Shown in pieces: positions 1 through 64,000 of a stretch of DNA of 64,000 bases. The translations under genes were made by a program, and so were the position numbers. The notes under the pieces were generated by a model. The model was not told where the DNA came from. It saw nothing but the letters and a program-made list of their open reading frames with translations, and ran no database searches. Source of the DNA: Flavobacterium johnsoniae UW101 (GTDB lineage: Bacteria; Bacteroidota; Bacteroidia; Flavobacteriales; Flavobacteriaceae); the NCBI RefSeq assembly GCF_000016645.1, contig NC_009441.1:868001-932000 (forward strand), read 5' to 3'. Numbering within the stretch: the stretch's first letter is position 1; each line of letters begins with the position of its first letter.

Positions 1-949
1 CAACACCTCCAGTAAGCATTTTTAACAATTCGCCTGAAGCAAAAGTTGGATTAAAACCTTCGTCAACAACAGGTTCAGTTACTATTGGCACATAATTATC
101 TGCATATTCTTTAGAAACAAAGTTCCAGATATACCACCATGCACCCTCACTATTGGTTCTCATAATAGCAATTCTTAACTGGTTATCTGTCAGTTTTAAT
201 ACTTTGATATTTGATGTCCAGTTACTGGCATTTGCAATATAGTTGTCAGGTCTTAGAATTGTTGCACCATTTGTTGTTAAGGTATGAGCATTAATATCTA
301 AGAAATAAGATCCGTTTTCTATTGTTGTTCCATCTGCTTCGTGAACAGTCATAAAAGGTCCTCCTTCAAGGCTGAAAGTCATATACCTGCCCCAGTGCAT
401 GTCTGCATCTGTACTTGAATTAGCATTTCCGGATGGTTCCCAGTTTGGACTAAAATTACCCCATTCAACAGTTCCGCTCGGGTCTGCATAAGACATTGCT
501 CCTGGTGCTAAACCATATTTACCATTGTCGAATACCCATGATTTTTGTTTTCCAACTCCACCTGATAAAGCTGTCCAAAGAGGATCGTTTACATAGTTTA
601 AGTTATCTGCTGAAACTGTTACTGTTACTGGGTCTAACTCTACAATTCCACCATCAGTAACCGCAGAAATTTTTATCGTATAATTACCTTTAAAGGCATA
701 CTTTACTGTTTCAACCGCTTTGTTGGATTTTCCTGTTACATAATCCCATGTAAGAACAACTCCTGGTGTTGTGTTTTTCAATATTACAGTATTTCCTCCT
801 GGGTCTGCTGCAAGGTCTTGAGTAATTTCAAAATGTATATCCGATTTATCCATCGGTTCATCCAAAGAGTATGTATCTGGAGAACAAGATGATATCAGCA
901 ATGCCGTTAACATCAAAAATGATGTCACTAATAATTTAATATTTTTCAT
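1..949 (-). CDS. PKD-domain outer-membrane lipoprotein of a SusCD locus (partial, 3' end outside window)
   Basis: The reading frame is open from an ATG at 947-949 to the window edge, so only the first 316 residues are visible. The N-terminus is a lipoprotein signal peptide (MKNIKLLVTSFLML, lipobox ISSC, then SPDTY). Residues about 35-110 look like a PKD/Ig-like fold (WDYVTG, then GNYTIKISAV), followed by a region rich in Trp, Gly and Asn (WVFDNGKYGLAPG, MHWGRYMTF, WWYIWNFV) that may bind glycan. It starts 22 bp after the SusD stop and is surely co-transcribed with susC and susD. By position it is a SusE/SusF-like surface glycan-binding protein, but it is not recognisably SusE by sequence. The substrate cannot be told. 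Confidence 0.8.
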   Translation of the reverse strand, partial: MKNIKLLVTSFLMLTALLISSCSPDTYSLDEPMDKSDIHFEITQDLAADPGGNTVILKNTTPGVVLTWDYVTGKSNKAVETVKYAFKGNYTIKISAVTDGGIVELDPVTVTVSADNLNYVNDPLWTALSGGVGKQKSWVFDNGKYGLAPGAMSYADPSGTVEWGNFSPNWEPSGNANSSTDADMHWGRYMTFSLEGGPFMTVHEADGTTIENGSYFLDINAHTLTTNGATILRPDNYIANASNWTSNIKVLKLTDNQLRIAIMRTNSEGAWWYIWNFVSKEYADNYVPIVTEPVVDEGFNPTFASGELLKMLTGGV

Positions 950-971
950 TTCTTTGATTTTTTAGTTAGAA

Positions 972-2543
972 TTACCAACCGGCATTTTGTTTTAAAACTC
1001 CTCCGGATAATGTGATCTGCGTATTCGGAATTTGAGTAAGCCCTTTTGTTTCCTGAATCTTAGCTGCCGTAATTGTTTTTGTTCCCGCAACTCCTCCGCT
1101 CAATAATGTCGTTGATTCTGCAATACTTGAAGATGCTTTTCCGATACCTTGGCGTAATAAATCATAATATCTTATACCTTCAAGAGCAAACTCTAAACGT
1201 CTCTCATTCATAATATTATCAATAGTGGCAGGCGATGATACAAAATTATCTTTGTAGGCTCTTTTTCTAACAGCATCAAAATATGCCTGTGCATTACCGC
1301 TTCCTAATTCTGCTGCCATCAATAAAACATCAGAATATCTTAATACTACATAATCCTGAAACTGACTGATATCCCAAAACTGGCTTCCCAAAGTAATTGG
1401 AAGATCTACTCCGTTTTTGTCTACCATTGGTGAATATTTTTTGTTGTAATAACCTGTATATTCTCTCTGGCTGTTCTTTTTATCAAATTTTATTTTTTCT
1501 TCATCAATTCCAATTATACTAGCTGCACGTCTTGTATCTGTAGCACTGAAAGCATTCCATAACTTTGCATTTACAGTAACTCCCCAGCCGCGGCCATAAG
1601 GATAAGATGAAAATTCTCTCATTCCAAACATTACCATCCATTGATTACCGTCTGTATTTCCGTTATAATCACTTGTGTAAGTATATTTTATAGAAAACAC
1701 AAATTCTCTATTGGCTTCACCTGCATATTTTTCTACTGAAGCTGCCGGCCATAAAGTCGCAAAATCATCTACTAAACCATGACCACTTGAGGCTATAACA
1801 TCTTCTAAATGACCTAAAGCCTGAGTTTTTGTAACTACGCCAGCTAAGTCATTTTTTGCATAATATCCTGTGTAATACAGATAAACACGTCCTAATAAAG
1901 ATTTTGCTGCCCATTTTGTAACGCGTCCGTTTGGTTTAACGTTATAAGCTTCTGTAGGCAGATTGGTTGAAGCAAATACCAAATCTTCAGCAATTAGTTT
2001 ATAAATTTCTTCAGGTGTTGCCTGAGGAACATTTTCAGAAGAAGGTGCTGTCAATAAAGGAACGCTTCCCCATAAACGAGCCATTTCAAAATAAAGGTAT
2101 GCTCTGATAAATTTAGTTTCAGACTCGTATGTATTTCTTAAAGCTGTATCTCCATCCCATTCAATCTGATCCATTTTAGATAACAGCATATTGCATCGGT
2201 AAATCGCTTTGTAATAAGCTACCCAATTGTTATTAAGCAAATCAACATCTCCAGGAGAGCGTGAAATATCAAACTCATCTATAGCGGCATAATTGTAGCC
2301 ATCAGAATTTCCGGTTCCTCCAAAACAATCATCAGACATTACTTCACTTACTACCGGAACTCCAAGACCTGCTCCTCCTGTTGCCACTTGTAATCCGTCA
2401 TAACAGCCTACTAATGCTACATAAGCATCATTTTTTGTTTTATAAAAACTTGTATCTATTGGTGTTAACGGCTCTGTTTCTAAACTGCAAGAACCTAGAG
2501 ACAATAAACCCAAAAAGAAAATATATAAATAGGTATTTTTCAT
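972..2543 (-). CDS. SusD/RagB family nutrient-binding outer-membrane lipoprotein
   Basis: SusD-family lipoprotein that caps the SusC channel at the cell surface and binds oligosaccharide. The start chosen is the ATG at 2541-2543 (MKNTYLYIFFLG), eight codons inside the longest frame, because it puts the signal peptide at the N-terminus and starts just after the SusC stop at 2554. The lipobox is SLGSC. Family signs are an N-terminal segment with LVGCYDGL, the helical core with ETKFIRAYLYFEMARLWG, and the C-terminal NERRLEFALEGIRYYDLLRQG, which is very typical of SusD. At 523 residues it has the usual length. It sits between susC and the PKD lipoprotein in one operon. Confidence 0.95.
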   Translation of the reverse strand: MKNTYLYIFFLGLLSLGSCSLETEPLTPIDTSFYKTKNDAYVALVGCYDGLQVATGGAGLGVPVVSEVMSDDCFGGTGNSDGYNYAAIDEFDISRSPGDVDLLNNNWVAYYKAIYRCNMLLSKMDQIEWDGDTALRNTYESETKFIRAYLYFEMARLWGSVPLLTAPSSENVPQATPEEIYKLIAEDLVFASTNLPTEAYNVKPNGRVTKWAAKSLLGRVYLYYTGYYAKNDLAGVVTKTQALGHLEDVIASSGHGLVDDFATLWPAASVEKYAGEANREFVFSIKYTYTSDYNGNTDGNQWMVMFGMREFSSYPYGRGWGVTVNAKLWNAFSATDTRRAASIIGIDEEKIKFDKKNSQREYTGYYNKKYSPMVDKNGVDLPITLGSQFWDISQFQDYVVLRYSDVLLMAAELGSGNAQAYFDAVRKRAYKDNFVSSPATIDNIMNERRLEFALEGIRYYDLLRQGIGKASSSIAESTTLLSGGVAGTKTITAAKIQETKGLTQIPNTQITLSGGVLKQNAGW

Positions 2544-2553
2544 TTTTTTATTA

Positions 2554-5500
2554 TTAAAGTTTAACATTTAATCCCATCATGAATGTTCTTGGTCTTGGAT
2601 AGTAACCCACATCAACCCCTGACGAAAACTTTTGATCATCATTTGAAGAACCAAATCCAATTTCAGGATCCATACCATTATATTTGGTAAAAGTGTACAG
2701 ATTTAATACTGAGAAATAAACTCTAAACTGACTTGCAAAAAATGGTTTTGACTGTTTCATTTTTGCTAAATCAAATCCTAATGTTACGGTATTAATTCTT
2801 AAGAAATCTCCATTATGAATATACAGATCTGAAAACTGCGTAAAGTTTCGGTTGTCTTCTGTTACTCTTGGCATTGTGTTAGAAGAACCTTCACCATGCC
2901 AGCGGTCTAATATTGCAGTAGTGTAATTTCCGTAAGCATTAGATTGGTTTCTGTACGATTGTACGATTTGATTTCCTGCTACACCATTAGCCATTAATGA
3001 AAAATCAAAAGCTTTGTAATTTGCAGAAATAGAGAACCCGTATGTAAAATCAGGATTAGGATTTCCTATACTTGTTTTATCTGTTGCATCGATTTTATCA
3101 TCTCCGTTTGTGTTTACATAAATAATATCTCCGGGAGCTGCATTAGGCTGTAATACTACACCGTTTGCAGATTTGTAATTGTCAATTTGTGCCTGATTCT
3201 GGAAAACTCCTCCTGTTTTATATCCCCAGAAATAACCTAACGGATATCCGTTTTGTGCTCTGTAGAATTCACTTGAGTTATCATAAAGTTCGTTTGGCAG
3301 TCCATGAATTATTCCGCCTTCTGCAGGTATCTGGCCAACAGTATTTTTATTGTAAGCACCATTTGCACTTACGCTGTAATTAAAATCTCCAATTTTATTT
3401 TGGTAACTTAAGCTTACCTCAACCCCTTTATTGACTACGTCTCCACCATTAATAAAAGGAGCATCGGCACCGGCAGTTGCTAAAATTGGAGCAAGTATTA
3501 ACCAGTCTTTGTTTGTTTTTTTATAAAAATCAACATTAAGATTTAAAGCGTTGTTTAAAAATCTGGCATCAAAACCAAGGTCAATCTGCTCTGAAGTTTC
3601 CCATTTTAAATCTAAGTTAGACAGTCTGTTTGGATATGCACCCGGAGTCAATACTCCTTCTTCATCTCCAAAAGAATAGTTTGTATTATTCACTTTTATT
3701 GGTGATAAATATTGGAAAGCTCTAGCATTTTGATTTCCAACCTGTCCCCAGCTTGCTCTTAATTTAAGAAAGTTTAAAACTTTTGAATCTTTCAAAAATT
3801 CTTCGTTTGATACAATCCATCCTCCTGAAACAGATGGGAAATACCCCCACTCATTTTCTTTAGAAAAAATTGAAGATCCATCAACTCTAAAAGTTGCATT
3901 TAATAAATAAGTTTCTTTATAATTATAATTTAACCTTCCAAAGTAAGACATTCTTTTGGTTTGCTGCTTAATTCCTTTAAAAGCAATTTTAGCCCCATCT
4001 TTATTGGTCGTATTGTCTAACCAGGCATGTTCTAAATCATCAAAAAACGAATCTGCATTTGTAGCATCAATTGTAGTACCGTCAAAATTAATAGATGAAG
4101 TACCTACCATAGTTTCAAAATGATGATTGTCTGCAACATTAAACTTATAAGTCAATAAGTTATCCCAAGTAAGCGTTTTACCTTTGTTCATGTTTTGATT
4201 TACTTTATCAAAAGCAGTGTTTGCGTAAATAGACAAACGGTATATTGGTGTATAAGAATGTCCTTCACCAGCATAATAATCAAGTCCTAAAGTAGTCTTG
4301 AATGTCAGGTTTTTTACTGGCTCAATTTGCAAATAAACATTTCCAAGCAATTTTTGGTTATTGCTTTCATTCTGGTTGTTGTATACCATTAATGCATAAG
4401 GATTTGCCTGACCAGCAAGCCAAGGCTCGTTGTTTGGACTGCTGTCGTAATAGTTGCCATTTGCATCGTACATTGGTAATAATGGAGATACCTGATAGGC
4501 ACTTCTTAAAGAATTATTGTATTGATTTCCAACTCCAATACCGTTTTTGTTGATGTAAGCAAAACTTAAGTTCTGACCGAAAGTAAGTACATCTTTGTAT
4601 AATTTATGTTCAGAATTGAATCTAAAATTATAACGCTCATAGTTAGATAAATCTTTACCTCCTACAACTCCTTCCTGTCCTAAGTAAGATAAAGATGAAG
4701 AGTAAACAGAAGTTTCTGACCCCCCCGATGCACCAAAAGAGAAATTTTTAGTAGCAGCATTATCAACCAGCATTTTGTCCATCCAGTTTGTTCCTGAACC
4801 CATACTGGCAATCTGAGCATTAGTAAAATATGGATTTTTTCCTGAATTTACTGCTGCTTCATTTAAAATAGTAGCGTATTCAGTTGCATCTAATAAATCT
4901 ACTTTTCTGGCTACTGACTGCACACCATAATACTGATCAAAAGTAATTTGTCCTGCAGCACCTCTTTTCCCTTTTTTAGTTGTCACCAAGACAACTCCAT
5001 TAGAAGCCTGAGAACCATAAATAGCAGCAGATGCGGCATCTTTTAAAACAGAAATCGATTCGATATCTGAGTTACTTAAATAAGAAATATCACTTGTAAG
5101 TATTCCATCTACTACGTATAACGGAGTACTTCCTGCTGTTGAACCTACACCTCTGATAACTACATTTAACCCTTCACCCGGTTGTCCCGAAGTAGAAGTA
5201 ATCTGGATTCCGGCAGCTTGTCCCTGCAATGCCTGAAGCGCATTTGTAGTATTTGTTTTGGCAAGATTCTCACCACTTACCTGAGTTACAGCATTGGTTA
5301 CTAAAGTTTTCTTTTGAGAACCGTACCCAATAACCACAACTTCTTTAAGTTCTGAAGTTTCTTCCTGTAAAGTAACACTAATTGTTTTTTGAGTTCCTAC
5401 GGTTACTTTTTGAGTTTTAAATCCAATAAAAGTAAATACAAGTACGTCGCCTGTTTTTGCTTCTATTTTATAATTGCCATCAAAATCAGTGGCGGCACCA

Positions 5501-5685
5501 ATTTTTGTTCCTTCTACTGCAACAGTAGCTCCCGGGATTCCCATTCCGTCAACAGCCGATGTTACATTTCCACTTACAGACTTGGATTGTGCCTGAGCAT
5601 AACCCGTCTGTATCATAAATAAGCTAAACAACAGCGTCGTACAAAACGATAAAACTGTTGTTTTAATACAATCTTTGCTTTTCAT
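2554..5685 (-). CDS. SusC/RagA family TonB-linked outer-membrane transporter
   Basis: A 1043-residue TonB-dependent channel that imports glycan fragments delivered by its SusD partner. In order: signal peptide (to about residue 31), a carboxypeptidase-D-like regulatory domain (SGNVTSAVDGMGIPGATV), a TonB-box region (ELKEVVVIGYGSQKK), the plug (LQGQAAGIQI, VIRGVGS, PLYVVDGIL, IESISVLKDAASAAIYGSQASNGVV) and a long beta-barrel ending in YYPRPRTFMMGLNVKL. It is the first gene of the operon. A palindromic candidate operator lies at 5860-5882, about 175 bp before the start codon, and two Nudix-type regulators are divergent from it. Confidence 0.96.
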   Translation of the reverse strand: MKSKDCIKTTVLSFCTTLLFSLFMIQTGYAQAQSKSVSGNVTSAVDGMGIPGATVAVEGTKIGAATDFDGNYKIEAKTGDVLVFTFIGFKTQKVTVGTQKTISVTLQEETSELKEVVVIGYGSQKKTLVTNAVTQVSGENLAKTNTTNALQALQGQAAGIQITSTSGQPGEGLNVVIRGVGSTAGSTPLYVVDGILTSDISYLSNSDIESISVLKDAASAAIYGSQASNGVVLVTTKKGKRGAAGQITFDQYYGVQSVARKVDLLDATEYATILNEAAVNSGKNPYFTNAQIASMGSGTNWMDKMLVDNAATKNFSFGASGGSETSVYSSSLSYLGQEGVVGGKDLSNYERYNFRFNSEHKLYKDVLTFGQNLSFAYINKNGIGVGNQYNNSLRSAYQVSPLLPMYDANGNYYDSSPNNEPWLAGQANPYALMVYNNQNESNNQKLLGNVYLQIEPVKNLTFKTTLGLDYYAGEGHSYTPIYRLSIYANTAFDKVNQNMNKGKTLTWDNLLTYKFNVADNHHFETMVGTSSINFDGTTIDATNADSFFDDLEHAWLDNTTNKDGAKIAFKGIKQQTKRMSYFGRLNYNYKETYLLNATFRVDGSSIFSKENEWGYFPSVSGGWIVSNEEFLKDSKVLNFLKLRASWGQVGNQNARAFQYLSPIKVNNTNYSFGDEEGVLTPGAYPNRLSNLDLKWETSEQIDLGFDARFLNNALNLNVDFYKKTNKDWLILAPILATAGADAPFINGGDVVNKGVEVSLSYQNKIGDFNYSVSANGAYNKNTVGQIPAEGGIIHGLPNELYDNSSEFYRAQNGYPLGYFWGYKTGGVFQNQAQIDNYKSANGVVLQPNAAPGDIIYVNTNGDDKIDATDKTSIGNPNPDFTYGFSISANYKAFDFSLMANGVAGNQIVQSYRNQSNAYGNYTTAILDRWHGEGSSNTMPRVTEDNRNFTQFSDLYIHNGDFLRINTVTLGFDLAKMKQSKPFFASQFRVYFSVLNLYTFTKYNGMDPEIGFGSSNDDQKFSSGVDVGYYPRPRTFMMGLNVKL

Positions 5686-6185
5686 AGTTAATAAGAGTTG
5701 GTTTAAATTTAAGTTAGTTACGGTTTTTATTGATTAAAGTGTAAGTTTCACATCAAATTGGTTTGAGGCAGATTTTCAAAATATTTTTTGAAATAAAACC
5801 GCCTGTTTTATTACGCACAAAAACGTTTTCAAAAAACTTATAGTCATGATGAACTTATCTTATGGTAAATTTGACTACAAGTGTAAAACTTTTTTTCTAT
5901 TTTAGCAAAATATTAAGGTTATTTTTTTTTGATTCTGATTTATAGCAAGGTGTTTTTGTCAATACAATAAGATCTCTTACTAAATAGAAATAAAAGATTC
6001 AGAAAAAACTTCCAATTATAAATTTGATAATCAGACATTTAAAGAAGATTAAATTTTCAGATCATTTTTTTAGTAAATTTTAAATCACTGAACGTCAATT
6101 TTTTGCTTTGTTAAAAAAATATTAAGTAATCAAAAAAGGCAGTTATGCATTTTATTTGTTTAATTTGTCAAAATTTATTTCGCAC
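5686..6185. promoter_or_regulatory. Divergent intergenic region between susC and the first Nudix regulator
   Basis: About 500 bp with no credible gene, very AT-rich. It holds the start regions of susC (minus) and of the first regulator (plus), a 23-bp imperfect palindrome at 5860-5882, and a second copy of its left half at 5838. No clear TAnnTTTG box was found for either direction, so promoter positions are not assigned. Confidence 0.6.
5860..5882. promoter_or_regulatory. Candidate Nudix-regulator operator, copy 1 (upstream of susC)
   Basis: Imperfect inverted repeat with left arm CTTATGGT and right arm ACTACAAG (six of eight arm positions pair), separated by seven bases. The same arms occur at 8040-8062 with the same spacing, and the matching sequence continues one base further left (T) and past the right arm (T, then TAA). 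Two sites sharing 21 or so positions in AT-rich spacer are unlikely by chance. Binding by the neighbouring winged-helix proteins is an inference from position. Confidence 0.55.
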
Positions 6186-6902
6186 ATGGATAAAAAAGTA
6201 GATGCCGAATCTGTTGCAAAAAGCGAACAAAATGCAATGAATGCAATAACCATTGACTGTGTTGTTTTTGGTTTTGATGAAGGAAGCCTTGAAGTCCTTT
6301 TAGTGCAGCATGCTGAAGGTATTAGTAAAGGAAAATGGGGACTTCCCGGCGGATGGATTTATAAAAAAGAAAGTACAGATAATGCCGCACATCGTTTATT
6401 GAACGAGCTTACCGGACTTGATAATATTTACCTGGAGCAGCTTAAGGCTTTTGGAGATCCGGATCGTTTTCCGCTTCGACGTGTTATAACTATAGGATAT
6501 TACGCTCTTGTAAAAAGAGAAGATTACAATATTAAAGCCGGTTTTACAGCATCTGACGCTAAATGGTACAAAATCAACAGCATACCGGATTTGATTTACG
6601 ATCACAATGAGATTTTATCTTACAGTATACAAAATCTTCGCAACCGTGTTCGTCAGGCTCCTATTGGATTTAATCTCCTTCCGGAAAAGTTTACTTTACT
6701 GCAGTTAATGCATCTTTATGAAGAAATCCTTGGAATTGAAATGGACAAATCTAATTTCCGAAGAAAAATTCTGCACATGAAATTATTGGTCGCTTTAGAT
6801 GAAAAACAACAAGATGTTTCACACAGAGCAGCTAAACTATATAAGTTTGATCCGGATATTTATAAAAAACTGACTGAAAAAGGATTCAATTTTGAATTTT
6901 AA
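6186..6902 (+). CDS. Nudix-like sensor / winged-helix transcriptional regulator (NrtR/AraR type), paralogue 1
   Basis: 238-residue regulator. The start is the ATG at 6186 (MDKKVDAES); the longer frame begins with a non-ATG codon. An N-terminal Nudix fold (TIDCVVFGFDEGSLEVLLVQ, then GGWIYKKESTDNAAHRLLNEL) is followed by a C-terminal winged-helix domain from about residue 150 (LLPEKFTLLQLMHLYEEILG, FRRKILHMKLL). The Nudix box keeps G-x5-E and the Arg, but the catalytic RE and EE pairs read RL and EL, so it is probably a ligand sensor and not a hydrolase. Bacteroidota regulators of this type, such as AraR, sense sugars and control nearby sugar loci. It is divergent from susC and lies 22 bp before a second paralogue. 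Confidence 0.88.
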   Translation: MDKKVDAESVAKSEQNAMNAITIDCVVFGFDEGSLEVLLVQHAEGISKGKWGLPGGWIYKKESTDNAAHRLLNELTGLDNIYLEQLKAFGDPDRFPLRRVITIGYYALVKREDYNIKAGFTASDAKWYKINSIPDLIYDHNEILSYSIQNLRNRVRQAPIGFNLLPEKFTLLQLMHLYEEILGIEMDKSNFRRKILHMKLLVALDEKQQDVSHRAAKLYKFDPDIYKKLTEKGFNFEF

Positions 6903-6924
6903 AAACCGCTTATAAAAGCATACA

Positions 6925-7662
6925 ATGGCAATATCATCATCTAAAAAAAACTCACAAACAAACAGCTGCATTGCCGCCAATACTGTAACACCCGAAATTG
7001 ATGGTATTTCAGTTGACTGCGTAATTTTTGGTTTCAAAAAAGAAAGCCTTGAAGTACTTTTAGTACAGCATGCCGGAGGAGAAAGCGAAGGAAGCTGGGG
7101 ACTTCTTGGAGGCTGGATGAAAAGACAAGAAAGTGCCGATGATGCCGCTCACCGAATTATTTATGAGCTTACAAGCCTCGATAACATTTATCTTGAGCAG
7201 TTAAAAGCATTTACAAATCCGAGTCGTGTTTTAGACCGCCGAATTGTAACAATTGGATATTATACTCTCGTAAATCAGGAAGATTATAATGTAAAAGCCA
7301 GTTTAGATGTTCGAGAAGCAAAATGGTGTAAGATTAAAGAAATCCCAAATTTAATTTTTGACCATAACGAAATTTTAAATTTCAGTTTATTACAGCTTCA
7401 AAATCGTGTGCGCCAGGCACCAATTGGTTTTAATCTCCTGCCAGAAAAATTTACTTTATTGCAATTGATGCATTTGTATGAAGAAATTCTTGGAATTGAA
7501 TTGGACAAATCAAACTTTCGACGAAAAATTCTGCACATGAAATTATTAGTCGCTCTAGACGAAAAACAACAGGACGTATCGCACAGAGCCGCAAAACTGT
7601 ACAAATTTGATCCTGATATTTATAAAAAACTGACTGAAAAAGGATTTAATTTTGAGTTTTAA
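6925..7662 (+). CDS. Nudix-like sensor / winged-helix transcriptional regulator (NrtR/AraR type), paralogue 2
   Basis: 245 residues, with the same architecture as the gene before it. The sensor halves are only about 60% identical by eye, whereas the last 85 residues differ at one position (Met to Leu). The Nudix box is again degenerate (GWMKRQESADDAAHRIIYEL: RI and EL replace RE and EE), which argues against catalysis. It starts 22 bp after its paralogue and is very likely co-transcribed. The hairpin at 7669-7700 ends the unit. With an almost identical DNA-binding domain, both proteins should recognise the same operator while responding to different ligands, or they may form heterodimers. Confidence 0.88.
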   Translation: MAISSSKKNSQTNSCIAANTVTPEIDGISVDCVIFGFKKESLEVLLVQHAGGESEGSWGLLGGWMKRQESADDAAHRIIYELTSLDNIYLEQLKAFTNPSRVLDRRIVTIGYYTLVNQEDYNVKASLDVREAKWCKIKEIPNLIFDHNEILNFSLLQLQNRVRQAPIGFNLLPEKFTLLQLMHLYEEILGIELDKSNFRRKILHMKLLVALDEKQQDVSHRAAKLYKFDPDIYKKLTEKGFNFEF

Positions 7663-7668
7663 AACACA

Positions 7669-7700
7669 AATGGGCATCGATAATTGATGCCCATTTTTTA
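7669..7700. terminator. Bidirectional terminator between Nudix regulator 2 and the GG-leader peptide gene
   Basis: Hairpin with arms ATGGGCATC and GATGCCCAT around a 6-7-base loop, followed by TTTTTT on the plus strand. It lies between two convergent genes. Confidence 0.85.
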
Positions 7701-7716
7701 TTTGAATTCAATTGGG

Positions 7717-7926
7717 TTATAAACAAGTCAAAACACAAGTATAACCATCAAGCATAGGATAAGAAGTTCCCTGACAGCCCGTGGCTACTAAACCATATCC
7801 CGAAGCACAAATACTTGTAGGAACTGTAAATCGGCCAACGGGTGTTACGCCGCCATTTATATTTTTCATTTCTTCATTTGAAAGCCTGCCAAATTTAGCG
7901 GCAAGCTGCATAGTTTGTTTTTTCAT
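7717..7926 (-). CDS. Small GG-leader peptide (orphan ribosomal natural-product or bacteriocin-like precursor)
   Basis: 69-residue peptide. Residues 1-26 form a double-glycine leader (LSNEEMKNINGG) like those seen on Bacteroidota natural-product precursors and cleaved by C39 peptidase transporters. The predicted core, residues 27-69, has four cysteines (40, 51, 64, 68) and several Gly, Thr and Ser. No transporter, radical SAM or other maturase is in the window, so it is an orphan here. A candidate operator shared with susC lies 114 bp upstream, which hints that the same Nudix regulators control it. The assignment rests on the leader alone. Confidence 0.7.
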   Translation of the reverse strand: MKKQTMQLAAKFGRLSNEEMKNINGGVTPVGRFTVPTSICASGYGLVATGCQGTSYPMLDGYTCVLTCL

Positions 7927-8410
7927 AATTTGTTGGGGTTAAATTAGTAAATAGTAAAAACTCATTTTATTATTTCAAAGATGTATCTCGTGCACAGATA
8001 AATTCTAAGAAAATAATACAAAAACCAAAGCTGATCAATCTTATGGTTATAATGACTACAAGTATAATCATATTTAATCTAAACGACAATTATTCGCACA
8101 AATTTTACAAATAACCCGGCTAAAAATCATTTTTGCTGTTTTTTCGACAAACAACGATTGAAATAAATCTATAAACACAAACATTCTTCAAGTTTTTGAT
8201 TGAATGGTAAACCGTAATTATAAAAGAATGAATGAGTTTAGGTATTGAAATACAGCTTTTTGGCTTCAAATTTCAAAATCCTTCAACTAAATTCCAGAAT
8301 CCAAAACTTTGCGCTATCTTTGCCACTTGATAATATGTGTTAAAGCGATTGCTACAGCGCATTTTACATCAAAAAAATACTTAAACTCGATAGAGAACTG
8401 ATATACTAAA
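7927..8410. promoter_or_regulatory. Divergent intergenic region between the GG-leader peptide gene and lepA
   Basis: About 480 bp without a credible gene. It contains the operator-like palindrome at 8040-8062 nearer the peptide gene, and a TATCTTTG element at 8315-8322 that suits a Bacteroidota -7 box for lepA, though no TTG lies at the expected distance. Nothing else recognisable was found. Confidence 0.5.
8040..8062. promoter_or_regulatory. Candidate Nudix-regulator operator, copy 2 (upstream of the GG-leader peptide gene)
   Basis: Arms CTTATGGT and ACTACAAG with a seven-base spacer, matching the site at 5860-5882 in both arms and in several spacer positions (TGACTACAAGT is shared). It lies 114 bp from the start of the minus-strand peptide gene and about 350 bp from lepA, so the peptide gene is the more likely target. 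Confidence 0.5.
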
Positions 8411-10207
8411 ATGAAGAAGATTCGTAACTTTTGCATTATTGCACACATTGACCACGGTAAAAGTACATTGGCGGACAGATTACTAGGCGCAACACAAACC
8501 GTTACAGCTCGTGAAGAAAAAGCACAATTGCTTGACAACATGGACCTGGAGCGCGAACGTGGTATTACCATAAAAAGTCACGCCATTCAAATGGAATACA
8601 AATACAAAGGCGAAGAATATATCTTAAACTTAATTGATACCCCGGGACACGTTGACTTTTCATACGAAGTTTCAAGATCTATTGCTGCCTGCGAAGGTGC
8701 GCTTTTGATTGTAGATGCGGCTCAGAGTATTCAGGCACAAACGATTTCAAATTTATATTTGGCTCTTGAAAACGACTTAGAAATTATTCCGGTTTTAAAC
8801 AAAGTTGATTTACCAAGTGCTAATCCAGAAGAAGTAAGCGACGATATCATCGATTTATTAGGATGTAAATTAGAAGATATTATTCATGCTTCGGGAAAAA
8901 CTGGTTTTGGTGTTGAAAATATTTTGGCAGCAATTATTGAAAAAATCCCTCCTCCAAAAGGGGATCCGGAAGAACCATTACAAGCTTTGATTTTTGACTC
9001 GGTTTACAATCCGTTCCGCGGTATTGAGGTAATCTTTAGAGTTGTAAATGGTGAAATCAAAAAAGGCCAGAAAATTAAATTCATGGCTACTGATAACGAA
9101 TATTTTGCTGACGAAATTGGAACTTTAAAATTAAATCAGGTTCCTAAAAATGTGGTTTCGGCAGGAGATGTTGGTTATTTGATTTCTGGAATTAAAGAAG
9201 CCCGCGAAGTAAAAGTGGGTGATACAATTACAGATGCAAAAGTACCAACTACCAATATGATTACTGGTTTTGAGGATGTAAAACCAATGGTATTTGCCGG
9301 AATTTATCCTGTTGACACAGAAGATTACGAAGATTTACGTTCTTCTATGGAAAAATTACAGCTTAATGATGCTTCATTAGTTTTTACTCCTGAAAGTTCT
9401 GCTGCATTAGGATTCGGTTTCCGCTGCGGATTCTTAGGAATGCTTCACATGGAAATTATCCAGGAACGTTTAGAGCGCGAATTCGATATGACTGTAATTA
9501 CAACAGTTCCTAACGTTTCGTATTTGGCTTACACTAAAAAAGAACCTGAAAAAGCATTAATTGTAAATAATCCTTCAGATTTACCGGAACCTTCAAAACT
9601 AGACAGAGTTGAAGAGCCTTTTATTAAAGCTACAATTATTACAAAAGCTGATTTCGTTGGAAACGTAATGAGTTTATGTATCGAAAAACGTGGTTTAATT
9701 ACCAACCAAACCTATTTAACAACAGAACGTGTTGAGTTAAACTTTGATATGCCTTTGGCCGAAATTGTATTCGATTTTTACGATCGTTTAAAAACAGTTT
9801 CTAAAGGTTATGCTTCTTTTGACTACTCTCCTATTGGAATGAGAACTTCAAAATTAGTGAAACTTGACGTTCTTTTAAATGCACAAACGGTTGATGCACT
9901 TTCTGCATTGATCCATGAAGATAACGCGTACAACATCGGTAAAAAAATGACCGAGAAATTACGTGAGTTGATTCCGAGACAGCAATTCGATATTCCAATT
10001 CAGGCAGCAATTGGAGCAAAAATTATCGCTCGTGAAACGATTAAAGCGCTTCGTAAAGACGTTACCGCAAAATGTTACGGTGGAGATATTTCACGTAAAC
10101 GTAAACTTCTTGAAAAACAGAAAAAAGGTAAAAAACGTATGCGTCAGGTAGGAAACGTTGAAATTCCGCAAGAAGCATTTATGGCTGTTTTGAAATTGAA
10201 TGACTAA
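8411..10207 (+). CDS. lepA: Elongation factor 4 (LepA), ribosome back-translocating GTPase
   Basis: 598 residues, the normal length for LepA. The GTPase domain shows the P-loop [10 protein letters not shown], the switch I segment [21 protein letters not shown] and NKVD. The central domain includes [23 protein letters not shown] and the C-terminal LepA-specific domain ends [24 protein letters not shown]. The protein acts on stalled ribosomes. It appears monocistronic: a hairpin terminator at 10251-10282 follows. Confidence 0.98.
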
Positions 10208-10250
10208 ATTTAGCATTAAGATTTAAGTACTAAATAGTAAGAATATATAC

Positions 10251-10282
10251 AAACCCGATGACTAATGTTGTCGGGTTTTTGT
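10251..10282 (+). terminator. Rho-independent terminator after lepA
   Basis: Arms AACCCGA and TCGGGTT with a 12-base loop and a T tract, 44 bp after the lepA stop. Confidence 0.85.
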
Positions 10283-10476
10283 TTGAAAATACTTAATTAT
10301 TATCCATTTCAAAAACCAAATTATCTTAAAATACTCTCAAAAATAAACAGGGAAATACTTATAAAAAAGTAAGATTATTAACTCAATAGCTTCTTTTTTA
10401 ATTCATTCGATTAGGATTCTTAAAAGTTTTAACATTAAAATATAGCTTTAATCTTACAACTTTTAAAACTAATATC

Positions 10477-11094
10477 ATGAAAACTAGATTTTTTATTATT
10501 TTATCAATGCTGACTTTCTCATTTGCAAATGCACAGCAGGATGAAGTCGATTCTGAAATGAACTCTGCAAAAGGCGTTACCTTTCAACAAGGTGATATGA
10601 TTCTCGAAGGTTCTATAAAAATTAGTACCGGAGGCGAAAATGATTATTATGGGTTCAGTCCAAAGTTTGGCTATTTATTGAATGACAAATTTGCAGTTGG
10701 AGCAAAAATAGATTACTCCAGTAATAAAGAAGAAGCAACAGGTATTAAAACCAATGTATTCGGAATTGGCGCTTTTGCTCGTTATTATTTCTTGGAATTG
10801 GACAAAAAACGTTTGAAAACGTATGCTGAAGTTGGTTTAGGTTATGGAAGAAACAAAACCGAAACACCGCTGGCCGGCAGTGATACTGATAACAGCTTAA
10901 CTGCTGATATTAATGTGGGATTAAATTACTTTGTAACTAAAAACATCGCAGTGACTTTTGTTTTGGCAAATGTTTTGGCCTACAACAGTGTTTCTCCAGA
11001 AAATGGTCCATCATCTGATACTTTTCAATTAAACATCAATTTATTTGAGAACATTTTCGATCAGCCTCAATTTGGAGTTTTGTACAGATTTTAA
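10477..11094 (+). CDS. Outer-membrane beta-barrel protein, OmpW/OmpA-barrel-like, function unknown
   Basis: 205 residues with a clear signal peptide (MKTRFFIILSMLTFSFANAQ). The mature part alternates hydrophobic and polar residues in strand-sized blocks (FSPKFGYLLNDKFAVGAKIDY, KTYAEVGLGYGRN, LTADINVGLNYFVTKNIAV) and ends with the aromatic FGVLYRF, as outer-membrane barrels do. It is likely a small eight-stranded barrel. It is flanked by terminators on both sides and so stands alone. No substrate or partner is suggested by the context. Confidence 0.8.
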   Translation: MKTRFFIILSMLTFSFANAQQDEVDSEMNSAKGVTFQQGDMILEGSIKISTGGENDYYGFSPKFGYLLNDKFAVGAKIDYSSNKEEATGIKTNVFGIGAFARYYFLELDKKRLKTYAEVGLGYGRNKTETPLAGSDTDNSLTADINVGLNYFVTKNIAVTFVLANVLAYNSVSPENGPSSDTFQLNINLFENIFDQPQFGVLYRF

Positions 11095-11120
11095 TTCATT
11101 TCTACGATTTATTAAAAAAA

Positions 11121-11149
11121 GCTGTTCCAGTTTGGAACAGCTTTTTTTA
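11121..11149 (+). terminator. Terminator after the outer-membrane barrel gene
   Basis: Arms GCTGTTCC and GGAACAGC with a 5-base loop followed by seven T. Confidence 0.9.
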
Positions 11150-11171
11150 TTTTCTTTACTTTTTTCATTTG

Positions 11172-11179
11172 TATCTTTG
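11172..11179 (+). promoter_or_regulatory. Candidate -7 box (TATCTTTG) for the WYL regulator
   Basis: Matches the Bacteroidota -7 consensus TAnnTTTG, about 57 bp before the start codon. It is directly followed by a degenerate second copy in 8-bp phase (AATCTTTA). No TTG element stands at ideal spacing. Confidence 0.45.
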
Positions 11180-11202
11180 AATCTTTAAAGCTGTAAAAAA
11201 TG

Positions 11203-11234
11203 CTTAGCTGCTCAGAACCTTAGAATCTTAAAAG
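11203..11234 (+). repeat. Four tandem degenerate octamers (CTTAGnnn) before the WYL regulator start codon
   Basis: CTTAGCTG, CTCAGAAC, CTTAGAAT and CTTAAAAG follow each other without gaps and end two bases before the ATG at 11237. A related octamer array precedes thiL. Confidence 0.6.
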
Positions 11235-11236
11235 AA

Positions 11237-12196
11237 ATGCTAGACGAAACCCCAAAACGATTTGATAGAATTGTTGCCATTCTGATTCAATTACAATCAA
11301 AAAAAATTGTAAAAGCACAGGAATTGGCAGATCGTTTTGAATGCAGTTTAAGAACGATTTACAGGGATATTCGAACTCTCGAAGCTTCTGGAGTTCCTAT
11401 TTACAGTGAAGCTGGAGTTGGTTATGCTTTAATGGACGGGTATAGACTGCCTCCTGTAATGTTTACCCGCGAAGAAGTAAGCAGTTTTATTGCTGCCGAA
11501 AAACTAATGCAAAAGTTTACTGATCCTTCTTTGGGAACACACTACGCATCTGCGATGTACAAACTGAAAGCTGTTTTAAGAAGTAATGACAAAGATTATC
11601 TTTCGAACATCGAATCCAGAATTGTAATGCAGGATGCAGAACCAATGTTTAATGATAATTCGCCAAATACATTGGCAGTTCTTTTTGAAGGAATCGCAGA
11701 GAAAAAGCAAATTCTTTTAACTTATAAAACTTTTGACAAAGAGGAAACTACGCAACGAAATTTAGAACCTGTTGGCGTTTTTCATGATAATAACAATTGG
11801 TATTTTTTGGGATACTGCCATCTTAGAAAAGATTATCGACAGTTTAGAACCGACAGAATTCAGGAAATTAAAAAAACAGATTTTGATTTTACGATCGAAC
11901 ACGATGCACTGGAAACCTACTTAACTAAAACTGAAACCTGCCCAACAACAAAAGTTCGTCTTTTAATTGATCGCAAAATCGCAAGATATTTGGCAACAGA
12001 GAGAAAATATCATGGTTTTATTTCACAAAAAGAAGCTGGCGAAAAAATAGAAATGACTTTTATGTCAAGGGATATTGATAATGCATTCCCAAGATGGTTT
12101 CTTATGTTTGGAGATTATGCCGAGATTATGGAACCTGAAATATTAAAAACCAATGTTCTGAAATTATTAGAAATTAACAGACAAAGGCTTGTATAG
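11237..12196 (+). CDS. HTH and WYL-domain transcriptional regulator (YafY family)
   Basis: 319 residues. The N-terminal helix-turn-helix of HTH_11/DeoR type is clear (RIVAILIQLQSKKIVKAQELADRFECSLRTIYRDIRTLEASGVPI). The ligand-binding WYL domain spans roughly residues 140-220 (WYFLGYCHLRKDYRQFRTDRI), followed by a C-terminal WCX region. Such proteins sense small ligands or nucleic acids. It converges on two DinB-fold genes across a shared terminator. YafY-type regulators are often found near DinB genes, so these may be its targets, which is an inference. Confidence 0.9.
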   Translation: MLDETPKRFDRIVAILIQLQSKKIVKAQELADRFECSLRTIYRDIRTLEASGVPIYSEAGVGYALMDGYRLPPVMFTREEVSSFIAAEKLMQKFTDPSLGTHYASAMYKLKAVLRSNDKDYLSNIESRIVMQDAEPMFNDNSPNTLAVLFEGIAEKKQILLTYKTFDKEETTQRNLEPVGVFHDNNNWYFLGYCHLRKDYRQFRTDRIQEIKKTDFDFTIEHDALETYLTKTETCPTTKVRLLIDRKIARYLATERKYHGFISQKEAGEKIEMTFMSRDIDNAFPRWFLMFGDYAEIMEPEILKTNVLKLLEINRQRLV

Positions 12197-12200
12197 AAAA

Positions 12201-12236
12201 AACTCCTGATAGAATTATCTTCAGGAGTTTTTTTTT
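12201..12236. terminator. Bidirectional terminator between the WYL regulator and the first DinB gene
   Basis: Arms ACTCCTGA and TCAGGAGT with a 10-11-base loop, T-rich on the right and A-rich on the left, between convergent genes. Confidence 0.85.
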
Positions 12237-12238
12237 AT

Positions 12239-12736
12239 CTATTTCTGTTTAACAACATTATAAAAATTGTAATCTGTATTTGAGGCATCTGTAATGCCAA
12301 TATTTCGTCCCATTGTTACAATCTGTCCTCTATGATAAGTTCCATGATTAATAACCTGGATTAAATACTCAGAAATTGGCAGTTCGCACTCAAACCACGG
12401 ATTAGTGATTTTAACTTCTTTAACCAAATCTTCTTCTGACAATGAATTAATAAGATGTTTCAATTTTGCAGATGAATTTAAAAGCCCGTCGAATATTTCT
12501 TCTTTCGATAATTCATTTTCTGTTTTCTTTTCAGACATTGCAGTCTCTGAAATTACAGAAAACCAATATTCTTCAGTTGACCAAATATGATCGAGGGTTT
12601 TCATAATTGTCGAGAAACTCGAAGGAACTTCGGCATAGAGCAAATCATCTGGCTTTGGCGACAGCCAGTTTACAAATTGCTGGTTTACCCATAAATTGTA
12701 ATCTGCATAATTTGACATTATCTTTTTTAAACTCAT
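12239..12736 (-). CDS. DinB-superfamily metal-binding protein
   Basis: 165 residues, a DinB four-helix bundle. The expected metal-binding histidines are visible: His50 (TLDHIW) and the pair His131/His135 in HGTYHRGQ. Proteins of this fold include thiol-dependent S-transferases and many of unknown function; some are induced by DNA damage. The gene lies 46 bp downstream of a second DinB-fold gene on the same strand and is probably co-transcribed with it. Confidence 0.88.
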   Translation of the reverse strand: MSLKKIMSNYADYNLWVNQQFVNWLSPKPDDLLYAEVPSSFSTIMKTLDHIWSTEEYWFSVISETAMSEKKTENELSKEEIFDGLLNSSAKLKHLINSLSEEDLVKEVKITNPWFECELPISEYLIQVINHGTYHRGQIVTMGRNIGITDASNTDYNFYNVVKQK

Positions 12737-12782
12737 GGTTCTTAATTTTAGATTTGTTTATAAAGTTATGAAAATCACAGAA

Positions 12783-13262
12783 TTATCTTTCCCAAAAAAA
12801 AGGTGGTTCAATGTTTAAAGCTCGTAAATATACGTATGCCTGTCCGCGGTGATGAACTTCGTTATCAATAAAATACAAGATATTTTGAATAACAGGAAAT
12901 TCATACTGCCCAAAAAGATTAAAGGTTTCACTGAAATCTTCAATAGATAATTGTTCCCAATATTTATTGATTTCTTCTGTTGCCTCATCCCATTTTTCAA
13001 GATACTGCGCTTTAAAAACGAGTTTTTCTGCTCCTTCTGAAAAAGGTGCAGTTTCTTTAGTTACAATTCCTTTCAAACCCGGACCTGCAATAGCTAAAAG
13101 TTCATCAACTAATTTTGCAAAAGGACGCATACCGCCAATTGAAAACTCAAAGAAATCTTTTTCAGGAAAAAGTTCAATTAAACGACGCGTAAGTGCGCGG
13201 TGTCCCTGCCAGTGTTTTAATAAATCTTCTGAAGTAATTACTTGTGCTTCTAACGTTTTCAT
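12783..13262 (-). CDS. DinB-fold protein, second copy, with altered metal site
   Basis: 159 residues, DinB-like, ending in the characteristic EVHHRGQAYVYLRALNIEPPFFWER region. His138 aligns with the last His of the canonical triad, but the position four residues earlier is Asn, and the helix-2 position has Asp in KLVDELL. The site may therefore be remodelled, or it may use His137. It is unrelated in detail to the neighbouring DinB copy, so this is not a recent duplication. It is the first gene of a likely two-gene operon. Confidence 0.85.
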   Translation of the reverse strand: MKTLEAQVITSEDLLKHWQGHRALTRRLIELFPEKDFFEFSIGGMRPFAKLVDELLAIAGPGLKGIVTKETAPFSEGAEKLVFKAQYLEKWDEATEEINKYWEQLSIEDFSETFNLFGQYEFPVIQNILYFIDNEVHHRGQAYVYLRALNIEPPFFWER

Positions 13263-13395
13263 AATTTTTAAGTTTTTAAATTTCTACAATTCAAAATTAA
13301 AATGGGCCGGTGACAACAGTTTGTCAGCAGGAAAAAATAATTTTAAAAATATTTTCTCTGTCCTAGAAAAGCACCGCAATGCAGTGAGAAAAAAA

Positions 13396-13419
13396 CTTAG
13401 AACCTTAGCTTCTTAGTCC
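13396..13419 (+). repeat. Three tandem degenerate octamers (CTTAGnnn) upstream of thiL
   Basis: CTTAGAAC, CTTAGCTT and CTTAGTCC in perfect 8-bp phase. A further array in the same phase length follows at 13453-13492 (ACCTTTGT, ACCTTTGC, TCCTTACA, AACTTTGG, AACTCAGA). Confidence 0.6.
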
Positions 13420-13434
13420 CGATAGCTATCGGGA
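13417..13434. repeat. Perfect 18-bp palindrome TCCCGATAGCTATCGGGA
   Basis: Perfectly self-complementary, in the spacer upstream of thiL, with no T tract, so it is not a simple terminator. It resembles short palindromes scattered in Flavobacterium spacers, and only one copy is in this window. Confidence 0.7.
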
Positions 13435-13459
13435 TTAGTATCTTTAAAAAAAACCTTTG

Positions 13460-13467
13460 TACCTTTG
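13460..13467 (+). promoter_or_regulatory. Candidate -7 box (TACCTTTG) for thiL
   Basis: Matches TAnnTTTG about 30 bp before the thiL ATG and is part of the octamer-phased array. No TTG at ideal spacing was seen. Confidence 0.4.
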
Positions 13468-13496
13468 CTCCTTACAAACTTTGGAACTCAGAAAAA

Positions 13497-14543
13497 ATGA
13501 TCGAAGATAAAAATCCGCAACGCACCAGCATATCACAATTAGGCGAGTTTGGCTTAATTGAGCATTTAACACGAAACTTTGATGTTACACAAGAATCTAC
13601 TTTAAAAAGTATTGGCGACGATGCAGCTGTTCTTGATTTTAAAGACAAAAAAACCGTTATTTCAACCGATTTATTAATTGAAGGTGTTCACTTTGATCTG
13701 GCTTATATGCCTTTGAAACATTTAGGTTATAAAGCAGTTATAGTAAACCTGTCTGATATTTGCGCCATGAATGCAAAACCAACTCAAATTACAGTTTCAG
13801 TTGCTGTTTCTAATCGCTTTCCTTTGGAAGCTTTAGAAGAATTATTTGAAGGTATTACACATGCAGCAAAAGAATACAAAGTAGATGTTATTGGCGGCGA
13901 TACTACCTCATCTCAAAAAGGATTAATTATAAGTATTACAGCAATTGGTGAAGCTGATGAAAATGAAATTGCTTACCGAAACGGTGCCAAACAAACCGAT
14001 TTACTGGTTGTAACGGGAGATATTGGCGCAGCTTATATGGGATTACAGGTTTTAGAGCGTGAAAAACAGGTTTTTCAGGTAAATCCAAACAGTCAGCCGG
14101 ATTTAGATCCTTATACGTATTTGGTCGAAAGACAATTAAAACCAGAAGCCAGAACAGATGTTCGTACACTTTTGCATGCCCTTGAAATTAAACCAACTTC
14201 AATGATTGATATTTCTGATGGTTTATCTTCAGAGATTATACATTTGTGCAAACAGTCAAAAGTGGGCTGTAATTTATATGAAGATAAACTTCCGTTAGAT
14301 CCTCAGTTTATTTCGACTTGCGAAGAGTTTAATATCGACAGCACAACCGTTGCCATTAACGGCGGAGAGGACTATGAACTCCTTTTTACGATTGATATTA
14401 ATGATTTTGATAAGATAAAAGGAAATCCAAACTTTTCTATCATTGGCCACATGGCAGATGAAAGCGAAGGAATTCATTTGGTAACCCGTGCTAATACTAA
14501 GATTGCTTTAAAAGCACGCGGCTGGGATGCTTTGAGTGAATAA
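13497..14543 (+). CDS. thiL: Thiamine-monophosphate kinase
   Basis: 348 residues. It phosphorylates thiamine monophosphate to thiamine diphosphate, the last step of the thiamine cofactor pathway. The family's ATP and metal motifs are present: SIGDDAAVLD near residue 40, STDLLIEGVHFDL, the glycine-rich VIGGDTTSSQKG, and the later MIDISDGLSSEI and NGGEDYELLFT. It is a member of the PurM/ThiL fold. The gene is monocistronic, followed by a terminator at 14575-14610; no other thi genes are in the window. Confidence 0.97.
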   Translation: MIEDKNPQRTSISQLGEFGLIEHLTRNFDVTQESTLKSIGDDAAVLDFKDKKTVISTDLLIEGVHFDLAYMPLKHLGYKAVIVNLSDICAMNAKPTQITVSVAVSNRFPLEALEELFEGITHAAKEYKVDVIGGDTTSSQKGLIISITAIGEADENEIAYRNGAKQTDLLVVTGDIGAAYMGLQVLEREKQVFQVNPNSQPDLDPYTYLVERQLKPEARTDVRTLLHALEIKPTSMIDISDGLSSEIIHLCKQSKVGCNLYEDKLPLDPQFISTCEEFNIDSTTVAINGGEDYELLFTIDINDFDKIKGNPNFSIIGHMADESEGIHLVTRANTKIALKARGWDALSE

Positions 14544-14574
14544 ATTCAGTCTCAGTATTCAGTCTCAGTTTATA

Positions 14575-14610
14575 AAACCTGATAGAATTAGATTCTGTCA
14601 GGTTTTATTT
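14575..14610 (+). terminator. Terminator after thiL
   Basis: Long hairpin, AACCTGATAGAAT pairing with ATTCTGTCAGGTT with a single mismatch, then a T-rich run. Confidence 0.85.
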
Positions 14611-14653
14611 TTATGTATTTAAATCTAAGATCTACATTCGTAAATCTAAAATT

Positions 14654-15352
14654 TTAAAACAGCCCTTTGCTTTTGGCTTCTTTAACTAAATCGTCATCTG
14701 AGCCTGATCGCACTTTAAGGAGTTCTTTAAGGCTTACTCTTCGTTTTTCAATTTCGGTTAAAGAAATGGGGATATATTGAGGCATTTCAGATACTTCAGT
14801 ACCTTTTGACAAGTGAAATAAAATTTGTTTATCAAACTCATCTATTTCTATTGAATTGTGCGGTGACTGATTGAGCATTTTAACTACTGACTGACTGTAA
14901 TATTTTTGATTGTTCATTACTTTATCAAAAGCCAGAAGCAGCTCATCAAAAGTAAGGTCATTTTTAATTATCAATCCGTTTGGATTAATTGTCCTTATAA
15001 TTGTTTTTATCTTGAGCAGTTCTGTGTACATTGTCAAGAGAATGATCTTGCAATATGGCATTTTTTTCATGATAAGTTTAGCAAGGTCTTCGCCAGAAAA
15101 AAGATTTTTTTCTTCGTAAGCCGGCATACTGATATCCAGAAAAGCAATTTCAAACTGCGGCGTGTTTTGATTTTCCAGCAAATCATAAGCCGATCTGCAA
15201 TCATGAGCCTGTGCTATTTCAAACTCATATTCATTGGTTTTATAGCGGGTTATAGCATTTTTGTATCCTTCAATTATAAAAGGATGATCATCTACAATTA
15301 AGATGTTAGGCTTAATTAATTCCGAAATTGGGGATTTCAAATTAAATGTCAT
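14654..15352 (-). CDS. Response regulator, receiver plus degenerate LuxR-like output
   Basis: 232 residues from the ATG at 15350-15352; the longer frame extends into the upstream kinase gene and has no better start. The receiver has the acidic pair DD (21-22), the phospho-acceptor Asp73 in FLDISMPAY and a Lys in GLIIKND. The C-terminal 60 residues are helical (FDKQILFHLSKGTEVSEMP) in the place of a NarL-type HTH, but the recognition helix region is poorly conserved. The start codon overlaps the stop of the histidine kinase gene by 11 bp, which shows translational coupling and a cognate pair. Confidence 0.88.
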   Translation of the reverse strand: MTFNLKSPISELIKPNILIVDDHPFIIEGYKNAITRYKTNEYEFEIAQAHDCRSAYDLLENQNTPQFEIAFLDISMPAYEEKNLFSGEDLAKLIMKKMPYCKIILLTMYTELLKIKTIIRTINPNGLIIKNDLTFDELLLAFDKVMNNQKYYSQSVVKMLNQSPHNSIEIDEFDKQILFHLSKGTEVSEMPQYIPISLTEIEKRRVSLKELLKVRSGSDDDLVKEAKSKGLF

Positions 15353-17399
15353 TTTTCTGCAGGTTAATTTTTTGATCAATTGGAACTTTAACTACAAGAA
15401 GTGTCCCTTCTCCTTTGGCAGATTTTATAGCTGCTGTGCCCTTACATTCTGCTGCTCTATATTCGATATTATGCAAACCTATACCATTTTTTGTACGTCT
15501 TACATTAAATCCAACTCCATCGTCAAAAATTGATAAAACCAAATGATCGATTTCACTTTTAAACTCTACTTTAATTGTATCTGCCTTGGCATATTTATTA
15601 CAATTTTGAAGCGCTTCCTGAATTATTCTATATAAATTAATCTTTACAATATTGTTTACAAGCTCCCATTTTATATGCGAATCAAAAGAAGTTTCCAGTT
15701 TTGAAGGATACGTATTTTTTTGATTATCAAATAACTTATTTAAAATTACTACAAAATTATTAATTAATTCAGATTTTTCCCTATTTAAGTCATGCGAAAT
15801 CTCACGTATGTCTTCTTCAATATGTTTCAGCTCGGCTAAATATTTCCTGCGTTTTTCTGCTGCTTCTGCTTCATCAATTTTATCCAAACTGTCTAAACTA
15901 ATTCTAACTCCAAACATTCTGCCTAGAACTCCATCGTGTAATTCCTGGGCTACTTTTTTCTTTTCTTTAATTCGGGTTAATTCAATTTCATTCTGCTGTG
16001 AAATCATTAAATTGTAAATATCTTCATTTGCAATTTGCTGCTGCTGTTTAAAAAGCAGTTCTCTGTTTTTTGCCTGCTGCGTTTTGTAAACATAGAAAAA
16101 TAAACCAATCAAAGTACAGATACTGAAAACATAAATCAGGGTTTTGTTTTTTTCCTGCAGGCTGGAATTTTGGTCTTTTATTTCGTTGGTTTCGTATTCT
16201 ATACGAGAGAATTTCTCTCCCATATTTCGCTCTGCTTTAAGCATTTTATCATTAAGAAGAATGTATTCTCTGGAATATTTTGCAGCATTTTTAGGATCAA
16301 CAACAGCAATTTGTTTTAATGCTTGCAGTGTATTATTTAGTTTATCTGACGAACGGGAAAGAAGTAAGGCTTGTTTGGAAAGCTGAATTGCTTTAAAAGT
16401 ATCTTTTTTAAAAGCATAATATTCAGACAAATGAATTTGATTGGATATTTTAGCCATTCTCATCCCTAAACTATCCCTAATTTTCATAGATCTGTAAAAC
16501 AAATCTGGAAGCCCTTCCATATTTCTGGATTTTAATTTAGAATATGCTAAATTATCCAGTAGCATGGCATATAATATTGTCTTTTCTTCAAATAGATTTT
16601 TTTCCTGTAATCCTTTTTGAAAATAAGGTATTGCCTGTTTATAATCTTTCATACGCATATAAACAAAACCTATATTATTAAATGAAGTAGCTTTTAACTG
16701 CAGATCCAATGGTATTGTTTTATCCGTAAGTGTATTAAGAGCTTTGTTTTGAAATTCTAACGCTTTACTATATTCTTCTTTTTCGTTGTTTAAAATTCCT
16801 AAAAGATTGTAACATTCATAAAGTAGATCATTTACATCTTTTTGTTCTTTTAATATACTAAGCGCCTTAAAAACAGATATTTCACTTTCAAAAAAATCTC
16901 CTTCATTATATTGTAAACTGGCTTTACTCAATAATGTTTTAGATAAATTATATTTATCATTAATCTGTAAATAAATTTTTTGCGCTTTAAAATAATTTCT
17001 AAAAGCGCTGTCTGAAACTAATTGTGCTCCGTAATAATCTCCTAAATATGTATAAGCTTTTGCAATGCTTGAAGAATCTTTAGCACTCATTGATCGTTCT
17101 AAAATCAGCTGTGATATTGTTTTATATGACTTTAAATCATTCATATTATAATATCTATTAGCCACTTTAAATAGGTTGATCCTGTTAACTGAATCATTTT
17201 TTTCATCAACGATAATTGAAAATGCTTTCTGGGCATACTTCTGCTTGAAATCATAACTCAAATTAATATCATTTGCCAGTGACAAATAAACAGGAAGACT
17301 ATCCTTTTGAGAAATGATATTTTTATCTAGATGACTTTTCTTATTGCAACTAAGAAAGATCATAAAAAGAAACAATAATATTTGGCAATATCTTTTCAA
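15342..17399 (-). CDS. TPR-repeat sensor histidine kinase (HisKA_3 / NarL-partner type)
   Basis: 685 residues. The N-terminus has a signal peptide with a lipobox-like LSC before NKKSH. It is followed by at least five TPR-like repeats (for example SFNNIGFVYMRMKDYKQAIPYFQKG), a transmembrane helix near residue 425 (LIYVFSICTLIGLFFYVY), a coiled coil, the HisKA_3 phospho-acceptor region (VAQELHDGVLGRMFG) and a HATPase domain (FDDGVGF, NGIGLHNI, GEGTLL). It would sense a periplasmic or envelope signal through the TPR domain and phosphorylate the overlapping regulator at 14654-15352. A TATTTTTG box lies on the minus strand at 17419-17426. Confidence 0.93.
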   Translation of the reverse strand: MKRYCQILLFLFMIFLSCNKKSHLDKNIISQKDSLPVYLSLANDINLSYDFKQKYAQKAFSIIVDEKNDSVNRINLFKVANRYYNMNDLKSYKTISQLILERSMSAKDSSSIAKAYTYLGDYYGAQLVSDSAFRNYFKAQKIYLQINDKYNLSKTLLSKASLQYNEGDFFESEISVFKALSILKEQKDVNDLLYECYNLLGILNNEKEEYSKALEFQNKALNTLTDKTIPLDLQLKATSFNNIGFVYMRMKDYKQAIPYFQKGLQEKNLFEEKTILYAMLLDNLAYSKLKSRNMEGLPDLFYRSMKIRDSLGMRMAKISNQIHLSEYYAFKKDTFKAIQLSKQALLLSRSSDKLNNTLQALKQIAVVDPKNAAKYSREYILLNDKMLKAERNMGEKFSRIEYETNEIKDQNSSLQEKNKTLIYVFSICTLIGLFFYVYKTQQAKNRELLFKQQQQIANEDIYNLMISQQNEIELTRIKEKKKVAQELHDGVLGRMFGVRISLDSLDKIDEAEAAEKRRKYLAELKHIEEDIREISHDLNREKSELINNFVVILNKLFDNQKNTYPSKLETSFDSHIKWELVNNIVKINLYRIIQEALQNCNKYAKADTIKVEFKSEIDHLVLSIFDDGVGFNVRRTKNGIGLHNIEYRAAECKGTAAIKSAKGEGTLLVVKVPIDQKINLQKNDI

Positions 17400-17440
17400 T
17401 ACAGATTGTGAATTTCACCAAAAATACTAAAACTATAAAC

Positions 17441-17471
17441 ACAAAAAAAGCTGTCAAAAATTTGACAGCTT
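17441..17471 (-). terminator. Terminator for the small exported protein gene
   Basis: Arms AGCTGTCAAA and TTTGACAGCT, followed on the minus strand by seven T. Confidence 0.85.
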
Positions 17472-17502
17472 AAATATTTTTTGTAAATATTTTATTTCAA
17501 AC

Positions 17503-17748
17503 TTAATCTACTTTTTTATTTGTGCCTACAGATTGGTTAATATTTGAAAAACCTAAATCATTATTCTTAACTACTAACTCACTCATTATTCTATGTGAAT
17601 CCTGCTTTCTTCCGCCACCAGTTGATCCATCAACCGGAAGATCAGAACTTAATTTTTCACTTGAAATAATTGGAGCTGCAGGGTTTGCAAAAGAAGTCGC
17701 TGCTGCCACTAAAGAAAATAATCCGATTGTTAAAGCTGTTTTTTTCAT
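17503..17748 (-). CDS. Small exported protein of unknown function
   Basis: 81 residues with a good Sec signal peptide (MKKTALTIGLFSLVAAATSFA, cleavage near residue 21). The mature peptide of about 60 residues is polar and has a Gly-rich stretch (DGSTGGGRKQD) but no cysteines. No family was recognised. It lies between the LytTR regulator gene and the TPR kinase gene, all on one strand, with its own terminator. A candidate LytTR-type binding site lies upstream, which suggests it could be a target of that regulator or a signal for the system. Confidence 0.72.
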   Translation of the reverse strand: MKKTALTIGLFSLVAAATSFANPAAPIISSEKLSSDLPVDGSTGGGRKQDSHRIMSELVVKNNDLGFSNINQSVGTNKKVD

Positions 17749-17867
17749 GTTTTGAGGTGTTTTATTTTTTAATATTTATTTGGGGCTTAGTGATTGTTTT
17801 GGTGTCAATCACGGTGTAAAACTAAGTCCGAAATCAAAAAATATATATACGAAAAAATCAGTTTGTG

Positions 17868-17897
17868 GTAGATCGTACCCAATTGGTAGTCAACGGA
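17868..17897 (-). promoter_or_regulatory. Candidate LytTR-type binding site upstream of the small exported protein gene
   Basis: On the minus strand, TCCGTTGAC (17897-17889) fits the general LytTR half-site [TA][AC][CA]GTTN[AG][TC]. A weaker second element ACGATCTAC (17876-17868; six of nine positions fit) follows at exactly 21 bp, the usual direct-repeat spacing. It is 120-150 bp upstream of the small exported protein start. Confidence 0.35.
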
Positions 17898-17924
17898 TAG
17901 CAAATCGATGTAATTACTTAATTA

Positions 17925-18734
17925 TTAGACTTCTAAGTAATTTCCTTCAGAAAAATCGCTGATAATTAAATCAACATTTGATTTGTAAGTTTTCGAAAAA
18001 GGAATCTTTTTCGATGAGTTTTTTATGTAACATATTGAGTTTCCGTTATGAATCCTCGCAATGTAATTTCGATTGATAATATAACTATTATGAATTCTGA
18101 CAAAAGGATACGATAAAACATGCTCAAAATGTTTTAAAGTTTTAAAGGCCGTTATCATTTCTCCCGAATTTAAATAAATATCCGTCGAGTTATTATCTGC
18201 CTGAAAATAGCTGATATCATCTGCATTTATATAACGATGATCGCCATATGATTTGATACAGATTATGAGCGGTTTTTCGACTATTTGACGCACTTTTGCA
18301 TCAGATGTTACAACTAGAGGAATTTCTTTCTTAAAATCACCCGATTTTGCTTCTTCCGGCAGACGGTTTAATTTTAAAATGGTTTTTAATAATTCGGCCG
18401 TAACGAGCGGTTTTAATATATAGTCGAAAACACCATATTTTATAGCTTCAAATGCTGCATCTTTTTTAGACGTTAAAACAACAATCCGGGGCAGTACATT
18501 TAAAAAACGATGAAGTTCGTTAATAAACAAAAGCGATAAATTGCTTGAGGATTTTTTAGGATCTATTTCTAAAAATACAAGTGAAGGTTTGTATTCTAAA
18601 ACCAAATTTAAACCGTCCTGATAATTCACTGCGGATGCCAGAAACAATAGTTCCGAAAAACCTTCTGCAATTGTTTGGGTTTTCGAAATACTATCTGCGT
18701 CATCATCAATAATTATATACGAATACTTTTTCAA
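17925..18734 (-). CDS. LytTR-family response regulator with Glu at the phospho-acceptor position
   Basis: 269 residues: a receiver domain (1-125) and a LytTR DNA-binding domain (about 160-265; YFQADNNSTDIYLNSGE, FVRIHNSYIINRNYI). The acidic cluster DDD (10-12) and the Lys of YILKPL are kept, but the phospho-acceptor position reads VFLEID, placing Glu56 where Asp is expected. This may make it constitutively active or independent of phosphorylation. No partner kinase of the LytS/YpdA type is adjacent. The next gene downstream encodes a small exported protein. Confidence 0.9.
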   Translation of the reverse strand: MKKYSYIIIDDDADSISKTQTIAEGFSELLFLASAVNYQDGLNLVLEYKPSLVFLEIDPKKSSSNLSLLFINELHRFLNVLPRIVVLTSKKDAAFEAIKYGVFDYILKPLVTAELLKTILKLNRLPEEAKSGDFKKEIPLVVTSDAKVRQIVEKPLIICIKSYGDHRYINADDISYFQADNNSTDIYLNSGEMITAFKTLKHFEHVLSYPFVRIHNSYIINRNYIARIHNGNSICYIKNSSKKIPFSKTYKSNVDLIISDFSEGNYLEV

Positions 18735-18950
18735 TTTAGGTTCTATTGACTTTTTACGAATATAAGAGAGTTCTTGTATTTTTTATATATTTTTTTTCTC
18801 TATTCTTATAAAAAATAAATCTGGCTCTTTTATTCGTAATTAAAATTACAATTTAAAAGCACCTAACAATTTCATTGTTAATAGATTATATTCAAATGTT
18901 AACACAAAAGGACGAAATACAGAATTTATCGATTAAATACATCTTTTTAT

Positions 18951-18990
18951 AATAAAAAAATCCCAAACTCCTTTTAAGGAATTTGGGATT
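18951..18990 (-). terminator. Terminator after glyS
   Basis: Arms AATCCCAAA and TTTGGGATT with further pairing inside (TCCTT/AAGGA), followed on the minus strand by seven T, 23 bp past the glyS stop. Confidence 0.88.
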
Positions 18991-19012
18991 TGTATATCGT
19001 AATATTTTAAAA

Positions 19013-20554
19013 TTACATTTTCATCAGCCAGTTTTTCATCGAAACTTCGTTTTCAATAATACCTCTTAATTCAGATATTTTTACACGATCTTGTTTCATA
19101 GTATCTCTATGACGAATTGTTACCGTTTCGTCTTCCAGAGTTTGATGATCTACTGTAATACAGAATGGTGTACCTAATGCATCTTGTCTTCTGTAACGAC
19201 GTCCTACTGCATCTTTCTCATCATAAGAAACATTGAAATCCCATTTTAAGTCTTCAATAATCTTCTTTGAGATTTCTGGTAATCCATCTTTCTTAACTAA
19301 TGGTAAAACTGCTGCTTTTGTCGGCGCTAAAACTGCAGGTAATTTTAGAACTGTTCTTTCAGAACCGTCTTCTAAAGTTTCTTCTTGTAATGAAGTAGCA
19401 AAAACTGCCAGGAACATACGATCTAAACCTACAGATGTTTCAACTACGTATGGCACATAGTTTTCGTTTAATTCCGGATCGAAATATTGTAATTTTCTTC
19501 CTGAATATTGTTCATGTGCTTTTAAGTCAAAATCAGTACGAGAGTGAATTCCTTCTAATTCTTTGAAACCAAATGGAAAATTAAACTCGATATCTGCTGC
19601 TGCATTTGCGTAATGTGCTAGTTTTTCGTGATCATGAAAACGGTAATTCTCTTTTCCTAATCCTAAAGATAAATGCCAGTTCAAACGCGTTTGTTTCCAG
19701 TGTTCGTACCATTGCATTTCTTCTCCCGGACGTACAAAAAACTGCATTTCCATTTGTTCAAATTCACGCATACGGAAAATAAATTGTCTTGCAACAATTT
19801 CATTTCTAAAAGCTTTACCTGTTTGAGCAATTCCAAAAGGAACTTTCATACGGCCAGATTTCTGAACATTTAAAAAGTTTACGAAAATACCCTGTGCTGT
19901 TTCAGGACGTAAATAAAGATCCATTGCATTTTCTGCAGAAGCTCCTAATTTAGTTCCAAACATTAAGTTGAACTGTTTTACATCTGTCCAGTTTCTTGAA
20001 CCGGTTTCTGGATCAGCAATTTCAAGTTCTTCGATCAAAGCTTTTACATCTTCAAGATCTCCGTTTCCTAAAGAACGTCCTAAACGCTCTCTGATTTCTT
20101 TTTCTCTGGCCAAATATTCAACTACACGGGCATTTGTTGTAATAAATTCCTGTTCGTTAAATGCATCACCAAAACGAGCTTTTGCTTTGTCAATTTCTTT
20201 TTGCGCTTTTTGATGAATTTTTTCAGCAAAATCTTCAACTAAAACGTCTGCTCTATATCTTTTTTTAGAATCTTTATTATCAATTAACGGATCATTGAAG
20301 GCGTCAACGTGGCCTGAAGCTTTCCAGGTTGTTGGATGCATTAATATTGCAGCATCAAGGCCCACAATATTTTCATTCATCTGAACCATTGATTTCCACC
20401 AATATTCACGGATATTCTTTTTTAATTCGACACCGTTTTGTGCATAATCATATACTGCACTTAAACCGTCGTACACTTCGCTTGACGGAAAAATAAATCC
20501 GTACTCTTTTGCGTGCGAAACCACATTCTTAAATATATCTTCTTGTTTTGCCAT
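19013..20554 (-). CDS. glyS: Glycyl-tRNA synthetase, alpha-2 homodimeric class II type
   Basis: 513 residues, the single-chain (eukaryote/archaeal-like) glycyl-tRNA synthetase, not the GlyQ/GlyS tetramer. The class II core is clear: LRPETAQGIFVNF, RMKVPFGIAQTGKAFRNE, FIFRMREFEQMEMQFF, and the motif 3 region ETSVGLDRMFLAV. A C-terminal anticodon-binding domain follows (LAPTKAAVLPLV, GTPFCITVD). A TATTTTTG promoter box on the minus strand ends only eight bases before the ATG, so the transcript may be almost leaderless. Confidence 0.97.
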   Translation of the reverse strand: MAKQEDIFKNVVSHAKEYGFIFPSSEVYDGLSAVYDYAQNGVELKKNIREYWWKSMVQMNENIVGLDAAILMHPTTWKASGHVDAFNDPLIDNKDSKKRYRADVLVEDFAEKIHQKAQKEIDKAKARFGDAFNEQEFITTNARVVEYLAREKEIRERLGRSLGNGDLEDVKALIEELEIADPETGSRNWTDVKQFNLMFGTKLGASAENAMDLYLRPETAQGIFVNFLNVQKSGRMKVPFGIAQTGKAFRNEIVARQFIFRMREFEQMEMQFFVRPGEEMQWYEHWKQTRLNWHLSLGLGKENYRFHDHEKLAHYANAAADIEFNFPFGFKELEGIHSRTDFDLKAHEQYSGRKLQYFDPELNENYVPYVVETSVGLDRMFLAVFATSLQEETLEDGSERTVLKLPAVLAPTKAAVLPLVKKDGLPEISKKIIEDLKWDFNVSYDEKDAVGRRYRRQDALGTPFCITVDHQTLEDETVTIRHRDTMKQDRVKISELRGIIENEVSMKNWLMKM

Positions 20555-20561
20555 AGTAATG

Positions 20562-20569
20562 CAAAAATA
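20562..20569 (-). promoter_or_regulatory. Candidate -7 box (TATTTTTG) for glyS, next to the start codon
   Basis: On the minus strand TATTTTTG fits TAnnTTTG and ends 8 bases before the glyS ATG, leaving room for at most a very short leader. Confidence 0.4.
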
Positions 20570-20619
20570 TAAAAAGTAGTTATAAAAAAAAGAAAAATAA
20601 AAAAGATTGAAGGCCTATT

Positions 20620-21336
20620 TTGGCTATTTTTGTAACTAAATTCTTTCTATTTGTGTTTAATTTTATTATTGATCTCTTTTTTCCTAAAGTCTGCTCCGGA
20701 TGCCACTCTGTTTTAATGACTAATGAAACGGTTTTATGTACAAATTGCAGGCATGAAATGCCTTTAACGCAATATCATCTTGATCCAGATAATCAGGCTG
20801 TCAAAAAATTCTACGGCAAGGTCGAAGTCGAACATGTATCTGCCTTTTTATACTTTAATAAACAAGGCATTGTTCAGGAACTCATCCATAATTTAAAATA
20901 TAAAGGGCACGAAGAAATTGGAACAGTTTTGGGCAATTGGCATGCAGAAGATTTAAAGGAACTAAAACTCAAAAATCCGTTTGATGTTATAATTCCTGTA
21001 CCGCTTCATCCCAGAAAATTTAAAGAAAGAGGTTATAATCAGGTTACAACATTTGGAAAAGCTTTATCTGAAACCTTAAAAATTCCTTTTGATAATTCTA
21101 TTTTATACCGAAAGAAATATTCTAAAACACAATCAAAAAAGAATCTTTTAGGGAGATCTGAAAATATCGAAAACAGTTTTGATGTTCATTTATCCAAAGA
21201 AAATCAAAACAAACATTTTTTAATTGTAGACGATGTTCTAACCACCGGAGCAACTCTCGAAGCTTGTTCTCGTGCTTTACTCAAAATTCCGGGAGCAAGA
21301 ATCAGTATTGTCTGCATGGCAATGGCAAATTCGTAA
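20620..21336 (+). CDS. comF: ComF-family phosphoribosyltransferase-like protein (competence/amidophosphoribosyltransferase fold)
   Basis: The frame opens with TTG at 20620; an in-frame GTG at 20653 gives MFNFIIDLFFPKVCSGC, which looks more like ComF N-termini, and a TATTTTTG box at 20625-20632 would also favour the later start. The zinc ribbon is CSGC then CTNC (residues about 26-43 in the long form). The PRPP-binding motif is FLIVDDVLTTGATLEAC near residue 205. ComF acts with ComEC/ComFA-type DNA uptake in competent bacteria; its exact reaction is unproven. It converges on the metalloprotease gene. Confidence 0.9.
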   Translation: MAIFVTKFFLFVFNFIIDLFFPKVCSGCHSVLMTNETVLCTNCRHEMPLTQYHLDPDNQAVKKFYGKVEVEHVSAFLYFNKQGIVQELIHNLKYKGHEEIGTVLGNWHAEDLKELKLKNPFDVIIPVPLHPRKFKERGYNQVTTFGKALSETLKIPFDNSILYRKKYSKTQSKKNLLGRSENIENSFDVHLSKENQNKHFLIVDDVLTTGATLEACSRALLKIPGARISIVCMAMANS

Positions 21337-21354
21337 AGATTAAAATTTTAATAT

Positions 21355-21406
21355 AAAAAATCCCAAATTTCAACCACTTATTTCAGTTTGAAATTTGGGA
21401 TTTTAT
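21355..21406. terminator. Bidirectional terminator between comF and the metalloprotease gene
   Basis: Long arms AATCCCAAATTTCAA and TTTGAAATTTGGGATT with a 13-base loop; A-rich on the left and T-rich on the right. Confidence 0.9.
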
Positions 21407-21411
21407 AAATA

Positions 21412-24072
21412 TTAGTTTATAATAATCTTTCTAACAGTTCTTTTATCACCATCGATTACAGTAACTAAATAAAGTCCAGATGCAGCATTTGGAAGGAAAA
21501 TATTTTGGTTAAAATCTCCGTCTGTTTCAAAAGTTTTAGCATAAATAGTTTTACCTAAAATATCGTTTACGAAAACCTTCACACTTGTTGATTCACTTTT
21601 AAATTGAACAGTAAAACTTCCTTTGTTAGGGTTTGGATAAAGTACAAAATCTTTTTTTACGACATCTATAGTATCTAATGTAAAAACTTGCGTACATATA
21701 TTTACTGAAGCCGAATTTACAGTTCCAAACATTCCAGAAACGGCATCTCTAACTCTAAATGTCCAGGTACCTTCAGGGCTTTGACCATTAAAGACGCTCA
21801 ATTCATCTGCTGGAAAAACAATTTGAGTTGTTGTTTTAGCGCAGTCTAATGTATTTCCGGAATCGTCAAATTGAAGAGCTAAGGTTGAACTTGTACCTCC
21901 GCATGATTTATTAAACAAACGAACAGTTGTTCCTTGCGGATTTACAATTTCAATTTCGAGGTCAGAAAATCTTGTATGTGTCACATTTATCGAAACATTT
22001 ACATCTGAAATATTTCCTTCAGCAGCAGGAACATTAACAGTTCTTGCAGTATAACTTGAAGAATATGGAATACTAAAAGAGCTTCCAAAACTATAAGTAT
22101 TACAAGTTGTAGCAGCAACATAACCAATAGCAAATGGCTTACTATTTAGTGCATAATAAATATTACCTATTGGTTCAATTAAAATCCTGCAATTAGTTGA
22201 AGATTCAATACTTTCCGGCACAATCACAAACTCAGAACCATCATTAGGAGTATTTGATGCTAAAGTTATTGGAAAAGTCAATCCTCCATCTGTTGATAAT
22301 TTAATATTTACTGTTGATGAACCTTGCAGATTATTGGTATTATTTACACTCCATGTAACTGTTTGACCATATCCCTGCCACCAGCTTATGTCGTCTATGT
22401 TATGTGAAGTAACCGCAAATGGTCCGGCAGAGGAAACAACGTTAACAACCATAGCATCGGTATTTGTTTGTGCTTGACCAGATGCACCATTATCTCTACC
22501 TGTTAAAGTAAAATTTAAAGTTCTATTTATAGACGAAACCGACTCCCATGTAGTCGTTAATTTATTTTGAAGAACTGAACTTAAACTTGGCATATAACGA
22601 ATTTGTGAACTGCTTGGCGCAACTGAACGAAATAATGGACCGTTAGGTTTAGTTGGATAAGCTGTACTATTTGTTCCTGAAGTTGTAGTAGCATTATCAT
22701 ATTCTTCCCAATTATAAGTTATATTATTCGCTTCTAAACTACTTCCTTTTAAAACAAAAGGGGTACTAATTGGAATTGTATAATCAATTCCGGCATTAAC
22801 TGCTGGTGGATTATTTGTTATAGTACTGCTGACCGGGCAGCTTTTTGAGGCAAGAGTATTTTGAATCTGTAAAATACTTGCATAAGCAAAATAATCATCG
22901 GAATTATTCTGAATATCATAATCATCAGTTATTCCTGCATACCCCATTATAGTGCTGCCGCTTCCTGGTTCAACATTTACAGAAGTTCTTTCACCAGAGT
23001 CGTAAGAAAAAGTATGATTAGCTCCTAACTGATGTCCCATTTCATGAATTACAAAATCAATATCAAATGTGTCACCCTCTGGTTTTCCATCTGATGGAGA
23101 TGTATAAGCGCTGCCTTTAGCTAAAGGATCTGCTGAAGTTGGGTTTCTGCATACACAACCTATGCAGCCTGCATTTCCGCCTCCTCCGGAAGCACCAAAT
23201 AAATGACCAATATCATAATTATTATTACCTATTACGTTTGTTAATGTTGTTTGTACTTCTTGATTCCAAGCACCTCCAGCGCCAGCAGAAGCACCTGAAT
23301 ATGGATCCGTAGAAGCATTTAGATATATTATAGCATCATTATTAGCAATTAGAACCAGTTTTACTGCTAAATCTCTATTTAAAATTCCATTAACTCTTGT
23401 TAGTGTTGCATTCATTCCGCCAAGTGCAAGAGCCTTAGTTCCTCCAAAATAAGCTGCATATTCTCCTGTACAAGACAATGCAAGCTGTAAAGTTTTAAAT
23501 ACTTTATTATTTGAAGTAGTCTTAGCTGTTTTTGATAAATCCGACTCTTGTGCTATTTGATCAATTGTTTTGCAGTCCAGTTTCATTCTTGAAGTTGTTC
23601 TATCAGATGAAAACAAAACATATTGCTCTCTATTTTCAGGATTTTGTTCAATAAACTCTGTTTTTTTATTCCCTCTCAAAACCATTGTCTGTATTCCTTT
23701 AGGAGAAACACTTAAATGTATTCTGGCTGATTTGTCATCTAAACTACTTCCTTGATAAGCACGTATTTCAGGATATTTTGCCTGCAATTCAGGATCGAAA
23801 TTTGAAGATTCTGAAACTTGAAATCTTTCTAAAACACCATTGGTATTAGGAATAGTAATTTCTGCAATACCTTCATCTAAAGATTTTTGAGATGTTTTTG
23901 AAAGTTTAGCTTTTAAAGATTCTGTGTTTAATCTATAATACAGTTTATCTGAATCAACCGTTATGGTATTTTTATTAGACGTTAAGCTAACTTTTTGCCA
24001 TAAATCATCACTCTGAGCATGAAGTTTTACACAACAAAATATAAACATTAAAAAAAGTAGTAGTTTTTTCAT
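21412..24072 (-). CDS. Secreted M12B-like zinc metalloprotease with P-domain and type A T9SS sorting signal
   Basis: 886 residues from the ATG at 24070-24072, which starts the signal peptide (MKKLLLFLMFIFCCVKLHAQ); the longer frame adds nine residues before it. A propeptide precedes a reprolysin-like catalytic domain with the zinc motif HEMGHQLGANH and a Met-turn (TIMGYAG). An Ig-like region follows, then a proprotein-convertase P-domain (SDLEIEIVNPQGTTVRLF, SPEGTWTFRVRDA). The C-terminal Por-secretion tail has LYPNPNKGSFTV and ends RTVRKIIIN. It is a surface or extracellular protease exported through the outer membrane by T9SS. Confidence 0.93.
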   Translation of the reverse strand: MKKLLLFLMFIFCCVKLHAQSDDLWQKVSLTSNKNTITVDSDKLYYRLNTESLKAKLSKTSQKSLDEGIAEITIPNTNGVLERFQVSESSNFDPELQAKYPEIRAYQGSSLDDKSARIHLSVSPKGIQTMVLRGNKKTEFIEQNPENREQYVLFSSDRTTSRMKLDCKTIDQIAQESDLSKTAKTTSNNKVFKTLQLALSCTGEYAAYFGGTKALALGGMNATLTRVNGILNRDLAVKLVLIANNDAIIYLNASTDPYSGASAGAGGAWNQEVQTTLTNVIGNNNYDIGHLFGASGGGGNAGCIGCVCRNPTSADPLAKGSAYTSPSDGKPEGDTFDIDFVIHEMGHQLGANHTFSYDSGERTSVNVEPGSGSTIMGYAGITDDYDIQNNSDDYFAYASILQIQNTLASKSCPVSSTITNNPPAVNAGIDYTIPISTPFVLKGSSLEANNITYNWEEYDNATTTSGTNSTAYPTKPNGPLFRSVAPSSSQIRYMPSLSSVLQNKLTTTWESVSSINRTLNFTLTGRDNGASGQAQTNTDAMVVNVVSSAGPFAVTSHNIDDISWWQGYGQTVTWSVNNTNNLQGSSTVNIKLSTDGGLTFPITLASNTPNDGSEFVIVPESIESSTNCRILIEPIGNIYYALNSKPFAIGYVAATTCNTYSFGSSFSIPYSSSYTARTVNVPAAEGNISDVNVSINVTHTRFSDLEIEIVNPQGTTVRLFNKSCGGTSSTLALQFDDSGNTLDCAKTTTQIVFPADELSVFNGQSPEGTWTFRVRDAVSGMFGTVNSASVNICTQVFTLDTIDVVKKDFVLYPNPNKGSFTVQFKSESTSVKVFVNDILGKTIYAKTFETDGDFNQNIFLPNAASGLYLVTVIDGDKRTVRKIIIN

Positions 24073-24243
24073 ACTTAGTGAGGCTTTTATATAATTCAAA
24101 ATTAATAGATTTAAATCAAATTCTTACATGTAAACGACGATAAACATTTTTTAGTCGACGAATCAAATTCTTTTTTCGGCAAAAGAAAGCGAATCTTCTT
24201 AAAAAATCAATTCAGCGAAGCACAAAATTTAAAATAGATAGTA

Positions 24244-24251
24244 TAAATTTG
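24244..24251 (+). promoter_or_regulatory. Candidate -7 box (TAAATTTG) for ribF
   Basis: TAnnTTTG match 21 bp before the TTG start of ribF. Confidence 0.4.
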
Positions 24252-24272
24252 CAGCATCTTAAATAATTTGTT

Positions 24273-25205
24273 TTGAAGCTCTTTCATTCTATAAACGATT
24301 TCCATACGACCAAGAAAACAATTTTAACTCTTGGAACTTTTGACGGCGTACATATTGGTCATAAAAAAATTCTGGAAAGAATTACTGAAAATACCGAAAA
24401 TGGAAAGTATGAAAGTTTAGTGCTTACTTTTTTTCCGCATCCAAGAATGGTTCTGCAGGAAAAATCAGAAATAAAACTTCTAAATACAATTTCTGAAAAA
24501 ACAAAACTTTTAGAAGCAACCGGAATTGAAAATCTGGTTATACATCCGTTCAACGAAAGTTTTTCAAGACTTACTGCCGAAGAATTTGTGCACTCTATTT
24601 TAGTAGATCAATTTCATATTCAAAAAATAATTATTGGACACGATCATCGTTTTGGAAGAAACAGAACAGCAAATATTGAGAATTTAATTGCTTTTGGAAT
24701 TGAATACGGTTTTGAAGTCGAACAAATATCAGCCGAGGAAATTCAGGATGTTTCAGTAAGTTCAACTAAAATTAGAAAAGCTCTTACTGAAGGAAATATG
24801 ATTTTGGCCAATGAATATTTGGGATATGACTATTTCTTAACTGGCGAAGTTGTTCAAGGAAAGCAATTAGGAAGAACAATTGGCTTTCCTACTGCTAACA
24901 TACAAATTGAAGAAGAATACAAATTGATTCCTAAAAACGGAGTTTATGTAGTTCGCGCTTTAATTGATGAAAAGGAAGTTTTTGGAATGATGAATATTGG
25001 TTTTAATCCAACTGTTAATGGACAAAAACAAACTATAGAAGTCAATCTTTTTGATTTCGATGCCGATATTTATGGTAAAAAAATCGAAGTTTCGTTACTT
25101 CAATATCTTCGTGACGAACAAAAATTCGGCTCTATTGATTTATTAAAAGCCCAATTAAATCAAGACAAACAAAATGCTTTGGCCTTTGTGAGCAAACTTC
25201 AATAA
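24273..25205 (+). CDS. ribF: Bifunctional riboflavin kinase / FMN adenylyltransferase
   Basis: 310 residues, starting with TTG at 24273; no ATG gives a full N-terminus, and the FMN adenylyltransferase motif LGTFDGVHIGHKKIL begins by residue 20. That domain also shows GHDHRFGRNR and SSTKIRKAL. The C-terminal flavokinase domain has GRTIGFPTANI and GVYVVRALI. The enzyme makes FMN and then FAD from riboflavin. The length is typical. It is divergent from the metalloprotease gene. Confidence 0.96.
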   Translation: MKLFHSINDFHTTKKTILTLGTFDGVHIGHKKILERITENTENGKYESLVLTFFPHPRMVLQEKSEIKLLNTISEKTKLLEATGIENLVIHPFNESFSRLTAEEFVHSILVDQFHIQKIIIGHDHRFGRNRTANIENLIAFGIEYGFEVEQISAEEIQDVSVSSTKIRKALTEGNMILANEYLGYDYFLTGEVVQGKQLGRTIGFPTANIQIEEEYKLIPKNGVYVVRALIDEKEVFGMMNIGFNPTVNGQKQTIEVNLFDFDADIYGKKIEVSLLQYLRDEQKFGSIDLLKAQLNQDKQNALAFVSKLQ

Positions 25206-25319
25206 AATTTCAAAAAACACTTTTAACTCTTTTTAGATCATCGTAGTTATTTTTTTAGTAAATTTGATATAGAACTGTTTTTCAAATATTTACTATTAAC
25301 TTCTTTAAAAATAACCACT

Positions 25320-25757
25320 ATGAAATTACCTAAAGAAATAACAAACGGTTTTTTAATATTCCTTGGAATTGGGATTTATTTTTTATTGATGAATCTATTA
25401 GGTTTGGCAGATTTATTCTACCTGCGTACACTTAACGTATTCTTTATATTTTATGGCGTAAACAGGACAATGCAGATGAATCTTCATGAAGGGGAAACAA
25501 ATTTTGTATCTAACGCGGTTTCTGCAATGGCAACTTCTGTTGTTGGTGTGGCTCTAAGCGTTTTTGGATTATTAGTTTATAGTTATGCACGAGGCGGCGA
25601 CGCTTATGTCGAAACTTTGTCTAAAACTTTTATGTTTGGAGGAAATCCTTCTGTTCCAACCTATTGCATCTGTCTGCTTTTTGAAGGACTTGCTTCTTCG
25701 GTTATTGTTACTTTAATGATGATGCTGTATTGGAACAATAAATATGCTGCCGATTAA
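25320..25757 (+). CDS. Small integral membrane protein of unknown function
   Basis: 145 residues with about four hydrophobic helices (roughly 10-30, 35-52, 68-92 and 113-138: FLIFLGIGIYFLLMNLLGL, ATSVVGVALSVFGLLVYSY, LASSVIVTLMMMLYW). No family was recognised and no catalytic motif is visible. It stands alone, with a TAAATTTG box at 25259-25266 upstream and a strong terminator downstream. Confidence 0.8.
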   Translation: MKLPKEITNGFLIFLGIGIYFLLMNLLGLADLFYLRTLNVFFIFYGVNRTMQMNLHEGETNFVSNAVSAMATSVVGVALSVFGLLVYSYARGGDAYVETLSKTFMFGGNPSVPTYCICLLFEGLASSVIVTLMMMLYWNNKYAAD

Positions 25758-25782
25758 TTAATCAAAATAAAAACCATTATTT

Positions 25783-25837
25783 AAGCACTTTAAAATCATA
25801 AAAATTAATAATTATATGATTTTAAAGTGCTTTTTTT
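25783..25837 (+). terminator. Terminator after the small membrane protein gene
   Basis: Very long stem: 17-base arms beginning AAGCACTTTAAAATCAT, 16-base AT loop, then seven T. Confidence 0.88.
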
Positions 25838-25877
25838 ATGAAATTATTTAACAAATATTCATTTACAACACGCAATG

Positions 25878-25906
25878 TTGTTGATTCAAAAATTTAATTA
25901 CATTTG
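25878..25906 (+). promoter_or_regulatory. Promoter of bioB (TTG-N18-TACATTTG)
   Basis: TTG at 25878-25880 and TACATTTG at 25899-25906 are 18 bp apart, a full match to the Bacteroidota -33/-7 pattern. The box ends 22 bp before the ATG. Confidence 0.65.
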
Positions 25907-25928
25907 AAGCTTCAAAAACAATTTATCC

Positions 25929-27020
25929 ATGAGCATGACTACAAAACACAATTGGACAAAAGACGAAATTATTGCAATCTACAACAAACCATTAATGGAT
26001 TTGCTTTATGAGGCAGCGACGATTCACAGACAACAACATGATCCAAACGTGGTTCAGGTATCTACCCTGCTTTCTATAAAAACCGGCGGATGTCCGGAAG
26101 ATTGCGGATACTGCCCACAAGCGGCTAGATATAATACAGGAGTTGAAGGAAATGATTTAATGACTGTAAGTCAGGTAAAAGCACAGGCATTAAGAGCAAA
26201 ATCAAACGGATCATCCCGTGTATGCATGGGTGCTGCCTGGAGAAATGTTAAAGATGGTGAAGAATTTGATCAGGTTTTAGAAATGGTACGAACCATTAAT
26301 AAACTTGATATGGAAGTCTGCTGCACTTTAGGAATGCTGACCGAGAATCAGGCACAGCGTTTAGCCGAAGCCGGTTTGTATGCTTACAACCATAATTTAG
26401 ATACTTCTGAGGAATACTATAAAGATGTAATTTCAACACGCGGTTTTGAAGACCGTTTACAAACTATAGAAAATGTTCGTAAAACGAATGTAACAGTTTG
26501 CAGCGGCGGTATTATTGGAATGGGAGAAAGTATTGAAGACAGAGCCGGAATGCTTGTTGCACTATCAACTTTAAATCCACAGCCAGAATCCGTTCCTATT
26601 AATGCCTTAGTTGCTGTTGAAGGAACTCCAATGGAAGAAGAAAAACCGGTTGAGATCTGGGAGATGATTCGTATGGTAGCTACTACCCGAATTGTAATGC
26701 CGGAAACTCAGGTTCGCTTGTCTGCCGGAAGAACCAATATGTCGCGCGAAGGTCAGGCAATGTGCTTTTTTGCCGGAGCGAATTCAATTTTTGCCGGAGA
26801 TAAGCTACTTACTACACCAAATCCTGATGTTAACGAAGACATGAAGATGTTTGAGACTTTAGGCATGGTGGCTCAAAAACCATTTATTAAAATAATGCAG
26901 CCTAAAACAGTTGAAGCTGCTGATTCTCAATTTGCTCCATTAGGAGAAAAACCAAAATGGTCTAGACCCGGACATACAATTGAAAGAAACATTGAAGCAT
27001 CGATCAAATCAAAAATTTAA
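25929..27020 (+). CDS. bioB: Biotin synthase (radical SAM)
   Basis: 363 residues. It inserts sulphur into dethiobiotin to form biotin. The radical SAM cluster motif is CPEDCGYC, and the second-cluster residues lie in CMGAAW, MEVCCTLGML and TVCSGGIIGMGE. A second ATG two codons in (25935) is an alternative start. The other biotin genes (bioA, bioD, bioF) are 23-29 kb away in this window, so bioB is separately transcribed from its own promoter. Confidence 0.97.
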   Translation: MSMTTKHNWTKDEIIAIYNKPLMDLLYEAATIHRQQHDPNVVQVSTLLSIKTGGCPEDCGYCPQAARYNTGVEGNDLMTVSQVKAQALRAKSNGSSRVCMGAAWRNVKDGEEFDQVLEMVRTINKLDMEVCCTLGMLTENQAQRLAEAGLYAYNHNLDTSEEYYKDVISTRGFEDRLQTIENVRKTNVTVCSGGIIGMGESIEDRAGMLVALSTLNPQPESVPINALVAVEGTPMEEEKPVEIWEMIRMVATTRIVMPETQVRLSAGRTNMSREGQAMCFFAGANSIFAGDKLLTTPNPDVNEDMKMFETLGMVAQKPFIKIMQPKTVEAADSQFAPLGEKPKWSRPGHTIERNIEASIKSKI

Positions 27021-27100
27021 TTAAAAGAGCTCAAAAATCTCGATAAATATTTTTAAATTGCTTATGACACAGAGTTATAAGCAATTTTTTATTTGTACTA

Positions 27101-27967
27101 ATGAAATTAAAACAAATCGAGAGGGTTAAAAAAATCTCTAAAGATGATTTTGTTTCCCAATATGTAAAAAAACAAATTCCCGTTGTTGTCGAAGAATTAA
27201 CTGAAGACTGGCCAGCTTATGAAAAATGGAGATTATCCTATATTAATAAAATTGCCGGTAATATTACTGTTCCTTTATACGATGACAGACCTGTAAATCA
27301 TGAGGAGGGTTTTAACGAAGCTCATACAAAAATGAAAATGAGCGATTATATTAGTTTATTAGAATCAAAACCTACCAACTATCGCATTTTTCTTTATAAT
27401 TTAATGAAAGAAGTCCCAGTATTGAAAAACGACTTTTTATGGCCGGATATTGGCTTAAAATTAGTTAAACAATTACCAATGCTTTTTTTTGGCGGAGAAA
27501 ATGCCCGAGTTTTTATGCATTATGATATTGACTATTCGAATATACTGCATTTTCATTTTCATGGTGAAAAACAGTGTATGCTTTTTGCACCGAATCAGTC
27601 AAAATACATGTATAAAGTGCCTCATGCTTTAATTTCGAGGGAAGATATTGATTTTGATAATCCAGATTATGATAAATTTCCTGCTCTTCAAAATGCAGAA
27701 GGATATATCACAAATCTTAGACATGGAGAAATGCTGTATATGCCGGAAGGATATTGGCATTATATGAAATACCTGACTCCTGGATTTTCTATGAGTCTGC
27801 GTGCTTTTCCAAAAAATATCTCCAATTTATCAAAAGCCGCGTACAACATCTTTATCATGCGTTATTTTGACATCATGATGCGAAAAGTAAAAGGTCAGAA
27901 ATGGATTGATTATAAAAACGAAAAAGCTATTCATAATACCAATCAAAATCTCCGAAAGAGTGCTTGA
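27101..27967 (+). CDS. Cupin-like (cupin_8 / JmjC-type) Fe(II) dioxygenase-like protein
   Basis: 288 residues. The N-terminal part has IPVVVEELTEDWPAYEKW, typical of JmjC/factor-inhibiting-HIF-like cupins. The iron-binding HxD appears in FMHYDIDYSN and the distal His in MPEGYWHYMKYL; FHGEKQCMLFAP lies between them. It is probably a 2-oxoglutarate-dependent hydroxylase acting on a protein or small molecule, but the substrate is unknown. It starts 80 bp after bioB with no terminator between, so it may be co-transcribed with it. Confidence 0.83.
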   Translation: MKLKQIERVKKISKDDFVSQYVKKQIPVVVEELTEDWPAYEKWRLSYINKIAGNITVPLYDDRPVNHEEGFNEAHTKMKMSDYISLLESKPTNYRIFLYNLMKEVPVLKNDFLWPDIGLKLVKQLPMLFFGGENARVFMHYDIDYSNILHFHFHGEKQCMLFAPNQSKYMYKVPHALISREDIDFDNPDYDKFPALQNAEGYITNLRHGEMLYMPEGYWHYMKYLTPGFSMSLRAFPKNISNLSKAAYNIFIMRYFDIMMRKVKGQKWIDYKNEKAIHNTNQNLRKSA

Positions 27968-27984
27968 GCATAAATTTTGAAAAC

Positions 27985-28026
27985 AAAAAACCAGCTGCAG
28001 TTTAAAATTGCAGCTGGTTTTTTTAT
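27985..28026. terminator. Bidirectional terminator between the cupin gene and the glycine-rich surface protein gene
   Basis: Arms AACCAGCTGCA and TGCAGCTGGTT, 9-base loop, T tract on the plus strand and A tract on the left. Confidence 0.88.
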
Positions 28027-28038
28027 TTCTGTCATTTC

Positions 28039-31000
28039 TTAATTAAAAACAATTTTCTTAGTTATAATATTTCCATTATCTAAAGTTACTTTCACAATTA
28101 AAACCTGATTTCCGGATTGGAAGTTAGAAACTTGAAACTCCGTGTTTTCTACTTTTTTGTTGTTATAAAGCAGCTTGCCTGAAATATCAAAAATCGAAAC
28201 TTCTCGCATTACATCTTCAGTCGAATTTAATTTTATTGTTTTATCTTTTACAGAAACATAAAAACTATTCGTTTGATTTTCGAAATCATCTGTCCCTAAA
28301 GTGGCGGTAGTGTACCTAATTACAAACCTATCTGAGAATGTTCCAATGGCAGTATTGAAAGTATAATTACTTGTTTGAAGATTATGTAATGTATTTGTCA
28401 ATTTATCTTCTAAATAAACTGCATGGTTTGTCAAATCACCATCTGCATGATCCAGAGAAATTGAAAATTCTCCAGCTATTGCTGATCTATATCCAAGAGG
28501 AACAACATCTGACTCATTAAAAGGAAGAGAACGTCCTTGAATTACTAAGTTCTGTCCTTCATTAATACTGTAAAAATCCAAATGAGGATTTGCATCAGCT
28601 GTAATTGCATCGTAATTATGATCCCAGAAATTAGTAGCTCCTTCAATATAGCCTATTAATAGTTGTTTAAATGCTCCCTGAGTATTTGTTAAATTAATCC
28701 AGACTCTATGTCTTTCGATCGCTGATTTATTGGTTTTATAAAATTGTGTATTATTTGCTGCAACTCGCATCGAATTTGTAAAAACGGCATTTCCTGCTGT
28801 TTTAGATACTACAAAAAATCCCTGTCCTGCGGCTATATACCCCAAAGGAGCACTTTGATTACCCGGCGTCGTTGCTCCTTGGCCAGTCATACCACCAACA
28901 ATTATACTTCCAGATAAATTATAAACTGCATAATCATTATTATCATAATTATATTGTGCACCACCCGGCGTACTGCTGCTTGGCAGACTATTATGGGTCC
29001 AGAAATATAAAGTCCCATATAGGTTGGCTGAATTATTAGCAATAAATTGATCTGCATAAATAGCAGAAGGATATGGGTTTCCCAAAAGTTGAAATGCTTC
29101 TGCTGTACCTAAAGAAACTGAAATTGGTCCATTATTGGGCACTCCAACAAAAGCTCCTAAATAGTTTGCACCCGTATTTAAATCGTTTGTTTGCGGTGCT
29201 CTCACCACATAACCGCGTCCTGGTACCATTTGTTGTGTTCCGTTAAAACTAATAACCCATCCTGCAACAGGATCATAGCTGTAATATTTATCAGCTAATG
29301 TTCCCGGAGATAAATCATAAAGTGTAAATGGGGGCGTTCTTGTAATTGGAGAAGACCAATACGTTAAGTCATAACGTCTAACAGGCGGAGTAATTCTTTT
29401 GTAAGTAATATTTCCAACATTAGTAACATTATTGGTCTGCAATAAACTTGAATTATTCTCAAAAATTAACTGACCTCCATTATTTGTTACTGCATTTGAA
29501 ATTGTTAAAGTATGATTAGAGTTAACCGTAACAGTAAAACCAGAATCTACTATTAGAGAACAACCACTTAAATTTCCTGTTGTTGAATAATTTCCAGAGA
29601 AACGCACCACATCTGTACTTATAGGCGGGCTTCCTTTTGACCAGCTTGTGCCATTCCAAATATTTACAACTGGAGCAATAAGAGTAAGAGTAGACGTAGC
29701 TAGTGATGGGCAGTTTGCAGCATCCTGCACTGTAAATGTATAATTTCCAACTGCTAAATTTGAAATAGTATAAGTTGTTCCGGAAGAATTATAGGTCTGA
29801 GAAGCCGTTCCGCTTTGTGTTATGGTCCAGCTTCCCGCAGGCAGCCCAGTTAAGACAACGCTTCCGGTTGAAGTGACACAATCTGGTTGTGTTACTGTTC
29901 CAAAGCCCGGTGTTGCAATTCTTGAATTTACGGTAATTGTTGCTGTATTATTTGTAAATCCACTGCTTCTTGAACATGTATTGGCTCCTGTTACAGACAC
30001 CAGAGTGTATACTGTAGTTGTAGTAACTGGAGTTGTAAATGTTGGAAAAGCGACACCGCTTGATATATTTGCTGCAGTACGATCTGCACCGCCATTTTCT
30101 TTGTAAACAATTGTATAAGGTCCGGTTCCGGCTGTTGCTGTAAATGTTAATTGTCCACTACCTGTTACACAAAATGGACCATTGGCACTCAAACTGCCTT
30201 GAGGGAGTGGATTTACTGTTATTGTTGCAATAGAAGAATTAACAACTGCGCAATTTCCATTTTGAATTACGGCTCTAAACTGAGAAGTTTCTGTAAGAGC
30301 ACCTGAAGTATAAGTGTTTGTTGTATTTGGAATTGTTGTCCAAACTGTAAAAGGACTCACAGATGATTCCCATTTTATAATAGATCCAGTTTGCCCGCTC
30401 AAAGTCAATGTTCCGCTTGTTGCTCCTGAACAAACTGTGGCAGTTCCGGCTAGAGTTCCGCCAACTGTAGCTGCAAAAACAGTTAATGAGGCTACATTAT
30501 TTGTTGATATATTAGAAGAACATGCTGCAGATGTCAAATTGGTCACTGTAATATTACTTGTTCCAATAACATTTAAGCCTGCTGCTGTAAAAGTTCCTGT
30601 TCCGGGTGTAGTAACATTCATTATAGCTGTTAATCCTGTTCCACTAGGATTACTACGATTATAAGTAACTACATAGGGCCCAATAGGAAGGCCTCCTCCA
30701 CTGGATGTTAAGGTTACTACAGAAGTTGTTCCTACTGAATTACAAACATTTGCGGCAGAAATTCCAGTGATGCTGTAAGTTGGACAAGTATAGGTAATTA
30801 TAACACGGCCTGCCGCTCCCGAACCTCCAATTTGTGCTCCTCCAAGTAACGACTGCATAGCACCACTTCCTCCTCCTCCTGGTGCTGTACCTGCATTTCC
30901 AGGACCATTTCCTAATGCTACACTGGCAACACCAGCACCACCAGCACCGCCGCCGCCGCCGGCTGTTCCACCGGCTCCTGACACAGTTAATAAACCTATT

Positions 31001-31593
31001 GCACCTGTAACTCCATTACCTCCAGCTGCACCATCCAATTTTGATACATTTCCAACTGAACTTGCGGCTGATCCTCCAGCTCCGCCTGCTGGTGTTCCTC
31101 CCGCATTATTTGCACCGCCTCCACCACCGCCTAATGCTAATATAGATGTTTCAAATCCTAAAATGGTAGAACTCCCTCCTGCTGCTCCGTTAACTGCAGC
31201 ACCCGAAACTAAGGCATTTGTAGTTGTACCTGCAACTGATGCATTTAAAGTCGCACCAGCGGCAACAGTTATATTACTTCTTGCATAAGCACCGCCACCA
31301 CCTCCAGCTGCCGCTCTTCCATCTAAAACGGCTCCACTTGCACCTCCACCAGCGCCTCCGCCTCCCCAAGCCTGTACATCCATTGTGGTTATCCCGGCAG
31401 GGACTACGATTGATCCGTTGGAATTAAATGTATGAGGTGGTTGTGCCCATAAAGAAAAACATACAAATAAAAAAAGAAGAGATAGTTTTGCCTTTGAAGA
31501 TGAAATTTTTCCAAAATACAGATTCAAGTAATAAAAGCAATGCGTTAAAACTTGAGGCAAAACCAAAGAGGCTGGTAGTTTTTTTTCCATCAC
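28039..31593 (-). CDS. Giant secreted protein: glycine-rich head, Ig-like repeats, shared C-terminal T9SS module
   Basis: 1184 residues. The signal peptide (AKLSLLFLFVCFSLWAQ) is preceded by an unusually long N-terminus of some 33 residues, and only Met1/Met2 are available as starts. Residues about 70-270 are glycine-rich (WGGGGAGGG, AAAGGGGGAYARS). Ig-like segments with cysteines follow (VCSGATSGTLTLSGQTGS). From about residue 640 a WNGTSWSKGSP repeat leads into the module shared by five genes in this region (RYDLTYWSSP, DKYYSYDP, GNPYPSAIYA, LYFWTHN, YIAAGQGFF). It ends in a sorting domain (ISGKLLYNNKKV, TKKIVFN) of the kind annotated as T9SS type C. Confidence 0.88.
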   Translation of the reverse strand: MMEKKLPASLVLPQVLTHCFYYLNLYFGKISSSKAKLSLLFLFVCFSLWAQPPHTFNSNGSIVVPAGITTMDVQAWGGGGAGGGASGAVLDGRAAAGGGGGAYARSNITVAAGATLNASVAGTTTNALVSGAAVNGAAGGSSTILGFETSILALGGGGGGANNAGGTPAGGAGGSAASSVGNVSKLDGAAGGNGVTGAIGLLTVSGAGGTAGGGGGAGGAGVASVALGNGPGNAGTAPGGGGSGAMQSLLGGAQIGGSGAAGRVIITYTCPTYSITGISAANVCNSVGTTSVVTLTSSGGGLPIGPYVVTYNRSNPSGTGLTAIMNVTTPGTGTFTAAGLNVIGTSNITVTNLTSAACSSNISTNNVASLTVFAATVGGTLAGTATVCSGATSGTLTLSGQTGSIIKWESSVSPFTVWTTIPNTTNTYTSGALTETSQFRAVIQNGNCAVVNSSIATITVNPLPQGSLSANGPFCVTGSGQLTFTATAGTGPYTIVYKENGGADRTAANISSGVAFPTFTTPVTTTTVYTLVSVTGANTCSRSSGFTNNTATITVNSRIATPGFGTVTQPDCVTSTGSVVLTGLPAGSWTITQSGTASQTYNSSGTTYTISNLAVGNYTFTVQDAANCPSLATSTLTLIAPVVNIWNGTSWSKGSPPISTDVVRFSGNYSTTGNLSGCSLIVDSGFTVTVNSNHTLTISNAVTNNGGQLIFENNSSLLQTNNVTNVGNITYKRITPPVRRYDLTYWSSPITRTPPFTLYDLSPGTLADKYYSYDPVAGWVISFNGTQQMVPGRGYVVRAPQTNDLNTGANYLGAFVGVPNNGPISVSLGTAEAFQLLGNPYPSAIYADQFIANNSANLYGTLYFWTHNSLPSSSTPGGAQYNYDNNDYAVYNLSGSIIVGGMTGQGATTPGNQSAPLGYIAAGQGFFVVSKTAGNAVFTNSMRVAANNTQFYKTNKSAIERHRVWINLTNTQGAFKQLLIGYIEGATNFWDHNYDAITADANPHLDFYSINEGQNLVIQGRSLPFNESDVVPLGYRSAIAGEFSISLDHADGDLTNHAVYLEDKLTNTLHNLQTSNYTFNTAIGTFSDRFVIRYTTATLGTDDFENQTNSFYVSVKDKTIKLNSTEDVMREVSIFDISGKLLYNNKKVENTEFQVSNFQSGNQVLIVKVTLDNGNIITKKIVFN

Positions 31594-32077
31594 ACTATTT
31601 TTTAAATTAAAAGAAAAATTAAAATCAAATGAAGTCTGATTAAATTGAAAATTCTAAATACCTCAAAAAAAGTATGCGTACAGAATAGAGATCTGATAAT
31701 TAAATCCAAAGAAGTACTATTTTGATGCTTATTTTTTAATGGTATTTAAAATAGCAATCAATATTTTTTTGGCAGATAAAAAATAAAAAATATCATTTTG
31801 GGAAGGGGGTGACAAAATGTATTTCAACGGCTTTTAAGTACGTTAATCGTACAATTATTACTACAAGGTACGATTTTATTTACAATGCTGTATTTGCAAT
31901 ATGTTAAAAATTAACACTTTAACAGTTTTCACTCAACAACAGGCAATTCTTACATTTTGTGTTAATTAAGAAAAGTCCAGTAAACATAGGATCCGGCTAA
32001 AAATAAAGACGTACTTAGTCAAACTTACTTAAACAAAAAATCCATTTACTTTTAAGCAAATGGATTGTATTCTATAC
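31594..32077. other. Gene-free spacer between two giant surface protein genes
   Basis: 484 bp, very AT-rich. It holds the terminator of the delta-60 gene (32034-32066), and the inverted pair TCGTAC (31847-31852) and GTACGA (31868-31873), plus a single half-site like the Nudix operator (TTACTACAAG, ending 31867). No promoter box for the glycine-rich protein gene could be fixed. Confidence 0.5.
32034..32066 (-). terminator. Terminator after the delta-60 repeat protein gene
   Basis: Arms AATCCATTT and AAATGGATT, then a T tract on the minus strand. Confidence 0.8.
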
Positions 32078-35000
32078 CTAAAAAATGACCTTTTTTGTTA
32101 TTTTTTTATCATTTTTGAGAACTGTTTGTATCAATAAAACCTGTTGAGCTGATTTAAAATTTGATATGCTCATTTGGTTCGTTTCATTGTTTCTCTTTTT
32201 AAAAAGCAAATTTCCTGAAACGTCGTAAATAAAAACTGTGTCTATTTTTTCCTGAGAGGAGTTTATTGTAATGACTTGATTTTTAACAGAAATAAATAAA
32301 GAGTTATCATCATTCTCAAATTCATTAGTTTTTAAATTTTCATTTAAAAAATGAATAGAAAATCTATCTGTAAAGGTGCCTTTATTAGTAGTGAATTTAT
32401 AATTATTTATACTTAAATCTATACTTTTCCCTTCGATGTTATCAAGCAAGTAAACTGGCTGATGACTTAAACAACCATCTGCATGATCTATTTCAATAGT
32501 AAATTCTCCTGCAATTGTTGTTTTGTACCCCAAGATAATTTCATCGCTGTCTTTAAAGGGTAATCCCCTGCCCTGAATTACTAATTTTTTATCTTCGATT
32601 ATGCTATAAAAATCAACAAATTGATTTCCGTCTAAAGTTTCACCGTCAAAGTTTATATCATAACCATTTGTTGCACCATCAACATATCCTAATAATGTCT
32701 GTTTAAAAGCTCCTTTCTCATTTCTAAAATTCAACCAAATTCTATGTTTTTCGATAGTTTTTTTGGCAATTTTAAAAAAGGCATTATTTTTATCTTGAAT
32801 CCGCATACTATTATTAAACTCAATGGTTTCAGGCAGATTACTCTTTAAGAAAAAGGCCTGGCCGGAAGCAATGTTCCCATCTGGAATAAAATCATTAATA
32901 CCATCAGATACTGCTCTGGTGCCAATTCCGCCAACTAAATTATAAACGGCATAATCATCTTCTGAATATTCATAATTAGTTATAGGAGTATTGTGTGTCC
33001 AAAAATATAATGCACCTTTTGTTTTAAATTCATTTTTTCTTAGAAAAAGATCCGCATCAATTGCTGAAGGATAGGGATTCCCTATTAAATTAAAACTATC
33101 ATTTTGTCCTAATTTGATTTCTATTTTACCATTGTTTGGAATTCCTTTAAATACAGCTTCATAAATAGTGGGCTGTTCTATCGAAAATTCCTGAGGGCCT
33201 CTGATAATATATCCTTTTCCCAAAATCATATTATTTGAAGGATTTTCTATTTTCCAATTATCTATTGTTTCGTCATAAGACATATATTTATCAAATAAAG
33301 TCTGAGGTGAAACATCAATTAATTTTTGATTGTTCACCGGCGACGACCAATATGTATAATCGTATCTTAAAATAGGCTTTGTTTTTCTCTTTAGATGAAT
33401 AATACCGTTATTTATCGTCTCATCATCGCATTGGTATAAACTTGCTGAATCTTCTAAAACTAAAATTCCATTTCCTAAATAAGAAAATTCAATTCCTAAT
33501 GTATTTCCTTCTAAAAGTGTTACTGTTTTTCCGGAATCAATAGTGCAGCTGCAGACTTCAGCAGAATTTAGATTTGGATAATCTGCTTTAAAAAAAACTT
33601 CTTTTCCTCCGGAAGGATAACCATTTGACCATGAAATGCCATTCCATTCTGTAGATTCTAAACAGAGTTTTAATCTTGCTATTCTGTGTTTTGAAAGATC
33701 AGAAACAGAGTTGAAATTTCCTCCAATCAGTAATCTGTAATCAGAAGTAAAACTTAATGAGAAAAGTTTATTGTTAAGAGGAGAACTAAACGAAGGATCA
33801 AATTCTCCTGTTTTTAATAATCGAATTAATCGGAACGAAGGATTGCTTTTATAAGTTCCAGAAAATGTACCGCCTGCCAAAATTCTGTCGTCAGGCTGGA
33901 TCAAAATTGTCCTGACTTCTCCCTTATTGAAACCAGAACCTGATTCAAAAGAATTATCAAGAGTTCCATTAGAATTTAAACGTAAAATTCCTTTTTGTGT
34001 TATTCCATTAAAGGTTGTAAAAGAACCGCCAACAATTATTTTTCCATCAGATTGTAAAGCTAATGCGTAAACGTTTTTGTTAAATCCTGTACCAATTGAA
34101 AAACCTGAATCAATACTGCCATCGGTGTTTAATCGAACCAAATGAGAAAGAGACTGTCCGTTAAAAGTAGTAAATCTTCCTCCAACTAATATTTTCCCAT
34201 CGGGCTGAATCAATACAATTTCAATAACAGCTTCAGCGCTTAGTCCTGCATTAAAAGTCATATCTTTTGATCCATCGGGTAATAACCTTATTATTCTTAC
34301 TGCTGAAGGATCATTATTGTATCGTGTAAAATGCCCCGCAGCAATTATTTTATTATCTGGCTGAATCGCTATTGAATATATCTGATTATTAAAACCTGCA
34401 CCAGTACTAAATGTATTATCAATGCTTCCATCTGGCAAAATACGAACAATACGATTACAGGTTAAATCATTATATTTTGTAAACTTTCCTCCAAATATAA
34501 TTTTTCCGTCATCCTGAATTACAGCCGTATCTATTAAGTCATTCGCTCCAGATTGACTTCTATTAAAATTTTGATCTAATGAACCATCTTCCAGGAGTTT
34601 TGTTATTCTGTTTACTGAGTTATTATTAAACTTGGTAAAGCTTCCAAATACCATGGTTTTTTTATCATTTAGCGAAATTATCTTTAAAACAGAATTATCG
34701 AACCCTATTCCTGCTGTCAGGTAGCTTGAATCAAGTTCACCATGATCATTAATTTTTGCCAATCGGCCTTGATTTTGTCCATCAAAAACCGAAAATGAAC
34801 CGCCTACAAACCAAGATCCTTCTAAATTATTTTCTAGAGTTAAAACAGAAGCTGATGCTGGACCTGATCCTATATCAAAATCACTTTTAATTGTCCCATT
34901 TGAATTTAGCAATACAACTCTGTTAACATTCGTTCCATTATATTGATTTGTGAATGATCCGCCAACCATAATATTACCCGAAGAATCTGTTTTTATGACT

Positions 35001-35920
35001 TGAACCGTTCCATTATTAAAACCAGAGCTCAAAAAAGCATTGTCTATTGAGCCATCTTCATTGAGGCGGATAATTCTATTGGCTTCATTACCATTATATG
35101 AAGTAAAATTTCCTCCAAGAATAATTTTTCTATCATTTTGAATCGCTATTGCGTTAACATCATCATTAAAACCTAAACCTATATTAAAACTTGTATCAAC
35201 AGTTCCATCAAGATTTAATCTAATTATTCTATTACTTGAAAAACCATTAAATGAAGTAAAATTTCCTGTAACTAAAATTTTTCCATCCCATAAAACCCTT
35301 GTGTTTGTAATACTTAGAGCAGAACCGATTCCTGTTAAAAACGAGGTATCTATATCTCCATTGGGAAGAATTCTGGCGATTCGATTTACAGTTACATTAT
35401 TATATTTTGTAAAACTTCCTGAAATTATAATTTTTCCATCTGGCTGAATACTAATACCTGATATAATTCCTGTTGTTGCACCAATAATGGTGTTGAATGA
35501 TAGATCTTGAGAGCCATCATTATTTAAACGGATTAGTCTTCCTGCATTTCTTCCGTTAAATGATGTAAAACTTCCCGCTGCGATTATTTTTCCATCTGAT
35601 TGAATATTTGAAGCATAGACTTTTCCATTAAAACCAATTCCAGTATCAAAACTATTATCAATTGTTCCATCTTCATTTAATCTGGTGAAATATGCTGATA
35701 AAATTCCGTTAAGACTTGTATAGTCTCCGCCCACTATTAAGCTCTCGTCAGACTGCAATAAAAGAGTTCGAACTACATTATCAAAACCATCTCCTTTTAG
35801 TCCATCATCAAGAGTATTAAAAGTAGCATCAACTTTTCCTTGTTGTCCAATAACATTTAATGGCAAGGCCGTAAAAATTAGTGAACAAATTATGTTTTTA
35901 ATCAAATCCAAAATAAGCAA
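32078..35920 (-). CDS. Giant secreted protein: about 14 delta-60 propeller repeats plus shared C-terminal T9SS module
   Basis: 1280 residues with a signal peptide (IICSLIFTALPLNVIGQ). Residues about 30-770 consist of about 14 repeats of 50-55 residues with the delta-60 (DUF5122) pattern: QxDGKIIxxGxFTxxNG then RIxRLxxDGSxDxxF. They probably form one or two beta-propellers. A WNGISWSNGYP segment follows, then the shared module (RYDYTYWSSP, LFDKYMSYDE, IGNPYPSAIDA, LYFWTHNTP, ASGQAFFL) and a sorting domain ending ITKKVIF. It sits in tandem with the next giant gene on the same strand but behind that gene's terminator. Confidence 0.9.
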   Translation of the reverse strand: MLILDLIKNIICSLIFTALPLNVIGQQGKVDATFNTLDDGLKGDGFDNVVRTLLLQSDESLIVGGDYTSLNGILSAYFTRLNEDGTIDNSFDTGIGFNGKVYASNIQSDGKIIAAGSFTSFNGRNAGRLIRLNNDGSQDLSFNTIIGATTGIISGISIQPDGKIIISGSFTKYNNVTVNRIARILPNGDIDTSFLTGIGSALSITNTRVLWDGKILVTGNFTSFNGFSSNRIIRLNLDGTVDTSFNIGLGFNDDVNAIAIQNDRKIILGGNFTSYNGNEANRIIRLNEDGSIDNAFLSSGFNNGTVQVIKTDSSGNIMVGGSFTNQYNGTNVNRVVLLNSNGTIKSDFDIGSGPASASVLTLENNLEGSWFVGGSFSVFDGQNQGRLAKINDHGELDSSYLTAGIGFDNSVLKIISLNDKKTMVFGSFTKFNNNSVNRITKLLEDGSLDQNFNRSQSGANDLIDTAVIQDDGKIIFGGKFTKYNDLTCNRIVRILPDGSIDNTFSTGAGFNNQIYSIAIQPDNKIIAAGHFTRYNNDPSAVRIIRLLPDGSKDMTFNAGLSAEAVIEIVLIQPDGKILVGGRFTTFNGQSLSHLVRLNTDGSIDSGFSIGTGFNKNVYALALQSDGKIIVGGSFTTFNGITQKGILRLNSNGTLDNSFESGSGFNKGEVRTILIQPDDRILAGGTFSGTYKSNPSFRLIRLLKTGEFDPSFSSPLNNKLFSLSFTSDYRLLIGGNFNSVSDLSKHRIARLKLCLESTEWNGISWSNGYPSGGKEVFFKADYPNLNSAEVCSCTIDSGKTVTLLEGNTLGIEFSYLGNGILVLEDSASLYQCDDETINNGIIHLKRKTKPILRYDYTYWSSPVNNQKLIDVSPQTLFDKYMSYDETIDNWKIENPSNNMILGKGYIIRGPQEFSIEQPTIYEAVFKGIPNNGKIEIKLGQNDSFNLIGNPYPSAIDADLFLRKNEFKTKGALYFWTHNTPITNYEYSEDDYAVYNLVGGIGTRAVSDGINDFIPDGNIASGQAFFLKSNLPETIEFNNSMRIQDKNNAFFKIAKKTIEKHRIWLNFRNEKGAFKQTLLGYVDGATNGYDINFDGETLDGNQFVDFYSIIEDKKLVIQGRGLPFKDSDEIILGYKTTIAGEFTIEIDHADGCLSHQPVYLLDNIEGKSIDLSINNYKFTTNKGTFTDRFSIHFLNENLKTNEFENDDNSLFISVKNQVITINSSQEKIDTVFIYDVSGNLLFKKRNNETNQMSISNFKSAQQVLLIQTVLKNDKKITKKVIF

Positions 35921-36000
35921 TTATAAATTGTAAGAATTTGCCGAAATTAAATCGATTCGAAAAATAATACAATACCCACTTTTGGTGATTTTTAAAATAA

Positions 36001-36034
36001 AAAAATCCGCAGTTCAAGCTGAACTGCGGATTTT
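36001..36034 (-). terminator. Terminator after the DUF11-like surface protein gene
   Basis: Perfect arms ATCCGCAGTTCA and TGAACTGCGGAT around AGC, with a T tract on the minus strand. Confidence 0.9.
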
Positions 36035-36058
36035 CAATTAATATAAAACTATTGATTA

Positions 36059-39000
36059 TTAAAAAACGATTTTTCTGGTTACCTCTGCATTGTTTTCAAG
36101 ATTAACTTTTACAAGCAGCACCTGATCGGCTGACTGAAGGTTTGAGATTGATAATTCAGTATTGCTGACTTTCTTTTTATTATAAATCAGTTTTCCTGTA
36201 ATATCGAAAATGTTTACTTCTTTAATGTTCTCTTTTGCAGAAGTAACTTTGATAGTTTTATCTTTTACAGAAATTAAAAGTCCGTCTTTTACATTTTCAA
36301 AATCACCAGTTCCTAATGTTTTATTAGTGTAACGAAGTGCAAAACGATCTGTAAAAGTTCCTGCTTCTGTTTTAAAAGTATAGTCCTGAGCTTTTAAATC
36401 TGAAACAGTTCCTGTTGTTTTGTCTTCCAGATATACATTCTGGTTATCAAATAATCCGTCAACGTGATCAATTGAAATCGTAAAATCTCCCGCAATTGTT
36501 GTTTTGTACCCTAACGGAATCACATCGCTGTTCTCAAAAGGCAGTCCTCGTCCCTGAATGGTTAAAGACATATTTTGGTTAATACTGTAAAAATCTGTAT
36601 AGGTATTTGCATCCATAGTTTCTGCATCGTATTGAATGTCCCAATTGTTTGTTGCGCCATCAATATATCCTACTAAGAGCTGTTTGAAAGCTCCTTCTTT
36701 ATTGGCAAAATTCAGCCAGATACGGTTTCTTTCGATATTATCTGTTCCTGTTGTTTTATAAAACTGGCTGTTATTGCCTGAAACTCTCATGTTATTTGTA
36801 AACAAAATGCTGTTTCCTGTTCCATTGTTGGTAAAGAAAGCCTGTCCCGCTGCAATATATCCAACCGGAGTCTGAGCAGCATTTGAAGTTGTGACACCTC
36901 CTGATGAATTAAAAACCGCATAGTCACTGCTTGTGTAATTGTATGTAGCATCTCCTGAAACAGCATCGCTTGGAGGGGCATTATGCATCCAGAAATATAA
37001 TGATCCTATAGTGCTGTTTGCTGATAAAAGCTGAAAAGCATTTACGGCAGAAGGATAGGGATTCCCTATTAAATTAAAACTGTTTGGAACTACATTAACT
37101 GTAACATTTCCGTTATTTGGAACTCCAACAAAGGAAGCAGGATAAACTGCCGGTGTTACAATATCAAAAGTCTGCGGAGATCTAACGATGTAACCGCTTC
37201 CTTTGGCCATTGGCAGTATTCCATTAAAACTTATTATCCATCCTGCAGCAGGATCATAGCTGTAATATTTATCTAGAAGTGTTGCCGGCGAAAGGTTTGC
37301 CAGTGTAAAAGCAGGAGTCGAAGTTACTGGTGTTGACCAATAGGTGAAATCGTAACGACGTACCGGCTGTGTATCTCTTCTGTAAGTGATGTTTCCTGAA
37401 TTGATATTTGTTCCGGTATTAGTTTGAAACAAACTAGAATTATTATTGAAAGTTAAAGAAGCACCACTATTTACTGTTAAAGCATTTACAACATGTAATG
37501 TTATTCCAGATGGGACAACTAAATTAACAGGAGAATTAACTGTGCAGGCACATACTGTTAAATCTGCTGTTATAGAATAAGCTCCATTAAAGACCGCAGC
37601 TTTTGTGGCATTTGGCGTTCCGTTTGACCAAGCAGTACCGTTCCAAGTTGTAGAGGATTGATCTGTAACAACTGCATTTGCACTTGCTGGTGATTTACAT
37701 CCTGTTGAATTGGTTACTCTAAAAGTGTATGTCCCTGCCGTAAGACCTGTAATTGTTGTAGTTATTCCTGAGCCGGTTGTAGTAATAAGTCCAGGACTAC
37801 GTTCTATAGTCCAATTACCTGAAGGCAGATTTGTTAATTCTATTGTTCCCAAAGCGGCACACCCTGTATTAGTTATTGTACCAATAACTGGCGGAGCAAG
37901 TAAGTCTATGCTTGTTGGAATATTATCCGTAAAGGTTTGTCCTGAAATATCTTCTATTAGATTTAACGAAGGATCTGTTCCAGTAACCTTTGCTGAATTT
38001 ACAACTCTTCCCAAATTTACATCAGATGCCGTTATGGTATAAGTACCAGTAACCGTTGCTGTAGCCCCCACTGCTAAACTACTGATGGGATTTCCAGTTA
38101 TTATTACTCCCGGCATCGGATCAGTTACTGTTATATCTGTAATTGGCACTTCTCCTGTATTTCTTACATCAAAAGTATAATTAATAACATCTCCTTCTTT
38201 TCCACATGATGGCATTGAAGCTTTTTTTACTAAACCTAATTCAGCAATTTTTAGAGAATTTGTATTAAAAGCTATAAAAGCGCAATCTGAATTTCCTGAA
38301 AAGGTAACAACAAATCGATCAACTTGTGATGCATTAGCAGCTGTTATTCCAAATTCACTTGTTTCGATTCCCAAAACACGAATGTCTCTTGTTGCTGCCG
38401 GAGTAAAACCATATGTCCCATCCATCTTAAATAAATCAAGACTATAAGTTCCAACAGCATTAACCGAAATAAAGTTTATAGACAATTGATTTCCTACAGT
38501 GTTGCCTGATGCATCAATGAATTTGAAAGTATCTGGTGTTCCTCCAGGTTCTGCTACCTGAGTCACAATTAAATCAGGAATTCCATCGCCAATACCGCTT
38601 GAATTTAAATTATTAGTTCCTATTTTAAATTCAGCGACACCCGCTTTTATATTTGCAACACCAGTTCCTAGTGTTAATCCGTTAACACCATCTGTTAATC
38701 TTGAAGCTAGTTCAGCACCTGTTGCAGTTGCTCCTGCTATTGGCGGCACTAAGGTAGCTGTTGAGGCAGATCCATCTATCATAGAACCTTGTAAAAAATA
38801 CATACTCGTGGTGGAACCTAAATTTTGAATCTTTAAAGCTCTAAATCTTTGAGGATTGTAAGTAACGGCATTGTTGTTAAGAATAGTGTTATTTACACCT
38901 GTAGAATAAATAGTTCCATTCCATGTAAAAGCCAATAAATTATTGACATCGTCAGGTCGATTTCCTACTCCGGTTAAACCAGTTGATGACCAATAACCCT

Positions 39001-39124
39001 TCCAATCTGTTATAATTCTTGTAACAGCAGACTGGCCTGATACTTCAAATGAAATAAACAAGAAAAATAAAATTATACTTTTTAAAAATAAAGAACGAAT
39101 AAACAAAAGTGATTTTGGGCACAT
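36059..39124 (-). CDS. Giant secreted protein: DUF11-like head plus shared C-terminal T9SS module (inverted-repeat copy A)
   Basis: 1021 residues with a signal peptide (FLKSIILFFLFISFEVSGQ). Residues about 30-300 are an unrecognised beta-rich region; about 305-405 is a DUF11/DUF7507-like repeat (GDVINYTFDVRNTGEVPITDITVTDP). A SprB-like or Ig-like segment (GLTAGTYTFRVTNSTGCKSP) and WNGTAWSNGTP follow. Residues 556-1021 are almost identical to the tail of the gene at 44495-48805, about ten differences in 466 residues. The module ends in the same sorting domain as its neighbours (GKLIYNKKKV, TRKIVF). Confidence 0.9.
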   Translation of the reverse strand: MCPKSLLFIRSLFLKSIILFFLFISFEVSGQSAVTRIITDWKGYWSSTGLTGVGNRPDDVNNLLAFTWNGTIYSTGVNNTILNNNAVTYNPQRFRALKIQNLGSTTSMYFLQGSMIDGSASTATLVPPIAGATATGAELASRLTDGVNGLTLGTGVANIKAGVAEFKIGTNNLNSSGIGDGIPDLIVTQVAEPGGTPDTFKFIDASGNTVGNQLSINFISVNAVGTYSLDLFKMDGTYGFTPAATRDIRVLGIETSEFGITAANASQVDRFVVTFSGNSDCAFIAFNTNSLKIAELGLVKKASMPSCGKEGDVINYTFDVRNTGEVPITDITVTDPMPGVIITGNPISSLAVGATATVTGTYTITASDVNLGRVVNSAKVTGTDPSLNLIEDISGQTFTDNIPTSIDLLAPPVIGTITNTGCAALGTIELTNLPSGNWTIERSPGLITTTGSGITTTITGLTAGTYTFRVTNSTGCKSPASANAVVTDQSSTTWNGTAWSNGTPNATKAAVFNGAYSITADLTVCACTVNSPVNLVVPSGITLHVVNALTVNSGASLTFNNNSSLFQTNTGTNINSGNITYRRDTQPVRRYDFTYWSTPVTSTPAFTLANLSPATLLDKYYSYDPAAGWIISFNGILPMAKGSGYIVRSPQTFDIVTPAVYPASFVGVPNNGNVTVNVVPNSFNLIGNPYPSAVNAFQLLSANSTIGSLYFWMHNAPPSDAVSGDATYNYTSSDYAVFNSSGGVTTSNAAQTPVGYIAAGQAFFTNNGTGNSILFTNNMRVSGNNSQFYKTTGTDNIERNRIWLNFANKEGAFKQLLVGYIDGATNNWDIQYDAETMDANTYTDFYSINQNMSLTIQGRGLPFENSDVIPLGYKTTIAGDFTISIDHVDGLFDNQNVYLEDKTTGTVSDLKAQDYTFKTEAGTFTDRFALRYTNKTLGTGDFENVKDGLLISVKDKTIKVTSAKENIKEVNIFDITGKLIYNKKKVSNTELSISNLQSADQVLLVKVNLENNAEVTRKIVF
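36061..37457 (-). repeat. 1.4-kb inverted repeat, copy A (shared C-terminal module)
   Basis: The minus strand of this segment matches the plus strand of 47405-48801 over 1397 bp with no length change seen. Some 300-bp stretches look about 98% identical and one 155-bp stretch about 94%. The match fades abruptly upstream of 37457-37478. Confidence 0.85.
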
Positions 39125-39217
39125 ATAAGTTTGTAATTTTGGTTTGATTGGGGTGTTAAATAGGTTATTTTCTTAATGTAATATTTATGTTTTTTAATTA
39201 TGTATTGTTTTTACATT

Positions 39218-39252
39218 GAAAAATCCGATAGTAAAAACTATCGGATTTTCTA
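39218..39252 (-). terminator. Terminator after the beta-helix/PA14-like surface protein gene
   Basis: Arms AAATCCGATAGT and ACTATCGGATTT with a 4-base loop. Confidence 0.82.
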
Positions 39253-39268
39253 TGTGATTTATTTATAT

Positions 39269-42200
39269 CTATTTGAAAATAATTTTCTTCGTTAGAGTAT
39301 AATTATTGTCTAATATAATTTTTACTAACAATACCTGATCGGCTGACTGCAGGTTTGATATTTGCAATTCTGTGGTTCCAACTTTATTTTTATCATAAAT
39401 AAGTCTTCCCGATATATCATAAATTGCGGTACTCTTTATATTTTCTTTATTAGAAGTCACTTTGATTACCTTGTCTTTTACAGAGACCAATAGACCATTA
39501 TCTACATTTTCAAAGTCTCCTGTTCCTAATGTTTTGTTTGTATAACGCAGCGTAAAACGATCATCAAAAGTTCCTGCTTCTGTTTTAAAGGTATAATCAC
39601 CTGCTTTTAGATCATAAATTGTGCTCGTTTTTTTATCTTCTAAATAAACAGCTTGGTCATTAAACACTCCATCTACATGATCTATAGAGATTGTAAAGTC
39701 TCCTGCAATAGATGTATTATAACCAAGAGGAATTATATCGCTGTTTTCAAAAGGAAGTGCTCGCCCTTGAATCGTTAATTGCAAAGCATCATTAATACTA
39801 TAAAAATCTACATAACTGTTACCTGCCATAGTTTCGGCATCGAAACCATTATCTAAACTATTTGTAGCTCCTTCGATATAACCAACTAATGCTTGCTTGA
39901 ATGCTCCTTGTGTGTTTGTAAAATTCAACCATAAACGATTTCTCTCAACCTCTTCTGCAGCCTTAGCAGTTTTAAAGAATTGTGTATTATTTCCACCAAC
40001 ACGCATATCATTAGTAAACACAATATTATTACTTGAACTTGCATTAATAAAGAAAGACTGTCCTGCTGCAATGTATCCGCTAGGAGCAGCTGCACCACTA
40101 GAAGTTGCAACACCACCACTAAAGTTATAAACAGCATAATCATTGCTTGTGTAATTGTAAGTTGCATCACCCGAAACAGTATTACTAGGAGGTGAATTAT
40201 GCGTCCAGAAATATAATGAGCCAACATTATTGTTTGCCGTCATAAGTTTTTGAGCGTCTAGAGCCGATGGGTATGGGTTTCCAATTAAATTCCATTGACC
40301 ACCTACTGGAGTTATTGTGACATCTCCATTATTAGGAACACCAATAAAAGAAGCGGTATATACTGCCGTGCTGTTTATATCATAAGATTGAGGTGCTCTT
40401 ACAATATATCCCTGACCTGGAGTCATAACTTGTGTTCCATTATAATTAATTGCCCATCCTGAATTTGGATTATAACTGTAATACTTATCTCCAAGTGTAT
40501 TTGGTGATAATTTATATAATGTGAAATTTGATGCTAGTGTTACCGGCGATGACCAATAACTGAAATCATAACGACGTACTGGCGCTGTATTTCTCTGCAT
40601 TTCAAATGAAGTCACTGCTCCTGTGTAAGCTGCAGCAGTTGTATTTTTTTGTAATAATGATCCATTATTTTGAATAAGCAATTTTCCTGTTCCTGCAACA
40701 TTTATGGTTTCATCTACAGTTAAAGTTCTGTTCGCAGGAATTGTAAAAGTGACTCCTGTGTCAACTGTACATGAACAAACCTGAAGATCTGAACCCAAAG
40801 TAGTATTTGCACTAATTCTTATAGAAGTATCACTTGCTAAAGTCCCTGACCCATTATAAACCGTTGGTGTATCAATAAAATTAACCGCTATGTTTGCATC
40901 TCCTCCATCTTCTCTTAGACGAATTTCAACTGTTGAATTTTTATTCAACAAATAAGTTGTACCTCCATTTATAATTGCTGAAGTACCTGTATAACCATTT
41001 TGAGTAAAAACTTTCGTTCCATCTACATAAATCTCTCCTACGTCATCACAATTTACTAATTGAATCTGGTAACGCCCGCAAGGAAATCCCTGACGTTTGT
41101 AAGTAATTGTAAACTGATCAACTCCAACAGGAGCCCCAAGCCAGCTTGAAGCTGCAGAGGGCGAGCTTGTTCTTCCCCATGATGTTTGAGTGTTAACATT
41201 CACATTATTGTCTACATACATTCCAGCATAAGCATATGATGGCAGATTGATATTAGCTACTGTAAAACCATATACATTCCACTTGTTGTCACCAAATGGA
41301 AGCGCAACGTTTCCTTGAATTTGACCATATGAAAACGATACTCTTGAATCTCCATCATTTTCAAAATATTCTAAAATAAAATTATGTGTTCCGGCAGTAA
41401 GATCAACTTGTGCTGCATAAGTATTATAACTATGAACACCATAAGAACCTGTTGGAGCTACAGTTACTAAACTTCCATCGACATATAATCTTACACCATC
41501 ATCTCCTCCAATTGTGAAATTGTATCTTCCGGCTGCTGTAGTAGTCTGCATTTTATAACGAACGAAAAATTTATCAGAAGGCGGAGTATCACACGGAATG
41601 TTTCTAGTAACTCCATTTACCTGACCTGATGTCACATTTCTATCAAAAAGAGCATTTTCTGTAACAGTTCCAATATAAGTCGATGTCGCAGATACTGGTA
41701 ATGTAGTTGATGTAGCTGGATTTGGATAAGCAGTTCCCGTCCAAGAATATACATAACCAAGCCAAGAATTTACACCAAATGTTGTTTGATCTCCTGATGG
41801 TGTACATTGAACAAGTTCATCTGCACCCATATATGGCTTTACTCTCGTATCTCCGTCAATATCTGTTGTGATACCAGAAATGGTAACTCCTGTTAAACTT
41901 TCATTATTGGTATTATTTGTAATTAAATGAAAATCTGAAGCACTGACAAATGAAGGAGCAACACTTAATGAGTTTCCGTCCTGAGATGTCGCAACTCTCC
42001 AATCAGCTATTGTAGCTGCATCAGCATTATTTAATCGTCCTAACGTACCTCCAGAACTTGTTATATAATCATTTCTGTTAATATTTGAAAATACACTTCT
42101 ATTTGTTAATGAGTAGACAGCATATCGTAAACCCGATCCTGTTTGGGAATTATAAAAAATATTATTTCTAATATCTAAATTACTTCCATCTGATATAAAT

Positions 42201-43324
42201 AAACTTGCAGATAATCCCGTTTGATTTACATTAAGAACAACTGTATTGTAATATAAATTTATTCTATTCCCTTTAACAAAATAAATACCATGTCCAGCAT
42301 TATTGTAATCATACTGGCCACCAGTAGAAGAAGCTATTCCACTTATAAAATTATTGACAATATTTAAGTTTGCAGTTACTGAATTATCAAGATCGATGTG
42401 TATTCCACTGCCTAAACCAGAACTTTTCACACTTGAAATTCTATTTCTAGAAATAGTACAGCCTATACTTCTATCATATAAATTAATTCCAGAAATAAAA
42501 GTACTGTTTGATGACATTGCAACCCCTAATATAGAGTTACCTGTAACCAATGTATTTTGAGTATTTGATAACTTAATTGCATTTACAACAATTACATCGG
42601 CTGCATTTGCAGAACCGAAAGTATTATTATTTATGGTTAAATTTTGATTATAAGAAGTTCCACCAAAAGTCCATATTCCAAATTTCATTCTTGTAAAGAT
42701 GTTATTCGAAATAGTATTATTTGAATTTGATATTGTTTCTGCTGTCTGCATATTGTTTGCATCACTAATAACGACACCCGCAGAAGTTGAACTTGTAGCA
42801 TCTACACCAGAACCAACAAACTGTATGTTCCTTAAAGTATTATAAGTCGCTGCGTCGGCGGCCTTATTTGTAATCCACAAAATAGCTGAATGTATTTGAG
42901 TGAAATTATTATAATTTACTGTTGAAGTATTACTAATGATTAAGTTACTTGAAGTTGTATTATTATTACTTCCATCTATTGTAACATAATCTGTTCCTTC
43001 TAACTTTAAAATTGGCGCTGTACTTGTATTACCTATATTTCCAGTAATAGTAATATTTCTATTTGTATTTGGCTTTATTGTTAATGTCTTTGCAGCGCTA
43101 AAATCTGATCTGTCTATAAAAATAGTTGATGTTACTGTTTGATTTTCATCTAGTAATAAAGTAACAGGACCTGCAATCCCAGTAGAATTGATACTTGTAA
43201 TAGCTGTAGCCAAAGTTTTAAATGGTGCTGGCTGTGAATTACCAATAACATAACTCGCACTTGCAAGCTGCGCACTACCTAAAAAAGGTATTAAAAACAA
43301 AAATAAAAGTAAAGTTTTTTTCAT
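39269..43324 (-). CDS. Giant secreted protein: beta-helix, two PA14-like domains, shared C-terminal T9SS module
   Basis: 1351 residues, signal peptide MKKTLLLFLFLIPFLGSAQ. Residues about 60-490 look like a right-handed parallel beta-helix (many short NN-rich turns such as NTISNNIFTRMKFGIWTFGG, then LVTGNSILGV). Two consecutive PA14-like or lectin-like domains follow (RYNFTIGGDDGVRLYVDGSLV, HNFILEYFENDGDSRVSF; and RYQIQLVNCDDVGEIYVDGTKV). From about residue 918 comes the module shared by the five genes (RYDFSYWSSP, DKYYSYNP, GNPYPSALDA, YIAAGQSFF), clearly diverged from copies A and B. It ends TLTKKIIFK. A TATATTTG box lies on the minus strand at 43377-43384. Confidence 0.9.
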   Translation of the reverse strand: MKKTLLLFLFLIPFLGSAQLASASYVIGNSQPAPFKTLATAITSINSTGIAGPVTLLLDENQTVTSTIFIDRSDFSAAKTLTIKPNTNRNITITGNIGNTSTAPILKLEGTDYVTIDGSNNNTTSSNLIISNTSTVNYNNFTQIHSAILWITNKAADAATYNTLRNIQFVGSGVDATSSTSAGVVISDANNMQTAETISNSNNTISNNIFTRMKFGIWTFGGTSYNQNLTINNNTFGSANAADVIVVNAIKLSNTQNTLVTGNSILGVAMSSNSTFISGINLYDRSIGCTISRNRISSVKSSGLGSGIHIDLDNSVTANLNIVNNFISGIASSTGGQYDYNNAGHGIYFVKGNRINLYYNTVVLNVNQTGLSASLFISDGSNLDIRNNIFYNSQTGSGLRYAVYSLTNRSVFSNINRNDYITSSGGTLGRLNNADAATIADWRVATSQDGNSLSVAPSFVSASDFHLITNNTNNESLTGVTISGITTDIDGDTRVKPYMGADELVQCTPSGDQTTFGVNSWLGYVYSWTGTAYPNPATSTTLPVSATSTYIGTVTENALFDRNVTSGQVNGVTRNIPCDTPPSDKFFVRYKMQTTTAAGRYNFTIGGDDGVRLYVDGSLVTVAPTGSYGVHSYNTYAAQVDLTAGTHNFILEYFENDGDSRVSFSYGQIQGNVALPFGDNKWNVYGFTVANINLPSYAYAGMYVDNNVNVNTQTSWGRTSSPSAASSWLGAPVGVDQFTITYKRQGFPCGRYQIQLVNCDDVGEIYVDGTKVFTQNGYTGTSAIINGGTTYLLNKNSTVEIRLREDGGDANIAVNFIDTPTVYNGSGTLASDTSIRISANTTLGSDLQVCSCTVDTGVTFTIPANRTLTVDETINVAGTGKLLIQNNGSLLQKNTTAAAYTGAVTSFEMQRNTAPVRRYDFSYWSSPVTLASNFTLYKLSPNTLGDKYYSYNPNSGWAINYNGTQVMTPGQGYIVRAPQSYDINSTAVYTASFIGVPNNGDVTITPVGGQWNLIGNPYPSALDAQKLMTANNNVGSLYFWTHNSPPSNTVSGDATYNYTSNDYAVYNFSGGVATSSGAAAPSGYIAAGQSFFINASSSNNIVFTNDMRVGGNNTQFFKTAKAAEEVERNRLWLNFTNTQGAFKQALVGYIEGATNSLDNGFDAETMAGNSYVDFYSINDALQLTIQGRALPFENSDIIPLGYNTSIAGDFTISIDHVDGVFNDQAVYLEDKKTSTIYDLKAGDYTFKTEAGTFDDRFTLRYTNKTLGTGDFENVDNGLLVSVKDKVIKVTSNKENIKSTAIYDISGRLIYDKNKVGTTELQISNLQSADQVLLVKIILDNNYTLTKKIIFK

Positions 43325-43731
43325 ACTAGATGTTTTTCTATCAGGTTGTTATGCTGGCATAGCTTTTTGAACCGAGCAAATATAAAAACATCTACGTGTT
43401 AGATTCTACGGCGGTTTTTAGAACCACTATATAATCGATAAACTGGTGAAAAAATCGACGAACTACATAGTAAAAATTCAGTATTACTGGAATTTCTTAT
43501 AAAACGAGTTTGTTAAAAATAGGAAAAATCCGTAATATCATTCTTTTTTCTGTTCTCTTTTTGGCAAAATAATCGAAAAAACGTCTAGTTTGATAAAAAT
43601 TTCTCAGAAAAGCAATATTTTACAACTATGCGTTATTTATTATTACGTAAGGAATTTATGATAATTTATAATTGTTTTTAGTTCTAGTCTAAACGAATCA
43701 GAAATAAGATTTTTGAAGAGTATTTTAATCA
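43325..43731. other. Gene-free spacer between the beta-helix surface protein gene and recX
   Basis: About 400 bp. It holds a minus-strand TATATTTG box (43377-43384) for the surface protein. No terminator was found for recX, so recX could read through. Nothing else recognisable. Confidence 0.5.
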
Positions 43732-44202
43732 TTATTTTTGTTCCAATTCTTTAACTTTCTCATAAACAAGATCACTTTCATAGCCTCTTCGAAGCATATA
43801 ATCACAAAACTTTTTGCGCTTTTTGAAAGTATCGTTTTCATGTATAGAATTCCAGCATCTTTCAGCGAGATTCTCGAAAGTTTCAAAATATTCTTCAGAT
43901 GAAATTTCTTTTAAAGCAAGTGAAATATTTGTTGAAGAAATATGACGAGCTTTTAATTCGTTCGTAATTCTAATTTTTCCCCAATATTTTATTCGATGTT
44001 TGCCTCTTGCAAAACTGCAGGCAAAACGAGTTTCATTTAAAAAATTTCCTTCAATTAGCTGAACAACAATTATATTAACCTCTTCAGTTGTCATTTTTAA
44101 ACTATATAGTTTAGAGACAACTTCATCATGGCAACGTTCCTGATAGGCACAAAAATGCTCTAATTTCTGTAAAGCTTCTTTTGCAGTGTAAATTTTACTC
44201 AT
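43732..44202 (-). CDS. recX: Regulatory protein RecX (RecA modulator)
   Basis: 156 residues, a helical RecX-type protein with three-helix repeats: LEHFCAYQERCHDEVVSKL, then IVVQLIEGNFLNETRFACSFARGKHRIKYWGKIRI, EYFETFENLAERCW and FCDYMLRRGYESDLVYEKV. RecX limits or tunes RecA filaments. recA is not in the window. It lies inside the interval between the two 1.4-kb inverted repeats, where homologous recombination would act, but that placement may be chance. Confidence 0.88.
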   Translation of the reverse strand: MSKIYTAKEALQKLEHFCAYQERCHDEVVSKLYSLKMTTEEVNIIVVQLIEGNFLNETRFACSFARGKHRIKYWGKIRITNELKARHISSTNISLALKEISSEEYFETFENLAERCWNSIHENDTFKKRKKFCDYMLRRGYESDLVYEKVKELEQK

Positions 44203-44494
44203 GTGTATTTTCTTTCTTTTTTAACTCTAAATGCTAAAAATAAACAATAAACTGTTAAATTTTATGATAATTTATTTACTTTTCTCAAAAACAGCATTTA
44301 TCACAGTTGTTTTTTATTCCAAATTGTAATATTTTTGAGGCAAATTCTGTTTGTTAAACTGTTCAAGATCTTAAACAAATATTAATAAGATTTTTAACAT
44401 TTTACTAAAAAAATTAAAATTTTGTTGATAACGAAATTCTACATTTTTTATTGAATTTGACACCCAAAAACAAAAATTTAATACCACGCCTACT

Positions 44495-47400
44495 ATGATT
44501 AGAAAACTACTCTTACTCATTATTTTATTTATACAATACCTAAGTTTTGGACAATCTGCGAATAATTATTGTTTTAGTTCTTCCACAAGTACATATAGCA
44601 ATTTAACTGGCGCAACAGCTTTTCCTGGAATGCCAACTAATGGCAATAATGATGATGTTATTTCTTCTTTTTCTACCTTGCCATTTACATTTAATTTCGC
44701 AGGAATAAATTATACTCAGATCAAAATTAGTGAGAATGGCTGGTTATCTTTTGCTAATGTTAACAATGCATATTTCGATAATTCTGCCGCAAATGCTAAT
44801 AATGCAAAGCCAATTTTATTTCCATTTTGGGATGATATGGTTTATAGTTCTGTACCTAGATATCGCATTGATACAGTTTCTGGAAGCCGAATTCTAAAAA
44901 TTGAATGGATTCAACAATATTTTTATAATGGAAATAATGGAAATGCAATTTCGTTTCAAGTGTGGCTATATGAAGGATCAAATAAAATTGAATATAGATA
45001 TAGTCGTGGAAACAACAATTCAGGAAATATAAGTGCCTCAATTGGTATTTATGATGCAAATGGGAACTACATTACTTTAAATGATTCTGGTTCAAATCCG
45101 ACTGGTCAAGTCGATACTTTCACTACTAGTATTAACGCAAGACCTGCTACTAATCAAGTATATACTTTCACACCTCCTCCAGCACAACCAACTCCTACTC
45201 AAGCAGGATCTTTGTACACTTTTTGTATTGACAACAGCAATACACAAACCAATACTGTTAGTAATGGTCAATATTCATTAGTGAATGTTATTCAGGGATA
45301 TAATTACACCTTTTCTGTAGACAATATATTTGCAGGAGCAGAGAATTTAACATTATTAGACAACTCAAATAACAATTTAAGCCCTAGTGTTGTATCATCC
45401 GGAACTAGTGGTGCAACAGTTACCTGGACAGCTACTTTCTCAGGACAAGTACGGGTACTTTTAACAGGTAATTGTGGAGAGACAAATAGCGGTACAATGA
45501 CTCTAAGATTAAACTCTGCCGCCAATACACTTGACAGCCAAACAACGGCAGGAGCAAATAACACCTGGATAGGCCATGTATATAATTCTGTAGGAGCCGC
45601 TCCTTCACCATTTACAAATGCAAATTATGCAGGTTATTATACGATAGGAACTGAAAACTTTGATACAGACTTTGGCGGTGACTACACTTGTTTTCCTGTA
45701 TTTTCAAATGGAGTACAAAGAGCTTCGATGTATACAGAAGGGTTTGCTGTAAGATACCGCATGCAGTCAACAAGACCTGCAGGATGTTATTTAATTCGAA
45801 TAATAGGAGATGACGGAGTAAGATTATCTATAAATAATGGCGGGTATATTTTAGACAGATGGGTAGAACAAGGCGCTACTACATACAGCAACATTTTGGT
45901 AAATGTTCCTGCAAATCCAATTTTCACATTAGAATACTATGAAAATGCAGGTGCCAACAGAGTTGCTTTTAACATAACACCATTTGACGCTGCATTGAAT
46001 ACCATCACAGCTCCAGCTACAGTAAATTTCTGCAATGGAGGAGATCCGGCAGTTATTGACGGCTCACTTCAATATAACAGTGCCGATCCTAATGCAGCAA
46101 ATCCATATATCAACTTTCAATGGCAGATACAGACTGATGGCGGCGGATTCTCTAATATTCCAGGAGCGACAGGAAGAACATACGATCCTCCTGCAATGGC
46201 TGCGAACGGCACGGCAAATGATATTGTATACCAATATCGACGTTTGGCTACCAGCAATGTAGCAGGAACCGGAACTGCTTGTGATTTTACAGCAAGTACT
46301 CCCGTTACCATTACAAACAGTCCAACAAGTGTTGGCGGAACTGCTTCTGCAAACCAATCGATTTGTTACGGAACTCAGCCTGCTAATATTACATTAAGCG
46401 GCTATAGAGGTAATATACAATGGCAGGCATCTATAGATAATACAAATTTCAACAATATTGACGGAGCAACAACAGCCGTCTTAGCTGGTTCTCAAATAGG
46501 TACTTTAACAAAAACTACTTATTACAGAGCAACAACAAGTGGAACGTGCAATACAGCAACTTCTACAGTAGTTACAATCACTGTTAGAGCAGGTAATAAT
46601 ATTATTAGTTATAGTAACGGAACTTCTGGAACTGTTTGTATGCAGCCTGTAGAAAATGCAGTAGGAAGCCTGACTGCACCAGCTGGAACTTATTTTAACA
46701 ATGTAAGTTTTGCCAGTTATGGAACACCAACAGGAACAGCTTGTGGTTCATTTGTAATAAATCCTTTCTGCCACGCGGCAACTAGTCAATCAGTAGTTGA
46801 AAGTGCGCTTTTAGGTAATAGCAATACAATTTTAATTGCTGCTACAAATGGTAACTTTACAGATCCTTGTGTAGGAACAACTAAAAGATTATATATTACT
46901 GCATCTTATTCTCAATCTATATGTGCAGGAAATTTACCTGGAACAATTACCGGATCTATTCCAACAGGTAATGATACTTACACTTATTTATGGGAAAGCA
47001 GTACAACCAGCAATACAACTGGTTTCTCTGCTGCATCAGGAACAAATAATGGACAAAATTATACTCCTGGAACTTTAACACAAGACACTTGGTTTAGAAG
47101 AACTGCTTACGACGGCGCTTGTTCTTCTGTATCTGCAGTTGTTTTAGTAAAAGTAATTGCAAAAGTATGGAATGGAAATACAAATACTGACTGGAATACA
47201 GCGTCTAACTGGACACCAAACGGCGTACCAACTGCATCTGACTGTGTTGTAATACCAAATACAACTAATAAACCAATTATTAACGGAACTAATACTAATT
47301 CATACGCCAATACTCTTTCTGTAAATAATTTAGGAGCTTTAACTGTAAACAGCACAAACACCCTTAACATAACTAATACAATAGCAGTAAATACTACGGG

Positions 47401-48805
47401 TTCATTAACTTTCAACAATAATTCTAGTTTATTACAAACTAATACCGGAACAAATATCAATTCAGGAAACATTACTTACAGAAGAGATACCCAGCCGGTA
47501 CGTCGTTACGATTTTACCTATTGGTCAACACCTGTAACTTCGACTCCTGCTTTTACACTGGCCAATCTTTCGCCGGCAACACTTTTAGATAAATATTACA
47601 GCTACGATCCTGCTGCAGGATGGATAATAAGTTTTAATGGAATATTGCCAATGGCCAAAGGAAGCGGATACATCGTTAGATCTCCGCAGACTTTTGATAT
47701 TACCATCCCGGCAGTCTATCCGGCATCATTTGTTGGAGTTCCAAATAACGGAAATGTTACAGTTAATGTAGTTCCAAACAGTTTTAATTTAATAGGGAAT
47801 CCCTATCCTTCTGCCGTAAATGCTTTTCAGCTTTTGTCAGCAAACAGCACTATAGGATCATTATATTTCTGGATGCATAATGCTCCTCCAAGCGATGCTG
47901 TTTCAGGAGATGCTACATACAATTACGCAAGCAGTGATTATGCGGTTTTCAATTCATCAGGAGGTGTTACAACTTCAAATGCTGCTCAGACTCCGGCTGG
48001 ATACATTGCAGCGGGACAGGCTTTCTTTACCAACAATGGAGCAGGAAACAGTATTTTGTTTACAAACAACATGAGAGCTTCAGGCAATAACAGCCAGTTT
48101 TATAAAACAACAGGAACAGATAATATCGAAAGAAACCGTATCTGGCTGAATTTTGCCAATAAAGAAGGAGCTTTCAAACAGCTCTTAGTAGGATATATTG
48201 ATGGCGCAACAAACAATTGGGACATCCAATATGATGCAGAAACTATGGATGCAAACACCTATACAGATTTTTACAGCATTAACCAAAATATGTCTTTAAC
48301 CATTCAGGGACGAGGACTGCCTTTTGAGAACAGTGATGTAATTCCGTTAGGATACAAAACAACAATTGCAGGAGATTTTACAATTTCAATTGATCATGTT
48401 GACGGATTATTTGATAAACAGAATGTATATCTGGAAGACAAAACAACAGGAACTGTTTCAGATTTAAAAGCTCAGGACTATACTTTTAAAACAGAAGCGG
48501 GAACTTTTACAGATCGTTTTGCACTTCGTTACACTAATAAAACATTAGGAACTGGTGATTTTGAGAATGTAAAAGACGGACTTTTAATTTCTGTAAAAGA
48601 TAAAACTATCAAAGTTACTTCTGCAAAAGAAAATATTAAAGAAGTAAACATTTTCGATATTACAGGAAAACTGATTTACAATAAAAAGAAAGTCGGAAAT
48701 ACTGAATTATCAATCTCAAACCTTCAGTCAGCCGATCAGGTGCTGCTTGTAAAAGTTAATCTTGAAAACAATGCCCAGATAACCAGAAAAGTGATCTTTA
48801 AATAG
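44495..48805 (+). CDS. Giant secreted protein: nidogen-like/PA14-like/Ig-like head plus shared C-terminal T9SS module (copy B)
   Basis: 1436 residues, signal peptide MIRKLLLLIILFIQYLSFGQ. Residues about 25-230 resemble an extracellular Nidogen-like domain (ISENGWLSFANV, PFWDDMVYSS, FQVWLYEGSNKIEYRYSRG). A PA14-like domain lies near 340-500 (NNTWIGHVYNS, IRIIGDDGVRLSINNGG, FTLEYYENAGANRVAFNI), followed by Ig-like repeats. A WNTASNWTPNGVP repeat precedes residues 971-1436, nearly identical to the tail of the gene at 36059-39124 in opposite orientation. It ends ITRKVIFK. It is the only one of the five on the plus strand. Confidence 0.9.
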   Translation: MIRKLLLLIILFIQYLSFGQSANNYCFSSSTSTYSNLTGATAFPGMPTNGNNDDVISSFSTLPFTFNFAGINYTQIKISENGWLSFANVNNAYFDNSAANANNAKPILFPFWDDMVYSSVPRYRIDTVSGSRILKIEWIQQYFYNGNNGNAISFQVWLYEGSNKIEYRYSRGNNNSGNISASIGIYDANGNYITLNDSGSNPTGQVDTFTTSINARPATNQVYTFTPPPAQPTPTQAGSLYTFCIDNSNTQTNTVSNGQYSLVNVIQGYNYTFSVDNIFAGAENLTLLDNSNNNLSPSVVSSGTSGATVTWTATFSGQVRVLLTGNCGETNSGTMTLRLNSAANTLDSQTTAGANNTWIGHVYNSVGAAPSPFTNANYAGYYTIGTENFDTDFGGDYTCFPVFSNGVQRASMYTEGFAVRYRMQSTRPAGCYLIRIIGDDGVRLSINNGGYILDRWVEQGATTYSNILVNVPANPIFTLEYYENAGANRVAFNITPFDAALNTITAPATVNFCNGGDPAVIDGSLQYNSADPNAANPYINFQWQIQTDGGGFSNIPGATGRTYDPPAMAANGTANDIVYQYRRLATSNVAGTGTACDFTASTPVTITNSPTSVGGTASANQSICYGTQPANITLSGYRGNIQWQASIDNTNFNNIDGATTAVLAGSQIGTLTKTTYYRATTSGTCNTATSTVVTITVRAGNNIISYSNGTSGTVCMQPVENAVGSLTAPAGTYFNNVSFASYGTPTGTACGSFVINPFCHAATSQSVVESALLGNSNTILIAATNGNFTDPCVGTTKRLYITASYSQSICAGNLPGTITGSIPTGNDTYTYLWESSTTSNTTGFSAASGTNNGQNYTPGTLTQDTWFRRTAYDGACSSVSAVVLVKVIAKVWNGNTNTDWNTASNWTPNGVPTASDCVVIPNTTNKPIINGTNTNSYANTLSVNNLGALTVNSTNTLNITNTIAVNTTGSLTFNNNSSLLQTNTGTNINSGNITYRRDTQPVRRYDFTYWSTPVTSTPAFTLANLSPATLLDKYYSYDPAAGWIISFNGILPMAKGSGYIVRSPQTFDITIPAVYPASFVGVPNNGNVTVNVVPNSFNLIGNPYPSAVNAFQLLSANSTIGSLYFWMHNAPPSDAVSGDATYNYASSDYAVFNSSGGVTTSNAAQTPAGYIAAGQAFFTNNGAGNSILFTNNMRASGNNSQFYKTTGTDNIERNRIWLNFANKEGAFKQLLVGYIDGATNNWDIQYDAETMDANTYTDFYSINQNMSLTIQGRGLPFENSDVIPLGYKTTIAGDFTISIDHVDGLFDKQNVYLEDKTTGTVSDLKAQDYTFKTEAGTFTDRFALRYTNKTLGTGDFENVKDGLLISVKDKTIKVTSAKENIKEVNIFDITGKLIYNKKKVGNTELSISNLQSADQVLLVKVNLENNAQITRKVIFK
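47405..48801 (+). repeat. 1.4-kb inverted repeat, copy B (shared C-terminal module)
   Basis: Inverted partner of 36061-37457, 1397 bp, equal length. The unique interval between the copies is about 9.95 kb and contains the N-terminal halves of both genes, the beta-helix gene and recX. Confidence 0.85.
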
Positions 48806-48825
48806 AATTACACTTCTAAACCCAA

Positions 48826-48870
48826 ATAAAAAATCCATTTGCCAAGTAAGACAAATGGATTTTTTATTTT
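48826..48870. terminator. Bidirectional terminator between surface protein B and the ketoacyl synthase gene
   Basis: Arms AAAAATCCATTTG and CAAATGGATTTTT with a 10-base loop between convergent genes. Confidence 0.88.
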
Positions 48871-48879
48871 AAGATATAT

Positions 48880-50049
48880 CTATGCTTTTTCAATTAAAAT
48901 ACTGACTGCATTTCCTCCAAAACCAACTGCATTTACCAGCACTTTTTTAATTGTTTTGTTCTGATTTTTTGTTTCTGAAAACGGGGTTTCAATAAAAGTA
49001 TCATGTTTCATCATTAACAATGCTAACTCTAGACTTAACATTCCTGATGTGCCAAAAGTATGGCCAATTTTCCATTTATTTGTTGTTAACAAAGGCAGCG
49101 ATGAACCAAAAACTTTTTCAATAGCTCTTAGTTCTGTCAAATCACCCTTTATTGTTCCGGGTGCATGCATTACAATAACATCTACACTTTCTAAATCAAC
49201 ATCTTTTAAAGCCATTTTCATAGATTTTTGGAAACAGTCTGCTTCAGCAGAAATTGAAATATTATGCTCCAAAATTTCAGTTGCAAAACCCACACCTGTT
49301 ACATAAGCAATCGCATTTTCTTTTTCTCCTGCTTCTAAACAACAAACCGCTGCTCCTTCACCCAGAATCATAGTGTTTTGGTTTTTCTCAAAATCTAAAG
49401 CCAAATTAGGCCAAGAATCAATATCCAGATTAAGTCGGGAATATATTTTCAAAGCTCTCATTTGTCCAATTGTAAAATCTGTTAAAGGAGCTTCACTGCC
49501 TCCAACTAAAAACTTATCTGCCATTCCTGATTTTAACCAAGCCACTCCATTCAAAAGTGCATGAAGAGCAGTTGAACAAGTAATAGAATGCGAAATTTCA
49601 GGACCTGAGCTTTGCAGATCATGTGCAATCCAAGACGAAATATTTCCTAAAGTAGTTGTTGGCGAGGCTAAAGTCTGTGCTTTTCCGGTTTCAAGATATT
49701 CTTTATAATGTTTTTCAAATAAATCAGTAGCGCCTCTTGAAGAACCAATATTAATTCCGAAGATATCATCGGTTTTCCATCCTGCATTTTGAACCGCTTC
49801 TCTCGAAGCTGCCAAAGCAAACAAAACAGAATTATCTAAAAATTTATATCTAATATCCTCCTCTCGTATTTTGTCTATAATTTGTTTCGATTCAGTACTT
49901 AAAGAAGCGACAGAAGTTTCTTGCTGATCCAAAAAACGTTTCGTAAAACAATGGTTTTTATCAAGATATTTTTTCCAGATTTCATCACTATTGTTTCCTA
50001 AAGGAGAAATAGATGAAAAAGCAGTTATGGCAATTTTTGGTGTATTCAC
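48880..50049 (-). CDS. Beta-ketoacyl-ACP synthase family protein in the biotin gene cluster
   Basis: 389 residues, a KAS I/II-type condensing enzyme. The Cys-His-His triad is in place: the nucleophile in SITCSTALHALLNG, one His in VMHAPGTIKGD, the second in WKIGHTFGTSGM; the C-terminal GFGGNAVSILIEKA is typical. It follows bioA by 125 bp on the same strand. A synthase here may take part in building the pimeloyl chain for biotin, since no bioC or bioH is visible; this is an inference. Otherwise it may be an ordinary FabF paralogue. Confidence 0.88.
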   Translation of the reverse strand: MNTPKIAITAFSSISPLGNNSDEIWKKYLDKNHCFTKRFLDQQETSVASLSTESKQIIDKIREEDIRYKFLDNSVLFALAASREAVQNAGWKTDDIFGINIGSSRGATDLFEKHYKEYLETGKAQTLASPTTTLGNISSWIAHDLQSSGPEISHSITCSTALHALLNGVAWLKSGMADKFLVGGSEAPLTDFTIGQMRALKIYSRLNLDIDSWPNLALDFEKNQNTMILGEGAAVCCLEAGEKENAIAYVTGVGFATEILEHNISISAEADCFQKSMKMALKDVDLESVDVIVMHAPGTIKGDLTELRAIEKVFGSSLPLLTTNKWKIGHTFGTSGMLSLELALLMMKHDTFIETPFSETKNQNKTIKKVLVNAVGFGGNAVSILIEKA

Positions 50050-50174
50050 AATAGTTAGTTTTGTAAAAAGATCTTAAAAAAAATGGCACACTGATTATAC
50101 GGCTTTAACAAGATTCAACTAATGAAATAATTAATCTGTGTAAACTCTTTAATCCGTTAAAAACTGTGTACAAA

Positions 50175-51446
50175 TTATACCATTTCTATAGCTTCTTCAA
50201 TTGTGTTATATATTTTTTGAAGCTGATCATTAGACATTATATACGGAGGTAAAATGTAAACGATATTTCCCACCGGTCTTAAAACAACTCCATTGTCAAT
50301 AAAGAAATTATATAGTTTTGTACGCATTGATCCGTAATAACTTTCCTCAGAATCAGATTTTATTTCTACTGCGAAAATAACTCCTAATGTTCGTGCTGTT
50401 ATTACTTTTGGATGGTTTTCAATTTTCTTTTGAAATTCTAAATGCTTAAGATTTATTCTTTCAATATTCTTTTGCATTTCAGCCGTTTGAAGCAAATCGA
50501 TACTTGCCAAAGCAGCTGCACAACCAGTAGGATTTGCTGTAAATGTATGTCCGTGAAATAAGGCTTTATTAATATCGTCATCATAAAACGCATCAAAAAT
50601 ATCCTGGGTAAATGTTGTAATCGCCATTGGAATTGTCCCTCCAGTTAATGCTTTTGAAAGGCATATCATATCTGGTTCTTCAGACACATAATCCATTGCA
50701 AAGGTTTTTCCTGTTTTCCCAAAACCCGTCATCACTTCATCAGCAATTGTCAGAACTTTATTTTGTTTGCAAATCTGAATAAGCTTTGTTAAAGATTCAG
50801 GCTCATACATTACCATTCCGGCCGCGCCTTGTACCAAAGGTTCAAAAATAAAACCGGCACAATTGTTATTTTTAATTGCACTTTCTAAAGCATCAAAACT
50901 TATCTGCTCTTTCCCTTTTACCGGAACCGGGATTCGAACCACATCTATAAACATTCCCTGAAATGCCTGAGTATAAAATGAAATGCCGCTTGCCGCCATT
51001 GCTGCAAAAGTATCTCCGTGAAATGCATTTTCAAAAGCAATAATAGTGGTTCGCTTTTCATTTTTATTGAAAAAATATTGCAAAGCCACTTTTATAGCCA
51101 CTTCAACAGCTGTTGATCCATTATCAGAAAAGAAAATTTTCTGCTGATTTTTAGGGAGAATCTCCATTAGTCTTTCAGCTACTTTTACCGCCGGTTCATG
51201 CGTAAAACCTCCAAACAAAACATGCTCTAAAGTAGTCAGCTGTTTATAGATCGCATCGGCAATAAATTTATTACTGTGACCAAACGGATTTACCCACCAG
51301 GAAGCAATAGCATCAATATATTCTTTGCCTGTTTCATCCCAAAGCAATGCACCTTCGGCTTTTGTAATTGCGATTGGCGTTTGCGATGTTTTATGCTGTG
51401 TATAAGGATGCCATAAATATTGACTGTCTTTTTCTGTTAATGTCAT
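50175..51446 (-). CDS. bioA: Adenosylmethionine-8-amino-7-oxononanoate aminotransferase
   Basis: 423 residues, a class III PLP-dependent aminotransferase that converts KAPA to DAPA with S-adenosylmethionine as amino donor. Features: LWHPYTQHKTS near the N-terminus, IASWWVNPFGHSN, FSDNGSTAVEVAIKVALQYF, DEVMTGFGKTGKTFAMD, and the PLP lysine in CLSKALTGG. It lies 26 bp downstream of bioD, so the two are one unit. Confidence 0.96.
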   Translation of the reverse strand: MTLTEKDSQYLWHPYTQHKTSQTPIAITKAEGALLWDETGKEYIDAIASWWVNPFGHSNKFIADAIYKQLTTLEHVLFGGFTHEPAVKVAERLMEILPKNQQKIFFSDNGSTAVEVAIKVALQYFFNKNEKRTTIIAFENAFHGDTFAAMAASGISFYTQAFQGMFIDVVRIPVPVKGKEQISFDALESAIKNNNCAGFIFEPLVQGAAGMVMYEPESLTKLIQICKQNKVLTIADEVMTGFGKTGKTFAMDYVSEEPDMICLSKALTGGTIPMAITTFTQDIFDAFYDDDINKALFHGHTFTANPTGCAAALASIDLLQTAEMQKNIERINLKHLEFQKKIENHPKVITARTLGVIFAVEIKSDSEESYYGSMRTKLYNFFIDNGVVLRPVGNIVYILPPYIMSNDQLQKIYNTIEEAIEMV

Positions 51447-51472
51447 CTATGTAATATTGTAGATTTCTGATT

Positions 51473-52105
51473 TTAGATTTTAGATTTTTCTAATGATAGT
51501 AAATCATTTCGGAACAAATCTGCATATTCAAGAATTACATTTTGATCAAAATACGGTTCTTCGTCAATTCTTCCAATGCATTTTATTTTGGTTTTATTCA
51601 GAATTAAACTTTCTGTTGATTTGTTTTCGCTTCCGCTGAAGATAATTCCAGCCACTTCAAATCCTCTATTTTGAATTGCTTCAATTGTTAGCAAAGTATG
51701 ATTTATGCTCCCAAGATAATGTCTTGAAACTACTATAATTTTATAATCGGGTTTTATTAAATCAATGATTGTTTCATTTTCGTTTAATGGAACAAAAATA
51801 CCACCCGCGCCTTCAATAACTAAATGATTTTTTGTTTTGGGTTCCAGAATCTGATTCGATTCGATTGTAATTCCATCAATCTCTGCAGCCAAATGCGGAC
51901 TTGCTGGTGTTTTTAATTGATAACTATTCTCAAAAAATTGAGTCTTTTTATTTGAAACTCTAGATTGAACTTTATGAGTATCAGAATTGTCTAAATCTCC
52001 AGCCTGAATAGGTTTCCAGTAATCGGCCTCTAAAGCCTCAACGATTATAGATGAAACTATTGTTTTTCCAACATCTGTCGAAATTCCTGTTACAAATATT
52101 TTCAT
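51473..52105 (-). CDS. bioD: ATP-dependent dethiobiotin synthetase
   Basis: 210 residues. It closes the ureido ring of dethiobiotin from DAPA, CO2 and ATP. The P-loop is GISTDVGKTIVSS, followed by YWKPIQAGD and TPASPHLAAEI; the VIEGAGGIFVPL motif is typical of BioD. The length is that of the family. It is the first gene of the bioD-bioA (and possibly ketoacyl synthase) run. Confidence 0.95.
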   Translation of the reverse strand: MKIFVTGISTDVGKTIVSSIIVEALEADYWKPIQAGDLDNSDTHKVQSRVSNKKTQFFENSYQLKTPASPHLAAEIDGITIESNQILEPKTKNHLVIEGAGGIFVPLNENETIIDLIKPDYKIIVVSRHYLGSINHTLLTIEAIQNRGFEVAGIIFSGSENKSTESLILNKTKIKCIGRIDEEPYFDQNVILEYADLFRNDLLSLEKSKI

Positions 52106-52243
52106 AAGTATTAGACCGCAATGTTAATGATTGAACAGATAAACACGGATTTTTTACATTTTACATCAAATCTCAAAGCAATAATCAGCAAAAAATTACC
52201 GCATCTGTTTTATTAGTGGACTGTCAACAAAAGTACCAATAAA

Positions 52244-52270
52244 AAAGTAAACCCATCATTACGATGGGTT
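52244..52270 (-). terminator. Terminator after the TraB/GumN gene
   Basis: Arms AACCCATC and GATGGGTT with a 5-base loop; on the minus strand a short T run follows after a few bases. Confidence 0.65.
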
Positions 52271-52296
52271 CTGTTTATCATTCTTCTTTTAAAACC

Positions 52297-53157
52297 TTAA
52301 TTCAGAATTGGTTTTACTTTATATCCTGCTTTTCTCAGTAAATTAATAACTCCAAATTCTCCTCCCAAATGAGCTGATCCAACAGCAAAAAAGACACTTT
52401 GTTTTCTTATTAATTCGGCCATACTTTTTACCCAATTTAGATTTCTTTCATCCAAAATAATCTTTTTTGTTTTCTTACTTGTAAACCTTTCGTCAGTAGT
52501 AATATCGTATAATGATTCGATATTTTCAGCTTTATAAGTCGAAACTAATTTTGCTGTTTCTTCTGGTACAGATTCGTCGAGCATAGCAATGATTTCATCA
52601 TTTGTATAAGCATTTTCAAGTATTACAAACTGGTCTTTTACAGATTCGAGTCCGCCAATTTCAATATTTCTTTTCTTAGCTTGTTCTATAAATTCCATTT
52701 CGTAAAATTTTAAATCGGCACAGCCAAAAGTTTTCATTGAAATCAAACTCATAACGGTCAGCAGACTAAAACTGTCAACTTGTTTTACTGTCATTCCGGT
52801 TGTTTTTTTCAAAATGTCATCTAATTTAGCTAACTGTTCCGGAGTTAATTTTTTGCTTAACGGTTCTTTTCCCATCGCCAGCTGCTGCATTTGAGACATT
52901 TCTTTTGGGTCTGAAAAGTTGATTTCTAACATTAATTTTTCTGAAGATTCAAAAGCTCTTTTCGTTTTATCTGTTAAAAAATAATCCGATGAACAAATCA
53001 TATGTATTGTTCCGTATAAATAAGAAGGTTTTGAAAGTCCGTTTCCCGAAACTTCCCATAAAAGAGAGTTTTCTAGTTTTGGCGATTGGGGTTGAGCTTG
53101 TGTTTTTAGTCCAAAAAGGATGAGTGCAGTTATAAATAACTTGAATAAATTTTTCAT
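52297..53157 (-). CDS. TraB/GumN family protein (putative haem-binding or metalloprotease-like, exported)
   Basis: 286 residues with a signal peptide (FKLFITALILFGLKTQAQ). The family's N-terminal motif LYGTIHM and the C-terminal GSAHLGGEFGVINLLRKAGYKV are both present. TraB-domain proteins are related to TIKI-type metalloproteases, with conserved His and Glu residues; the role in bacteria is unclear. It stands between the two parts of the biotin gene set and has its own terminator, so it looks like an insertion into an older bio cluster. Confidence 0.85.
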   Translation of the reverse strand: MKNLFKLFITALILFGLKTQAQPQSPKLENSLLWEVSGNGLSKPSYLYGTIHMICSSDYFLTDKTKRAFESSEKLMLEINFSDPKEMSQMQQLAMGKEPLSKKLTPEQLAKLDDILKKTTGMTVKQVDSFSLLTVMSLISMKTFGCADLKFYEMEFIEQAKKRNIEIGGLESVKDQFVILENAYTNDEIIAMLDESVPEETAKLVSTYKAENIESLYDITTDERFTSKKTKKIILDERNLNWVKSMAELIRKQSVFFAVGSAHLGGEFGVINLLRKAGYKVKPILN

Positions 53158-53286
53158 TTGAGATGAGTTAGAGAATACCCCTTTTTAATTACGCCCCGTA
53201 AGCAAATGAATTGTAAAACATTACAAAAAATTGATTTCTTTATAAAATCAAAAATAAAGGCCTTAAAAATTAAACATAAACCAATA

Positions 53287-53694
53287 CTAATTAAATTCAA
53301 AATTACAATTAGAGCACTTATATTTATGTTTAGAATAAAGAGGCATCATTGCAAAATATAACAAAAGTACAAAAGCCACAATTGTCTTTATATCTTTTAT
53401 TGAAGTAACCATTTCTATTTCTTCAGCATCACAATTTGGGCATTTGAGTAATTTATTATTTTCATCTAATGAAAATTTACTTATTTCTGAAAGGACTTTA
53501 TTCGCCCTTTCATAATCCTCAGCTTTAACGAAAAGCTTAACACCACCAATTGCATTACTCAATAAAGGATTTGAATTTATTGTATTAATATCTCTTGAAA
53601 AAACCTGAATTCCTTCTGATTCAAGTTTACCTTGAAAAATCAAAGCTTCAGAAGGATATTGAAAACGTCTAACTAATTTAAAACTTTTATCCAT
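53287..53694 (-). CDS. DUF2007-type protein with a membrane helix and C-terminal zinc ribbon
   Basis: 135 residues from the ATG at 53692-53694; the longer frame would overlap bioF. The N-terminal half is DUF2007-like (LVRRFQYPSEALIFQGKLESEGIQVFSRD, GGVKLFVKAEDYERANKVL). A zinc-ribbon pair CPNC and CSNC brackets a hydrophobic helix (TIVAFVLLLYFAMM). Function unknown; the family has been called a putative signal-transducing protein. It starts 10 bp after bioF and is co-transcribed with it. Confidence 0.85.
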   Translation of the reverse strand: MDKSFKLVRRFQYPSEALIFQGKLESEGIQVFSRDINTINSNPLLSNAIGGVKLFVKAEDYERANKVLSEISKFSLDENNKLLKCPNCDAEEIEMVTSIKDIKTIVAFVLLLYFAMMPLYSKHKYKCSNCNFEFN

Positions 53695-53704
53695 ATATGT
53701 TTTT

Positions 53705-54841
53705 TTAATAAATAAAATCACGCAGCAATTCTAAAACCTGCTTAATTTCCTCTTCTGAATTATAGCTGTGAATACAGAATCGTAAACGTTCCTGGCGTTC
53801 GGGGACTGTTGGAGAAAGTATCGGTTTTACATCAAAACCTTTATCTTGCAATTCCTGAGCGAGCTTTTTGACATTTTCATTTCCCTGAACAATTGCAGAT
53901 TGAATAGCTGATTTACTTCGGACAAATATTGGTTTTAAACCCAGTAAATTTTTCTGTTGATTGAAGAAAATAATGTTTTGACGTAATTTTTGAATTGCTG
54001 CTTTTTCAACTTCCAATTGCTGATATGCTGTTAAAATTGCCGCAACAGAATGTGGAGATAATCCTGTGGTATAAATAAAACTTCGGGCAAAATTTATTAG
54101 ATATTCTTTAAGTTCAGTATTTCCAAGTATAACCGCTCCGTGGCATCCCAATCCTTTTCCGAAAGTCATAATTCGGGCAAAAATTCTATTATGCAGATTT
54201 AAATATTGAGTCAATCCTTCGCCTTTTTCACCAAAAACGCCTAAAGTGTGTGCTTCATCTACTACAAGATAACAATTGTATTTTTCAGAAAGCTGTACTA
54301 ATTCTTCTAAATTTGGAGTATCTCCATCCATAGAAAAAACCGTTTCGGTTACGATATAAATATTTGTGTCTGGAAATTTTAGAATTAAATGTTCTAAATC
54401 TTCAAAATCATTATGGTTGAATTTAAACGATTTTGCGTTTGACATTGTAATTCCATCCCGAATTGAAGCATGACTTAACTCATCATACAAAATAACATCA
54501 TTTCTTTGCGGTACAGCACCAAAAAAACCAAGATTGGCATCGTAACCCGAATTAAAAATTAAAGCCGATTCTGAGTCGTGAAATTGCGAAATAAAACTTT
54601 CTGCAATTTGATACAAAGAATGATTTCCTGAAATTAATCTAGAACCCGTTGCACCGTTTTGAAAAATTTCATTTTCATGCAGATAAGCATGAGTAAGTTT
54701 AAAAATTGTTTCAGATCTTGAAAAACCAATATAATCATTAGAAGAAAAATCAATGAGATTATTAAACGCAGGAAGTTTACGAAGCGAATTGTTCTGCATT
54801 CGCTTTTCAAGCTTTTGATTAAGATTTTCAGGTAATTTCAT
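53705..54841 (-). CDS. bioF: 8-amino-7-oxononanoate synthase
   Basis: 378 residues, an alpha-oxoamine synthase using PLP, joining pimeloyl-ACP or -CoA with alanine. Motifs: FSSNDYIGFSRS, NGATGSRLISGNHSLY, FNSGYDANLGFFG, VDEAHTLGVFGEKGEG, and the PLP lysine in TFGKGLGCHG. On the minus strand a TAACTTTG box (54846-54853) ends four bases before the ATG, so if used the mRNA would be leaderless. It is separated from bioD and bioA by two unrelated genes. Confidence 0.95.
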   Translation of the reverse strand: MKLPENLNQKLEKRMQNNSLRKLPAFNNLIDFSSNDYIGFSRSETIFKLTHAYLHENEIFQNGATGSRLISGNHSLYQIAESFISQFHDSESALIFNSGYDANLGFFGAVPQRNDVILYDELSHASIRDGITMSNAKSFKFNHNDFEDLEHLILKFPDTNIYIVTETVFSMDGDTPNLEELVQLSEKYNCYLVVDEAHTLGVFGEKGEGLTQYLNLHNRIFARIMTFGKGLGCHGAVILGNTELKEYLINFARSFIYTTGLSPHSVAAILTAYQQLEVEKAAIQKLRQNIIFFNQQKNLLGLKPIFVRSKSAIQSAIVQGNENVKKLAQELQDKGFDVKPILSPTVPERQERLRFCIHSYNSEEEIKQVLELLRDFIY

Positions 54842-54845
54842 AAAA

Positions 54846-54853
54846 CAAAGTTA
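54846..54853 (-). promoter_or_regulatory. Candidate -7 box (TAACTTTG) for bioF, adjoining the start codon
   Basis: TAnnTTTG match on the minus strand, four bases before the ATG. No TTG stands 17-19 bp further upstream (the nearest is at 22). Confidence 0.3.
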
Positions 54854-54877
54854 TGAAATTGAAATTTGGTAAAAACA

Positions 54878-54910
54878 AACAGCGGGTTTTCAAATTCCCG
54901 CTGTTTTTTG
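54878..54910 (-). terminator. Terminator after the SDR gene
   Basis: Arms AACAGCGGG and CCCGCTGTT with a 10-base loop, T-rich on both sides. Confidence 0.82.
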
Positions 54911-54917
54911 ATGTATT

Positions 54918-55562
54918 CTAAACGGCACTTATAAAAGGCGATTGTCTGCTATAATTTGATTCAACCATTTCTTTAGTCATAAAAACAGCAATATCAAATG
55001 CACTGATTTTATCTCCCAAACAATCTTCAACATCAACTGCAATTTCAGAACTATCATTTGAAAATTCAATAAACGGAACACGAACCTGTGTCCAGTTTAC
55101 ATCACTTTCTTCTAAAAGAGTATAGGCTTTCTGGCGATCTTCCTGTATTATTGGAAAATTAACTTTCATCCAATCTGTAGCCATAATTGTTTTGGAACTT
55201 TTTTTATCAAAAGGAGTATCAATATTTAGTCCGGCAAGCAAAACATAACGATTTATACTATATTCCTTCATTGCCTTCAAAACATTTTTTGTTACTGCAC
55301 TTGCAACCAAAGGCTCGTCTTTCCTCTGGCCAATAGTACTCACAACAGCATCACAATCTTCCAGCAATACTTTTATAGATTCAAAATCGAGAGCATCTCC
55401 TTTAATAATTTCAATTTTAGAGTTTTTAATTTCGAATTTTTCAGGATTTCTAAGCAGAAGTTTTGCACTAAATCCTTTTTTTAATAACTGGTTCACAAGA
55501 TAATTTCCAGTTCTTCCACCGCCGCCCAAAACGGCAACTTTTGATATATTTTTCATAGACAT
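54918..55562 (-). CDS. NAD(P)-binding atypical short-chain dehydrogenase (NmrA-like)
   Basis: 214 residues. The N-terminal Rossmann motif is VAVLGGGGRTGNYLVNQLLKKGF, followed by DALDFESIKVLLEDCDAVVSTIG, as in atypical SDRs of the NmrA/NAD(P)H-azoreductase type. There is no classical YxxxK pair, which argues for a sensor or a reductase acting on an unusual substrate. An alternative start two codons in (55556, MKNIS) is possible. It has its own terminator. Confidence 0.85.
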   Translation of the reverse strand: MSMKNISKVAVLGGGGRTGNYLVNQLLKKGFSAKLLLRNPEKFEIKNSKIEIIKGDALDFESIKVLLEDCDAVVSTIGQRKDEPLVASAVTKNVLKAMKEYSINRYVLLAGLNIDTPFDKKSSKTIMATDWMKVNFPIIQEDRQKAYTLLEESDVNWTQVRVPFIEFSNDSSEIAVDVEDCLGDKISAFDIAVFMTKEMVESNYSRQSPFISAV

Positions 55563-55591
55563 TCTTTATAAAATTTGACATAAATAATTTG

Positions 55592-55642
55592 CGCTTTATG
55601 AAGTAATAAAGCGTAAAACATAAAAGCTTACTGAGCTTTTAT
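55592..55642. terminator. Two adjacent hairpins downstream of the two-helix membrane protein gene (weak terminator)
   Basis: CGCTTTAT/ATAAAGCG (55592-55613) and ATAAAAGCT/AGCTTTTAT (55620-55642), in series without a good T tract. They are the only candidates for ending the gene at 55743. Confidence 0.35.
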
Positions 55643-55742
55643 AACAGAATCAATATTTTATAAAGAGATTTTAATACTTCAAAAGTAGAAAATTAATTTT
55701 AAAATTATAAGCCCAGATCATTTTGTAAAGAATAATAATGCT

Positions 55743-56252
55743 TTATTTTGCTTTTTCGATCCATTTAAAGTTACCTTTTTCTGTTGCATCAAGTAAGTCA
55801 ACTAGTAAACCATTTGCAATTTTAGATGCAAGGTTAAATGCAGTCTGAATATTTAGGTGAACCGAAACAGATTTTTTCTCTATTTCAGAAAACCAGATCT
55901 GTACTTCATAATCTCTGTCTGTATAATTTTTATAAATAGAAACATATAGCACATCTTTAAAGATCGTGTCTTTACATAACGGGATTCTAAACAAAGTAAA
56001 AGTAAAGCGAACAGTTTTTGTAACAGAATTGGTATATACTCTTTTTGTAAAAGTTAATCCAGCAGCACAAACGAACATAAGAAACACTGCTGTAGTAAAT
56101 TTTAAACCATTCATAATATCTTTTGAATAAAAAAGAGCAAACATTTTAAAAGACATTAAAACAGTAAAAATATAAAGTGGCAATGCTAATAGAAAATGCC
56201 AAAGGGGTCTTCTTGATGTATAAATTAATTCATCCAATTGTTGGTCAGCCAT
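55743..56252 (-). CDS. Two-helix membrane protein of unknown function
   Basis: 169 residues. Two hydrophobic helices near residues 18-40 (HFLLALPLYIFTVLMSFKMF) and 50-68 (FTTAVFLMFVCAAGLTF) precede a soluble domain of about 100 residues that is likely cytoplasmic (FRIPLCKDTIFKDVLYVSIYKN, VSVHLNIQTAFNLASKIANGLL). It resembles small PH-like or YcxB-like membrane proteins in layout, but no family can be claimed. It is preceded by a hairpin that separates it from the upstream small exported protein gene. Confidence 0.8.
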   Translation of the reverse strand: MADQQLDELIYTSRRPLWHFLLALPLYIFTVLMSFKMFALFYSKDIMNGLKFTTAVFLMFVCAAGLTFTKRVYTNSVTKTVRFTFTLFRIPLCKDTIFKDVLYVSIYKNYTDRDYEVQIWFSEIEKKSVSVHLNIQTAFNLASKIANGLLVDLLDATEKGNFKWIEKAK

Positions 56253-56263
56253 ACTTCAAAAAT

Positions 56264-56296
56264 ATAAAAAGCCAAACAATAATTATCTGGCTTTTC
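56264..56296 (-). terminator. Short hairpin between the small Cys-rich exported protein gene and the next gene
   Basis: AAAGCCA and TGGCTTT arms with an AT loop; on the minus strand followed by a mixed T/A run. Confidence 0.45.
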
Positions 56297-56385
56297 ATTT
56301 ATTCTCAATTTATATAATTTTTCTATAAATCAATAAGCATTTAAACTTACGATATTGATCAATTGATAAGAAACATTTATCATAA

Positions 56386-56670
56386 TTAATAGACTTTATA
56401 AGTCACAGAGTTACTAGTGGTGCTTATAATTGAATAAGTAGTACCAGATGGCAAACCACGCTGAACAATGTCTCGCTCAATAGGAATAAGCGGTGACTCG
56501 CAGCAACTATTCCACGCACATGTGTATGTAGCACCAAATTCAACATTTACAACTTCAACTCCTTTTTGATTATCTGTTGAAGCTTTAATAACATTCTTAG
56601 AATTAGTAGTTAGAGACATTGTCCCGAAACCTAACGCAATAAGCAGCATTCCTAAAAAAACTTTTTTCAT
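56386..56670 (-). CDS. Small exported protein with a CxxxxCC motif, unknown function
   Basis: 94 residues from the ATG at 56668-56670, which begins a signal peptide (MKKVFLGMLLIALGFGTMS); the longer frame adds ten residues without benefit. The mature part of about 70 residues has three cysteines in TYTCAWNSCCESP and a beta-rich C-terminus (GTTYSIISTTSNSVTYKVY). No family recognised. It could be a small periplasmic or surface protein. Confidence 0.72.
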   Translation of the reverse strand: MKKVFLGMLLIALGFGTMSLTTNSKNVIKASTDNQKGVEVVNVEFGATYTCAWNSCCESPLIPIERDIVQRGLPSGTTYSIISTTSNSVTYKVY

Positions 56671-56866
56671 AATATTTTTTTTAAATGTTAATACACTCAC
56701 AAACTTAATGTATGTTCAGTAAAATATTACAATATTTAAAGAGTCATTTTTAGCTTTTTTTGTTAATTTTCTGACACGAATGCCTTTCTCAATATTTCTA
56801 AAAACCTTGAAAAGATAAAATCAAAGTTGGTTTATTTTACAAGTAAAGAAGTATAACTATAAAACA

Positions 56867-56902
56867 TAAAAAAAAAAGCCAAACAATTATTGTTTGGCTT
56901 TT
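56867..56902 (-). terminator. Terminator after atpC
   Basis: Perfect 11-base arms AAGCCAAACAA and TTGTTTGGCTT around TTA, then ten A (T on the minus strand) within the left flank. Confidence 0.9.
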
Positions 56903-56921
56903 CCTTATTTTAAAAACTGTT

Positions 56922-57203
56922 TTAGTCTACTAAAACAATAATCTTATTATCTTTCATTTCAATTGTACCTGACGTAATCTCTAATGTATAAGTTTGGTCA
57001 TTAACTCTCGTAAATTTATCCGCTACCTCTTTAGAAAAGTTAAAACTTGGCGCTGTAATTTTTACAGTTCCTTTTTCTAGAATAGACACAATAGGAGCGT
57101 GATTATTCAAAATTTGAAAGCTTCCATCAACTCCAGGTAATGTAACAGATGTAACTGTTCCTGAGAATAATTTTGCTTCTGGTGATACTATATCTAAAAT
57201 CAT
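56922..57203 (-). CDS. atpC: F1 ATP synthase epsilon subunit, short form
   Basis: 93 residues, only the N-terminal beta-sandwich (LDIVSPEAKLFSGTVTSVTLPGVDGSFQIL, NNHAPIVSIL). The C-terminal helical hairpin, which inhibits ATP hydrolysis in the longer epsilon of E. coli, is absent, as is usual in Bacteroidota. It follows atpD by 82 bp of repeat-filled spacer and ends in a strong terminator. The other atp genes are elsewhere. Confidence 0.95.
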   Translation of the reverse strand: MILDIVSPEAKLFSGTVTSVTLPGVDGSFQILNNHAPIVSILEKGTVKITAPSFNFSKEVADKFTRVNDQTYTLEITSGTIEMKDNKIIVLVD

Positions 57204-57212
57204 CTTTTTTTA

Positions 57213-57280
57213 GTTATGAGTTATAAGTTATGAGTTATAAGTGAGTAGAAGACTCATAATTTATAACTCATAATTCATAA
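57213..57280. repeat. Heptamer arrays forming a hairpin between atpD and atpC
   Basis: Four phased heptamers GTTATGA/GTTATAA (57213-57240) and four phased heptamers CTCATAA/TTTATAA/TTCATAA (57253-57280) are inverted copies with a 12-base gap. They can form a stem of some 28 bp with few mismatches, in the mRNA leader of atpC. Confidence 0.75.
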
Positions 57281-57285
57281 TTATA

Positions 57286-58800
<1,515 letters not shown>

Positions 58801-58858
58801 TTATGTATTTATTAAATAGCTATTTAGGTTTATCGAAAATACCTCTTTTTTCAGAGCG

Positions 58859-58888
58859 CAAAGATAATTTTTTAAAATATAAAATCAA
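58859..58888 (-). promoter_or_regulatory. Promoter of atpD (TTG-N19-TATCTTTG)
   Basis: On the minus strand TTG (58888-58886), 19 bp, then TATCTTTG (58866-58859): a full match to the Bacteroidota pattern. The leader is about 55-60 nt. Confidence 0.7.
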
Positions 58889-58972
58889 TTTTTTTTTCAT
58901 AAAAAATAGCATGATTTTGTTTGATTCATAAAACTCGTCCAAAAAATAACTAAAACAGCATTTTTTTAATAA

Positions 58973-59015
58973 AAGAAAAAAACCGCTTCACTATATAAAT
59001 GAGCGGTTTTTTTTA
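58973..59015 (-). terminator. Terminator after the SGNH lipoprotein gene
   Basis: Arms AAACCGCT(CA) and (TGA)AGCGGTTT with an AT loop and a T tract on the minus strand. Confidence 0.9.
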
Positions 59016-59032
59016 GACTTTTTTTTAAAGCA

Positions 59033-60607
59033 TTACTGAATGATTGCCGGATATTGAATTGGATATACTCCTAAATCAACATGACGTAGTGTTGAACCGT
59101 ATTTTGCATTTATAGCATCAACAAAGATATTAGCAATTAATCCGTAACCCCTTGCGCTTGGATGCACACCATCTAAGGAGAAAGCTCCACCGGTCGCGAA
59201 AGAAGAACTCATTGTAAAGTTTCCAAATCTAATTCCGCCATTTGCTAATTGGGTTAAAGTCGCTCTTGTATCTACAAACGCCAAGCCTTTTTCTTTAGCA
59301 ATCGCTTCAATAGTTGTATTGTATGCATCAGTAGCCTTTTTAACTTCTGCGATTTCAGTTGGAATTAACACATGTTTATCTTGTAAAGGATACGATATTC
59401 CAAATGCATTTAAAGGAGCTGGCGGAGCAATTCCAATTCCAGAATTCGCTGCAGTTGGAGCAGTTCCGATATCTGCTCTTGTAGTCAGTACAACTAGATC
59501 CGTAGTTTTAGCTTGTCTGGCCTGCCCAAAAACAGCACCATAAAAAGCAGCATTCTGAGCACCCAATGTAGGCGTAAACGCTGCAGTTAATTGAGCAGAT
59601 AAGTTAGGCAGACTTTCGTCTTTTATTAACAATGGACTTGCACCAGTTTCAGAAAGCAAATTAATTCTGTCTCCAGCATTGAAAGCAGTAAGCGCTTGTT
59701 TTAACGGACCATATAATTGCGCATTAAGAGCTTTTATATTTGCCAAACCCACAACAGCATCATTTTTCCCGATCGTTTTAGCTGTAAGTGGATTATAAGG
59801 CACTGTTGTAAAATGTGGCAAAGCAGTAATATAAGGAAGATTTGCCACAACTCCTTTTGCGCCTTTTGCTGTTAATCCAGCGATTAGATTACTATACACA
59901 CCTGCAAAAACTGCTGGATCTGTAATATCATTTCCTCCATAGGTTGCCGGATTGGGATTTCCTGTCTGATCCTTTCCCGTTCCTCCAGAAGTCGCATATG
60001 CTAAAACATCATTTCCCCCAATAAACAATGAGAAAAAAGTCGGATCTTGCACTAAGGCATCAGCCAAAACAGTCGTTGAAGCTGTGCTTGCAAATCTTGC
60101 AAAATATGGATTTGCCTGACCCATTGCAACACCAGCAACATTCCCATAGTTAGGAGCCACCAAGTGATAACTTTTTGCCCCTGGAACTCCCAAATTATTA
60201 AATGTACCTGTAAGATGAGCGGTAACTTCTGTAGTTGGCTTTCCAACTACATTTATTGGAGTCTGAGTTGCTCCATCAAAAGACAAACGTGTACCTGCAA
60301 TTACATTACCCCCCAACAACAAGCCTCCAATATTATCATTCATAAGCGGCTGTGTAAAAGTCCCTCCACCAGCGGCAACAAATTGCTGTGCCAAAATATT
60401 TGGATACGAATTCTCTTGTCCTTTTTTAAATAAGGCATTATCACTATAACCTGCTGCGAAAGAATCCCCAAGAGCAATATATTTTGTAAAAACTGCCGAA
60501 CCGGGAACTACCGGAACTTCTTCTGGAGTATTATTATTATCATCATTATTACAAGACGCCATGAAGGTCAAAGAAACCAATAACAGCAATTTTATATTTT
60601 TTTTCAT
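59033..60607 (-). CDS. SGNH/GDSL-hydrolase lipoprotein
   Basis: 524 residues, lipoprotein (MKKNIKLLLLVSLTFMASC). The SGNH blocks are visible: block I YIALGDSFAAGYSD (nucleophile Ser), block III SLFIGGNDVLAY, and block V SLDGVHPSARGY with Asp and His. It is much longer than a minimal SGNH domain, mostly through loops and insertions. It probably acts as a surface or periplasmic esterase/lipase. It lies 86 bp downstream of a TonB-dependent receptor gene and is probably co-transcribed with it. Confidence 0.92.
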   Translation of the reverse strand: MKKNIKLLLLVSLTFMASCNNDDNNNTPEEVPVVPGSAVFTKYIALGDSFAAGYSDNALFKKGQENSYPNILAQQFVAAGGGTFTQPLMNDNIGGLLLGGNVIAGTRLSFDGATQTPINVVGKPTTEVTAHLTGTFNNLGVPGAKSYHLVAPNYGNVAGVAMGQANPYFARFASTASTTVLADALVQDPTFFSLFIGGNDVLAYATSGGTGKDQTGNPNPATYGGNDITDPAVFAGVYSNLIAGLTAKGAKGVVANLPYITALPHFTTVPYNPLTAKTIGKNDAVVGLANIKALNAQLYGPLKQALTAFNAGDRINLLSETGASPLLIKDESLPNLSAQLTAAFTPTLGAQNAAFYGAVFGQARQAKTTDLVVLTTRADIGTAPTAANSGIGIAPPAPLNAFGISYPLQDKHVLIPTEIAEVKKATDAYNTTIEAIAKEKGLAFVDTRATLTQLANGGIRFGNFTMSSSFATGGAFSLDGVHPSARGYGLIANIFVDAINAKYGSTLRHVDLGVYPIQYPAIIQ

Positions 60608-60693
60608 GTTAGTACTTTTTAAATTATTACCTCTTCATTTTTCACAAATAACTTCAGGGAAGCTATGTCAATTTCACATAAATAATTACATTC

Positions 60694-63483
60694 TTATGGA
60701 TTGATAGTCCAAGAAGCAAACCACATTTGACCAATCATACCTGCTCCAATAACCTGAAGATAATCTTTTCCGAAAAGATTTGTTGCTCCAACTTTAATAA
60801 CCGATTTTAATTTTGGAACTGCATAATTTATCTGAGCATCAAGAACTGTATTTTCAGGTATCATACCGTCTCCAAAAGAAGATTCCCATAAGTACTCTGA
60901 ATTCCATCTTACATTTACATTGAAACCTAAGTTCTTAACAACTTTTGCATTTCCTAAAGAAGCTTTAATTCTATGTTTTGGAGTATTAAAACCAGCCACG
61001 AAATCTGGATCATCTTCCTGATTAAAATTAAATTGAGAATAGTTGTAGTTTGCGCCTACTTCAAAATCTTTATATACCTTTTTAGACAATCCTACACCAA
61101 AACCAAAAGATGAAATCTGAGCAGTAGTATTTGTATAAACCTGATACACCCTTCTATCACCAAATGCAAGAGCCTGATAAGTCTGCTGCACAGCTGGATT
61201 CGATGGATCTGTTCCAACGGTTCCATAATAAGGAGAAATAACTCTCGCTGTATTCATGAAATCATTGTAAATATTATAGTAAGCATTTAAATCTACTGAT
61301 AAGTCATTTTGCACCACTGTACGATATCCAGCCTCGAAAGCCTGAACCTGTTCTGGCTTTACCAATCCAATATCAGCAACTTGAAGAACTGCCGGATTAG
61401 ATGAAGCAGCAAAAGCCTGAACTGAAGCTACCGTGTAAGCATTATGATAAGCATTTTGCCCCGACATACCAATTGTTGCCGGCTGTCCTGCCGCTTGTCC
61501 TGCCGCACTTACATTTACTGTTTCTTGAAAACGGTCTAAATTTTCCGGAGCCGAACCAATTAATGCAAACGGTCCTAAATCTAAACCAATATATTGATCC
61601 TGTGTAGTAGGATTACGAAATCCTGTTTGATAAGATAACCTGAAGTTATGATTTTTGTTTGCTCCTGCAGAATACACAAACGAAATTCTTGGCGATACAT
61701 TTCCGTCAAAATTCTGGCTTTTATCATAACGTAAAGACCCAGTAAATTTCAATCTGTCATCTAAGAACTTTTTCTGTAATTGAGCATAGGCTCCATATTC
61801 TTTATATTCAATCGGTCCATCATAATCTGTAAAGATTGTTCCTTGCGAATCCATTACATATTTTCTCCAAGAACCTCCAACCTGAATTTCCGCCCAATCA
61901 ATCATATCTTTAAAATTATAGTTCACATCTGAGTGATATAATTTTGAATGGTCAATAAACTTAGCACCTTGCGTTAAATCAGGATTTGCCACAACAGTTT
62001 TCAAAGCACTATTAAACTGTGGAGAACCTGGTTCAAATCTAGGAGATCCTGTTGGCTTTGGAATAAATGAAATTTGAGCAGGCAGCACATTATAATCTGC
62101 GAAATTTCTTGCAATTGCAGCAGATTCGTTTGCATTTGTACCCATTACTGCTCCAGCATATTGATAAGCCGTTGCATAATTCGTAAACCATTCAGTATCT
62201 GATTTTGCCGCTCTGTTAACATTCCATGCTGCAAATCTCATATCATAAGAATTTCCGGCATCTTCACTAGTAAAATAAATACGTCCGAAAAAGTTTTTAC
62301 CCTTTACTTCAAATTTACCTTGCTGCATTAAGAAATCTTTTAAAGCATATCTGTTTGCTCCCTGATAAATTGTACTTCCCATTCCAATTTTATATTGCAA
62401 TATAAACTCCGTGTCATCTGCCCAAGGCTTGATGTGAGCACTAAAATCCGCTTTCATACTTTGAACCTTGTTATCTGTTAAGTCCTGCTCACGATAACCC
62501 GTTCTGCTAACCTGACCAACATTAGGAATAAAAGTAGTAACCTCGTCACCATAAATATTCAAACCATCATAATTCTGATTCATAGCATGTCCTACAGATC
62601 CGCCAGTCATACTTCTTGTATCATTTGCAATCCACTCACTTGCTTCCATGTAAGTAAAATTAGCTTTCATTGCAAAATGTTTTGTAAAGGCTTTTGCCGC
62701 TCTAATTCCAAAATCATTATAATCATTTGTACCAGCCGCATCCTGAGACGTCTGCCCATATTTATAGTAAACACTTATCCCTTCATTTGTAAAAGGACTT
62801 TTACTGGTCATAAACATAATCCCGTTAAAAGCATTTGCTCCATATAATGCAGAGGAAGCCCCTGGAAGCAACTCTACACTTGCGACATCAATATCTGAAA
62901 CTCCAATAAGATTTCCTAAAACGAAATTCAATGCCGGAGATGAGTTGTCCATTCCGTCTACCAGCTGCATAAAGCGAGTATTAGCTACTGTAGCAAAACC
63001 ACGAGTATTTACAGATTTGAAAGAAATACTACTTGTATTAAAATTTACTTCTTTCAAATTTTCTAAACCATCGTAGAAAGTTGCTGCCGTTGTGTTTTTA
63101 ATTTCCTGAAGTCCCATTCGCTCGATAGTAACAGGCGACTCGATTACACGCTCAGGTGTTCTCGAAGCCGAAACTACAATTTCATCCAGCTTAGTTTCTT
63201 CATCTTTTAAAATCACATTTACTTTTTGATTTGCCGATGTTACACTGATTGTTTTAGATTCAAATCCTACAGCAGAAACTTTTAAGGTAAAAGGCAGTTT
63301 CTCATTTGTAGTTAATTTAAATGATCCGTCAAAATCAGTAGATACACCACTAGTACTTCCAAGCACAACAACATTGGCGCCAGGAATAGATTGTTTGTTA
63401 CCATCTGTAACAGAACCTGTTATTGTATTCTGCGCAAAGGAAATTCCGCTGAAAAACAACATAATTAGCAAGTAGACTCTCAT
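60694..63483 (-). CDS. TonB-dependent outer-membrane receptor with carboxypeptidase-like N-terminal domain
   Basis: 929 residues. Signal peptide (MRVYLLIMLFFSGISFAQ), a CarboxypepD_reg-like domain (ITGSVTDGNKQSIPGANVVVLG), a TonB-box-like EIVVSASRTPERV, and the plug (NTRGFATVANTRFMQLVDGMDN, VELLPGASSALYGANAFNG). A long barrel follows, ending WFASWTINP. It is not SusC-like (no SusD partner). The next gene, for an SGNH lipoprotein, suggests uptake of an ester, lipid or acylated substrate. No TAnnTTTG box was found at its start. Confidence 0.94.
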   Translation of the reverse strand: MRVYLLIMLFFSGISFAQNTITGSVTDGNKQSIPGANVVVLGSTSGVSTDFDGSFKLTTNEKLPFTLKVSAVGFESKTISVTSANQKVNVILKDEETKLDEIVVSASRTPERVIESPVTIERMGLQEIKNTTAATFYDGLENLKEVNFNTSSISFKSVNTRGFATVANTRFMQLVDGMDNSSPALNFVLGNLIGVSDIDVASVELLPGASSALYGANAFNGIMFMTSKSPFTNEGISVYYKYGQTSQDAAGTNDYNDFGIRAAKAFTKHFAMKANFTYMEASEWIANDTRSMTGGSVGHAMNQNYDGLNIYGDEVTTFIPNVGQVSRTGYREQDLTDNKVQSMKADFSAHIKPWADDTEFILQYKIGMGSTIYQGANRYALKDFLMQQGKFEVKGKNFFGRIYFTSEDAGNSYDMRFAAWNVNRAAKSDTEWFTNYATAYQYAGAVMGTNANESAAIARNFADYNVLPAQISFIPKPTGSPRFEPGSPQFNSALKTVVANPDLTQGAKFIDHSKLYHSDVNYNFKDMIDWAEIQVGGSWRKYVMDSQGTIFTDYDGPIEYKEYGAYAQLQKKFLDDRLKFTGSLRYDKSQNFDGNVSPRISFVYSAGANKNHNFRLSYQTGFRNPTTQDQYIGLDLGPFALIGSAPENLDRFQETVNVSAAGQAAGQPATIGMSGQNAYHNAYTVASVQAFAASSNPAVLQVADIGLVKPEQVQAFEAGYRTVVQNDLSVDLNAYYNIYNDFMNTARVISPYYGTVGTDPSNPAVQQTYQALAFGDRRVYQVYTNTTAQISSFGFGVGLSKKVYKDFEVGANYNYSQFNFNQEDDPDFVAGFNTPKHRIKASLGNAKVVKNLGFNVNVRWNSEYLWESSFGDGMIPENTVLDAQINYAVPKLKSVIKVGATNLFGKDYLQVIGAGMIGQMWFASWTINP

Positions 63484-63799
63484 TAGGGTTAGTTTTTGGT
63501 TAGTTTTATTACTAGTTTATCTAGCCAAAATACAAATATTTTTAGTATTAATAAAAAATTGTTAAAAAAAACCAATAATAATCGTAATTTTTACAACAAT
63601 ATTAACTATTTCGTAATTAGTTTTATTAAATTAAAATCAATGTTTATTTACAAAATCAACAACAATACTATGCATACATATAAAATTTCATAATATTTTT
63701 GAAGAATCAATAAAAATACATGTTCTAGAAAAAAAATTTGACAATAAAAAAAAGCGAGACCTAAATCTCGCTTTTTTAACACTAATGATATTTTAAAAT
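63484..63799. other. Gene-free spacer between the TonB receptor gene and glmS
   Basis: About 315 bp, strongly AT-rich; it contains the glmS terminator and no clear promoter. A 65-codon frame here has no family likeness and is not called. Confidence 0.5.
63743..63778 (-). terminator. Terminator after glmS
   Basis: Arms AAAGCGAGA and TCTCGCTTT with a 6-base loop; A-rich on the left (T tract on the minus strand). Confidence 0.88.

Positions 63800-64000
<201 letters not shown>

Follow-up and report, generated by a model that had tools for sequence, protein, structure and literature searches.

Among the adhesins linked to gliding in the Bacteroidota are RemA and SprB. In Flavobacterium johnsoniae, the gliding-associated lectin RemA is the product of Fjoh_0808 (PMC5445135), whilst the name RemZ has been given to Fjoh_0803 (PMC10994853, in the portion available), and RemZ has already been termed a homologue of RemA in the literature. 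The available portion of PMC10994853 reports that, within the SprA pore, PorV binds the CTDs of both RemZ and RemA, the published complexes resolving only these CTDs. According to the available portions of PMC12618676 and PMC10994853, the RemA CTD is sufficient for secretion of a reporter and permits both anchoring and release; the former also attributes the localisation of RemA to its CTD. Surface foci and release of RemA have been reported. The naming of the sorting tails differs between sources: ChiA is counted as type C in the review PMC10202324, whilst the RemA/RemZ papers call the tails of those two proteins type A, and the tails classed as type C by profiles are those seen bound to PorV. 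As for rearrangement, the available part of PMC5808330 describes a 1.9-Mb inversion in F. psychrophilum that is flanked by adhesin/PorP repeats. RemA, RemZ and the binding of their tails by PorV/SprA are, therefore, already known. In the literature searched, neither the five-gene family described below nor its module, inverted repeat and inversion is mentioned; the 2012 RemA paper may describe the similarity.

We analysed a 64-kb window of the F. johnsoniae UW101 chromosome (all coordinates refer to this window), in which a preliminary description made from sequence alone had placed five large T9SS cargo genes. The five ORFs, here A to E (1021–1436 amino acids), are indeed present at that span. 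A (28039..31593) has a glycine-rich/Ig head, B (32078..35920) a DUF5122/delta-60 propeller head, C (36059..39124) a DUF7507/DUF11-like head and D (39269..43324) a PA14-domain head, all four on the reverse strand and all followed by the module discussed below; E (44495..48805, forward strand) carries a SUEL lectin domain, a PA14-like stretch and the module. Full-length matches to PDB entries (8gl6, 8gl8) identify E as RemA and A as RemZ, and the five genes make up the RemA/RemZ adhesin cluster of this species. The ORF of gene A extends upstream of the 1114-aa version in 8gl8, adding a signal-peptide-like N-terminus; judged by eye, all five proteins have a hydrophobic N-terminal stretch that ends near AQ or GQ (for A only from the upstream start). 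The recX gene (43732..44202, reverse strand) lies within the segment bounded by the inverted repeat and, of the 20 clusters read, 19 have it alongside. We think it probable that this is an adhesin cluster whose modules recombine and flip the block between them, with the heads at the RemA position being replaced and those of B and C kept.

The common C-terminal module proposed earlier is borne out: from the RYD landmark to the stop, the five proteins have 446, 429, 433, 435 and 434 residues (A to E). With the module start set 60 residues before this landmark, the length is ~490 residues (A, 28042..29556; B, 32081..33544; C, 36062..37537; D, 39272..40732, all reverse strand; E, 47321..48802, forward strand). 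Pairwise module identity is 46–65%, with the exception of C and E at 93.9%, and likeness over ~490 residues is in all probability far above chance expectation. The landmarks first listed for the module hold only approximately. GNPYPSA is found in all five. RYDxTYWSSP occurs without change in A and B alone (RYDFTYWSTP in C and E, RYDFSYWSSP in D), DKYxSYD is found in A, B, C and E (DKYYSYN in D), AAGQxFF in A, C, D and E, and LYFWTHN in A, B and D. Neither Pfam nor NCBIfam has a model that matches the module, which 110 of 121 Flavobacterium genomes carry (F. johnsoniae UW101 among them) and which bears many kinds of head; it is not a known domain fused to a single head type. Searched against PDB sequences, the module profile returned RemA, RemZ, weak CTD matches (the RgpB and NucA CTDs at E 0.016–0.05) and two chance-level matches.

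In A to E the module is followed by a sorting tail of type C (NF033708) with 55 residues, located at 28045..28209 (A), 32081..32245 (B), 36062..36226 (C) and 39275..39439 (D) on the reverse strand and 48635..48799 (E) on the forward strand. The tails score 66.4, 65.3, 62.4, 54.3 and 59.9 bits (A to E) against a curated cut-off of 40 and are type C by this profile. The type A models gave only sub-threshold matches: 19.2, 18.4 and 17.6 bits in A, C and E and none in B and D for TIGR04183 (cut-off 23), and 17.5 and 16.3 bits in A and C and none in B, D and E for PF18962 (cut-off 27). ChiA has the sorting tail without the module, in other orders the module stands before type A tails, and relatives in the F. 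johnsoniae genome itself have half a module, or a module without a head. These cases show that the module, an unmodelled domain, can occur apart from the head as well as from the tail.

The five heads had been called unrelated, which overstates the case: a PA14-like stretch recurs in D and E (36% over 155 aa), whilst A resembles C across the 133 aa adjoining the module (38%) and E across 89 aa (34%). Nor did the nidogen-like label for E or the beta-helix label for D find a Pfam match at E 0.1. The SUEL galactose/rhamnose-binding lectin domain of RemA (residues 729–803; 46679..46903, forward strand), overlooked in the preliminary description, scores 35.9 bits against a cut-off of 31.4; with no SUEL match in A to D, the RemA-type combination of SUEL and module is seen in E only. 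The B head class occurs in 18 of the 20 clusters read and the C head class in 6 of the 20. As a sign of foreign heads, GC content set apart only that of A (0.433, versus 0.343 in its own module).

Comparison between genomes supports a replacement of heads that depends on position. Heads align at a coverage of at least 60% in 105 of 105 genome pairs for B, 15 of 15 for C, 57 of 105 for A, 47 of 105 for D and 11 of 91 for E (pairs drawn from 65 modules, two extra genes labelled X being excluded); the modules have a median identity between genomes of 53–59%, with divergence about equal across positions. Most RemA-position heads fail to align over their full length between species, whilst the module and gene order persist. 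Gene C is present in only six of 15 genomes, and the C heads of F. johnsoniae and one relative (G079) are orthologous, with 75% over the full length. The earlier notion of swappable heads thus survives in part: exchange before a conserved module is seen at the RemA position, in mosaics and in the many head kinds, but it is not general, the B and C heads being conserved. A candidate case of head copying, in which L091, L093 and L103 seemed to carry another DUF7507 head at the RemA position, was rejected: the likeness is confined to the module-proximal region (37–38%), with a separate 103-residue match (56%) in L103.

Mosaic proteins show that joins lie both within the head and within the module. 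RemA and P0001 are 40–78% identical over residues 1–240 and 90–100% beyond; against P0019, RemA shows 8–40% (1–240), 70–100% (241–960), 50–72% (961–1280) and 90–100% (1281–1436); and C against P0015 rises from 52–82% over residues 1–880 to 95–100% over 881–1000. Four of the 11 protein comparisons (C–P0002, C–P0005, D–P0010 and A–P0114) revealed no mosaic. The modules themselves were placed in a tree of 67 of the 82 modules, from 15 of the 20 clusters (G005, G051, G075, G108 and G114, with other layouts, were excluded), using position labels assigned by hand from gene order. The B modules form one clade, as do the A modules except in one genome, but 9 of the 15 genomes have two or more of their C, D and E modules grouped together by genome, and these modules have therefore been homogenised; a single C-module clade is rejected (AU p 2e-8). 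Homogenisation is not universal, since six genomes (G006, G057, G063, G077, G088 and G109) keep their D modules distinct from their E modules.

The C and E modules contain the arms of an inverted repeat, each of 1430 nt (left arm 36057..37486, right arm 47375..48804), that the preliminary description overlooked. The arms are 95% identical, with 70 mismatches and a longest exact run of 147 nt, and the repeat is confined to the module. Segment-bounding inverted repeats, as in invertible phase-variation loci, are present, but a scan of 19 neighbouring window proteins gave no recombinase, and hence no dedicated invertase. Of the 15 clusters with modules in both orientations, 13 have their longest within-genome exact match in an inverted pair, although in several clusters the best inverted match is 17–29 nt, a length that matches between genomes also attain (of 386 random between-genome pairs, 10 reach 25 nt and 2 reach 40 nt). 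Exact matches of at least 40 nt occur in 2 of 73 direct pairs and 5 of 61 inverted pairs. Inverted repeats were also seen in L093 (89% over 1489 nt) and at both contig ends of L089 (96% over 585 nt). Symmetric contig ends at modules were considered as a general sign of collapsed repeats and rejected, failing in most loci tested: among 11 loci (seven of them whole contigs), the ends are near-identical only in L085 (97%, 110 nt) and L089, L099 reaches 81% over 719 nt, and the remaining eight show weak or no similarity.

Of 26 genomes, nine have the block between the C and E modules (~10 kb, including recX) in the flipped orientation, and both arrangements were observed between species. The labels ‘inverted’ and ‘ancestral’ were chosen in this analysis, the order of the two states being taken from their frequency. 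Among 40 loci with a C orthologue (L080–L119), 19 were classed by the gene that follows C (seven inverted, 12 other) and L092 via G091 (L105, L119 and L092 were taken as G079, G053 and G091, respectively). Those left unclassed are 12 incomplete loci, two without a recognised neighbour (L108, L118) and six with other layouts (L110–L114, L116), four of which (L110, L112, L113, L114) have B after C but lack recX in the locus and were not counted; L120–L155, which match the C head partly or weakly, were likewise left unclassed. To the 20 classed genomes were added G000 and a subset of the known layouts read, G361 being classed as inverted and G103, G042, G057 and G015 as ancestral. On LepA, the inverted-type genomes are not one clade (AU p 1.7e-4, five changes). 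The same holds for the eight inverted-type genomes in the ProRS tree of 25 genomes (six changes) and for the joint LepA and ProRS tree of 25 genomes (AU p 1e-6, five changes, at least three of them forced by well-supported branches); UBA7680, with three ProRS matches in its assembly, was excluded from the latter two. The trees, drawn from two housekeeping genes, contain several weak forks, and the two labels show some clustering on LepA. Where the stretch read extends to them, the flanking bioB, cupin, KS and bioA genes keep their places in both types, and the differing segment begins and ends at module genes, with inverted repeats in both types. On this comparison of sequences, the block appears to have flipped more than once. 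A terminator beside KS was rejected as proof of the right breakpoint, being similar in most sequences of both types and too generic.

In the explanation we favour, each protein consists of a signal peptide (recognised by eye), then a variable head, the conserved module ahead of the sorting tail and finally the type C T9SS tail itself. Genes around recX have modules that recombine with one another by gene conversion and, between inverted copies, apparently cross over and so flip the intervening block; some modules are thereby kept alike in 9 of 15 genomes. Heads are replaced or remodelled at the RemA position, and in part at D and A, with B heads, and C heads where the gene is present, being kept. 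RecA-type homologous recombination is the presumed agent. The module may link head to sorting tail as a spacer or folding unit and also provide the homology through which heads re-join a working export end, and selection on sugar or phage contacts could favour new heads. More tentatively, and with greater doubt than confidence, we suggest a T9SS adhesin-diversification locus in which the module would be a recombination landing pad, homologous exchange between its copies, repeatedly inverting the recX-containing block, would re-join new adhesive heads to an assured export end and the sugar-binding head at the RemA position would be lineage-specific and rapidly replaced.

Several other readings merit consideration. 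The display platform of the preliminary description, taken here to mean that the whole module, beyond the tail alone, fixes the proteins to the surface or links them to the gliding track with the heads as passengers, fits a module common to five heads and widespread in the genus, and its head swapping is supported; it is too simple, however, in that the upstream part and the sorting tail can occur apart, and the ChiA tail without a module, the type A tails after modules in other orders, the headless module proteins of the same genome and the localisation ascribed to the CTD (PMC12618676, available portion) make it rather unlikely. Five old paralogues that diverged by vertical descent with no exchange would account for the B clade, the near-clade of A and the orthologous D and E modules of six genomes, but not for the sharp 95% repeat, the mosaics or the grouping of C, D or E modules by genome despite orthologous C heads; for C, D and E this reading is already contradicted by the module tree, and overall we give it almost no credence.

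The scatter of the arrangements over the trees could also arise if ready-made clusters had spread by horizontal transfer rather than inverting repeatedly in place, as transfer could yield the same scatter on species trees. Surface loci are commonly transferred. The undisturbed flanks, the bounding of the differing segment by module genes and the inverted repeats in both types argue against this, and we regard it as improbable. That the inversion is a phase-variation switch, toggling adhesin expression on and off, seems highly improbable: an inverted repeat does surround a block of surface genes, and F. psychrophilum offers a parallel in its inversion between adhesin/PorP repeats (PMC5808330, available part), but the repeat lies in 3′ ends, such that each head would retain its upstream region and an intact module, and the scan of 19 neighbouring window proteins gave no recombinase. 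Repeated in-place inversion between recombining modules is the reading we retain. What is new here is the position-dependent replacement of heads, the homogenisation of modules, the inversion of the recX block and the mosaic joins in head and module. If the RemA position is a head-swapping site maintained by recombining modules, the specificity of gliding and aggregation would be expected to shift quickly between strains. The field also gains an unmodelled domain that stands ahead of sorting tails of either type, A or C.

Among known systems, the type C sorting domain NF033708, which is founded on ChiA, resembles the present tails in that all five pass its cut-off but the module is ~400 residues longer, and ChiA lacks it. 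The type A CTD (TIGR04183, PF18962) has the same translocon site and PorV in published structures, whilst all five tails fall below both of its curated cut-offs. The F. psychrophilum inversion is likewise, in the available account, a flip between inverted repeats containing T9SS adhesin genes, but there the repeats are of 10 kb and the inversion spans 1.9 Mb, whereas here the repeat is the 3′ module, the block is ~10 kb and the heads are variable.

The five ORFs at 28039-48805 encode proteins of 1021-1436 residues (A possibly shorter), and pairwise sequence comparison reveals a C-terminal module common to all five, A to E. Protein E corresponds along its entire length to PDB chain 8gl6_D (RemA, 1436 aa), and all 1114 residues of 8gl8_D (RemZ) are matched by A. 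The deposited RemZ (PDB 8gl8) begins about 70 residues inside the gene A ORF (31384-31593, minus strand) and is missing a signal-peptide-like stretch, LSLLFLFVCFSLWAQ, read by eye from the upstream frame. For a T9SS cargo, translation probably begins earlier than the deposited start. The cluster sits within an apparently split set of biotin genes (25929-27020 and 50175-54841), with a BATS/radical SAM gene to one side and genes for a class III aminotransferase, an AAA_26 protein and a class I aminotransferase on the opposite side. A further T9SS cargo gene at 21412-24099 (minus strand) encodes a reprolysin-like metalloprotease with a P-domain and a type A tail above cut-off.

In all five proteins the C-terminal 55 residues score above the cut-off of the NCBIfam type C sorting model (54-66 bits versus 40) and under those of the type A models. 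In PMC10994853 and PMC12618676 the RemZ and RemA tails are named type A; the former places them in SprA, against PorV, and binding of the tail to PorV/SprA is established in the published work. When 103 modules are combined in a profile, its last 50-80 positions show a weak match to the CTDs of gingipain and NucA (E 0.016-0.05), so that type C appears to be a divergent version of that fold.

In the proteins scanned, neither Pfam nor NCBIfam has a family that matches the 400-odd residues upstream of the tail, and this part of the module is separable. Nine places in this genome exceed the type C cut-off, only five of them with the full module. A ChiA-like protein (locus L215; 1578 aa, two GH18 stretches), taken to be ChiA, has module positions 408-493 only, and three proteins of 276-278 residues encoded elsewhere on the same chromosome (L076, L077 and L078) have positions 268-493 only, each being built of an N-terminal stretch followed by the module's second half and a type C tail. 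A 599-residue protein at locus L079 (1058-2857) consists of a signal-peptide-like start and the whole module, without a head, and its tail is type A (PF18962, 31.3 bits versus a cut-off of 27). In genome G015, propeller gene B (L050:4245-6968) contains an in-frame TAG near the module end, with which the sorting tail would be lost.

Within the genus, the module is matched in 110 of 121 genomes at E 1e-10, the window genome included; a phylum-wide sample gave 43 of 296 at E 1e-5, 18 of them within the genus. The module followed by a tail above the TIGR04183 type A cut-off is present in three genomes from other orders of the same class (L218, L219, L222) and in another family of the same order (L221), with heads that include DUF4394 and FG-GAP. 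At L220, from another class, the match is confined to positions 14-298.

That the module carries varied heads, as the preliminary description proposed, is borne out by the many Pfam head tags among the 120 relatives listed of 2543 RemA-module homologues, including SUEL, PA14, F5/8 type C, LamG, fn3, Ig-like, DUF7507 and glycine-rich heads. The further proposal, that heads are swapped on the module, holds at some positions and not at others. We read 20 clusters (that of the window and 19 from other genomes) and compared heads in 15, asking whether at least 60% of the shorter head aligned. Swapping is upheld at the RemA position (filled in 14 clusters), where only 11 of 91 pairs aligned and 25 had no alignment outside the last 250 residues, but not at B (105/105 pairs) or C (15/15; present in six clusters), whose heads are conserved; A (57/105) and D (47/105) gave intermediate values. 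Module identity is similar at all positions (medians 53-59%). When the window is compared with genome G079, identity along the full C head is 75%, but the RemA head is alignable over its last 200 residues only (36%), and in G006 and G063 the RemA-position modules are 94.7% identical with rearranged heads. Nine RemA-position heads from other genomes gave Ig_7, PKD_6, PA14, GEVED, fn3, F5/8 type C and Big_2 over the Pfam cut-off, and SUEL (25.8 versus 31.4), DUF642, laminin G, Ig_3 and others below it; one of the nine had no hit.

The C and E modules form an inverted repeat of 1430 nt, in which there are 70 mismatches and the longest exact run measures 147 nt. It extends from about 54 nt inside the assigned module start (11 mismatches in the first 50 nt) to the stop codons, and beyond both ends ungapped identity is at most 50% per 50 nt. 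Amongst 82 modules, the nearest relative lay in the same genome for 23; for the rest it came from another genome, with a head of the same class in 46 cases and of a different class in 13. In a tree of 67 modules from 15 genomes, B forms one clade, as does A save in G053, and at least two of the C, D and E modules cluster by genome in nine, namely G000 (the window genome), G015, G042, G053, G079, G083, G091, G096 and G103, the third falling outside the group in G000 and G091; in the remaining six, D and E separate as orthologues. A single clade of C modules is rejected (AU p 2e-8), despite orthologous C heads. Mosaic joins are seen in RemA (against P0001, P0019, P0027 and P0004), C (P0015) and D (P0008 and P0011), and uniform identity without mosaic in C against P0002 and P0005, D against P0010 and A against P0114. 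Exchange of segments among modules is evident from comparison.

Of the 15 clusters having both orientations, 13 have their longest exact within-genome DNA match in an inverted pair (G000, 147 nt; G079, 149; G042, 71; G083, 59; G015, 47; several only 17-29); in G053 and G103 a direct pair holds it. Exact matches of at least 40 nt occur in 5 of 61 inverted, 2 of 73 direct and 2 of 386 random between-genome pairs.

With bioB/cupin at left, the cluster in G000 and G079 reads A- B- C- D- recX- E+, and G361 has the same layout. The other layout is A- B- (RemA position)- recX+ D+ (C+), recX standing opposite the A/B side, in 17 of the 20 clusters (some genes are missing in some, and four have genes on one side only); one cluster is unreadable. 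C-orthologue loci comprise seven of the G000 layout and twelve of the other. Crossing over between the module of E and that of C would produce this difference. An inverted repeat, 89% identical over 1489 nt, is likewise present in F. cupreum (L093), which has the other layout. On trees of LepA (26 genomes), ProRS and the two jointly (25 genomes each), the G000-type genomes require 5, 6 and 5 changes, with at least 2, 3 and 3 forced by well-supported branches, and grouping them as one clade is rejected on all three. The simplest reading is repeated inversion of the block, although layouts may instead have spread between species by cluster transfer. RecX is a regulator of RecA. Its gene (43732-44202) lies within the segment that flips between the inverted modules and adjoins the cluster in 19 of the 20 clusters read, a placement that is possibly coincidence.

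RecA would carry out exchange among modules, the module would act as a landing pad for new heads, and contact with sugars or phage would drive head change; a 2012 paper reportedly gives RemA a role in phage resistance. The literature searched, which covered few subscription papers, yielded no description of the module, inverted repeat or inversion. An on/off switch of expression by inversion would not be expected here, because the repeat sits in the 3' end, so that the region upstream of each head would stay with it.
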